A stretch of DNA of 37,347 bases from Sporolactobacillus vineae DSM 21990 = SL153 (GTDB lineage: Bacteria > Bacillota > Bacilli > Bacillales > Sporolactobacillaceae), in NCBI RefSeq assembly GCF_000377985.1, contig NZ_KB899048.1, positions 80,520 to 117,866 on the forward strand, given 5' to 3'. Shown here in pieces: positions 1 to 37,347 of this stretch; position 1 is the first letter of the stretch; every line of letters begins with the position of its first letter. Under the pieces are notes generated by a model. The model was not told the DNA's origin. It did no database searches and was given only the letters and a program-made list of their open reading frames with translations. Both the position numbers and the translations under genes were made by a program.

Positions 1-60
1 GGCGATATTTTCCTGCGACGGGCGATATATCTCCACGAATGGCGATATTTTTCTGTGCCT
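1..60. repeat. 20-bp-period intergenic repeat (locus A)
   Basis: Three units starting at 1, 21 and 41 share the core GGCGATATTT (GGCGATATAT in the second), each followed by about ten unrelated bases. The array is cut by the window edge and may be longer. The same core with the same 20-bp step recurs at 8980-9030. Confidence 0.75.
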
Positions 61-239
61 TTTTCATCTGATGTAAATTTTGTTACAATTATACTATGAT
101 TCGGAGGAAGAGATAATATTTTCCAATCGCTTCAATCTCACAATCTGTTTCCGAATGGACCGAACCGGGAATATCACTATTGAACACATTTGGAAAAATT
201 CTGTCTGCACGATTCTCCTAAAGAAAGAAGGCTGTCATC

Positions 240-1100
240 ATGAAAAAATTGACTATGCTTTTTACCATTGTTCTTTCTGTATTGCTTATTGCAGGATGTT
301 CCTACGGATCCGGCACTGAATCAGGATACAGCTCAGCAGCATCATCCGCCTCCTCAATTCAGCAGCAAATCGGATCTTCGGCTGCAGCGTCATCATCTGA
401 AACGGCCGGCGCATCATCAGCTGCAGCGAGTTCCGGCTCGGTTTCCTCATCCTCAGTGAACCAGACTACCGGCGCAGCAAAACTCGGTACACTCTCAAGA
501 ACACTTGCGGATATCCGGATTGCGTTGAAACCGAGAAGCGGGATTCATCTCCCTGGTAAGGTTTCTGTCCATACCGGAAACTATATCTCGGCGATCGCAA
601 AGAATACATCGAACGGATACACGGTGACATTCAAACAGACGAATCGTCCGCTTAAAGTAAATGCGCCGCAGCTTGCAGGCGCTGCAACCGTTGTGAAGTT
701 CAGCGCAACCGTTTATCAAACACGTTCTGAAGCAGGAAAACAGGTTAGTTTCCATAAATATGGAAAATCCGATGGCAGTCCGGTTAACCTGGGGCACGGT
801 TTAACGGGCTACGCAGATGCCGGCGCAGGGACTGCCGGCATTTCCTGGAACGAAGGCCGCTGGACGCTAATGGCCCTGTCACCGACTTCGGATACGCAGA
901 AAGGTCAGGCACTGGCAAAACAGGTGGTCAACTATCTTGAGAGCCATTCGCTTCCTGTTCCCCACCAGTATGGCGTCATCCAGGTTTACACCGACAGCCG
1001 CCAGAACTATGCTTTCTGGCAGGATGGCCGAACGATCTATCAGCTGACCGGTACTGCTTCGGCACTGAATCTGCTGTCGACAGCCGTTTCCGTACGTTAA
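240..1100 (+). CDS. Putative secreted lipoprotein, unknown function
   Basis: The protein is 286 aa. It starts with a lipoprotein signal: Met-Lys-Lys, a hydrophobic core, and lipobox L-I-A-G-C with the lipidated Cys at residue 20. It would therefore be anchored to the outer face of the membrane. Residues about 21-85 form a Ser/Ala/Gly-rich linker, and the remaining ~200 residues look like one globular domain I do not recognise. The ATG is supported by AAGAAGG about 9 bases upstream. A TATACT at 90-95 is a possible -10, but no convincing -35 goes with it. The gene converges on the 3D-domain gene and shares its terminator. Expression and surface location are likely; the biochemical role is unknown. 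Confidence 0.8.
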   Translation: MKKLTMLFTIVLSVLLIAGCSYGSGTESGYSSAASSASSIQQQIGSSAAASSSETAGASSAAASSGSVSSSSVNQTTGAAKLGTLSRTLADIRIALKPRSGIHLPGKVSVHTGNYISAIAKNTSNGYTVTFKQTNRPLKVNAPQLAGAATVVKFSATVYQTRSEAGKQVSFHKYGKSDGSPVNLGHGLTGYADAGAGTAGISWNEGRWTLMALSPTSDTQKGQALAKQVVNYLESHSLPVPHQYGVIQVYTDSRQNYAFWQDGRTIYQLTGTASALNLLSTAVSVR

Positions 1101-1120
1101 ACAAAACACAGGCAGTAAAA

Positions 1121-1146
1121 AGAAGCAGCGGCGAACCGCTGCTTCT
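1121..1146. terminator. Bidirectional terminator between the lipoprotein and 3D-domain genes
   Basis: An 11-bp perfect stem (1121-1131 with 1136-1146, loop CGAA) has an A-run before it and a T-run after it. It can therefore serve both convergent genes. Confidence 0.85.
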
Positions 1147-1176
1147 TTTCTATTCATTGTTTGTTCCTTTGTTTCA

Positions 1177-2241
1177 TTAACGTTGTACGGTAACTGGCAC
1201 TGTTCTGACGCCGAAATTAAGTGCTTCCTGTGTCGATGACATATGCACATCAATCCGGTTCCCTTGAATGGCGCCCCCTGTATCCTCTGCGGTATATGTG
1301 CCGAGGCCCGGGATCGTCACTTTCGAGTGAAGCGGAATCACGTTCGGATCAACGGCAATCACTTTGGCCCTTGGATTTGCCGTCAAGTTCACACCGGTTG
1401 CCGTGGTGCCCTTTAGAGAATAGGCAGTAAGCGTAAATGTTTTCGATGAGCTGCTTACCGGCTGGGCAGCCTTATTTGACGACTGTGTTGACTGAGTTGT
1501 TTCGCCGGTTGACTGAACAGCCTTGCCGGCCGACTCCGGTGCCTGATAGGTCCGCTGCTGCCGTGGGGCAACCGAATGTTGGCTTTCCTCGGTGGAAGCT
1601 GTATGATGTTCCGCCGCCGGTTTGACCGTTGTCTGCCGGCTGACCGGCTTTGCCGCCGTAGGTACCTTCTTCTGTACGGCCGGAGCCGCTGCTGCTTTGG
1701 CTTCAGCCGATTCCGAATCCGTCCGGGCGGCTTTCTTAGTTACTGTAACTTTTTTGGCCGCCTTTACGGTTGCCGTCTTTTTGACCGGAACAGCTGCCTG
1801 CTGCTTCCTGACCGTCACTTCTGGTTTAACCTGTGAATCATCTTTATCCGTCGTCACTTTATTTGTTTTCTCAGCAGCATGTACAACCGGCTTCGGCGTC
1901 TTTTTAACGACCGGCTTTGCCTGCTCATTCGTCGCTCTGCGTACATCTGCCTTTTTAACCGTATGCTTTACTGCTGCTTTGTGCGGCTCTGAAGACTGTC
2001 TGGATTCCTGAATTTTCATTTCAATCAGTGTCTGATATTTATTTACTTTTGCATTCTGAATGTCGTTCACGAAGTCATCTGCTGTTTCACGGTTTGCCTT
2101 CACTTTGTACACCTGCCGGTGCTGCGCGCCGGCTAATGCGGAAGACGAACCATCCGTCTGGGTAAATCCGACCGTCATCGGAAAAACCATACCGATTGCT
2201 GCCATCACCGATGCTGCTGTGCCTAGTTTTTTTCGTAACAT
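1177..2241 (-). CDS. 3D-domain cell-wall protein (putative peptidoglycan-active)
   Basis: The 354-aa protein has an N-terminal signal segment (residues ~1-38). Residues ~50-265 form a long Lys/Ala/Thr/Val/Gln-rich low-complexity region typical of wall-spanning linkers. The C-terminal 3D domain (~267-354) carries the three diagnostic aspartates: D298 in IAVDPNVIPL, D320 in AEDTGG and D331 in NRIDVHM. This domain is shared with YuiC/YocH-type proteins and the MltA/RlpA double-psi barrel, which cleave or bind glycan strands. No LysM or G5 domain is visible, which is unusual because this domain is often paired with one. The start is fixed by AAGGAGG before the ATG. A TATAAT-like -10 lies on this strand at 2302-2307, with a poor -35. 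Confidence 0.85.
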   Translation of the reverse strand: MLRKKLGTAASVMAAIGMVFPMTVGFTQTDGSSSALAGAQHRQVYKVKANRETADDFVNDIQNAKVNKYQTLIEMKIQESRQSSEPHKAAVKHTVKKADVRRATNEQAKPVVKKTPKPVVHAAEKTNKVTTDKDDSQVKPEVTVRKQQAAVPVKKTATVKAAKKVTVTKKAARTDSESAEAKAAAAPAVQKKVPTAAKPVSRQTTVKPAAEHHTASTEESQHSVAPRQQRTYQAPESAGKAVQSTGETTQSTQSSNKAAQPVSSSSKTFTLTAYSLKGTTATGVNLTANPRAKVIAVDPNVIPLHSKVTIPGLGTYTAEDTGGAIQGNRIDVHMSSTQEALNFGVRTVPVTVQR

Positions 2242-2457
2242 GAAGTAACCTCCTTAATCCGAGGAAGAACGTTTGCTTCCCTGTTCTTCACTACAATTCG
2301 AATTATAGGAGGTTAATATCACAAACCCGTATAAGCGGATTTACAATCAGATAACGAAAAGTGTTCGAATATTACAGTTGTTAAAAGAGAAATAGTTGTT
2401 GTCATGAATGGAATCATCCCATCAGGACTGGCTCATTTTAACAATTATGCCGATTGT

Positions 2458-3519
2458 TCATTGCCGTGTCAGTTCCCCGATCACCTTAATGAACCGGGCC
2501 ATCTCCTCATCCGACCCGATCGTGACACGCAGATAGTTATCAATCCGCGGCTGATTAAAATGGCGGACAAGGACACCTTTTTCTTTGAGCTGACGGAACA
2601 ATACTCCGGCAGAAAAATCCGGATGAGTGATGAAGATAAAGTTGGCCGTCGACGGAACCACGTTAAAACCGAGCTTGCTCAACGCAGTTACCGTTTGTGC
2701 CCGGGTCCCGATGATCCGGTCGGCCATCTGGCGGTAATAATCATCCGCTTCAATAGCAGCCTGTGCACCGGCAAGAGCCAGCCGGTCAATTGTGTAGGAA
2801 TTGATCGAGTTTTTCACACGGTTCAGTCCGTCAATCAGCTCTTGATTGCCAAGGGCAAAACCGACCCGGATGCCGGCAAGCGCCGCATATTTAGAAAGTG
2901 TGCGGACAACCAGCAGATTCGGATAGTCGTGGATCAGCGGTACGACCGATGTGCCGCCGAAATTCACATAGGCTTCATCGACAATGACGACCCTGCTGCG
3001 ATCGGCTTCAAGAATGCTCCGGATCGCCGCAACAGAGATTTCTTTCCCCGTTGGTGCATTCGGATTGGGAATGACAACCCCGCCGCTCGGCCGGCAGAAC
3101 GCGTCGACCGGAAGATTAAACTCGGCGTCAAGCGGAATGATCGCCGGCTTGAGCTCGCAGAAATTGGCAAACACTTTGTAGAAACTGTAAGTGATGTCGG
3201 CAAACATAACCGGATGTTCCGAAGAAAAGAATGTCATGAAGCTGAATGCCAGTACCTCGTCCGAACCGTTCCCGATGAACAGCTGATCGCTGGTCACATG
3301 AAAATGTGCGGCCAGCGCCGCCCTCAGGAGATCTTCATTCGGATCCGGATAGAGCCGCAACGAACCGTTGACGGCTTCCCTGATTGCATCAAGGACTTTC
3401 GGTGACGGCGGATACGGATTTTCATTCGTATTCAGTTTTATGTATCGTTTATCCTTCGGCTGTTCTCCCGGCGTATAGGGATCAAGATGCTGCACGCGCT
3501 GATTCCAGTAATTGCTCAT
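2458..3519 (-). CDS. hisC: Histidinol-phosphate aminotransferase (class II PLP aminotransferase)
   Basis: The 353-aa protein is full length for HisC. It transfers an amino group between glutamate and imidazole-acetol phosphate in histidine synthesis. In many Firmicutes it also serves aromatic amino acids. Visible landmarks are the LNTNENPY substrate loop (~29-36), the cofactor-phosphate motif GNGSDE (83-88), N-x-N-x-PTG (152-158), D181-E-A-Y184, and the Schiff-base lysine K210 in TLSKYAALAGIRVG. The start is supported by GAGGTG upstream of the ATG. No other his genes are nearby, so it is a stand-alone copy and may act on more than one keto acid. Confidence 0.92.
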   Translation of the reverse strand: MSNYWNQRVQHLDPYTPGEQPKDKRYIKLNTNENPYPPSPKVLDAIREAVNGSLRLYPDPNEDLLRAALAAHFHVTSDQLFIGNGSDEVLAFSFMTFFSSEHPVMFADITYSFYKVFANFCELKPAIIPLDAEFNLPVDAFCRPSGGVVIPNPNAPTGKEISVAAIRSILEADRSRVVIVDEAYVNFGGTSVVPLIHDYPNLLVVRTLSKYAALAGIRVGFALGNQELIDGLNRVKNSINSYTIDRLALAGAQAAIEADDYYRQMADRIIGTRAQTVTALSKLGFNVVPSTANFIFITHPDFSAGVLFRQLKEKGVLVRHFNQPRIDNYLRVTIGSDEEMARFIKVIGELTRQ

Positions 3520-3651
3520 AGCACACCTCGTCTGTAAAAGTATATCTTCATGGAATATCTCTATTTTATACTACTTAACGGTCATTTCACAGAAGGCTTC
3601 TGCTGCGTATCCGGAACACCCTAAAAAAGTGAGAAAAGTCATTAATAAAAA

Positions 3652-3672
3652 AACCACTCTGTATGAGTGGTT
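3652..3672 (-). terminator. Terminator after the ketopantoate reductase gene
   Basis: An 8-bp stem (3652-3659 with 3665-3672, 5-base loop) is followed on the minus strand by a run of seven T. It lies just past the stop codon of the minus-strand reductase gene. Confidence 0.85.
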
Positions 3673-3689
3673 GGTGCTGAATCGTCCGA

Positions 3690-4643
3690 TCAGTTTCTGA
3701 ATTGGCGTGTGTGTTCCGCAAGATGAACAAGATTCCGCAAGAAGTTATGCGTCGATGCCTCATAGTCATACTTTTTGCCAAGTTCATAGATATAGCCGTT
3801 AATATAATCGACTTCGGTTGGCCGGCCCTTCGACATATCCTGGTACATCGACGGGTAATGCAGCGGATTCGTCACCTCACTGACATGCTGAACCGTATCC
3901 CATTCTTCCTGACGGGTTGTAAGCAACTTGATTCCTGCACGTTCGCAAACATCATAAGCCTCATTAATCAATTGTTGACCCAGTTTATCCGCATCCGGGA
4001 AAGAAATGAACTGCCCCATCCGGATTTCGAAAAGCGTGCAGAGCGTATTGACAACCGAGTTAAAAACAACCTTGGCCATCAGCGTTCCGAGAAAATTCGT
4101 CGTCAGCGTCGGGTTGAGATTCGCCTTCGTAAAATCGGCAACGATCTCTTTCGTTGTTTCATCGGGCGTCTCCGTCTCGTTTGCCAGATTCATTGAACCG
4201 GCGCCCTTCTTGCCGATAAAGTCGACATCTCCCGGCCGGTTCAGCACGGTACCGATCAATGCCGTGCCGCCGACGACTTTACTCTTGTCAAAATACTGGT
4301 TTATTTTCTCAATATGGCCCATACCGTTCATCCCGGTGACGGCATACTGACGGTCGTTGAAGAAATGCGCGCACCGTTTCAGCAGATCAGCCAGAAGCAT
4401 CTGTTTCGTAAAGATGATGAAAACATCCGGATTGCCCTTATAATCTTCCGGTGAATAGATGTTTACCGGAACAAGATGCCGGTTCTCCCCGTCGCGCGAG
4501 ACATACACACCGCCCTGGTTCCTGATGGCATTGATCTGTTCCGGCCAGGCATCGACAAAGTCAACTTGATAGCCGGCATCCTGAAGCAGAACGCCATAAC
4601 GCAATCCCATGGCACCGGAACCTAATACCGTATACTTTAACAT
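3690..4643 (-). CDS. panE: 2-dehydropantoate 2-reductase family protein (PanE/ApbA)
   Basis: The 317-aa protein starts with a Rossmann NADPH-binding motif, VLGSGAMG (residues 6-13). The expected active-site region follows: K80 in the IIFTKQ strand, then K191, N195 and N199 in the helix MAKVVFNSVVNT. The known reaction is NADPH-dependent reduction of ketopantoate to pantoate on the way to pantothenate and CoA. No panB, panC or panD is beside it, and many genomes hold several PanE-like paralogues with other 2-keto acid substrates. The family is therefore sure and the exact substrate is not. The gene has its own promoter and terminator, so it is probably monocistronic. Confidence 0.88.
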   Translation of the reverse strand: MLKYTVLGSGAMGLRYGVLLQDAGYQVDFVDAWPEQINAIRNQGGVYVSRDGENRHLVPVNIYSPEDYKGNPDVFIIFTKQMLLADLLKRCAHFFNDRQYAVTGMNGMGHIEKINQYFDKSKVVGGTALIGTVLNRPGDVDFIGKKGAGSMNLANETETPDETTKEIVADFTKANLNPTLTTNFLGTLMAKVVFNSVVNTLCTLFEIRMGQFISFPDADKLGQQLINEAYDVCERAGIKLLTTRQEEWDTVQHVSEVTNPLHYPSMYQDMSKGRPTEVDYINGYIYELGKKYDYEASTHNFLRNLVHLAEHTRQFRN

Positions 4644-4690
4644 CCTCTCATCCCCTATGTATGAATGTAAAAATTTTCTGTGATAGATTC

Positions 4691-4720
4691 AGTGTAATCC
4701 CGGAATCATGATAAATGCAA
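4691..4720 (-). promoter_or_regulatory. Promoter of the ketopantoate reductase gene
   Basis: On the minus strand TTGCAT (4715-4720) and TACACT (4691-4696) are 18 bp apart, about 50 bp before the ATG. It is a plausible SigA promoter. Confidence 0.5.
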
Positions 4721-4757
4721 TGGAAGCGTATCAATTCCGATCTTGCACATTTCGTCG

Positions 4758-4994
4758 TCAGTAGCTTTTCAGACCGAATATGAGTTTGAATTGATTGCGC
4801 TTTTTCTTCATATGGATGATTCCTTCCCGCGAACTCAGAATGATCACTCGCTTCCCGGCCCAGATTCTGAGATAGAGCGAGTGGAACTTGATTGGCCGGA
4901 TGATGCCTTTTTCTTCTTTCTCAGAACCGTCGGCAAACTCTGTTTCTGTCCGGACAAGCCAGCGGTTACCTATGCCAATCTCAATATATTTCAT
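4758..4994 (-). CDS. DUF3977 family small protein
   Basis: The 78-aa protein begins MKYIEIGIGNRWLVRTE and continues with the IRPIKFHS and RIWAGKRVIILSS stretches that I recognise as the DUF3977 family of Bacilli. The function is unknown. It is rich in beta-prone segments and has a basic C-terminus (KKKRNQFK). It has no signal peptide or membrane segment, so it is likely cytoplasmic. A GAGGCGG ribosome site lies just upstream of the ATG. It sits 42 bp beyond the stop of the HD hydrolase gene, in the same direction, so the two may be co-transcribed. Confidence 0.8.
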   Translation of the reverse strand: MKYIEIGIGNRWLVRTETEFADGSEKEEKGIIRPIKFHSLYLRIWAGKRVIILSSREGIIHMKKKRNQFKLIFGLKSY

Positions 4995-5036
4995 TATAGC
5001 CGCCTCACTCGTGTGCCGACCCGGGTCCGTTTGAGC

Positions 5037-5726
5037 TCACATCTCGAACTTCCTTAATTCCCGGGCCTGACTGGAAGATTCTTCATGGCATTCTGTAAAG
5101 AATTGCTGCAGGAATTTTATCATCATCTGCTGGCGCTTCTCGGCTTCTTTTTTACCGGATCGAGTATTCATCCGGTCCTTCAGGAGAAGCAATTTTTCAA
5201 AAAAATGATTGATCGTTGTCGATTGAGAGACCTTATACCGGGACGCTGTTTCATGCATTTCCGGCAAAATATCGGGATTGAACATTTCTCTTTTCTTAAA
5301 TCCGCCGTAAGCGAAGGCACGTGCAATGCCGATCGCTCCGATCGCATCGAGACGGTCGGCGTCCTGGACAATCTTCCCCTCTTCTGTCTCCATCGGCGTT
5401 GGCACCCCGGCGCCTTTAAAGGAGATGCGGCGGATGATCCGGCAGACATGATGAATGGTCTCCGGGTCCTCATGCTGGCTGGTCAGCCAGTCTTCCGCAG
5501 CTTCCGGGCCGGCGTGATCATCACCGTCATTGAATTTCCAGTCGACAAGATCATGGAGCAGGGCGGCCAGTTCAACGACTTTCCTGCTCGTCCCCGGCCT
5601 ATCCTCCTGTTCGAGCAGCCGCAGACTCGTCTCGTAAACCCGTCTGATGTGCGCCCAGTCGTGACCGCTGGCTTCACCGGAAAATTTATTCTGAACAAAA
5701 TTGACGGTTGCCGCCACAACATCCAC
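5037..5726 (-). CDS. HD-domain phosphohydrolase (YedJ-like)
   Basis: The 229-aa protein is read from a GTG start that follows GAGGAGG at good spacing. The longer reading to 5780 has no ribosome site. The metal-binding HD signature is complete: H22-D23-x-x-H26 near the N-terminus, H58-D59 in LLHDLVDW, and a downstream aspartate in QDADRLDAIGAIGIAR. The family holds phosphatases and nucleotide hydrolases; the substrate is not predictable. Lys/Glu/Gln-rich helices fill the C-terminus. A TATAGT element lies at 5854-5859 on this strand, between the arms of an 8-bp inverted repeat. Confidence 0.88.
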   Translation of the reverse strand: MDVVAATVNFVQNKFSGEASGHDWAHIRRVYETSLRLLEQEDRPGTSRKVVELAALLHDLVDWKFNDGDDHAGPEAAEDWLTSQHEDPETIHHVCRIIRRISFKGAGVPTPMETEEGKIVQDADRLDAIGAIGIARAFAYGGFKKREMFNPDILPEMHETASRYKVSQSTTINHFFEKLLLLKDRMNTRSGKKEAEKRQQMMIKFLQQFFTECHEESSSQARELRKFEM

Positions 5727-5785
5727 TTTGGTTCCTCCTCGTTTAAAAGGGCCGTCCGAAATCCGGCATCTTGAAGACAAAAAAA

Positions 5786-5805
5786 GAGTCCCGAGATCAA
5801 GACTC
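5786..5805 (-). terminator. Terminator after the broken DUF6506 gene
   Basis: An 8-bp stem including G-U pairs (5786-5793 with 5798-5805) is followed on the minus strand by seven T. It separates the broken DUF6506 gene from the HD gene. Confidence 0.65.
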
Positions 5806-5840
5806 CGAACACTAATATCTTTAAGGGGGCATTGTCATCA

Positions 5841-5868
5841 ACAATGTGACTACACTATAGCACATTGT
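5841..5868. promoter_or_regulatory. Inverted repeat flanking a candidate -10 of the HD gene
   Basis: ACAATGTG (5841-5848) and CACATTGT (5861-5868) form a perfect 8-bp inverted repeat with a 12-bp spacer. The spacer contains TATAGT on the minus strand, so a bound regulator could block or guide transcription of the HD gene. No regulator gene is adjacent. Confidence 0.4.
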
Positions 5869-5925
5869 TTTAACTCGCTACATTAATATTATGTTAAATT
5901 ATTGTCATCATCGACTCGATATAAT

Positions 5926-6239
5926 TCAGTGAAACACGGCGTCACCGCTTTTGAACCCGAGACCAGGATGTGGGTCAAACCGGACAACGCCAACGGAGGC
6001 TTTGCCTTGTACAGCTTCAGCGATCTTTCCGACGCCCTCATTTCCAAACCCGCCGCACAGCTCGATCGCCTGCACGCCGTCCGCAGCCAGATCAACGGCT
6101 GCCCGGACGGCTTCATCATAAGTCCGGACACCGATGACACGTAATTTAATCACCGGTGTGTCTACTTGCGTGCGCGCCCGGGCTGTGTCACTATCCGGAC
6201 CGATAGACCGATAAAGAGAAAAGCAGCTTTGACTTCCAT
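5926..6239 (-). pseudogene. DUF6506 family gene disrupted by an 8-bp tandem duplication
   Basis: The gene starts at an ATG (6239) preceded by GAGGGGA. It encodes MEVKAAFLFIG and then runs out of frame. The cause is visible: TATCGGTC is present twice in direct succession (plus-strand 6198-6205 and 6206-6213). Removing one copy joins ...AAFLFIG to PDSDTARARTQVDTPVIKL and on through IELCGGFGNEGVGKIAEAV and VGVVRFDPHPGLGFKSGDA, a full DUF6506 protein of about 101 residues. The function of the family is unknown. The 3' part alone could still be translated from an internal ATG (6153), but the conserved N-terminal strand would be missing. It has its own terminator at 5786-5805. It may be a true recent pseudogene, a reversible slippage mutation or a sequencing error. 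Confidence 0.85.
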
Positions 6240-6354
6240 AACGGGTCCCCTCGCCTTCGTCTTTTTACAGATAATTAATTAGAGCATCTGTATAACCGCA
6301 TACATATGCAGATTGTCACAGAGATGGTGAACACGTCTGCGAAGGCATAAAAAA

Positions 6355-6375
6355 GGAAGGTTCAATGAACCCTCC
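6355..6375 (-). terminator. Terminator after asd
   Basis: A 9-bp stem with one G-U pair (6355-6363 with 6367-6375, loop AAT) is followed on the minus strand by six T, 31 bp past the asd stop. Confidence 0.85.
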
Positions 6376-6405
6376 TCTTCTGTACCATCGTTTATTCATT
6401 TTGCC

Positions 6406-7530
6406 TCACTTGCCTGCCTGCAGGTGCGCTTCCTTAGCCTCTTCTGGAACTGGTACCAGATAGCCTTCCTCTTTCAGCAATTCAGCAGTCAGCACCGCGC
6501 CGCCCGCTGCACCTCTCAATGTATTGTGCGACAGGCAGACAAATTTATAATCAAAGATCGGGTCTTCCCGGAGACGACCGATGGTAATCCCCATACCCCT
6601 TTCATAATCACGGTCCAGATGCGTCTGCGGCCGGTCCTCTTCAGTCATATATTTCAAAAAATGTTTCGGCGCAGAAGGCAGGTTCAGTTCCTGCGGTTTG
6701 CCGCTGTAAGAAGCCCACCGTTCCAGTATTTGTTCCCTGGTCGGTTTATGCTTGAAGCTGACCGACACCGTTGCCAGATGGCCGTCGGATACCGGGACGC
6801 GGATACATTGTGTACTGATCGTCGGTTCCGTCGCGTTCACAATATGATCGCCCGCGAATCTGCCCCAGATTTTCAGCGGTTCCTGCTCACTTTTTTCCTC
6901 TTCACCACTGATAAACGGAACGACGTTGTCTTCAATCTCCGGCCAGTCCTTGAACGTTTTACCGGCCCCGGAAATCGCCTGGAACGTTGAGACAAGCACT
7001 TTCTCCGGTTCAAAATCGAGAAGTGCCGACAGCGGCGGAACGTAGCTCTGAATCGAACAATTCGGTTTCACAGCCACAAACCCATACTTGGTCCCCAACC
7101 GTTTCTTCTGAACGTCGATAATCTTCAGATGATCACTGTTGATTTCCGGAACGACCATCGGCACGTCCGGTGTCTTGCGGTGTGCCGAATTGTTGGAAAT
7201 CACCGGTATCTCCGCCCGGGCGTACCGGTCTTCCAGGACTTTGATATCTTCCTTGGGCATCTTCAGCGCGCAAAAAACGAAATCAACGTCCTTGCTGATT
7301 TCATTTATATCATTAACGTCCTTTACCTGAAAATCCTTAACGGAATCCGGCATCGGGATATTGAGCTTCCAGCGATTCCGTACCGCTTCACCATAAGTTT
7401 TGCCCGCTGAACGGCTGCTTGCTGCAATCACCGTCAGGTTAAAAAAGGGATGGTTCTCAAGCAGGGTAACAAATCTTTGTCCGACATACCCTGTTCCGCC
7501 AAGAACACCAACCTTAAGTCTGTTATCCAT
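6406..7530 (-). CDS. asd: Aspartate-semialdehyde dehydrogenase (long, archaeal/fungal-type)
   Basis: The 374-aa enzyme reduces aspartyl phosphate to aspartate semialdehyde with NADPH, the branch point to lysine, diaminopimelate, threonine and methionine. The N-terminal motif GVLGGTGYVGQRF (residues 8-20) binds the nucleotide. SNNSAHRK (112-119) binds phosphate. C158 in KPNCSIQ is the catalytic cysteine, and H251 in DGHLATVSV is the acid/base. The SNNSAHR motif and length place it with the archaeal/fungal-like branch rather than the classical Gram-negative enzyme. GAGGGG precedes the ATG. The gene is alone between its own terminator and a divergent gene, with no lysC or dapA beside it. Confidence 0.93.
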   Translation of the reverse strand: MDNRLKVGVLGGTGYVGQRFVTLLENHPFFNLTVIAASSRSAGKTYGEAVRNRWKLNIPMPDSVKDFQVKDVNDINEISKDVDFVFCALKMPKEDIKVLEDRYARAEIPVISNNSAHRKTPDVPMVVPEINSDHLKIIDVQKKRLGTKYGFVAVKPNCSIQSYVPPLSALLDFEPEKVLVSTFQAISGAGKTFKDWPEIEDNVVPFISGEEEKSEQEPLKIWGRFAGDHIVNATEPTISTQCIRVPVSDGHLATVSVSFKHKPTREQILERWASYSGKPQELNLPSAPKHFLKYMTEEDRPQTHLDRDYERGMGITIGRLREDPIFDYKFVCLSHNTLRGAAGGAVLTAELLKEEGYLVPVPEEAKEAHLQAGK

Positions 7531-7754
7531 TCTCCTGACCCCTCTTTATTAAAGTAAAGTCATTATACTACATATTTCTTGCAAATAGCAGGCGAGATGT
7601 CATCTTCCGCTCTGAAATGTATCCATCCGGTCCCGCAGAAGGATCAGTCCGGCCTGCCTGTATAGCATCACCATTATTATATTCCCATGACAGTCAAAAT
7701 GCAGATCATCATGACTCATCATTCTATTTAATAAGAAAGCGTTTTCCCTTTCCT

Positions 7755-7784
7755 TTGTCAAACCCTTAAGAAACCGGTTATACT
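7755..7784 (+). promoter_or_regulatory. Promoter of the HAD phosphatase gene
   Basis: TTGTCA (7755-7760) and TATACT (7779-7784) are 18 bp apart, about 35 bp before the ATG. Confidence 0.7.
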
Positions 7785-7819
7785 TTAGAAAGAAGGCCAT
7801 CACGCTCCAGGAGGTTCCA

Positions 7820-8476
7820 ATGGGTTATAAACAGATCGTTTTCGACGTTGACGGAACATTGATCGATACCGAATACGCATCTCTGCATTCGCTTCAGGAT
7901 ACGATCCGGCAGCTCCTTCAACGAACTATTCCTCTGCCGGAACTGCGCTTTGCCATGTACCTAACCGACGCGGAAACGCTTCGAAAACTGGGGATTCAAG
8001 ACGTCCGGCATGGTACAGAGGTGTGGCACAACTACTATTTCCGGAAATATCTGTCGGCCATATGTCTTTTCGAAGAGATCAGCGATGTGCTGGCGGAATT
8101 GAAAAAGAATCACTTCGGTCTCGGGATCATTACTTCAGAAACAAGGCCGGAGTGGCAGAATCACATCCGCCGATTTCATCTGGAAGAATTTTTTGACACG
8201 GTCATCTGTGCGGAAGATACCGTCCGTCATAAGCCCGATCCGGAACCCATGCAGCTTTATCTGCAACGCACCGGGGTAACGGAAAAAGACGTGCTGTTTA
8301 TCGGCGACAGTCTATCCGATAGGCAATGCGCCTTTGCATCGGGTGTGGACTTCGGTTTTGCCCGCTGGAGCCGCTCTCCGATGCCGGAGAAGCAGGCAAC
8401 GTACACATTTCATCACCCCAGTGACATTCCCCGTCTTCTGAGCAGAGGCCCGGGTGACGACGTACGCCGTTTATAG
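7820..8476 (+). CDS. HAD superfamily hydrolase (phosphoglycolate-phosphatase-like)
   Basis: All four HAD motifs are present in the 218-aa protein. D9 and D11 lie in FDVDGT (nucleophile and acid/base), T105/S106 in IITSET, K138 in HKPDPEP, and D163 and D167 in GDSLSDRQ. Residues ~20-85 form a helical cap of the C1 type, as in phosphoglycolate phosphatase and PpaX-like pyrophosphatases. The substrate is a small phosphorylated metabolite that cannot be named from the sequence. AGGAGG sits 6 bp before the ATG, and a good promoter lies at 7755-7784. It is transcribed alone and divergently from asd. Confidence 0.9.
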   Translation: MGYKQIVFDVDGTLIDTEYASLHSLQDTIRQLLQRTIPLPELRFAMYLTDAETLRKLGIQDVRHGTEVWHNYYFRKYLSAICLFEEISDVLAELKKNHFGLGIITSETRPEWQNHIRRFHLEEFFDTVICAEDTVRHKPDPEPMQLYLQRTGVTEKDVLFIGDSLSDRQCAFASGVDFGFARWSRSPMPEKQATYTFHHPSDIPRLLSRGPGDDVRRL

Positions 8477-8556
8477 AGCGCTTACATTATCAAAAGTTCA
8501 GTGGAGCGCAAGCCGTTTCCGGTGATCTGATCTTGAATCTGCATCCATCGGAAAAA

Positions 8557-8673
8557 TCAGAATGATCCGTCCAGTTTCACCGCGATGCCGGCATCATTTA
8601 AAAGATGCCTGTACTCCAGCAAATCTTCAGGATGCAGCCGTGCAACAGCCTTCATGGCATAGTTGCGATCCAT
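8557..8673 (-). pseudogene. Possible C-terminal remnant of an unrecognised gene
   Basis: On the minus strand 38 codons read MDRNYAMKAVARLHPEDLL and end ...AGIAVKLDGSF before a stop. The composition looks protein-like, but there is no ribosome site, and the frame continues upstream with unconvincing sequence. It overlaps the start of a plus-strand reading frame, so at most one of the two is genuine. I read it as decayed sequence. Confidence 0.25.
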
Positions 8674-9046
8674 TACCGAGGATACAAAGCAAGAATTAAG
8701 GGAAATCGCACTGTTCCGGAAACATAACACGCTGGGGGACCGCGGACTGGCCGCTTTTCCACCGGAAAGCAGAGTCTTCTACGATCTGCGCATCATCGGT
8801 GCTGACGGAAATATTACTTCCGGGGACGGTCATATTGCTGTGGATTACAGTCAAGTGATTCGTCATGGGTTGAAGTGGTATGAGCAGCGTGTTCGGGAGA
8901 AAATGAAATCGCTCCATTTGACGGAGATCGAGGATCAGAAATTGCCAGAAACGAACAGACACTTTAACCGGGCGCGACGGGCGATATTTCCGGTTGAATG
9001 GCGATATTTTTCTACGCCGGGCGATAGCTGTTCATCAACTCAATAA
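8663..9046 (+). pseudogene. Uncertain reading frame, probably a gene remnant
   Basis: The 127-codon frame has a TTG first codon directly after a stop and no ribosome site. The middle part (FYDLRIIGADGNITSGDGHIAVDY, then a Lys/Arg/Glu-rich helix) looks like real coding sequence, but I do not recognise a family. The last ~20 codons are simply the GGCGATATTT intergenic repeat read through, so the natural 3' end is missing. It is best seen as a fragment of a former gene that now ends in repeat DNA. Confidence 0.3.
8980..9030. repeat. 20-bp-period intergenic repeat (locus B)
   Basis: Units start at 8980, 9000 and 9020 with the core GGCGATATTT (GGCGATAGCT in the last), an exact 20-bp step. They have the same core, step and orientation as at position 1, and the CGACG flank preceding a unit is also shared. 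Confidence 0.75.
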
Positions 9047-9061
9047 CACTGTCTTTATTAA

Positions 9062-9109
9062 AAAATGAAACCCGGAAGACGCATTAGCGCTCCATCCGGG
9101 TTTCATTTT
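9062..9109. terminator. Bidirectional terminator after the C69 dipeptidase
   Basis: A 15-bp perfect stem (9062-9076 with 9095-9109) has an 18-base loop and A/T-rich ends. It lies just past the dipeptidase stop on the minus strand. Confidence 0.85.
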
Positions 9110-9160
9110 CTCAACTGCTTAGTGATGATCACGTTCCGGCTGCGTTGACCGCAATCGCCG

Positions 9161-10588
9161 TTACAGATTATCCCCTTTTTCAAAAGTCAGCTGCATATGA
9201 TTGTTTGCGTGTTTGACCAGACTGTCGAACAGGCTGTAAGTCCGACTGGTGACCTCGGCAGCTGTGACTCCATTTTGTTTTGTCAGAAATGCGGTTAACT
9301 CGGACGCAGGTAATTCGGACGCCTGTTGATCTATTGCGGCAACCCGGCCGCAGACATAGCTCTGGGCATCCTCTTTGAAGGTATTCACTTCATTAATCAC
9401 CTGATGATAATGCGGTTCGGCAAGTGCGGCAATCGTTTTGTTCAGCCAGTAGGCGCTATTGAGATCCACCGTCGTGGTCGTGTTTTTATAATTTTCCGGT
9501 GTGTCGCTGACATTCGCATAAAAAGGCACCTGCGCACTGTACAGGTTGACGCCGAAAGTCAGCCAGTGGATCGCCGCATATTCTGCCGGTACGTCATTGC
9601 GGATCTGCAGAATATGAAATTCCTGATTCCGGTCGATCCCGATCGGACGGAATGTTTTCTTCTGATACTCTGTTCCGTTCCCGAACAGATCATACGGGGT
9701 TCCCTGATAATGAGAGCTTAGAATGAACTGAATATCCTCAATACTGATTTTACGATCCGTCCGCTGAATAAACGGGATGTCGTCGCTCATCGGATTTTGT
9801 TCAATCTCGGGATTCAGATATTTCTGGCCGTACCAGGCGCGCGGGGTGTTGTAATGGTGATCCGCTTCGGTATGTGTCCCGAAGATGTTGCGGAAATTAA
9901 ATTCCGTTTGACTTGGATTCAGATGATTCTTTTCAGCGAATTCCTGCAGATCTGTTGCCCACATGAACTCATCCGGTTTTGAAAAATCGATATTCTGAAT
10001 GCCGGTCTGGTTCGGGGCAATCACGTAAGCATCGTCCGGAATGCGCTGAGCTGCCCAGTGATGGCCGCCGACGGTCTCAAAATACCAGACCTCATCTTTA
10101 TCGGAAAAAGCGATTCCGTTGCTCTCAAATGTCCCGTATTTTTCAATAATCGCTCCGAGACGCTGAACGCCTTCCCGCGCTGAGTGAATATAGGGGAGCA
10201 TCACCGATTCCATCGCTTCTTCGCCGATCCCGTCCGCTACCAGCGGATCAAGACCGAGCACACGGGGATTCGTGAATTCCGTTTCGGTCGCGCTCATCGC
10301 GACATTTTCCGAATTGATCCCGGATTCCCCGCAGACGCCTTCCGATTCATCCGCGCTCGGCGTAAACGTATGCCGAAGTGCCTTGTCCGGGAGATCCAGC
10401 GCAAAAGCATTAACGTGGGAAACGTACTTATTCTGGTGATCCTCCGCTTTAACCACCGTAAAACGTTTCGGATTAATCGGGCCATACCCGTCTTCATTAC
10501 GTGCCACCATCGTCGAACCGTCAATGGACGCGCCCTTGCCGACAAGTACTGCCGTACAACTAGAATGTCTGGACCTTGAACTCATCAT
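9161..10588 (-). CDS. C69 family dipeptidase (PepD-type Ntn hydrolase)
   Basis: The 475-aa protein begins with a short leader ending at C11 (SCTAVLVGKGASIDGSTMVARNEDG). In this family the cysteine is the N-terminal nucleophile exposed after leader removal. Conserved blocks follow: GVCGESGINSENVAMSATET, the EAMESVMLPYIHSAREGV helix, EVWYFETVGGHHWAAQRIPDDAYVIAPNQ split over ~165-195, and YNTPRAWYGQKYLNP. Lactobacilli use these enzymes to release amino acids from dipeptides in the cytoplasm, which fits the nearby pepX. AGAGGG precedes the ATG. The gene is transcribed alone. Confidence 0.92.
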   Translation of the reverse strand: MMSSRSRHSSCTAVLVGKGASIDGSTMVARNEDGYGPINPKRFTVVKAEDHQNKYVSHVNAFALDLPDKALRHTFTPSADESEGVCGESGINSENVAMSATETEFTNPRVLGLDPLVADGIGEEAMESVMLPYIHSAREGVQRLGAIIEKYGTFESNGIAFSDKDEVWYFETVGGHHWAAQRIPDDAYVIAPNQTGIQNIDFSKPDEFMWATDLQEFAEKNHLNPSQTEFNFRNIFGTHTEADHHYNTPRAWYGQKYLNPEIEQNPMSDDIPFIQRTDRKISIEDIQFILSSHYQGTPYDLFGNGTEYQKKTFRPIGIDRNQEFHILQIRNDVPAEYAAIHWLTFGVNLYSAQVPFYANVSDTPENYKNTTTTVDLNSAYWLNKTIAALAEPHYHQVINEVNTFKEDAQSYVCGRVAAIDQQASELPASELTAFLTKQNGVTAAEVTSRTYSLFDSLVKHANNHMQLTFEKGDNL

Positions 10589-10661
10589 GTCAACCCTCTT
10601 TAATTATTTTGCTTGCGAGAATTTATTTTTCCATTACCTATAATAATCCAAGAAGGGTTGA

Positions 10662-10856
10662 CTCGTCCTCTTTTCTTCCAGTTATTTAGATTCAAATAAC
10701 GATTTTTCCCAAGAGGGAGCGAAATTACTTGGCGCGTCCGGCATTATCATTGGCGCCTTTCTCTCATCCGGAATTATGTCTGTCATCTTTTTTCTTACCG
10801 GCGTTGCCGGGATGGGCTGCTATCTGATCGTATGCCGGAGAGATCGCCGTGAATGA
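10662..10856 (+). pseudogene. C-terminal remnant of an MFS-like membrane transporter
   Basis: The frame is open for 64 codons after an in-frame stop (10659-10661) and ends at TGA (10854-10856). It encodes a short polar stretch and then two adjoining hydrophobic helices (LLGASGIIIGAFLSSGI, then VIFFLTGVAGMGCYLIV). A basic tail, CRRDRRE, follows, the usual ending of a major-facilitator transporter. There is no start codon or ribosome site at the proper place. I infer a 3' fragment of a lost gene. Its possible other half is not beside it. Confidence 0.45.
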
Positions 10857-11037
10857 AACCTATCGACTAGGTGATCCTGCGAGTCCCTGGTGAACGCAAA
10901 AAACAACCTCCACCGCGCTTAGATGGAAGCTGTTCAGCCAGATGGTTATTTCGTTATCATGGCCCTAAGGTCGGCGGGCCGGAAAAGGTCAATGTCTCCT
11001 AATGTTTCCTTAAGTAAATGTCAAAGTTTTTCGATGG

Positions 11038-11139
11038 TCAGCCGACGATCGATCCGCCCATGAACATCGCAACGAGCATCAACAGCAGCAGCAATCCTCC
11101 GACAATTGTAAAAAAGACTCCGGTGGCACCTTTTTCCAT
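11038..11139 (-). CDS. Small single-pass membrane protein (33 aa)
   Basis: The protein reads MEKGATGVFFTIVGG and then a strongly hydrophobic stretch (LLLLLMLVAMFM), ending GGSIVG. One transmembrane helix is expected. I chose this ATG because GAGGAG lies 9 bp upstream. The frame is open further to an ATG at 11241, giving 67 aa with a charged N-terminal part, but that start has no ribosome site. No family is recognised. Small proteins of this size in Bacilli are often regulators or subunits of larger membrane complexes, but nothing here says which. Confidence 0.6.
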   Translation of the reverse strand: MEKGATGVFFTIVGGLLLLLMLVAMFMGGSIVG

Positions 11140-11312
11140 TGTGATCAGCTCCTCGTTTTTTTTAATAGAATCTTCCTCCATTCCCTTTTTCATACGTATC
11201 AACGATGTTTCAGCATCAAGATCATCATTAAATGTGAACATTCTGTGTCAATCAACATTATTATCATATATCGGGTATGAGATATTGTAAACGCTTTTGC
11301 TCTGAGTCTGGC

Positions 11313-11366
11313 GAAGACCGATAACATGCCTCTGAAAACCGATAGAAGCCTTCTGAAGACCGAAAG
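11313..11366. repeat. 21-bp-period intergenic repeat (locus C)
   Basis: Units start at 11313, 11334 and 11355 with the core GAAGACCGATA (variants GAAAACCGATA and GAAGACCGAAA), an exact 21-bp step. The core is the reverse complement of the one at 33810-33861. The array lies just upstream of the pepX promoter. Confidence 0.75.
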
Positions 11367-11389
11367 ACCCTGGCACAGATCAGGTCGTC

Positions 11390-11418
11390 CTGAACTTATG
11401 CCTGTTGCGTGTTATAAT
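11390..11418 (+). promoter_or_regulatory. Promoter of pepX
   Basis: CTGAAC (11390-11395) and TATAAT (11413-11418) are 17 bp apart, about 33 bp before the TTG start. The -10 is part of a perfect inverted repeat at 11412-11431. Confidence 0.6.
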
Positions 11419-11431
11419 GACTTCATTATAA
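11412..11431. promoter_or_regulatory. Palindromic candidate operator over the pepX -10
   Basis: TTATAATG and CATTATAA form perfect 8-bp arms around a 4-bp spacer. A factor bound here would cover the -10 and the likely transcription start. It does not resemble a CodY box. Confidence 0.4.
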
Positions 11432-11450
11432 AGATGGGGAGTCTCAGACA

Positions 11451-13892
11451 TTGAAAAACAATCAATTTGCGCGGTTGTCCGCCGACCATCAGACAGTGAT
11501 GACCGAGTTGCGGGCAATTCATTTTCTGGATAATTCATTCAACACAGCGGAGTCGGTAACCGCTGTTTATCAAGCACTGTTACATAAATCTTTTTTAGAG
11601 GCAAAAGAGGAACATGTCTTTGCGGAGAAACTCAAAAACTATCTGGCCATGCCCGATATGAGTCTCTGCGATTTTTTGAAGGCAGATCGCCCGGTGACAG
11701 CAAATGTCTTCTATTTAGTTGCTTTGCAACTGCTGCATTTTCTGCCTGGCGTCGACTTTTCGGTCAGTGATCCGCTTGCGGCGATGAAAAAGATCCAGCT
11801 GCCGTATCTCAAGGTTTCCGGTCCATGGAACAAGGACCAGCTGCTTGATGCCTGGTACCTGCTACTGACGACCCATACAAAGGACGGGCAGACCTTTCTT
11901 GACGAGCTGACCAATCATGGCTACTTCGTTCCCTTTTACGATCTGCCTGCTGCTGATAAACCGCTCTTTTTCAACGGGAAGGCGCAGGCTGTGTTCGACA
12001 CAGCGAAATTGATCCGCGATGTGGTCTATGTGGAATCTTCTGTAGACTCCGATCAGGACGGGCAACGCGATCTGCTGAAAGTCGAAATTGTCCGTCCGGC
12101 GGATACGGAAAAAGGGTTACAGGTCCCTGTACTTTATACGGCGAGTCCCTATAATCAGGGAACCAACGATGAGGCTGGAGAAAAAGCCACATACAGTGAT
12201 AACGTACCGCTGACAAGAAAAGCACCCAATCATCTGACTTATGAAGATATTGCCTGGCATGACGACGGAAAGCCGGTTCCTGATCCGCGACCGGTCGCCG
12301 GTGAAGCGAAACACGCTTCAGAAACGTTCAGCCGTGAGCTGTCCTACACATTGAATGATTACTTCCTGGCACGCGGTTTTGCGGCTGTTTACTCCGCTGG
12401 TATTGGTACGCTTGATTCCGATGGGATTCAAACATGCGGCGATCCGCAGCAGACGGAAGCAACCATCGATGTCATCGAATGGCTGAACGGAAAACGAAGG
12501 GCTTTTACCAACCGTACGGACCATATTGCGATCACGGCCTGGTGGTGCACCGGTTCCGTGGCGATGACCGGTCGCTCCTATCTTGGCACGCTGGCTACTG
12601 CGGCTGCAACTACCGGTGTTGAAGGGTTGAAAACAATTATCTCTGAGGCTGCCATTTCTTCATGGTACGATTATTATCGTGACGGCGGCCTGATGATTGC
12701 GCCCGGTGGTTTCCCCGGTGAAGATGCCGATGTGCTGGCCATTGAAACGATGAGCCGGATGAAAGCTCCGGCGGATTACCGGCTGCATGTCAAAGATTTC
12801 TTTTCTGAACAGATGAAACAGATGGCCCGGGATATGGACCGGAAATCCGGTGATTACAATACCTTCTGGGATGCACGCAACTATCGCAAGAACATCAGTA
12901 AAATCAAATGTGATGTGCTGATGGTGCACGGTCTCAACGACTGGAACGTGAAGCCGCGCAATGCTGAAAAATTGTGGCAGGGTTTGCGGGACGTCCCTGT
13001 CGCTAAGAAAATCATCCTTCACCAGGGGCAGCATATTTACATTAACGCGTTTCGATCAATCGACTATACGGACATGATTAATCTCTGGATCAGCCACGAA
13101 CTTTACGGGATTAATAACGGAGCCTGCGACGTCCTGCCAGATGTGATCGTGCAGGACAATGTTGTTCCGGAAACCTGGACCGCCTACCAGGATTGGTCTG
13201 AACCGAATCTGGCCCGTACCGTTTATCACCTGACTCCGGGAAAATTAAACGCATCGTCAGAAAGCAAGGCAATCCTGACGTTCAAAGACGACCTTCCTGA
13301 AGCGGTTTTTAAAAGGTATACGGGGCACATCGATCAATGGGAACACGATATTCTCGAAGCGGGGAAAAACGACTTAACCGAGAATCGCCTGCTGTTTCAA
13401 TCGGATCCATCTGATGAGGACAGGATCATCGACGGCAAGGTACGCATCCAAATCCGCGTCGCCTCAAGCCAGGCATTCGGCATGTTAAGCTTCCAGCTCG
13501 TCGATTATGGCGATGCCAGGCGGCTGAACGTATCCCCTACCATGATCCAGGGTATGGATCTGGCTTACCGCTGGCGTGAAGATAAACTTCGCGAGTTCAC
13601 GCTCGCCAAACACGCCACATCGTTTAAAATGATTACTAAAGGACATATCAATCTGCAGAACCGGGAGAATCCATGGAAGACGGATGACCTGAATCCCGGC
13701 CAATTTTATGAGGTGACCGTAGAGCTTCAGCCGACATTTCATCGACTCGTCGCCGGCCATCAGCTCGGACTCATTATCTATGCGACCGATTTCGGAATGA
13801 CGGTACGCGGCAATCAGGATTTGCGCTATTCACTGGCACTGGATGGCTGTCGCCTGGAAGTTCCGTATAAAGCAGATCTTAAAAAAAACTAA
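11451..13892 (+). CDS. pepX: Xaa-Pro dipeptidyl-peptidase (family S15)
   Basis: The 813-aa serine peptidase removes X-Pro dipeptides from peptide N-termini, a key step in the use of proline-rich peptides. The catalytic triad is visible: S376 in GRSYLG, D497 in HGLNDWNVKP and H528 in HQGQHIY. The spacing between them (121 and 31 residues) closely matches lactococcal PepX. Residues 1-~150 form the helical N-terminal dimerisation domain of PepX, and ~560-813 the C-terminal beta jelly-roll of S15 enzymes. The start is TTG, with GGGGAG 9-10 bp upstream. The enzyme lacks a signal peptide and is cytoplasmic. It is flanked by its own promoter and terminator. Confidence 0.95.
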   Translation: MKNNQFARLSADHQTVMTELRAIHFLDNSFNTAESVTAVYQALLHKSFLEAKEEHVFAEKLKNYLAMPDMSLCDFLKADRPVTANVFYLVALQLLHFLPGVDFSVSDPLAAMKKIQLPYLKVSGPWNKDQLLDAWYLLLTTHTKDGQTFLDELTNHGYFVPFYDLPAADKPLFFNGKAQAVFDTAKLIRDVVYVESSVDSDQDGQRDLLKVEIVRPADTEKGLQVPVLYTASPYNQGTNDEAGEKATYSDNVPLTRKAPNHLTYEDIAWHDDGKPVPDPRPVAGEAKHASETFSRELSYTLNDYFLARGFAAVYSAGIGTLDSDGIQTCGDPQQTEATIDVIEWLNGKRRAFTNRTDHIAITAWWCTGSVAMTGRSYLGTLATAAATTGVEGLKTIISEAAISSWYDYYRDGGLMIAPGGFPGEDADVLAIETMSRMKAPADYRLHVKDFFSEQMKQMARDMDRKSGDYNTFWDARNYRKNISKIKCDVLMVHGLNDWNVKPRNAEKLWQGLRDVPVAKKIILHQGQHIYINAFRSIDYTDMINLWISHELYGINNGACDVLPDVIVQDNVVPETWTAYQDWSEPNLARTVYHLTPGKLNASSESKAILTFKDDLPEAVFKRYTGHIDQWEHDILEAGKNDLTENRLLFQSDPSDEDRIIDGKVRIQIRVASSQAFGMLSFQLVDYGDARRLNVSPTMIQGMDLAYRWREDKLREFTLAKHATSFKMITKGHINLQNRENPWKTDDLNPGQFYEVTVELQPTFHRLVAGHQLGLIIYATDFGMTVRGNQDLRYSLALDGCRLEVPYKADLKKN

Positions 13893-13930
13893 GTCATTTG
13901 ACAGAACCAGGCAAATAAGAGTAAAGCTTA

Positions 13931-13964
13931 AACCAGCTCTTTTCATTCGTCAAAAGAGCTGGTT
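13931..13964 (+). terminator. Terminator after pepX
   Basis: A 13-bp perfect stem (13931-13943 with 13952-13964, 8-base loop) is followed by a T-run. Confidence 0.9.
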
Positions 13965-13982
13965 TTTCTATCCGCTTCATCT

Positions 13983-14958
13983 GTGTCAATCCTGTTTCCG
14001 TATCTCTCGCGGTGGCCGATAAACAGCTGGGTCCCAACACCTGCTGCACCGATTAATCCGGAGGCGAGATGCAGTTTAATGGCAGCAATTATTGCTTTGG
14101 CGCTGGTTATCCCTGCTGCATCAGTCGGTGCGAATGCCCCTTCTGTACCTGCGTCAGGTACAGGTACTGCAACAGAAGCGACTTATCAGATTGTTCCGCT
14201 GCAAAACATTTATCTGAGAAGCGACCCGTCCTACAGTGATAATGCGATTGTCCTGCTCAAAGCCGGACAAATTGGTACATTTGTGAGCAAAGCAGCCGGA
14301 TTCTGGATCAAAGTTACTTTTGGCAGTCAGACCGGCTATATCAACAGCGTCTCAACCGGCAAAATTCTTTATATCGGAACGACAACGGTTAATGTCAATC
14401 TCCGTAAGGGTGCCGGCACGAGCTCTTCGGTGATCACCGTACTGAAGAAAGGCACAGTGGTCCGCGTGATCGGCAGCACGAATGCATGGCTTAAAGTCGT
14501 GGCTAACGGCCGCATCGGCTATGTATACCGGAATTATGTTAAGAAAGCGATCGTTCAGACCTATCCGTATGCCGGCGTGACCACAGTTAATGTCTACCTG
14601 CGTGAAGGACCGTCGACCGGGTATGCAGCCATTACTGTACTGAAAAAAGGCACCACGGTCACTGCTGAGTCGGACAGGCAGCGGCTGGCTGAAGGTCACA
14701 GTAAATGGAAAAACCGGATATGTTTACAGCAGCTATGGTGTAAAAGCTCCGGCTCCACCTGCTGTGCTTTACAGAGCTGCCGCAATGGTTGACGTTCATT
14801 TCCGCAGCGGTCCCGGCACGGGCTATGCATCGCTGAGCGTTCTGAAAAAAGGCACACAGGTCAGCGTCATCGGGCAGTCCGGAAGCTGGCTAAGAATCAC
14901 TTATAACGGAAAAACAGGATATGCGTATGCAGATTATTTTCTGAGACTCAGCAACTGA
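13983..14958 (+). pseudogene. Secreted SH3b-repeat protein, frameshifted
   Basis: This encodes a signal-like hydrophobic segment (MAAIIALALVIPAASVGANA, ATG at 14079) and then four bacterial SH3 repeats, each with the pattern VNVxLRxGxxTxxxVITVLKKGT...WLKV..G..GYVY. Such repeats bind peptidoglycan. The frame breaks inside the third repeat. Up to about 14675 the sequence is read in one frame; from about 14677 the continuation GSGWLKVTVNGKTGYVYSSY, the fourth repeat and the stop at 14958 lie in the +1 frame. The start is also unclear: the GTG at 13983 has no ribosome site. GGAGG precedes an ATG at 14069 that would need one base removed from the following TTT to enter the frame. It may be a pseudogene or may carry sequencing indels. 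Confidence 0.8.
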
Positions 14959-14970
14959 ATATTAAATTGG

Positions 14971-14991
14971 GAAGGCAGAATCATTGCCTTC
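14971..14991 (+). terminator. Terminator after the SH3b gene
   Basis: A 7-bp stem (14971-14977 with 14985-14991) is followed by TCATGTTTT. The T-run is imperfect. Confidence 0.6.
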
Positions 14992-15097
14992 TCATGTTTT
15001 AATCCACTTACAAATCGATTCACTATCTCCGTAACCCTCTCATCATCCGCTATTTGTTTCAAATATAGCCGTTTTTTTGTGGTGAAAAATGTAATTT

Positions 15098-15189
15098 CGC
15101 TGAATGAATCACTGAATTGGCTGGATATACTGCTAATTTGGCTGAATAGGGCTCAAATTCGGCTGAATGATGTGCTGAATTGACTGAAT
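15098..15189. repeat. 21-bp-period intergenic repeat (locus E)
   Basis: Five units start at 15098, 15119, 15140, 15161 and 15182 with the core GGCTGAAT (CGCTGAAT, GGCTGGAT and GACTGAAT as variants). The step is exactly 21 bp. Some half-step copies of CTGAAT occur between them. The rest of the 310-bp gap between the SH3b gene and the riboswitch holds only a terminator and no gene that I can see. Confidence 0.75.
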
Positions 15190-15268
15190 TAAAGGCCAGG
15201 CCTTGACAACAAGCTGACTGGCATGGTTGAACAAATCACGGTATTTGACTAAAATAAGAACTATCAAT

Positions 15269-15377
15269 GGCAGAGTAGATTGTTGCGGGTTACGTGCCCG
15301 GGGGACGGGGAGTTGTCCCCGGGACGAAAAGCCGGTGCCTGGCACCGCTTGCCGTGCAACGATCGCATCCCGCTGCC
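15269..15377 (+). ncRNA. Tetrahydrofolate (THF) riboswitch aptamer
   Basis: The 5' part, GGCAGAGTAGATTGTTGCGG followed by GTTACGTG, matches the THF motif (GAGAGTAGAT...GCGTTAAGTG). The 3' part, GTGCAACGATCGCATCC then CGCTGCC, matches its closing strand. GGCAG (15269-15273) pairs with CTGCC (15373-15377) as P1. Two internal arms are unusually GC-rich: CCCGGGG/CCCCGGG and a GGTGCC/GGCACC palindrome. Position directly before an ECF folate transporter gene agrees with the known use of this RNA, which senses reduced folates and lowers transporter expression. Confidence 0.9.
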
Positions 15378-15392
15378 GCATACCGGAGCGTG

Positions 15393-15435
15393 ATCCTCCT
15401 CTATGTGGCAACCATCGCCAATACATGAGGAGGAT
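15393..15435 (+). promoter_or_regulatory. Ribosome-site sequestering hairpin of the THF riboswitch
   Basis: ATCCTCCTC (15393-15401) is a perfect complement of GAGGAGGAT (15427-15435), which is the ribosome site of folT. Pairing would hide the site, so control is probably translational. No T-run terminator is present between the aptamer and the gene. Confidence 0.8.
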
Positions 15436-15440
15436 TTTCT

Positions 15441-16037
15441 ATGGATAAAAATCTGTCTGTTTTTTCCGCTGCCTACTGGAAAGCAGCCGCCGCTGAATGC
15501 CACAAAATAAATCGGCTGACACTTGCTGCACTGGTGATTGCACTGAGCGTCGTCATCGGCAGTTTTTTCATTCCCGTCGCCGCCAACCTGCACATCTCTT
15601 TCAATTTCCTTGTCGTCGCTTTCGGCTCGATGATCTACGGTCCGTTCGTCGGGATCATTGCCGGAGCGGTGATCGATATTATCGGCTACATCCTGCACCC
15701 GTTCGGAGCATTCTTCCCCGGGTACACCCTGTCTTCCATGCTCGGCTGTCTTATTTACGCCCTGTTTCTCTATCGGAGCCGTATTACCGTTCTGCGTATT
15801 TTTCTTGCCAAATTGATCGTTAATTTCGGTGTCAATGTCGGACTTGGCTGTCTGTGGAGCGCGATGCTGATGGGAAAAGGGTATCTGTTCTTTCTGGCAA
15901 ACAGTCTGATCAAGAATACATTGATGCTGCCGATCGAAACAGTCATGCTTGTCGTGCTGCTGCAGATTCTGCTGCCGGCACTAACCCGTGCGCATCTGAT
16001 CCAGGATCAGCACAGCAAACATATTTCGCTGATCTAA
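15441..16037 (+). CDS. folT: Folate-family ECF transporter S component
   Basis: The 198-aa protein has a short cytoplasmic N-terminus and about six hydrophobic helices starting at LTLAALVIALSVVIGSFFIP. The conserved S-component block NFLVVAFGSMIYGPFVGIIAGAVIDIIGY lies at ~55-83, and PGYTLSSMLGCLIYA follows. It would bind folates at the outer face and dock onto a shared EcfA/EcfA'/EcfT energising module, which is not in this window. The upstream THF riboswitch makes the substrate assignment strong. GAGGAGG lies 7-8 bp before the ATG. Confidence 0.92.
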   Translation: MDKNLSVFSAAYWKAAAAECHKINRLTLAALVIALSVVIGSFFIPVAANLHISFNFLVVAFGSMIYGPFVGIIAGAVIDIIGYILHPFGAFFPGYTLSSMLGCLIYALFLYRSRITVLRIFLAKLIVNFGVNVGLGCLWSAMLMGKGYLFFLANSLIKNTLMLPIETVMLVVLLQILLPALTRAHLIQDQHSKHISLI

Positions 16038-16061
16038 ACCCCTGATCACAACTCCCGACTG

Positions 16062-16092
16062 AAAACGCGAAGCATTCGATGCTTCGCGTTTT
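16062..16092. terminator. Terminator after folT (bidirectional)
   Basis: A 14-bp perfect stem (16062-16075 with 16079-16092, loop TCG) runs into T on the plus strand and a short T-run on the minus strand. It can also end the small minus-strand gene at 16105-16239. Confidence 0.9.
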
Positions 16093-16104
16093 TTTCATGA
16101 AAAA

Positions 16105-16239
16105 TCATTTTGCCCTAAAAAATCTTGTCATGATTTTCTTCATTTTTCCTGCACCGATCCAATGAATTCTCCATGCCTGCCGTTTAATTTGTTTCTTTGT
16201 CAGCTGCGACAACTTTTCAAGTTCATAAGGATTGATCAT
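16105..16239 (-). CDS. Small basic protein (44 aa), unrecognised
   Basis: The reading frame encodes MINPYELEKLSQLTKKQIKR, a central QAWRIHWIGAGKMKK and a basic tail ending RFFRAK. It has many Lys and Arg residues and amphipathic helices. GAGGCG lies 6 bp before the ATG and a terminator lies directly behind the stop, so the unit looks like a true small gene rather than chance. I do not recognise the family. The basic charge would fit a nucleic-acid or ribosome-associated role, but that is only a guess. Confidence 0.6.
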   Translation of the reverse strand: MINPYELEKLSQLTKKQIKRQAWRIHWIGAGKMKKIMTRFFRAK

Positions 16240-16464
16240 CCTGAACGCCTCGATTCCTTTTTTCTTTATATTCCAAGGATACCGGACAAAAGAAAAACGC
16301 GAATCGACTCATCAGATGAATTCACCTCGGACCAAAGATGGAATTTTACCTGAGACTCCTTCAGATGAATTAATTGATGATTTTTGTGAAAAAGTTTACC
16401 ATCAAATAGGTTGCTTCAAGAAATTATTTTTACGACATATGATCTGAAAGGAAATTGGTTCTGA

Positions 16465-17436
16465 ATGGTCTTTCTCCAATCGATACAAAGTGTTCTGACG
16501 ATTATACTGATTATCGCCCTGGGTTATCTTCTTCAAAAAGCCAACTGGTTTGATGAACGCTTCAGCAACAGCATTTCCGACCTGATTACTCAAATCGCAC
16601 TGCCGGCATCGATTTTCACATCGGTGCTGACCTATCTGACGCGCAGCCGGCTGGTTGAACTCTCCGGCAGCCTGATCTATCCGGCCGCAGCCCTTGCCGG
16701 GTGTTATCTAATCGCCTATGGTCTGGTCCGTCTGCTCCATATCCGTCGCGGACGGCGGGGTATTTTCATGAATGCAGTGGCTAATGCGAATACTGTATTT
16801 ATCGGCCTGCCTCTGAATATTGCGCTGTTCGGCAAAGAGAGCCTTTCCTACTTCCTTATCTATTTTCTTGTCAGTATCGTTTCAACCTGGTCGGTCGGTA
16901 TCTATCTCATTCTGAATGATGATCCGACCAAAGAGAAAAAGCGCGCCGAAGAAAAGCACCAAATCAATTGGATGAAACTGCTGCCGCCGCCGTTATTAGG
17001 ATTTATTATCGGGCTGGTTTTCCTGATCCTGAATCTCCCGGTTCCGGAGTTCCTGTTCCAGTCTTTGAATTACGTCGGCGGACTGGTTACCCCGTTATCG
17101 CTGATTTATATTGGGATTGTTCTGCGGACGGTCGGCCTTTCCAGTATGCGTATGGATCGCGACACGATACTGGCGCTGGCCGGACGGTTTATTCTGTCCC
17201 CATTATTGCTCGCTGTTTTTATCTTTCTCGGGCTGAAGCTGACCGGAACGGTTTTTCCAGCTATGCTGACGAATACACTGATCGTTCAGTCGGCTGCGCC
17301 GACCATCGCCGTGCTCCCGATTCTCGCCCATCAGGCTCACGGCGATGTCCGGTTTGCGGCAAACGTTGTGACGACGAGCACTGTACTGTTTGTCGTTGTC
17401 GTGCCGGTGCTTATGCAGCTTGTTCAGGGGATGTAA
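16465..17436 (+). CDS. AEC family transporter (auxin efflux carrier type)
   Basis: The 323-aa protein is nearly all hydrophobic helices, about ten, with the two-half arrangement of the membrane-transport (AEC) family. Typical parts are the opening IILIIALGYLLQKANWFDE, the NANTVFIGLPLNIALFG region (~110-126), which carries the family Asn-Pro-like crossover, and LIVQSAAPTIAVLPILAHQ in the second half. Bacterial members are secondary carriers; some in lactic acid bacteria move malate or other carboxylates. No malate gene is beside it, so the substrate is open. AAGGAAA lies at weak spacing before the ATG. Confidence 0.88.
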   Translation: MVFLQSIQSVLTIILIIALGYLLQKANWFDERFSNSISDLITQIALPASIFTSVLTYLTRSRLVELSGSLIYPAAALAGCYLIAYGLVRLLHIRRGRRGIFMNAVANANTVFIGLPLNIALFGKESLSYFLIYFLVSIVSTWSVGIYLILNDDPTKEKKRAEEKHQINWMKLLPPPLLGFIIGLVFLILNLPVPEFLFQSLNYVGGLVTPLSLIYIGIVLRTVGLSSMRMDRDTILALAGRFILSPLLLAVFIFLGLKLTGTVFPAMLTNTLIVQSAAPTIAVLPILAHQAHGDVRFAANVVTTSTVLFVVVVPVLMQLVQGM

Positions 17437-17514
17437 TCAGGCATCCGGTCGGCCTTCCCCGGCTTTCTGATGGGATGGAATTCTTAGCTATTTCTGATTT
17501 CCTCTTGCAATGCA

Positions 17515-17523
17515 TGATATAAT
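17515..17523 (+). promoter_or_regulatory. Extended -10 promoter before the PAP2 gene
   Basis: TGATATAAT is an extended -10 (TG-n-TATAAT, -10 at 17518-17523). The -35 is weak. It lies about 105 bp before the chosen start. Confidence 0.5.
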
Positions 17524-17628
17524 GTATTGTGCAATTTATCATTCAGGCTTTGTCTTTCTTTTCTGCTGTTTCTCGCTCCAGGCACTTACCCTGTCGACAG
17601 AGCCATTATTTATGTACTGAGGTGCAGC

Positions 17629-18162
17629 ATGTTATCGAAATCATTGGATGAACTTTACCGGATTGAATGCAATATTTTCAAAAGGATCAACAGCCATTTT
17701 GAAAAAAAGATGCTGAATTTTTATTTCCGCTGGATAACCAATGTCGGAGGTGCCATCGCCGAGATTCTTGCTGTACTCATCCTTTTACTTCGCGCGCATG
17801 GGCGTCTGCATCTGACAGCCGTGATTTGTGCTGTTTCGCTGACGATCAGCCATCTTTTCGTCCAGGTGCTAAAACGGCTTTTCCCTCGTCAGCGGCCTTA
17901 TTTAACGTTGACCGGAACCAATTATCCGGAAAATCCGATTGCCGACCATTCCTTTCCGTCCGGCCATTCGACGGCCGTTTTTTCTGTCATTATTCCTTTG
18001 ATTCTCTATAAACCGTCTCTGGCTATTATTCTTCTCCCGATTGGACTGAGCGTTGCGATCTCACGAATTTTTCTTGGCCTTCATTACCCCAGTGATGTGC
18101 TGGCTGGAATCTGTCTCGGATCACTGACCGGACTCATTACCTTTCTCCAGATGATGCCCTAA
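17629..18162 (+). CDS. PAP2 superfamily membrane phosphatase
   Basis: The 177-aa protein starts at the ATG behind GAGGTG; the longer frame to 17527 has no ribosome site. It contains the three acid-phosphatase motifs: K-x6-RP in KRLFPRQRP, PSGH in FPSGHSTAVF and SR-x5-H in SRIFLGLHYPSD. Between and around them lie about five membrane helices. Such proteins dephosphorylate lipid phosphates, for example undecaprenyl diphosphate in cell-wall lipid recycling. The precise lipid is not shown. A strong terminator follows. Confidence 0.9.
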   Translation: MLSKSLDELYRIECNIFKRINSHFEKKMLNFYFRWITNVGGAIAEILAVLILLLRAHGRLHLTAVICAVSLTISHLFVQVLKRLFPRQRPYLTLTGTNYPENPIADHSFPSGHSTAVFSVIIPLILYKPSLAIILLPIGLSVAISRIFLGLHYPSDVLAGICLGSLTGLITFLQMMP

Positions 18163-18179
18163 AAATATAGAACTTACTC

Positions 18180-18202
18180 CGCCTGCGCGTTCCCGGCAGG
18201 CG
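18180..18202 (+). terminator. Terminator after the PAP2 gene
   Basis: A 7-bp GC-rich stem (18180-18186 with 18196-18202) is followed by a run of nine T. Confidence 0.9.
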
Positions 18203-18394
18203 CTTTTTTTTTTGAAACTGTCAATAAATGATACAGCCGCAAAGCGGCGTCATAGATTATCGATCAATGAACGCCGCGCATTTAATAAAAGGTCTGTTCC
18301 AAATACAAGCATCAGAGCCTTTTGCTCATTGACTGTTGTGCTATAATTCAATTATCTGAAATTGGTGACTTTTGATTAAAATCCAGGTGAAAAA

Positions 18395-19153
18395 GTGAAG
18401 TCTTTAACCTTAGCCAAACATTTTCTGAGAACAGCTGTCTATTATAAAGTGGATTTTCTAGCTACTCTGGGGATACCCGTCTTCTTTTTAATCTACAACA
18501 TGAGAGGCAACCTGTTCCACCATGTTTCAGCCTATCCCCAGCTGATGATGATTCTGTCATGGACCGGTTATATGGTGGTCACAAATGCCCTATTGGGCAG
18601 CGGGCCGGCGATCATCGTTCTGAGAGAGGAACAGTTCATGAAAATGTTTCGCTTTATTAGCGGCAGTCAGTTCACCATCATCTATGCGAAGTTTCTGGCG
18701 CAGCTGTTTATCTTGCTTCTATCCGTGCTGATTCTGGACCTCTTATGCAGTGTATTATTTTTCCTTCCATTTTTTTATCTGATTGTTGTTTCTTTAGTGA
18801 TGGTCATCGTGTGCTATATTCCCGTCTATCTCCTGTTCTTGATTATCGGCACCTTTAAGATTAGACAGGAAACAGCGCTTCCATTAATCAATATCCTTGT
18901 CCTTGTTTTTGTTTATCTGACAAACATGGGCAGTGACCAGTCATCAAATGGCCTTCTAACGATGTTCTTGACAGCGGTGAATCCAATTCAATATAGCGAA
19001 CAGACAGGAAGTTTCTTATTAAGTCTGACCAGGCCCGGGCATCTGGAAGGTTCATCACCGCTTTTATTCATTTTAGGCACCGCATTGATCTATCTGTTGA
19101 TCGGCTTATATGCACTGAAAAACATCAAATGTCTTCCCATATTCAGGAGCTGA
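18395..19153 (+). CDS. ABC-2-type transporter permease
   Basis: The 252-aa protein has six hydrophobic helices in the ABC-2 exporter arrangement and no signal peptide. The start is GTG with AGGTG upstream. The gene ends 10 bp before the ATPase gene in the same direction, so the two form one exporter operon. Exporters of this compact two-gene type often give peptide, antibiotic or lipid efflux. No precursor peptide or sensor kinase gene is visible next to it. TATAAT at 18342-18347 is a candidate -10 without a good -35. Confidence 0.82.
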   Translation: MKSLTLAKHFLRTAVYYKVDFLATLGIPVFFLIYNMRGNLFHHVSAYPQLMMILSWTGYMVVTNALLGSGPAIIVLREEQFMKMFRFISGSQFTIIYAKFLAQLFILLLSVLILDLLCSVLFFLPFFYLIVVSLVMVIVCYIPVYLLFLIIGTFKIRQETALPLINILVLVFVYLTNMGSDQSSNGLLTMFLTAVNPIQYSEQTGSFLLSLTRPGHLEGSSPLLFILGTALIYLLIGLYALKNIKCLPIFRS

Positions 19154-19163
19154 AGGATTCGTT

Positions 19164-19871
19164 ATGGAGATTCAACACTTAACTTTTCATTTTCCTAAAA
19201 ACAACCGCTTGCTGTTTCATGATTTGTCCATGAACATTCAGGAGAACACAGTAAATATTCTGCTCGGGATGAACGGAGAGGGAAAAACCACTCTGTTCGA
19301 CATCATCTCCGGATTATTAGACACAAATGCAACGTTTACGCACAGAATCGAGCCCAGGAACATCCTTTATCAAATACAGGGGGTGCCGATTCTCAACACG
19401 ATTACGGGAAAAAACCTTGCCGAACTGATCTTATGCTCAAGCGGACAATACAGTTCTCGCGACTTGTCACCGAAATTGTTTGAAGACGAGCTGAAACATA
19501 ATGAGGATTCACTGGAAAAGATCAAGCGCATCTGGATCACTCAATATGGCAAAATGTCTCCCGGTGAGCGGCGCTGGTTTACTGTCCTTTTATACTGTCT
19601 GATTCAGAAGTCACTCTATATTTTCGATGAGCCAACGGCAGGCACGGATCCTTTTTCAAAAGGACAAATTGTCCGGGCCATTGATCATCTGCAGGAAAAG
19701 GACCGGACGGTGTTGTACGCTACCCACCAACTGGACGATTTAGCATACTTTCAACATTATTTCGTTCATATTCTGGCTGGAGGTAAAATTGTCCTGTCTG
19801 AAGATCAAAACCACTGGATGGAAGCCGCCAGGGAACTTAACATCCCGTTTCCAAGTAACTTTTCCAGATAA
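19164..19871 (+). CDS. ABC transporter ATP-binding protein
   Basis: The 235-aa ATPase has Walker A GMNGEGKTT (35-43, K41), Walker B YIFDEPTAG with D155 and catalytic E156, and the switch histidine H188 in ATHQ. The signature motif is MSPGERR (131-137) in place of the common LSGGQ, a modest divergence seen in exporter ATPases. It powers the permease encoded just upstream. The stop codon abuts the remnant of an aminoglycoside adenylyltransferase gene on the other strand. Confidence 0.9.
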   Translation: MEIQHLTFHFPKNNRLLFHDLSMNIQENTVNILLGMNGEGKTTLFDIISGLLDTNATFTHRIEPRNILYQIQGVPILNTITGKNLAELILCSSGQYSSRDLSPKLFEDELKHNEDSLEKIKRIWITQYGKMSPGERRWFTVLLYCLIQKSLYIFDEPTAGTDPFSKGQIVRAIDHLQEKDRTVLYATHQLDDLAYFQHYFVHILAGGKIVLSEDQNHWMEAARELNIPFPSNFSR

Positions 19872-19988
19872 ATAGTCACTTTTTGCCCTGGGATTAGTCC
19901 GGGACCCATTCAGATAAACAGCTCTGACTCGATTGTCCTTTTCTACAACCCCTAAAATCAAATGAAGCATTTCCTGCTTATCTCTCAT
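19872..19988 (-). pseudogene. N-terminal remnant of aminoglycoside 6-adenylyltransferase (AadK/ANT(6)-like)
   Basis: The minus-strand start MRDKQEMLHLILGVVEKDN, then RVRAVYLNGSRTNPRAKSDY, matches the N-terminus of ANT(6)-type streptomycin-modifying enzymes, including the nucleotidyltransferase GSRTNP motif. After about 39 residues the match stops at the 3' end of the ABC ATPase gene. The rest of the ~280-residue enzyme, with the catalytic aspartates, is missing. AAGGG stands upstream of the ATG. It is a non-functional fragment left by a deletion or rearrangement. Confidence 0.8.
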
Positions 19989-20055
19989 TTTTCATTTTCC
20001 CTTCTTCCAGCACGTCATTTTTTTACTTACTTTCTGTAATCCTGACCTGGTTCGA

Positions 20056-20085
20056 TTGACAACCGGCACATTCGGACTTTACAAT
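20056..20085 (+). promoter_or_regulatory. Promoter of the GNAT gene
   Basis: A consensus TTGACA (20056-20061) and TACAAT (20080-20085) are 18 bp apart, about 60 bp before the ATG. Confidence 0.75.
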
Positions 20086-20143
20086 CAAGCCATAAGTAAC
20101 CGTTGTCATTACTGAAATACACTAAAAAGACAGGGTGATTCTA

Positions 20144-20713
20144 ATGTGTCTTGAAATCTTTCCACTGACACCCGAGCGCTGGCGTGACTTCGAAAAGCTA
20201 TTCGGCCCCAGTGGGGGTGATGACGGCTGCTGGTGTATGTTCTGGCGTCTGAACAGACATGACTTCAATTCAGGAAAAGGCGAAACGAACCGGTTATGCT
20301 TCAAGAAAATGGTTGAAGAAAACAGCACACCGGGTCTAATCGCCTATCAGGATCACATGCCTGTCGGCTGGTGCTCCGTTTCCCCCCGTGAAGCCTTTGC
20401 TGAGCGCATTGCTGAACTTCCCGTGTATCAGCCGATCGACAGCAAGCATGTATGGTCGATTCTCTGCTTTTTTATCCATCCGGATTATCGGAATCAGGGA
20501 ATTGCACGTAGGTTACTGAAAGAGGCCATCCAGTTTGCCCGTGCCAATGGTGCATCCACGCTTGAATCGTTTCCGGACGATCCGAAGGGCAGGACGGCTG
20601 ACGGCGATATTTATACAGGCACTGTAAAAATGTTTCAGGACCTTGGTTTTGTGGAAGCTGAACGGCGCCACCCTCTTCGGCCGATCATGCGCTATGAATT
20701 TAACAGAAAATGA
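20144..20713 (+). CDS. GNAT family N-acetyltransferase
   Basis: The 189-aa protein is read from the ATG at 20144, behind AGGGTG; a GTG nine bases upstream is also possible. The N-terminus has the GGDDGCWCMFWRL pattern of a distinct GNAT subfamily. The acetyl-CoA site is in SILCFFIHPDYRNQGIARRLL (strand beta-4, then R-N-Q-G-I-A). The last third, MFQDLGFVEAERR, is the usual beta-6/7 region. It acetylates an unknown small molecule or peptide. The gene is alone and has a good promoter. The adjoining resistance-gene remnant does not prove a role in resistance. Confidence 0.87.
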   Translation: MCLEIFPLTPERWRDFEKLFGPSGGDDGCWCMFWRLNRHDFNSGKGETNRLCFKKMVEENSTPGLIAYQDHMPVGWCSVSPREAFAERIAELPVYQPIDSKHVWSILCFFIHPDYRNQGIARRLLKEAIQFARANGASTLESFPDDPKGRTADGDIYTGTVKMFQDLGFVEAERRHPLRPIMRYEFNRK

Positions 20714-20839
20714 GTACGTTCCTTCTCTGTATCAAAGTTTCAGCAGAGACTTTACAAATACTTCATCCTATATCTCGTTTCCTTGATAATCTGATTTTTT
20801 CGCTTGCTCGCAGTAAGACATGTACGCTCACAAAAATTT

Positions 20840-21085
20840 TTAACTGAAGTTATTTGGTTTTTTCTGATGCTTCTTCATAAAAATCTTTTCTGCAAAATAG
20901 CTGACAATCAGTCCGACAATTAATGGAAGAATAGAGTTAATGGAAAAAAAGAAGCCGTGGGCGTCATTAACATATTCATAATGCAGTGTCAGAAATGGGA
21001 TGGCAAACAAATAGCCGACAAAGTATAGAAAACCTGAAGTTAGTGCGAATGAACACAATCCAACCATGAAGCGCTTTAGTTTCAT
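20840..21085 (-). CDS. Small membrane protein with two predicted helices
   Basis: The 81-aa protein starts at the ATG behind AGAGGAA; a longer frame to 21106 lacks a ribosome site. It holds helices at ~8-28 (GLCSFALTSGFLYFVGYLF) and ~48-66 (SILPLIVGLIVSYFAEKIF), and a Lys-rich C-terminal tail that should be cytoplasmic. The family is not recognised. The 238-bp gap behind its start, up to the S66 peptidase gene, shows nothing further. Confidence 0.6.
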   Translation of the reverse strand: MKLKRFMVGLCSFALTSGFLYFVGYLFAIPFLTLHYEYVNDAHGFFFSINSILPLIVGLIVSYFAEKIFMKKHQKKPNNFS

Positions 21086-21345
21086 GAACACACTTCCTCT
21101 TCTCAAGCATCAATATTTCGGCAAAGCTGTGGCTGAAAAAAATTGTCCTGAAACCTTGTTCCATCCCTCTTTGTTTATTCTTAAGATCTCTTCTTTTTTC
21201 ACGACTCAGTCTCCCTCTGTGTTTTATGGTTATTTTCAATCTCCATGTTTTGTCTTTCGCCTTCCGACAGATTACTCATTGCAGGTAGATATTTTTTACT
21301 TAGGACGCCACGTACCCTCGTCGGACAATGGAGCACACGTCCCTT

Positions 21346-22383
21346 TCATACAACGCCGCTTTCAAGAATTGAAAAGCCAGGTTTTTCACAGTTTATCTCC
21401 GCCAATGCACCATACGGGATCAGGCATTTGGGTTCATTGTGTCCGAAACTTGCATTGTAGAGAACCGGCAGATCATCCCGGCCGAATTCCTTCAGAGTTT
21501 TGCGGATCATTTCTTTGTATTCGTCATAATAACGCAGCTGATAAGGTTTGCCGAAAATGATTCCATTGAGTTTCCCGATAATGCCCATAATGCCGAACCC
21601 ACGCAGAAAATCTTCAACAAACCATGGCGGCGGACATTCCTCCGACGTTTCCAGAAAGAGAATGCTCCTGTCAAAACTGCAGATATCTGGAAACAGAGGG
21701 GTGCCCTTAATCATCTCGATCACGTCGAGACAACCGCCGATCAGTCGTCCCCTGGCCGTTCCATGACCCTGCAGAAGTTCATAACCTGTATTTTTCTCGA
21801 ATTTTCTGGCGGCATCCTTGTTTCCAGCCGCCCATTCGAGTCTCTGCCCCGTCCAGACCGGGGAGACAGCCACTGCACCAATTTCTTGAGTCTCGAATAA
21901 GACCTTCTTAGCTGCCTGAACAGTGTACTCCGGCATCGCGACATTTTCCGCCAGATCATTCAGTACAGACAGTCCGTAAAAGCTGGATAGTCCTGACTTG
22001 AGGCACATGAAATGAGTGACCGTACTGTCAGAATAACCGGTGTAGATTTTCGGATGATCACGGATAACATCAAAATCAATATAGGGAAGCATCCGGATAC
22101 TGTCATTCCCGCCTATACAGGAAATCATGGCCTTGACCGAAGGGTCGGCAAAGGCCTGCATCAGATCCTCGGCCCGCGCTTCAGGATGGTTGTAAACAAA
22201 CTCAGGATTCTTCAGAGTATGCGGCATATCCACCACATCCAAACCAAACACATTTTTCAGGCGCTCCTTGCCCTGCTCATAACGCCAGCGGATTCGCGGA
22301 TCACCCGCCCCGCCCCATGACAGGCTGACCGTGGCCACTTTATCGCCACGCTTCAGTTTCTTCGGTTTCATTAAATGCAACAT
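21346..22383 (-). CDS. S66 family peptidase (LD-carboxypeptidase / MccF-like)
   Basis: The 345-aa protein is read from the ATG behind AGGGG. The S66 core is plain: S118 in TGYSDST is the nucleophile on the elbow, a glutamate in FLETSEE and a histidine in FGHNEP complete the Ser-Glu-His triad, and GCLDVIEMIKGTP is the conserved linker. Members either trim tetrapeptides of peptidoglycan (LdcA) or cleave microcin C-like nucleotide-peptide antibiotics (MccF). The extended central loop and the phrase EECPPPWFVEDFLRGF look more like the MccF branch. That assignment is inferred. Confidence 0.87.
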   Translation of the reverse strand: MLHLMKPKKLKRGDKVATVSLSWGGAGDPRIRWRYEQGKERLKNVFGLDVVDMPHTLKNPEFVYNHPEARAEDLMQAFADPSVKAMISCIGGNDSIRMLPYIDFDVIRDHPKIYTGYSDSTVTHFMCLKSGLSSFYGLSVLNDLAENVAMPEYTVQAAKKVLFETQEIGAVAVSPVWTGQRLEWAAGNKDAARKFEKNTGYELLQGHGTARGRLIGGCLDVIEMIKGTPLFPDICSFDRSILFLETSEECPPPWFVEDFLRGFGIMGIIGKLNGIIFGKPYQLRYYDEYKEMIRKTLKEFGRDDLPVLYNASFGHNEPKCLIPYGALAEINCEKPGFSILESGVV

Positions 22384-22454
22384 GATCAGGCCCCTTTTTT
22401 TCAATTATGCCTTTCTTCGGTATGCAATGCACGAAAAAATCGAATGCAGTCTTT

Positions 22455-23711
22455 CTATTCTGTTTTTGCATCAAAACCGTAGTCTTCAGGTCTTACTTTT
22501 TCTGCTGCAGGAAGGCGGCGCAGTACAGGTATTGACATGACGTAAACGGCGACAAACAAAAATCCACAGCTGGCCAGAAGAAAAACCGTGCCAGATCCGA
22601 TGGCACTGGCGGCCAGTCCGCCGATCAGCGATCCGAGCGGCATGATGCACGTGGAGACACTGACCATCACCGACATGGAGCGGGCGATCAGTTTGCGAGG
22701 AAGAACATTCTGCATCAGTGTGTAACCAATTACGTTATTCAGTCCAAGCGGAATCATACTGAGCGAAAAAAAGACCACTTTAAGAAATTCATCGGGCAGG
22801 GCATAAGTTAATAGCCAGAAACAAAAGCCGAGAAAATAACTCCCGGCGAGCACCCGGCCGATGGCGTATCGGCTGAATAGCGGAGCCAGAAGCGCCCCGG
22901 CCAGACTTCCGATGGCCGAACCCGCCAGCAGAAACCCGTACACTCTCGGCCCGCCAAGTGAGTGGGCATAGGCCGGAAGTACGGCGAACTCTGCACCTAA
23001 TGTAAAATTAGTAAAGACGCCGGTCACAATTACCTTACCCAGGACAGAGTGCAGAACTACCTGAAATCCAGCTTTCAAATCGGTAAAATAATGATACAGG
23101 TCGTCTGTTAATGATGACTTTCTCCGTGCAGCCTGAACCTCTGCCGACAGCTTCAGTGACTTGAACAACCCAGCCGCAAGGATAAAAGTACCGATATCAG
23201 CCAGGTACAGAGAAACCGCACCGACCAACGCAAGAATGACACCGCCGACCGCATTGAATGCGGCGTCCGTTCCCTGATAGGCGAGCGCCATCACCGAATT
23301 TGCCTCGGTCCGCTCCTCCCTTTGCAGGATGCTTGGAATCAACGCGTTTTCAGCCGGGAAAGAAAACTGATCCAGAAATGACACGATCAGCATCACCGTT
23401 AACACCAGCCATACGGTCAGTACCCCCGAGAAATAGGCAATGGGAATCAGCAGCAGCAGAACAGCCTGCGTGAGCTGTGAGAACATCAGAATGTTTTTGA
23501 TCGAATGACTGTCAACTACCGGACCGACTAGAAATTGCAATGCCTGGGGCAGCAGAATCAGAAAACCTGCGAGCCCGGAATAGAAGGCGGAGCCACCAAG
23601 CTGATAGACGAGCCACATAGCTGCTACATAATACATGCTGTCACCCATGTTTGTGAGCAGGCGGCCGGACACAAGCAGGCGGAAATTTTTATTTTGAAAT
23701 AAAGAGAGCAC
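22455..23711 (-). CDS. MFS transporter, probable drug or macrolide-type exporter
   Basis: The 418-aa protein has 12 predicted helices with the MFS_3 pattern (opening FQNKNFRLLVSGRLLTNMGDSMYYVAAMWLVYQL divided over ~5-38, as in Mef-like exporters). I chose the GTG preceded by GAGGTG at 6-bp spacing; a GTG nine bases further up has no site. It lies directly behind an ArsR-like regulator gene in the same direction. A perfect 20-bp palindrome (23741-23760) sits between the two, so its expression is probably controlled by that regulator. The substrate is unknown. Confidence 0.88.
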   Translation of the reverse strand: MLSLFQNKNFRLLVSGRLLTNMGDSMYYVAAMWLVYQLGGSAFYSGLAGFLILLPQALQFLVGPVVDSHSIKNILMFSQLTQAVLLLLIPIAYFSGVLTVWLVLTVMLIVSFLDQFSFPAENALIPSILQREERTEANSVMALAYQGTDAAFNAVGGVILALVGAVSLYLADIGTFILAAGLFKSLKLSAEVQAARRKSSLTDDLYHYFTDLKAGFQVVLHSVLGKVIVTGVFTNFTLGAEFAVLPAYAHSLGGPRVYGFLLAGSAIGSLAGALLAPLFSRYAIGRVLAGSYFLGFCFWLLTYALPDEFLKVVFFSLSMIPLGLNNVIGYTLMQNVLPRKLIARSMSVMVSVSTCIMPLGSLIGGLAASAIGSGTVFLLASCGFLFVAVYVMSIPVLRRLPAAEKVRPEDYGFDAKTE

Positions 23712-23740
23712 CGGAATCACCTCATAAAAATATTATTATT

Positions 23741-23760
23741 CGGTAAAATATATTTTACCG
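23741..23760. promoter_or_regulatory. Operator O1: 20-bp perfect palindrome before the MFS gene
   Basis: The sequence CGGTAAAATATATTTTACCG is self-complementary over all 20 bases. It lies 30 bp before the MFS start and 15 bp behind the regulator stop. Confidence 0.8.
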
Positions 23761-23775
23761 TCCACCAAAAAAAGT

Positions 23776-24387
23776 TCAGTCCTCTTTTTCTAATTTCTGA
23801 TCAAATTCTTTTTGATCCACTTGAAAACCAAAGGCGGACATAAAATAGGGCTTTGCTCCGGATTCCTGCCCATCCTTCTTGCAGCACTGATCAAATTCTT
23901 CAAAAACCTCCACCATTTTTTCAGCGAATTTTTTAAAATGACTGTCCGTCATCGTGATTTCCCAATAGGTTGCCAGTGCCCGCATATTGTCCGGCACGTT
24001 TTCATCAATTGAAAAAGACTCATCCGGAGCCGTGGCTGCCCGCATCCGCGTCCGGTTGATCATGCTCAGCACAATCTGCCGGTACGTTTCACTGACCTCA
24101 TGTTTCTGCGGCAGTAGCGAAACATCCGGAAGAAAGCCCTGTGCAACAGACTGATAAAATTTCTGAACGATCCCGTTGATTTCCTCCGTCCGAACCAATT
24201 CAATCAAATGATTTTTTTCTAATTCATGCAAATGGTAATGGACACGGGCCCGGGACAGATTAAAATGTTCTGCAAGCTGCTGCCCGGTGTATGGCTTTTC
24301 AATCAGAAGCATCATCAGCTGCGACCGGAATGGATCACTTAAAACTTTTAGCTGATTTAAATTTTTAATAATTAGCGTACGCTTCAT
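23776..24387 (-). CDS. ArsR-like winged-helix transcription regulator
   Basis: The 203-aa protein has an N-terminal winged helix. LKVLSDPFRSQLMMLLIEKPYTGQQLAEHF and LSRARVHYHLHELEKNHLIELVR are helices 1-4 and the wing, at ~13-65. A ~140-residue C-terminal part with acidic and Met-rich helices is probably for dimerisation and ligand binding. It has no classical ArsR metal cysteines; a CC pair occurs near residue 170. AGGTG lies before the ATG. Two copies of one palindromic motif flank the gene, one before it and one before the MFS gene. It therefore likely represses itself and the exporter. Confidence 0.85.
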   Translation of the reverse strand: MKRTLIIKNLNQLKVLSDPFRSQLMMLLIEKPYTGQQLAEHFNLSRARVHYHLHELEKNHLIELVRTEEINGIVQKFYQSVAQGFLPDVSLLPQKHEVSETYRQIVLSMINRTRMRAATAPDESFSIDENVPDNMRALATYWEITMTDSHFKKFAEKMVEVFEEFDQCCKKDGQESGAKPYFMSAFGFQVDQKEFDQKLEKED

Positions 24388-24415
24388 ATTTGCTCACCTG
24401 TTATATTTTTTTAAT

Positions 24416-24435
24416 CGGTTAAATTTATTTTACCT
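24416..24435. promoter_or_regulatory. Operator O2: imperfect copy of the palindrome before the regulator gene
   Basis: CGGTTAAATTTATTTTACCT matches O1 (23741-23760) at 17 of 20 positions. It lies 28 bp before the regulator's ATG, as an autoregulatory site would. Confidence 0.75.
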
Positions 24436-24584
24436 ATTAAAAGTGAACAATTCAAGCAGGATAGAAGTTCAGAAAGCTATGTTTACATTGTAAATATGTT
24501 ATCTTTGTAAAGGCGACAACACAGAGACTCATCTTCGGTTGCACCTCCAGCACCAAAATGGAGAACTGTAAAAGGAGGCTGCAC

Positions 24585-25706
24585 GTGAAAACAAATTTAA
24601 TTTCCGGATTCCGGAACCTTATTTTTATTTTGATCAGTGGTATGGGCGGATTTATTTTATCGCTGACAGGCCTGTCGATCGGCTGGATGATTGGTACGTT
24701 GATTACTGCCGGTGTGCTTTCATTTTTAAATCTGAAGCCGGTCACGCAGCTCTTTGATGGAAAGGGTCTGGCAGGTTACTGGCTGAAAGCCGGTCAGTTG
24801 CTGCTCGGCATCCAGATCGGTCAGGAAATCAGCCTATCCGTGCTGGGCGTGCTGGATCATGGCTGGCTGTCGATCTCAATCATGATTCTGATCTCAATAC
24901 TGCTGTCCCTTGGCAGCGGATGGCTGCTTTTTCATTTCAGTAAAACGGATCTGATCACGAGTCTGTACGGCACAACGCCGGGCGGACTGTCATCCATGCT
25001 CGGCATTGCCACCGATGTCGGCGCTAACATGGCGGTAGTCAGCATCATTCAGACCATGCGCGTCATTCTTGTTGAGTGCGCGATCCCGATTATCGTATCG
25101 GTCTGGAACAGCGGAAATGCGGCGGGGCACTCAGCAAATGCGGCTCAGACTGTGACGAAACTGAACCCGGCAACCGCGACAGGATTCGTGCTGATCATTG
25201 GCATTGCCCTCCTGGGAGCGGTCATCGGCAAAAAGATTCATCTCCCCGCTTCGTGGCTGATCGGCAGCATGCTCAGCGTCGGACTAGTTCAGGCATTGTC
25301 CGGGCTCATAATAGGCGGGAATCTTCCTGTCTGGTGGCCGCACAATTTGATTATTGTGGCTCAGGTCATGCTTGGTGCCTGTGTCGGCGCGCGGCTGAAC
25401 CGGAAAATGTTTACCGGTATCGTCCGAACTATTTCCATTGGTCTGATCGGAACACTCGGTTTGATGGCGGCCATGTTTTTCTGCGCACTGATCGTGTCCT
25501 GGCTAACCGGTATTGACCCGGTCACATCCATTCTCGCCTTTGCTCCGGGCGGAATTGATGTGATGGCCATTACTGCTGTCGTCCTTCACGCCGATGCCAC
25601 ATTTGTCGTCGCCGTACAGGTTATCCGGGTTCTGGCAATCTGTATCCTGCTCCCGCCGCTCTTCAGTCTGATGAACCGGCGTCGGGAGAAAGTCAGCACT
25701 TCCTGA
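24585..25706 (+). CDS. AbrB-family membrane protein (AmoA-like, putative transporter)
   Basis: The 373-aa protein is read from GTG behind AAAGGAGG (6-bp spacing). It has about ten hydrophobic helices in two similar halves. Each half carries the family pattern G-W-x-I-G and a P-G-G turn (YGTTPGGLSSM in the first half, FAPGGIDVMAI in the second). These are features of the integral membrane family named after AbrB of Rhodococcus or 'ammonia monooxygenase'; it is unrelated to the DNA-binding AbrB of Bacillus. The function is not established and transport is likely. A 13-bp palindrome TTTACATTGTAAA lies upstream at 24482-24494. Confidence 0.87.
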   Translation: MKTNLISGFRNLIFILISGMGGFILSLTGLSIGWMIGTLITAGVLSFLNLKPVTQLFDGKGLAGYWLKAGQLLLGIQIGQEISLSVLGVLDHGWLSISIMILISILLSLGSGWLLFHFSKTDLITSLYGTTPGGLSSMLGIATDVGANMAVVSIIQTMRVILVECAIPIIVSVWNSGNAAGHSANAAQTVTKLNPATATGFVLIIGIALLGAVIGKKIHLPASWLIGSMLSVGLVQALSGLIIGGNLPVWWPHNLIIVAQVMLGACVGARLNRKMFTGIVRTISIGLIGTLGLMAAMFFCALIVSWLTGIDPVTSILAFAPGGIDVMAITAVVLHADATFVVAVQVIRVLAICILLPPLFSLMNRRREKVSTS

Positions 25707-25744
25707 TTGGTTATTACCTGCGGATCACCTCACCAAAACTGAGC

Positions 25745-26137
25745 TTAGATGATCCTATCGGTAAAATTGAAGATTGCAGTTTTTTTATTCATGATTATGC
25801 CAGTCGCCACGATGAACAGAATCATCAGGTAATGCCACTGACCGAAAAATGGGAAAAGGAAACTGTATAGAAGCAGGAGCAGAATACAGCTGATCTGAGA
25901 AATGATCATGACGCGTTTATTCTCATAATGATCAGAAACATACCCGATCAACGGGGGAAAAACGATACCAATCAGCGGTCCGATCAGCAGCGTTGTGCCG
26001 AAATTCATCGCTGACCCGGTTACTTTTAATATGTATAATCCGATGGCAAAATTGAACAGCGAATTGCTCAAACTGCCGATGAAATCACTGATCACGGCTT
26101 TCCTGATTTGCCTTCTTGATGCTTGCTCCAGTGACAT
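25745..26137 (-). pseudogene. Truncated MFS transporter (N-terminal third)
   Basis: The frame of 130 codons has a good start (AAGGTGGAG before the ATG) and encodes the first four helices of a major-facilitator transporter. It includes the loop-2 motif GYVSDHYENKRVM (motif A). After the fourth helix (~110 residues) the frame runs into a short unrelated tail, KKTAIFNFTDRII, and stops. A full transporter needs about 400 residues, so this is a 5' fragment. It is not the missing half of the fragment at 10662-10856 in any way I can show. Confidence 0.8.
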
Positions 26138-26275
26138 AACTCCACCTTCAGACCTGATTCGAAATTAAAGACCTTATGATGCTAAATTAGTACACATCGG
26201 CTTTGATTCCATCCGTCTTGAGATGGAGATGACAGGTACTCATGGGCTTATTTATCCGGATCCGCCGGTACAGAA

Positions 26276-26413
26276 TCATTCGTTCTGTTCTTCCAGTGAG
26301 CGTATTACATCCTCAGAATCTACGAGTTCTGCGAATTCGCCATTAAGTACAGTCTCCTCAATCTGCTGACTTCTTCTGCAGAAAGTCATCTGCTCCGGAG
26401 TTTTGGTGACCAT
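26276..26413 (-). CDS. Possible small acidic protein (45 aa)
   Basis: The frame reads MVTKTPEQMTFCRRSQQIEE and ends EFAELVDSEDVIRSLEEQNE. Composition and predicted amphipathic helices look like a real short protein, somewhat like a truncated antitoxin, but no family is recognised. Only a weak GAGTG site precedes the ATG. It begins 17 bp behind the stop of the large activase gene and may be read from the same transcript. The rest of the gap to 26137 holds nothing I can name. Confidence 0.35.
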   Translation of the reverse strand: MVTKTPEQMTFCRRSQQIEETVLNGEFAELVDSEDVIRSLEEQNE

Positions 26414-26430
26414 CGACTGCACTCATTTTC

Positions 26431-29400
26431 TTATACCCGAACGTGCTGCTGACTGTTTTCCCTGGCAATGCTCAGCATCAGTTTAATCCGGTTGATCTGA
26501 TTGACTTTGCTTGATCCTGCGTCATAATCGATCGACACGAGATTGGCATCCGGATGATTTTTCTTCAAAGCGTTGAACATACCGCGTCCAAGGATGTGAT
26601 TCGGCAGGCAGGCAAACGGCTGAACGCAGATGACGTTGTTCACACCCGAATCGATCAGTTCCGCCATCTCTCCGGGAAGCAGCCAGCCCTCGCCCATTTG
26701 GTTGCCGATACTCAGCATGGCGGATGCTTTTTCTGCAATCATTTCAATACGCTCCGGTCCGCGGAAACGACCGGTATTTGCCAGGGCGCGGCGAATCGGC
26801 TCACGATAATGTTCGATAAATCGGATCGACACGTCGCCGGTGAGCACCGGCAGCTCCCCACTGCCGAAATGGTCTCTGCGGAACTTATGGTTGTAGAGAC
26901 CATAGAGGAAGAAGTTGACGAAATCGGGAACCACTGCTTCGCCGCCCTCAGACTCAATCGTCTCAATCAGATGATTATTGGCAAATGGGCTGAACTTCAC
27001 GTATATTTCACCGACAATGCCGACTTTGGGCCGGTTGGTCAGGGATACAGGAATCCGGCAGAAATTGGCGATCATTTCCGTGATGAATCCTCTGAAGCGG
27101 CGCATGGTAAAATGATCAAGCAGATCGCTGCTTTGCGCCAGCCACGAGTGATACGTCTGATCGGTCAGTCCCTTTTCGATTTCATACGGACGGACAGCGA
27201 ATCTCAGTTTCAGCAGCAGATCGCCCAGACAGGCTGAAATCAGAAGATCTTTGACCAGCGAAAGTGTAATCTTAAAACCAGGCTGCTGGTCGAGACCGGA
27301 AGAGTGATTCATCGAAATGACCGGTACATGGCCGAGCCCGGCGTTAACAAGCGCTTTTTTGAGGAGCGAGAGATAGTTGGTTGCCCGGCAGCCGCCGCCG
27401 GTCTGGGTAAGAATCACGGCGGTGCTCTCCGGGTCGTAATGGCCCGATTTTAACGCGGAAACCAGCTGGCCGACGGTAATGATCGCCGGATAGCAGGCAT
27501 CATTATTGACATACTTCAAGCCTTCATCAACCTGCTTCTGCGTGACTTTTTTCAGGATCTTCAGATTGTAGCCGTGCCGGGAGAATGCCTTCTGGAATAA
27601 CGCAAAGTGGGTCGGAATCATCTGCGGTGCGAGAATCGTATAAACCTTCCTGTCCGCTCTCGTGAAGACCGGTGATGTCGTTTGCGCTTCTGCGATTGTT
27701 GCGGCAATGCCTCTGCGCTTCCGCTCCTCAATCGCGGCCTTAAGCGAACGTAGACGGATCCTGACCGCACCGAGATTATTATTCTCATCCATTTTGATCC
27801 ATGTATAGAGTTTATTGGCGTGCTCAAGAATTTCCTGCACGGCATCAGTTGTAATCGCATCCAGTCCGCAGCCGAACGAAGTGACCTGTACCAGTTCCAG
27901 GTTCGGGTGTGCCTTGACCACTTCAGCCGCGCGGTAGAGCCGGCTGTGATAGGTCCACTGGTTGACGACAGCCTGGGACAGCCCGCTTTTCGCCAGCCCG
28001 CAGACCGAGTCCTCCGTCAGGACCGCCATATCCATCCGGGCGATCTCATCCGGGATCCCGTGATTGACGATGGGATCAAGATGATAGGGATGGCCGGCAA
28101 TGACAATGCCTGTCTTTCCGGAAATTTCAAGTTCGCGGATCACTTCCCGGCCGCGCCGGCTGATCCAGGTGTGGAACTTTTCGTCCTCTTCCGTCGCCAT
28201 CCGGAGCGCCTGCTTTAATTCTGCCGCTGGGATCTCCGGGAAACACTTTTGCAGCCCAGCTGCCATCGAAGCCGGATTGTCCAGCGACAGGAACGGCTGA
28301 ATAAACCGGATGTGCTTCTCGTTCAAAACAGTCATGTTGACGCGGATCACTTCCGGATAGGAGGAGACAATCGGGCAATTGAAGTGGTTATCCTGATCGC
28401 TGCTCTCTTTTTTTTCAAAAACAACCGACGGATAGAAAATCTGCCTGATGCCTTTATGTACCAGATTGATGATATGACCGTGGGTTAATTTTGCCGGATA
28501 ACATACTGCATCCGAGGGGATCGTCTCCATCCCCTTTTCATAGTCCCGCTGGCTGGAGCGATCGGACAGGACGACACGAAAACGCAGTTCTGTGAAAAAG
28601 CGATGCCAGAAAGGGTAGTTCTCATACATATTCAGAACCCGCGGTATCCCGATTGAACCACGCACTGCCTCCTGTTCACTCAGGCACGGGCGATCGAACA
28701 GATAGTGCAGCTTTTCATCCATCAGATTCGGGACGGTGATTTTTTTCTTCGGACGGCCGGCACCGCGTTCGCAGCGATTTCCGGTCACGAATACACGTTT
28801 ATCCGGGAACCGGCTGATCGTCAGACGGCAGCGGTTCTGGCACTGTTTGCAGCGCCCATACGTTGTTTTCACCGTCAGCGCTGCGATCTTTTCCGGCGGC
28901 AGGAGATGCGATACGGTTTCGGCAGCGCTTCTCTCCTTTGCCAGCAGGGCACATCCGTAAGCACCCATCAGTCCGGCCAGATCCGGACGGACGACCTCTT
29001 TGCCGGTCATCTTTTCAAAAGCGCGCAGTACCGCGTTATTTAAAAAGGTGCCGCCCTGGACAACAATATGATCGCCCATTTCGTCGACGTTCCTCATCTT
29101 GATTACTTTAAACAAGGCATTGGCAATTACGGAATAGGCCAGTCCTGCCGAAATATCGTCAATCCCGGCCCCTTCCTTCTGAACCTGACGGACTTTGGAA
29201 TTCATGAAAACGGTGCAGCGTGAGCCCAATTCAACCGGAGCATGCGCATCGAGGGCGAGACGGGCAAAATTTTTCACCGTATAGCCGAGTGTATCGGAGA
29301 AATTCTCAAGAAACGACCCGCAACCGGATGAGCAGGCTTCGTTGAGCATGATCCGGTCGATTGCCCCGTTCTTGACTTTCATGCACTTCATATCCTGGCC

Positions 29401-30663
29401 GCCGATGTCGATAATAAAATCAACATCCGGCTGAAATTTCCGGGCAGCCTTGTAATGGGCGATTGTTTCCACTTCGCCGCTGTCAATCTGAAACGCTGCC
29501 TGCACCAGCTTCTCGCCATATCCGGTCGCAACCGAACTGCGGATTGTCACCTTCTCCGGGAGCCGGCGGTAAAGCTGCTCGAGTCCTTTCCGAACGGTTT
29601 CCACCGGATTGCCTTTATTTCCTTCATAAAATGAATAGAGAATCTGATCGTCGGTGCCGGTCAGAACAATTTTTGTCGTCGTCGATCCGGCATCTACACC
29701 AAGAAAACTATCACCCGCGTAATCTTGCAAGTCACCGCGTTTTACTTTTGCCCGGGCATGACGCGCTTTAAATTCAGCCAGCTCGTCCGGATTGCGAAAC
29801 AGCGGTTCCTGTCGGTGGGCGGCGATTTCCGCACCGGTCTGCTTCATTGACTCAAGCTGGTGAATTAACCGGCCGGCATCCACCGATGCGACATGATTCC
29901 GGTCCATGGCTGCACCGATGGCGACAAAATACTGGCCGTTGCGCGTATCCATCACGTGCGCCTTCTCAAGATTCAGCGTCACGGCAAACCGGTGCCGCAG
30001 CTGCGGCAGAAAAGTCAGCGGGCCGCCGAGAAAAGCCACATTGCCGCGTATCGGCCGGCCACAGGCCAGTCCGGACACTGTCTGATTCACAACGGCCTGG
30101 AAGACGGAGGCAGCAATATCTTCGCGGCTGACCCCGTCGTTGATCAGCGCCTGGATGTCTGTTTTAGCAAATACCCCGCAGCGGGAAGCGATCGGATAAA
30201 TCCGCTCCGATTTTTCTGCCAGCTTATTCAGCCCCGCTGCATCGGTCTGCAGCAGGGACGCAATCTGATCGATGAACGCACCGGTCCCGCCGGCGCATGC
30301 CGCGTTCATCCGCTGCTCCATGCCCCCGGTCAGGTAAATGATCTTCGCATCCTCGCCGCCGAGTTCAATGACGACATCAACCGTCGGATCCTTGGCTTTC
30401 ACCGCCTGCGTGCAGGCAACCACTTCCTGAACAAACGGAACGCCCAGCTGTTCGGACAGCCCCATCCCTGAAGATCCGCTTGCATGAAGATGCAGAATTG
30501 CTTCGGGGAACTTTTCCGAAAGCGATTTTAATAATCCGATTGCCGTTTTTTTGATTTCCGAAAAATGTCTCCGGTAAGATTTAAATACAAGCTGATGCGC
30601 TTCATCAATGGCGACCACTTTCGCTGTGGTCGAGCCAATGTCCAGACCAACCCGCAGAATCAT
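26431..30663 (-). CDS. Giant acyl-CoA dehydratase activase-related protein (two ASKHA domains plus DUF2229 and HgdB-like part)
   Basis: The 1410-aa protein is built from parts of the 2-hydroxyacyl-CoA dehydratase system. Activase domain 1 (1-~260) has the ATP loop GLDIGSTTAKVVAID and the cluster cysteines C123 and C162. Activase domain 2 (~318-580) has GVDAGSTTTKIVL, C444, C448 and C483. A cysteine-rich link (C605, C608, C612, C631) may hold another iron-sulfur cluster. DUF2229 follows (~665-900), and then a C-terminal HgdB/D-like region to ~1400. In known systems the dimeric activase uses ATP to inject a low-potential electron into the dehydratase. Here both partners appear fused, and no separate dehydratase gene is near. 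Proteins of this architecture are widespread but their substrate is unknown. The start overlaps the stop of the TetR gene (ATGA), so translation is coupled. Confidence 0.88.
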   Translation of the reverse strand: MILRVGLDIGSTTAKVVAIDEAHQLVFKSYRRHFSEIKKTAIGLLKSLSEKFPEAILHLHASGSSGMGLSEQLGVPFVQEVVACTQAVKAKDPTVDVVIELGGEDAKIIYLTGGMEQRMNAACAGGTGAFIDQIASLLQTDAAGLNKLAEKSERIYPIASRCGVFAKTDIQALINDGVSREDIAASVFQAVVNQTVSGLACGRPIRGNVAFLGGPLTFLPQLRHRFAVTLNLEKAHVMDTRNGQYFVAIGAAMDRNHVASVDAGRLIHQLESMKQTGAEIAAHRQEPLFRNPDELAEFKARHARAKVKRGDLQDYAGDSFLGVDAGSTTTKIVLTGTDDQILYSFYEGNKGNPVETVRKGLEQLYRRLPEKVTIRSSVATGYGEKLVQAAFQIDSGEVETIAHYKAARKFQPDVDFIIDIGGQDMKCMKVKNGAIDRIMLNEACSSGCGSFLENFSDTLGYTVKNFARLALDAHAPVELGSRCTVFMNSKVRQVQKEGAGIDDISAGLAYSVIANALFKVIKMRNVDEMGDHIVVQGGTFLNNAVLRAFEKMTGKEVVRPDLAGLMGAYGCALLAKERSAAETVSHLLPPEKIAALTVKTTYGRCKQCQNRCRLTISRFPDKRVFVTGNRCERGAGRPKKKITVPNLMDEKLHYLFDRPCLSEQEAVRGSIGIPRVLNMYENYPFWHRFFTELRFRVVLSDRSSQRDYEKGMETIPSDAVCYPAKLTHGHIINLVHKGIRQIFYPSVVFEKKESSDQDNHFNCPIVSSYPEVIRVNMTVLNEKHIRFIQPFLSLDNPASMAAGLQKCFPEIPAAELKQALRMATEEDEKFHTWISRRGREVIRELEISGKTGIVIAGHPYHLDPIVNHGIPDEIARMDMAVLTEDSVCGLAKSGLSQAVVNQWTYHSRLYRAAEVVKAHPNLELVQVTSFGCGLDAITTDAVQEILEHANKLYTWIKMDENNNLGAVRIRLRSLKAAIEERKRRGIAATIAEAQTTSPVFTRADRKVYTILAPQMIPTHFALFQKAFSRHGYNLKILKKVTQKQVDEGLKYVNNDACYPAIITVGQLVSALKSGHYDPESTAVILTQTGGGCRATNYLSLLKKALVNAGLGHVPVISMNHSSGLDQQPGFKITLSLVKDLLISACLGDLLLKLRFAVRPYEIEKGLTDQTYHSWLAQSSDLLDHFTMRRFRGFITEMIANFCRIPVSLTNRPKVGIVGEIYVKFSPFANNHLIETIESEGGEAVVPDFVNFFLYGLYNHKFRRDHFGSGELPVLTGDVSIRFIEHYREPIRRALANTGRFRGPERIEMIAEKASAMLSIGNQMGEGWLLPGEMAELIDSGVNNVICVQPFACLPNHILGRGMFNALKKNHPDANLVSIDYDAGSSKVNQINRIKLMLSIARENSQQHVRV

Positions 30664-31337
30664 TTTGCTTCCCCCTGCCTGATTGAATTCTTCTCCGTTC
30701 CCTGTCTCTCTGCCAGGATAGAAGGTAAATAAAAGCGAACCATTTGACGGATCTGCTGCTCCGACGGCTCGGCCGAACTTTTCTGATCCGAAAGAACACC
30801 GTCAATAAACACATAGGTTAGGATTGTACCGACAAAGCTGCGCGCGGCAATCTCCGGGTGATCAATTGACACACAGTCCGAAAGATTCGCTTTCCGCAGC
30901 ATTTTCTCTACATTTTTCAACCCGCGCAAGGGCACGGCCTCCCGGAACATTCGTGCCAGTTCCGGATATTTAACGACCTCGGAAACAACCACCCGGGCCA
31001 GCTGCAGATAGTCCACTTGCATAAAATGATCCAGCATTTCCCTGGTAAAACGGATCAGAGAGTGCTCCACTTCCTGTGGTGTTGAAAAATCCAGCGTCTC
31101 CAGAACCGATGAAAATGCATTCTCAGAAAGCAGAAACAGCTGCTTTTCAATCACGTCAAACAACAATTGTTCTTTCCCAGAATAGTAGGAATAAATCGTT
31201 TGCTTGGATACCCCGGCAAGGTTGCGGATCTCATCCATGCTCGTTGCCTCAAAGCCCTTGCTGATAAACAGTTTTTGCGCTGAGCGAAGAATCTGGTCTT
31301 TCTTCTTCTTCGCACGCAGCGTTTGATCCTCTGTCAT
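30660..31337 (-). CDS. TetR/AcrR family transcription regulator
   Basis: The 225-aa protein starts at the ATG behind AAGGAGG; the longer frame to 31535 has no such site. The N-terminal TetR helix-turn-helix is complete (ILRSAQKLFISKGFEATSMDEI then LAGVSKQTIYSYYSGKEQLL, residues ~16-58). A ~160-residue ligand domain of the AcrR_C type follows. A perfect 25-bp palindrome (31381-31405) stands 44 bp before the start and is its probable operator. Its coupling to the activase gene suggests it controls both in response to a metabolite, perhaps an acyl-CoA. That ligand is inferred. Confidence 0.9.
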   Translation of the reverse strand: MTEDQTLRAKKKKDQILRSAQKLFISKGFEATSMDEIRNLAGVSKQTIYSYYSGKEQLLFDVIEKQLFLLSENAFSSVLETLDFSTPQEVEHSLIRFTREMLDHFMQVDYLQLARVVVSEVVKYPELARMFREAVPLRGLKNVEKMLRKANLSDCVSIDHPEIAARSFVGTILTYVFIDGVLSDQKSSAEPSEQQIRQMVRFYLPSILAERQGTEKNSIRQGEAK

Positions 31338-31380
31338 GAACCGAAGCCTCCTTGTGATCTGGCATTCAGAATGACAATCT

Positions 31381-31405
31381 ATCAAACTGAACGGTTCAGT
31401 TTGAT
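31381..31405. promoter_or_regulatory. TetR operator: 25-bp perfect palindrome
   Basis: ATCAAACTGAAC and its reverse complement GTTCAGTTTGAT flank one central G. The arms are 12 bp each without mismatch. It lies in the leader of the TetR-activase operon. Confidence 0.85.
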
Positions 31406-31499
31406 CATAAATGTTTTCGATCGATCTGTGTCTGAAAAACAGATTTGTTACGAAAAATGTCACTTTCCGGCAGTGATCAGGCAACCGTTGCAATAAAAA

Positions 31500-31539
31500 A
31501 AGAAGACGCATCAGCGGACAACTCCGCCGGTGCATCTTC
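31500..31539 (-). terminator. Terminator after the CBS-domain gene
   Basis: A long hairpin with matching ends AGAAGA/TCTTCT and an inner GCGGA/TCCGC stem (a few mismatches) is followed on the minus strand by seven T, directly behind the CBS gene stop. Confidence 0.8.
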
Positions 31540-31546
31540 TGCTAAC

Positions 31547-31969
31547 TTACCGCAAACTCATTTTGCTTTCCGCCCGTATTTTCAATAGATAAGAAATGAT
31601 TTCCCGTCTTCGAATAATCCCGACAAAAACGCCAAGATCATCAATGACCGGAACAAAGTTCTGTGACAGCGACGTGGCCATGATATCTTCAACCTCAACG
31701 TCGATCGACACGGCTTTAATATTCCTGTATCTCGGGATCTCTTTCAGACTAATCTTCTCCGTATCCCGGAAGTCAAGATCTTCATTCCCTTTCAATTCCC
31801 AGAGAAGATCGCCTTCGGTCAGGGTGCCGACATACTTTCCCTTTTTGTTCAGTACCGGTATCGACGAGTAGCGATAGTGTTCCATTTTCTCCAGAGCCTG
31901 TCGCATTGTCCACTCTTCATAGACATATTTAACTTCGCTTTTCGGGGTAAGCAGAAATGCCGCATTCAT
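31547..31969 (-). CDS. CBS-domain pair protein
   Basis: The 140-aa protein consists of two CBS motifs, ~6-60 (ALEKMEHYRYSSIPVLNKKGKYVGTLTEGDLLW) and ~75-135 (VEDIMATSLSQNFVPVIDDLGVFVGIIRRREII). No other domain is attached. Such pairs bind adenosine nucleotides (AMP, ATP, S-adenosylmethionine or c-di-AMP) and act as stand-alone sensors. The layout resembles small Bacillus CBS proteins. The ligand cannot be read from sequence. AAGGAG lies at good spacing before the ATG, and a strong promoter is at 32023-32052. Confidence 0.88.
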   Translation of the reverse strand: MNAAFLLTPKSEVKYVYEEWTMRQALEKMEHYRYSSIPVLNKKGKYVGTLTEGDLLWELKGNEDLDFRDTEKISLKEIPRYRNIKAVSIDVEVEDIMATSLSQNFVPVIDDLGVFVGIIRRREIISYLLKIRAESKMSLR

Positions 31970-32022
31970 GGAAAATCCACTCCTTACGTACTGGAAACTC
32001 AGTTAAACTTTTTCGCTTCTTA

Positions 32023-32052
32023 ATTATAAATGGTGACTGTTTGTCATGTAAA
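32023..32052 (-). promoter_or_regulatory. Promoter of the CBS-domain gene
   Basis: On the minus strand TTTACA (32047-32052) and TATAAT (32023-32028) are 18 bp apart, about 55 bp before the ATG. Confidence 0.7.
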
Positions 32053-32084
32053 CGTTTTATTAATTCATACAAATGAGACATGCT

Positions 32085-32285
32085 TTACAGTTTCTTTAAT
32101 CCATCGTTCAGCTGTCTGGCAAGCTGTCTGTCATTGTTGAAGACAAGAATATTTCCTTTTGATGCTGCATGCGCTTCAGTTTCAACAACGTGACGGATCT
32201 TTTCGACCTGCTCGGACATTTGCCGTACATTGACGACAACAGATTCTTCGCGGATTTTCGGATCTATATTAATGCTCAGTTTCAT
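32085..32285 (-). CDS. Small protein resembling the N-terminus of LytTR regulators
   Basis: The 66-aa protein starts at the ATG behind AGGAGG (a TTG three bases upstream is also possible). MKLSINIDPKIREESVVVNV recalls the segment before the DNA-binding domain in single-domain LytTR proteins, and ILVFNNDRQLARQL recalls a later strand. The LytTR DNA-binding domain itself is absent. It may be a stand-alone small protein or a shortened relative. The likeness is weak and I do not assign a function. Confidence 0.55.
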   Translation of the reverse strand: MKLSINIDPKIREESVVVNVRQMSEQVEKIRHVVETEAHAASKGNILVFNNDRQLARQLNDGLKKL

Positions 32286-32429
32286 CAACCCGCTCCTCCT
32301 TTCAAGTGCACTCTCATTTTACCAATCTCTCAGTATATGAAAACTGCTTTTTCCGCAACGCGTTGATAATCACCTTTAAGCGGTTCTTTTAAAAGGGTGA
32401 AATTGATGTCAATTAATAAAGCACCAAAA

Positions 32430-32452
32430 AACGGCCCTTTAATCAGGCCGTT
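32430..32452 (-). terminator. Terminator after tpx
   Basis: A 7-bp GC-rich stem (32430-32436 with 32446-32452) is followed on the minus strand by a T-run. It lies 31 bp behind the tpx stop. Confidence 0.85.
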
Positions 32453-32482
32453 CCGGTTAAACACATTGTATGCGTTCAACGT

Positions 32483-33001
32483 TCAGAGAATTGATCTGAC
32501 TGCTTTCAGCGCCGCATCGTAATCCGGATGTTCGGTCATCTCTTTCACATACTCGACATAGCGGATCGTGTTCTGTTGATCGAGAACAAAAATCGAGCGC
32601 ATATCCAGTTGCAGTTCCTTAATCAATACGCCATAACTCTTGCCGAAAGATCGGAATTTGTAATCGGACAGTGTATCCAGATTTTTGATGCCGGCAACGG
32701 AGCAGAACCGGCTTTGGGCAAACGGCAAGTCCACGGAAATGGTCAATACGGCGACATGATCACCAAGTTTTGCTGCTTCTTCGTTAAACCGGCGTGTCTG
32801 AGCATCGCAGACCTTCGTATCAAGGGAGGGAACCACTGAAATCAGTTTCACTTTACCATCATAATCGGAAAGGGCAGCTTCTGTTGTCAAATCCTTGTTG
32901 ATTCTGAAGTCCGGTGCCTGATCACCCGGCTTCAGCTCCGGACCGATCAATGTAATGGGATTCCCTCCGACCGTCGCTGCTCCGGGACGTTCTTCGCTCA
33001 T
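32483..33001 (-). CDS. tpx: Thiol peroxidase (atypical 2-Cys peroxiredoxin)
   Basis: The 172-aa protein reduces hydroperoxides with thioredoxin. The peroxidatic cysteine is C65 in PSLDTKVCDAQTRRF and the resolving cysteine is C100 in QSRFCSVAGIKNL, a spacing of 35 typical of Tpx. The N-terminal VGGNPITLIGPELKPGDQAPDF block is conserved. AGGAGG lies 7 bp before the ATG. It is divergent from sodA, so the gene pair joins peroxide and superoxide removal. Confidence 0.95.
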   Translation of the reverse strand: MSEERPGAATVGGNPITLIGPELKPGDQAPDFRINKDLTTEAALSDYDGKVKLISVVPSLDTKVCDAQTRRFNEEAAKLGDHVAVLTISVDLPFAQSRFCSVAGIKNLDTLSDYKFRSFGKSYGVLIKELQLDMRSIFVLDQQNTIRYVEYVKEMTEHPDYDAALKAVRSIL

Positions 33002-33054
33002 GTAAAAAACCTCCTTCTATTCTCTCTGAACACTATTCCCTTTTCACCAGGAAA

Positions 33055-33080
33055 TGAACCGAACTTTTTTCTGAACCGAA
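33055..33080. repeat. Direct repeat in the tpx/sodA divergent region
   Basis: TGAACCGAA occurs at 33055-33063 and 33072-33080, a 17-bp step, inside the 135-bp space between the two divergent genes. It may be a regulator site. It does not match a PerR box. Confidence 0.35.
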
Positions 33081-33136
33081 TGATCGCCGATGCAATAGGA
33101 TAATCGAGAAAGAATAAAAAAGGAGCTTGAACTTAC

Positions 33137-33775
33137 ATGGTAAAATTTGTTCTGCCGCCGCTCGGCTACCCATTTAACGCTCTTGAGCCGGTTATTGATG
33201 AAAAGACAATGCGGATCCATTATACAAAACATCATCAGGCCTACATCGATCATCTGAACGCCGCTCTTGCCGGGCACCCTGAACTGGAAAACCTGTCCCT
33301 GACCGATCTGCTGACAAATCTGAAACTCATACCGAAAGATATCCGGACAGCAGTCCGGAATAACGGCGGCGGCCACTACAACCACAGTCTCTTCTGGAAA
33401 GTTCTTGCTCCGGGCGGATCAAAAAAGCCGACAGGCCGTCTGAAACAGGCGATCGACCAGGAACTGAATGGTTTCGATGCATTCGGGAAGCAATTTTCCC
33501 TCGCCGCCGAAAGTCAGTTCGGGTCAGGATGGGCCTGGCTTGTTCTGGACGAAAAGAAGCGTCTTGGCGTCACCAGTATGAACAACCAGGATAATCCACT
33601 GATGGTCGGTAAATTCCCGCTGTTTGGTCTGGATGTCTGGGAACATGCTTATTACTTGAAATATCAAAATCGCCGTCCCGAATATATCAAAAATTGTTTT
33701 CAGTTGTATAATTGGGATTTCATTTCATCGCGTTATACAGAGGCAATGCATCAGACCTCGGCCCGCGAAACCTGA
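33137..33775 (+). CDS. sodA: Superoxide dismutase, Mn-type
   Basis: The 212-aa enzyme converts superoxide to peroxide and oxygen. All four metal ligands are present: H28 in IHYTKHH, H83 in GHYNHSLFW, and D166 and H170 in GLDVWEHAYY. The NNQDNPLM stretch carries the Gln typical of manganese-dependent members. The length and fold markers are normal, and the short tail TSARET is extra. AAGGAG lies 11 bp before the ATG. A hairpin terminator follows at 33791-33832. Confidence 0.95.
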   Translation: MVKFVLPPLGYPFNALEPVIDEKTMRIHYTKHHQAYIDHLNAALAGHPELENLSLTDLLTNLKLIPKDIRTAVRNNGGGHYNHSLFWKVLAPGGSKKPTGRLKQAIDQELNGFDAFGKQFSLAAESQFGSGWAWLVLDEKKRLGVTSMNNQDNPLMVGKFPLFGLDVWEHAYYLKYQNRRPEYIKNCFQLYNWDFISSRYTEAMHQTSARET

Positions 33776-33790
33776 CAACACGCTTATAAA

Positions 33791-33832
33791 AAAACTGTCT
33801 GGAAGGATTTATCGGTCTTCGCAGACAGTTTT
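33791..33832. terminator. Terminator between sodA and the glycosyltransferase gene
   Basis: An 11-bp perfect stem (33791-33801 with 33822-33832) runs into T-rich sequence, with A-runs on the other side. The 20-base loop contains the first unit of the repeat at 33810. Confidence 0.8.
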
Positions 33833-33861
33833 TCGGTCTTCAAGTGCTGTTTATCGGTCTT
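33810..33861. repeat. 21-bp-period intergenic repeat (locus D)
   Basis: Units TATCGGTCTT, TTTCGGTCTT and TATCGGTCTT start at 33810, 33831 and 33852, an exact 21-bp step. The core is the reverse complement of locus C (11313-11366). Confidence 0.75.
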
Positions 33862-33886
33862 GGCGAGAAATGTAATTGTTGATGAT

Positions 33887-36001
33887 TCAATTCTTGAATT
33901 TATAGAGGGAAGATTGACCGGTTGACTGACCGGACCACTGAACTTTTGTACAATGTTTCACGATCCAGGCGTTTACACTGCTGTTCTGCGCACCATCCTG
34001 CCCTCCGGAAATCAGGAAATATTTGATTTCACCGGCTTTGGCCATTTTTTCAAGCTTGGCAACAGTCATCGCCGGATCGCTGCCGGTAAAGCCGCCCATC
34101 GCCATAACGGCATAATTGGTTTTCAGCATGACAGAATAGGCGGATTGTGCCCGCTGAACGGCGAGAATGTACTTCTCACCGTTGTAATGCTTCTCCAGAT
34201 AGCTGAGGAGCTTGCTGCTGATTTCATTGCCGCCGAAATTGCCCCGTGATCGGTTAAACATATTCGTCGGCTTCGTCGGCGTTCCACCGTTCGTCGTTTT
34301 GCCGTTTGCAATCGCCGGCGCACCGGACTGCGACTGGTTGGCCGCGCCTGGTGTAAAGCCTGCAGACGGTCTTTCCCCTTGCTTTGCAAAGTTGATCGTT
34401 CGTGCGTTCTGCGGCATCCCGCCGCCGGAAGCCATTCTGCTGGTAGCCGATGACGGTCCGGCTGAAGGAAGCGAACTGTTTGTCTGGTTGAAAACAGCGG
34501 GCATCGTCCAATATAGTGGCGGAATCAGTATCAGACTGAGTCCGGCAACGGCTAGATAGCGTTTCACGTGTTCTGTATATCCGGAGCGCATCATGATTCC
34601 TGCAGCAAGGCAAGCCAACCCGAGCAGTGCCAGAACAGCCGTCCAGATTGTCGGCATGCTGTTTTGATAGAAAATCAATGCCTCAAATAGCAGCGTAAAA
34701 CAGGCGGCAGCCGGCAGCAGCAGGCTCGTCCATGAATCAGGTTGCTTCCGGTAATCCTGCCAGAGCTTCACGGCCCCAATACCGAAGAGTGCGGCGATCG
34801 GAGGCCCGAGCAGACTGAGATAATACTGGTGGAAAAATCCGGCGACACTGAAGAATGCCATAGCCGGCAGCAGCCAGGCCAGCCAGAAGATGGCAAATGT
34901 GTGCAGCTGCAGTAAATGTCTGCGGCGAATGCAGTCAACGACCAGTGCAATCAGGCCGAACAGGACAAACGGGAGCAGCCAGGAAGCCTGTCCGGAAAGT
35001 GATTCTGAGAACAGGCGAAGAGGCCCGGCTGTTCCGGTACCGAACATTCCGCCCTGATTGCCGCCCCTGTTCGCCGTCCCCGTTTGCTGAGATCCGTTCG
35101 AGCCCGCGGCTTGCTGATTCGTGCCTGCAGCCGGTGAAGAGCCGGTATTCGATGAAGAACGTGCGGTTGTACTTGTCACTTTTTTAGTGTTCTGCATATG
35201 CATGCCGTTCCCCTGGTTGCCGGTCAGCCGGGAAATTCCGTTATAGCCGAAAGCCAGTTCGAGCACAGAATTCGTCTGACTGCTGCCGATATACGGCCGT
35301 TCGGATGCCGGCACAAGGTCCACCGTCACCGCCCAGGAAAGTGAAACAACAGCCAGGACGATGGTTGCAACAACCAGATGGATGATTTTTTTCCGCCATC
35401 CGGTCTTCATTGCCAGCCAGTAGAACAGATAAACAGCCGGCAGAACCATAAATGCTTCGAGCATTTTAACGTTAAAACCGATGCCAACCATCAGCACGCT
35501 GACAATCAGCCAACGCATTTTACCGGTATCTGCAGCCCGGACCACTGCCCAGGCAGCGACCATCAGCGTCAGAATCAGTACACTGTCGACATTGTTTGTC
35601 CGCGCCACGGTTGTGAAAATCGGTGTCAGAGCCAGCGCAATGCCGCTGATCAGAGCGGCTGCCGGCCCGGCTTTTTTCTTAACCAGCTGATAGAGAATTA
35701 AACAGGAAGCAACACCCGCCAGTGCTCCGGGCAGGAGAACACTGAAATTACTGAACCCAAAAAGCTTTGCACTCAGTGCCTGAAGCCATAAAGCAACAGG
35801 GGGCTTGTCTACGGTAATAAATCCCGCCGGGTCAAACGAGGCATAAAAGAAATTGTGAAAGTTCTTTAGCATACTTTTGACTGCAACGGTATAATACTCA
35901 TTTGTTCCCGCTTTATTAAGCTGAAAAAAATTAAAGAACAGCGCCACAACGGCGACAACAATGAAATAATAATCCGGGTTTCTCTTTTTTATCCGCGCCA
36001 A
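33887..36001 (-). CDS. GT39-type membrane glycosyltransferase (YkcB-like)
   Basis: The 704-aa protein has a TTG start behind GAGGAGGA. The N-terminal half carries about eight to ten membrane helices and the PMT_2/ArnT-like signature AGFITVDKPPVALWLQ (~59-74). Family members transfer sugars from polyprenyl-phosphate donors to envelope acceptors at the outer face. Two extracytoplasmic low-complexity loops rich in Ser, Asn, Gly and Gln occur at ~260-330 and ~510-590, and a globular C-terminal part (~590-700) follows. A ykcC-like donor-forming glycosyltransferase, the usual neighbour, is not present. Confidence 0.9.
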   Translation of the reverse strand: MARIKKRNPDYYFIVVAVVALFFNFFQLNKAGTNEYYTVAVKSMLKNFHNFFYASFDPAGFITVDKPPVALWLQALSAKLFGFSNFSVLLPGALAGVASCLILYQLVKKKAGPAAALISGIALALTPIFTTVARTNNVDSVLILTLMVAAWAVVRAADTGKMRWLIVSVLMVGIGFNVKMLEAFMVLPAVYLFYWLAMKTGWRKKIIHLVVATIVLAVVSLSWAVTVDLVPASERPYIGSSQTNSVLELAFGYNGISRLTGNQGNGMHMQNTKKVTSTTARSSSNTGSSPAAGTNQQAAGSNGSQQTGTANRGGNQGGMFGTGTAGPLRLFSESLSGQASWLLPFVLFGLIALVVDCIRRRHLLQLHTFAIFWLAWLLPAMAFFSVAGFFHQYYLSLLGPPIAALFGIGAVKLWQDYRKQPDSWTSLLLPAAACFTLLFEALIFYQNSMPTIWTAVLALLGLACLAAGIMMRSGYTEHVKRYLAVAGLSLILIPPLYWTMPAVFNQTNSSLPSAGPSSATSRMASGGGMPQNARTINFAKQGERPSAGFTPGAANQSQSGAPAIANGKTTNGGTPTKPTNMFNRSRGNFGGNEISSKLLSYLEKHYNGEKYILAVQRAQSAYSVMLKTNYAVMAMGGFTGSDPAMTVAKLEKMAKAGEIKYFLISGGQDGAQNSSVNAWIVKHCTKVQWSGQSTGQSSLYKFKN

Positions 36002-36137
36002 ACTGATTCCTCCTCAGAGCCTTTGCCTGTGGCGACCATGAAATGTCGCCGAAACTTTTGCAACACAGCTCCATTCTCTCCCGGCAACCTTAAAAATTGC
36101 TTAAAATAAAAGGCGCTAAAGAAAATATTATTCACAG

Positions 36138-36166
36138 TTGACAGGTATTATTAATAGGTTTAAAAT
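36138..36166 (+). promoter_or_regulatory. Promoter of the SAM riboswitch leader
   Basis: A consensus TTGACA (36138-36143) and TAAAAT (36161-36166) are 17 bp apart, ending 25 bp before the aptamer. Confidence 0.85.
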
Positions 36167-36190
36167 TAAGTTAAATTAATACAGATCCTG

Positions 36191-36292
36191 CTTATCCAGA
36201 GAGGCGGAGGGAACTGGCCCTGTGAAACCTCAGCAACCGATCCATTCGGATACGGTGCTAATTCCAAAAGCGTGCACGGCTTTGAAGATAAG
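36191..36292 (+). ncRNA. SAM riboswitch (S-box, SAM-I)
   Basis: P1 is formed by CTTATC (36191-36196) with GATAAG (36287-36292). The aptamer holds the conserved CAGAGAGGCGGAGGGAACTG, then GAAACCTCAGCAACC and GGTGCTAATTCC segments in the canonical order. It is a complete S-box. It normally switches off methionine or cysteine genes when S-adenosylmethionine is plentiful. No gene follows in this direction. Confidence 0.96.
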
Positions 36293-36310
36293 TTGAGGGG
36301 ATTGATATCC

Positions 36311-36341
36311 AGCCTTCTCTTCTTTCTTGGAAGAGAAGGCT
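36311..36341 (+). terminator. S-box transcription terminator
   Basis: An 11-bp perfect stem (36311-36321 with 36331-36341) is followed by TTTATTTTT. It is the expression platform of the SAM riboswitch. Confidence 0.9.
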
Positions 36342-36489
36342 TTTATTTTTATGAAAGTCTTGTGGTATTAAGTCAAGGCCTAAGTAATACGTGATTTTTC
36401 ATTATTCGTGAGCGGTCTTAAAATTTGACAACACTAAACCGGGCCTTCGAAAAATACAAATTTTTCAAAGACTGGAAGGGAAGCCGAAA

Positions 36490-37347
36490 TTACTTCGTTT
36501 CGGTTGTCTCACTTCCCTTCGGAGTGTAGAGCAGGTGGTCGCGGAGTAGCACATCCACCAGTCGAACTAATTTTCTTGCGGTCAGGACGAGAGCCCGTTT
36601 ATGACGAAACTTGGGAACTTCATGGAACTTCTTCAGGTAATAGGCCCGGTAAACCGGGTCCCGGTTTTTTACTGAATTGGCAGCTTCAATCAAGTAATAA
36701 CGGAGGTACTCATTACCTGTGTGGGTTCGCGGCGTGCGTTCCGCCTGAAAGTGGCCGGACTGAGACACTTTCCAGTAGAGCCCGGCATACTTGGCTAATT
36801 GGGCCTCATGGTCGAACCGGTCGATCTGGCCGACCTCAGCGATAAGCCCGGCGGCGTAGACCGGGCCGATTCCGGGGACACTCAGTAGACTTTGCGTCTC
36901 CGGAATGATCTGGTACATGGCTTCAATATTTTTATCCAAGCTCTGGATTTGCTTTTTTAATCCGGCAATGATGCGCGCATAACTGGCCAGCACGATGTCT
37001 ACCGAATCCTGAAGGACTTTGCCCAGACGGTAGGCATCGCGGACGGCCTTTTGAATGACCTGAGCGAGTTTCTCCGGGTCACTAAAGCGGCCTTTGCCCG
37101 CCTGGTTTAACCGGGTCGCAAGATCCGCTACATCCATTTGGGCAATGTCATCCAGGGACAGAGAATCACTGAGGATGTCCATGATCGACGCACTAAAGAC
37201 AGAAGTTGGGAGCTCTCGGGTCAGCGTGTTGCACTTGTAATAAAGATTTTCCAGAAAGTGCTGCTTACACTCCGTCATCTGATGGATCAGTTGATAACGC
37301 GTCCGCGTCAGCCGTTGAAGAGCGATATACTTCTCTTCCTTGATGAT
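36490..37347 (-). mobile_element. IS110-family transposase, cut by the window edge
   Basis: The minus-strand frame is open from the window edge (37347) to the stop at 36490, about 285 codons. The N-terminal part with the DEDD catalytic acids is outside. Present are a helical spacer and the Transposase_20 domain (LLSVPGIGPVYAAGLIAEVG, DRFDHEAQLAKYAGL, then HFQAERTPRTHTGNEYLRYYLIEAAN), whose serine region takes part in recombination. The right end lies somewhere in 36345-36489. No terminal inverted repeat was found, as usual for IS110. The element sits where the SAM-riboswitch-controlled gene should be. Confidence 0.92.

Follow-up and report, generated by a model that had tools for sequence, protein, structure and literature searches.

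Five arrays of short direct repeats lie in a 37,347-nucleotide stretch of the Sporolactobacillus vineae DSM 21990 = SL153 genome (hereafter the window), and although their cores belong to different families, the units follow one another every 20 or 21 bp. An earlier note on the window suggested that this common pitch reflects either selection on one face of the DNA or a small repeat-spreading process. The question is which of these, if any, the genome and its relatives support, and whether chance alone could produce such arrays.

Five phased arrays and their excess over chance

The arrays are listed below with their scores on a lag-match scale (+1/-1), for which the cut-off was 13.

1..60, plus strand: family A array, three 20-bp units with core GGCGATA(T) at 1, 21 and 41; score 15
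8980..9026, plus strand: family A array, GGCGATA at 8980, 9000 and 9020, step 20; score 10
11313..11375, plus strand: family I array, GAAGACCGATA-type / GAAGACCGA core at 11313, 11334 and 11355, step 21; score 18
15096..15200, plus strand: family F array, four to five units of 21 bp with TGGCTGAAT-type core; score 19
33800..33862, minus strand: family I array (GAAGACCGATA family), three 21-bp units with core GAAGACCGA, step 21; score 17

All five proved to be real, two with exact 20-bp and three with exact 21-bp steps as the earlier note had described, and four of them score much higher than shuffled intergenic sequence. Among lags of 17-24, the step given here was the best at every site. The range of 1..15189 originally assigned to the set does not hold for the fifth array, which falls outside it. 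What appears as the first array is the right-hand end of a longer one, which resumes with the same units to the left of a 280-N assembly gap (C7:80240-80519). The second would be weak if taken alone, because its score lies under the cut-off; its core is that of a family present elsewhere in the genome. Moreover, an open frame (8663-9046) that matches part only of a pyruvate formate-lyase-like profile extends with its 3' end into this array, so that the description of all arrays as lying between genes applies to this one only if the frame is a remnant. The third array is located upstream of pepX (11451-13892), and the second of its three 21-bp units carries the GAAGACCGA core with one mismatch. 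The fourth sits between an SH3-domain gene and a THF riboswitch (15269-15377), and its family has a second locus at L109 6198; the core first reported for it, GGCTGAAT, is exact only at 15140 and 15161, the remaining units being variants. The fifth (alias G000:C7:114331), in which the core of the first unit has one mismatch, lies in the gap between two convergent genes (superoxide dismutase and mannosyltransferase-like). Inspection by eye shows an inverted repeat surrounding the array, but a terminator scan found no terminator at 33800.

A chance origin of the arrays was ruled out by comparison with shuffled sequences. Within the window, the 23 gaps between genes (6,968 bases in all) yielded four lag-matches of period 20/21 scoring at least 13, whereas in 300 dinucleotide shuffles such matches averaged 0.01 and never exceeded 1. 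Across 817 kb of the same genome, 17 of the 24 intergenic lag-matches had period 20 or 21 (periods 12-39, score 13), whereas the shuffles averaged 0.17, with a maximum of 1 of 60, and 15 distinct arrays were left in the sampled genome after overlap removal. The scan for 20-21-bp autocorrelation proposed in the earlier note thus reveals a strong excess in this genome, and the observation of phased arrays is confirmed. Nor are they peculiar to the window: other parts of the genome have them too, as do relatives.

Pitch, core and spacer

For two families, perfect-core pairs were searched across the genome without fixing the gap, and 29 of 29 were 21 or 42 bp apart. The pairs of GAAGACCGA (family I), found at 10 loci, were all at 21 (13/13, with 11-41 allowed) and those of GGCTGGATTTT all at 21 (12) or 42 (4) (16/16, with 13-43 allowed); the reversed-pattern control was 0 for both. 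Core-to-core distances, counted up to 60 in the sampled genome, were 20/40 in 12/13 cases for family A, 21 in 12/12 for family E, 7/9 for family F and 5/5 for family I, and multiples of 20 in 4/4 for family G and 7/7 for family H. The pitch is not absolute, since the steps of family I are mixed in a second genome, G008 (21, 20, 20, 20, 21, 20, 21), and one pair at 20 was found in G006. Many loci hold 2-5 units, while the largest array has up to 45. Within a single locus, pitch can also be preserved by local duplication alone.

The unit alignment of family I (11 loci, 34 units) showed nearly invariant core positions (1.25-2.04 bits), a conservation that is partly built in, since the alignments of families I and F were collected by core and family I was also required to have steps of 21. 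When each locus contributed one unit, spacer positions 13-21 fell under the 99% null limit, i.e., they are near random between loci. A spacer consensus seen by eye was not borne out in this way of counting; when all distinct units are counted, positions 19 and 20 stand out above the 99.9% null limit, and the spacer is thus not wholly free. In family J, compared between two related species, the core had 4/65 differences vs 12/48 in the spacer (Fisher p 0.006). Furthermore, invariant columns were clustered in 28 blind arrays taken together (combined p 1e-5; 6e-5 without the five L045 rows), the clustering being weak per array (3/28 below p 0.05; 6/28 with a second statistic).

Together, these results support a constraint on core and spacing. 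The explanation we propose, for which we see the case as evenly balanced, is that of dispersed direct-repeat arrays, partly the cargo of MITE-like elements, whose core and pitch would be kept via a protein on one helix face. On this view they belong to a class of short direct-repeat arrays that occupy intergenic DNA in Sporolactobacillus and turn up sporadically in other Bacilli; a core of about 8-14 bp recurs every 20 or 21 bp (two helical turns), and the rest of the unit is largely free. Local tandem duplication would multiply the arrays, and those of CGATAT type are carried and spread by MITE-like elements whose ends agree although their internal arrays differ. From the spacing we infer a putative sequence-specific protein, which most likely would occupy the units side by side on one helix face as a cooperative multimer, and thereby maintain core and pitch. 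BldC, which reportedly occupies direct repeats as cooperative multimers, offers a comparison for how such a putative binder might work. The earlier suggestion of selection on one DNA face is accordingly favored by the pair distances and by the invariant core and near-random spacer of family I, and weakened by the low clustering per array and the mixed steps of G008.

Selection on pitch and core, if real, would be a sign that spore-forming lactic acid bacteria have an undescribed DNA-binding system, for which the arrays provide a simple handle, a ready-made bait. A wider and rather doubtful reading is that such 'two-turn arrays' of Bacilli are DNA platforms for a diversifying protein family polymerising on one helix face, with cores particular to each genome, a conserved pitch, and MITEs as interchangeable carriers that would swap core arrays between the same ends. 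If true, this would amount to a sequence-flexible, phase-locked chromosomal binding system.

MITE-like carriers and related elements

In three Sporolactobacillus genomes, many CGATAT arrays are carried by MITE-like elements, which have inverted ends of 20 bp and are flanked by AT-rich duplications. These ends lie outside the window, and the left end agrees with the reverse complement of the right end at 16/20 bases. Both ends were found in 14 elements and one end only at ten more loci. The target-site duplications of the 14 were exact over 8-11 bp in six, had one mismatch in five and matched at 7/8 in two, with none in the last. Flanking duplications of at least 8 matching bases occurred in 11/14 own pairs vs 20/182 mismatched flank pairs, and those of at least 9 in 8/14 vs 6/182. 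The elements measure 179-727 bp in 13/14 cases, and the remaining one, of 938 bp, holds a gene that by eye resembles a pentapeptide-repeat protein. The same ends enclose different 20/21-bp arrays, the interiors of the 14 being CGATAT (six), ATCGCCC (three), CAGTAA (three), a gene (one) or short (one). The right-end pattern was present in 4/13 genus genomes (control 0), and no autonomous transposase or IS partner for the ends was seen at the few loci inspected.

The repeat-spreading process suspected in the earlier note is thus borne out for elements carrying CGATAT arrays, but not for the GAAGACCGA and GGCTGAAT families. The ends were absent, at up to 4 mismatches, from the five arrays of the window and, at up to 5 mismatches, from the CGATAT arrays L076, L088, L090 and L093. 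In addition, 44 flanks of 22 arrays had in common only two 14-bp matches and one 47-bp match (74%), so that the case for mobility does not extend to families E, F, G and I.

The carriage of arrays by elements with TIR and TSD also fits neutral minisatellites, which slippage within MITEs or intergenic DNA would generate and which would then disperse with the elements and decay, their pitch being inherited from a few ancestral 20/21-bp arrays with no protein involved. We consider this quite possible, though short of probable. Recent tandem duplication is visible as alternating 40-42-bp dimers, MITE-borne minisatellites are already known (BrickBuilt, PMC4596501), core clustering in single arrays is weak, and several cores (GGCGATA, GGCTGATA, CCGATAAA and CGGATAAA) look alike by eye. 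However, spacers that are near random between loci beside an invariant core and spacing, as in family I of this genome, are not expected from neutral decay, nor does the slower core of family J between two species favor it, and families E, F, G and I have no shared flanks. Even if the arrays are neutral, one MITE family can carry arrays that share a pitch and are otherwise unrelated, a finding relevant to the origin of bacterial minisatellites and to why several of them are approximately two helical turns long.

The nearest known kinds are the MITE-minisatellites of Porphyromonas gingivalis (BrickBuilt, PgRS) and the STAR elements. BrickBuilt and MITE464/PgRS have near-identical TIRs and different internal repeats (23 and 41 nt; PMC4596501). 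Like the present elements, they are short and intergenic, with terminal inverted repeats, a leader and a tail around internal tandem repeats; they contain no transposase gene, nor was one seen here at the few loci inspected. Terminal inverted repeats and target-site duplication were both found here outside the window. Unlike BrickBuilt and PgRS, the present arrays keep a 20/21-bp pitch across many cores, with part of the unit free and several families per genome; the window arrays have no visible element ends of this kind, and the TIR sequence of the MITE-like elements is another one.

STAR elements of staphylococci are similar in their intergenic direct repeats, conserved core, variable spacers and loci differing between species (PMC3532100). 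They have one 14-bp GC-rich core, T(G/A/T)TGTTG(G/T)GGCCC(C/A), whose copies are separated by at least 40 bp (PMC3532100), unlike the many cores and two-turn pitch found here. The same paper calls their function, origin and spread unknown. Where one genus has many core families in parallel, questions of this kind about function, origin and spread become testable by comparison. BOX elements of Streptococcus pneumoniae form one consensus family, in which an internal unit of about 45 bp is present in varying copy number. They are likewise modular intergenic mobile elements, and differ in the length of that unit and in not being known for a two-turn pitch. BOX elements are also mentioned in a review of MITEs (PMC10969869). 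No paper naming the present class was found in a literature search from which subscription journals were mostly out of reach.

Distribution, gene context and other possible origins

Relatives carry arrays with different cores, and each of the two most-sampled genomes has several core families. Triplets of CGGATAAA were found in 8/299 genomes of the order (control 0), and among the matches listed the steps were all 20 or 21 (19-23 allowed). Other genera of the order were sampled through 29 stretches, where 5/37 intergenic lag-matches had period 20/21, three of them AT-rich by eye; there was no clear 20/21 peak in this sample, and the pitch is thus not a general rule of the order.

A bias in gene context, raised by the earlier note, did not clearly emerge from the gap counts. 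Arrays per convergent, tandem and divergent gap were 5/91, 7/271 and 3/100 in the source genome, 2/27, 4/91 and 1/27 in G007, and 0/50, 10/110 (seven of the ten from two loci) and 1/49 among other genus loci. They occur in either orientation. LytTR sites are 9-10-bp direct repeats about 12 bp apart, at the promoters of a LytTR regulon. Family I has the same geometry (9-bp core, 12-bp gap), and some arrays lie upstream of genes, as at 11313 before pepX, where three other species have arrays with other cores too. The arrays could therefore be operators of ordinary direct-repeat regulators about two turns apart (LytTR-like, OmpR-like), that is, a set of regulons. This appears unlikely, as promoter position is not general across the arrays, 5/15 of those in this genome lie between convergent genes, many core families share a genome, cores and distances at the pepX locus vary among species, and 45 units is far beyond an operator pair.

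The arrays could also be read as TIGR-like or CRISPR-like guide-RNA arrays, with the core as repeat and the variable part of 8-10 bp as spacer. Their sizes are near those of TIGR, in which repeats of 8-12 nt alternate with spacers of about 9 nt (PMC12045711), and family A has alternating repeat types. TIGR, however, adjoins a Nop-domain Tas gene (PMC12045711), while the Nop domain (PF01798) was found in 0/13 genus genomes, the control being positive in 4/14, all archaea. In the long arrays of family A the variable part is almost constant, many loci have 2-5 units, and no consistent RNA fold emerged over eight folded arrays (z of -0.2, -0.8, -1.6, 0.1, -1.5, -5.1 for L114, -2.9 for L107 and +2.2 for L199). 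Guide arrays were rejected on the negative Nop-domain search, and we regard them as extremely unlikely.

Iterons and some plasmid centromeres typically consist of direct repeats of about 20-22 bp in helical phase. The present arrays share this length and phasing, and might be such sites of plasmids or phages, kept as remnants or initiator-titrating decoys; an intergenic CGGATAAA array on viral contig L259, with steps 20, 20 and 42, resembles them. Nevertheless, 72,556 plasmid records searched with the low-complexity filter on gave no match to any of four arrays, two from families I and A and two being CGGATAAA arrays from other genera, no rep protein was found among ten window proteins scanned around the arrays, and viral matches were mostly inside open frames (20/21 stretches for the GAAGACCGA pair and 7/11 for the CGGATAAA triplet, three of the rest being irregular beyond the pattern). 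With L259 as the regular intergenic exception, this origin was set aside as very unlikely.

Finally, a role of A-tracts was considered and set aside: an A/T tract of 4 was present in 79/104 units vs 47-54% of background 20-mers, but these units are not independent of one another.

Array periods in the window and beyond

The window forms the last part of contig 7 in the 2.86-Mb draft genome. Its pepX protein shares 70-77% identity with the counterparts at 12 loci of Sporolactobacillus, against 64-66% with those of Furfurilactobacillus, which places the organism in Sporolactobacillus or close by. The earlier note had claimed exact 20- or 21-bp steps in five intergenic arrays, and all five were found as stated:

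1-60: top lag 20 (best among 17-24), lag-match score 15; edge of a longer array broken by a 280-N assembly gap
8980-9026: top lag 20, score 10; weak taken singly, core shared with a family found at other places
11313-11375: top lag 21, score 18
15096-15200: top lag 21, score 19
33800-33862: top lag 21, score 17

Four of the five reach the cut-off of 13; when the 23 intergenic gaps (6,968 bases) were shuffled 300 times, matches at period 20 or 21 averaged 0.01 and never exceeded 1. The surrounding genes are ordinary metabolic and transport genes, and two riboswitches score far over their gathering thresholds:

15269-15377: THF riboswitch, preceding an ECF-transporter-like gene
36189-36294: SAM riboswitch

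In addition, an open frame at 8663-9046 matches positions 106-193 alone of a 647-position pyruvate formate-lyase-like profile, and is probably the remnant of a gene. One intergenic copy of CAATGCACGAAAA lies at 22425-22445; in S. nakayamae and strain STSJ-5 this core makes up the long arrays upstream of pepX.

The sample of the genome comprised 39 stretches of 20 kb in addition to the window (together 817,347 bases, 106,754 intergenic). At score 13, 24 intergenic matches with periods of 12-39 were obtained, 17 of them at period 20 (6) or 21 (11), none at 19 and one at 22; in 60 shuffles, matches at periods 20 and 21 averaged 0.17 and never exceeded 1. An excess over shuffled intergenic sequence was thus found, and the arrays extend beyond the window, with 15 distinct ones in this sample (window included) after overlap removal, seven in another Sporolactobacillus genome (G007, score 13) and more at further loci of the genus. 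In 260 kb of G007 at score 12, intergenic matches occurred at periods 21 (nine), 19 (one) and 23 (one), with none at 20 or 22. The 12 named Sporolactobacillus loci (246 kb) gave two intergenic matches at period 20, seven at 21 and none at 19 or 22, and 109 kb of Furfurilactobacillus gave none at 20 or 21. Among other genera of the order (29 stretches, 553 kb), periods 20 and 21 accounted for five of 37 intergenic matches (periods 10-60), three being AT-rich and of low complexity by eye and two forming a single array (L189), whose genome was picked because it was already known to carry CGGATAAA arrays. This sample, non-random in that it includes seven genomes already known to carry such arrays, speaks against the generality of the excess.

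Core families and constancy of pitch

The following families were recognized in the S. vineae genome:

A: core GGCGATAT, pitch 20
B: core AATAGGATCAA, pitch 21
E: core GGCTGGATTTT, pitch 21
F: core TGGCTGAAT, pitch 21
G: core GGCTGATAAA, pitch 20
H: core GCGCGCATTT, pitch 20; palindrome with its flanks
I: core GAAGACCGA, pitch 21

Other genomes added the cores ATCGCCC, AGAATCAACAGTAA, CAATGCACGAAAA, CTGAGTTCCGATA and GTGCGAAAA. Arrays of family H at two loci (L028 9433-9511 and L111 13637-13702) are built on the 16-bp palindrome GAAATGCGCGCATTTC; their flanks are partly common, in opposite orientation. Of the 13 loci seen (12 besides the window), four have an array upstream of pepX, and three different cores are represented. 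Arrays upstream of pepX at L033 3859-4457 and L045 9204-9858 show, across most of their length, a 113-bp higher-order repeat composed of four 21-bp units and one of 29 bp.

Whole-genome searches for core pairs with the gap left free were performed for two families. In this genome all 13 GAAGACCGA pairs, at 10 loci, were spaced at 21 bp (11-41 allowed), while 12 of 16 GGCTGGATTTT pairs, at seven loci, were spaced at 21 and four at 42 (13-43 allowed); neighboring pairs sit in one array, so these counts are non-independent. Reversed-pattern controls gave 0 for both. Between species the pitch of the GAAGACCGA family is not absolute, as an array of G008 has steps of 21, 20, 20, 20, 21, 20 and 21, and a pair of G006 a step of 20. 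Core distances up to 60 bp in the sampled stretches mostly fell on multiples of 20 or 21; other values were, in this genome, 39 (once each in families A and C), 18 and 51 (once each in F) and 26 and 53 (6-mer CAGTAA) and, in G007, 39 (once in F) and 10 and 57 (I). Furthermore, CGATAT triplets, for which the pattern itself fixes a step of 20, were present in three of 15 genomes of the genus (34, 325 and 17 matches; control 0). Triplets of CGGATAAA were found in eight of 299 genomes of the order (control 0), with steps of 20 or 21 in all matches listed (19-23 allowed). Those of CCGATAAA occurred in four of 398 genomes of the class, five of six matches having steps of 21 and the sixth (G313) irregular steps.

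Cores, spacers and a possible cause

Family I (11 loci, 34 units) has nine core positions of 1.25-2.04 bits. When a single unit represents each locus, positions 13-21 fall under the 99% limit of the null (0.75 bits), so that the spacers vary almost at random from one locus to the next; counting all 32 distinct units lifts positions 19 and 20 over the 99.9% limit. Since this set was gathered by core and steps of 21, the spacer alone is a result unaffected by the way of collecting, and the claim on pitch rests on the free-gap searches with GAAGACCGA and GGCTGGATTTT. Blind, core-free detection is a fairer check of the contrast. In the resulting 28 intergenic arrays, clustering of invariant columns gave p < 0.05 in three and p < 0.5 in 25 (Fisher's combination 1e-5; 6e-5 without the five rows of locus L045), and a second statistic was < 0.05 in six. 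For family J, two related species, with units paired by hand, differ at 4/65 core vs. 12/48 spacer sites (p 0.006).

Gene context showed no clear bias and RNA structure no consistent form, and no Nop-domain partner was present in 13 genomes of the genus. A regular intergenic CGGATAAA array on a viral contig (L259 2879-2980; steps 20, 20, 42) slightly raised the odds we give to the arrays being plasmid- or phage-derived sites, but no plasmid counterpart was found for the four arrays tested, and we regard such an origin as very improbable. Local duplication accounts for long uniform arrays (cf. alternating 40-42-bp dimers), and transposition for the dispersal of the CGATAT arrays. These processes leave unexplained near-random spacers of exact length beside an invariant core at ten loci. 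The simplest cause would be a protein that binds one core after another along the same face of the helix and whose contacts would tolerate no half-turn.

The nearest known kinds are Porphyromonas gingivalis MITEs with internal minisatellites and STAR elements (PMC3532100). In P. gingivalis, a pair of elements whose ends are nearly the same differ in their repeats, of 23 and 41 nt (PMC4596501). The present arrays are set apart from both kinds by a spacing of two helical turns that many different cores share, and by units of which one part is free to vary. None of the papers listed in our search of a mostly open-access library gives such arrays a name.

Elements carrying some of the arrays

A conserved leader precedes many CGATAT arrays, and the carrying elements end in TGATTATTCCGTTAGCTCAT and ATGAGTTAAAGGGATACTCA, inverted repeats matching at 16/20. 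The right end (up to two mismatches) occurs 15 times in G007, three times in this genome, twice in G008 and once in G010 (control 0), and is absent from nine other genomes. Both ends were present in 14 elements at the loci read (G007 10, G008 two, this genome two), and one end only at ten further loci; neither end was found within five mismatches at the CGATAT arrays L076, L088, L090 and L093. Flanking duplications of the 14 are exact over 8-11 bp in six, have one mismatch in five, match at 7/8 in two and are missing in one; flanks match over at least 8 bases in 11/14 own pairs vs. 20/182 mismatched pairs. The interiors hold CGATAT (six), ATCGCCC (three) or CAGTAA arrays (three), a gene (one) or a short piece (one), so that arrays with different cores but one pitch are found between the same ends.

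The earlier note had also proposed a repeat-spreading process. It holds for the elements that carry CGATAT arrays, with their ends and flanking duplications. No sign of it was seen in families E, F, G and I, where a comparison of 44 flank sequences gave no common flank bar two matches of 14 bp and one of 47 bp at 74%. The window has no MITE-like ends within four mismatches. In another genus of the order, six of seven printed CGGATAAA arrays (L137, L139, L140, L145, L147 and L151; L138 lacks it) have, by eye, the motif CATTCGACA next to them, which suggests a second family of array-bearing elements. Finally, the gene-bearing one of the 14 elements (L197 595-1532) has inverted ends of the kind seen on the array-bearing MITE-like elements and, as cargo, a gene for what by eye looks like a pentapeptide-repeat protein.
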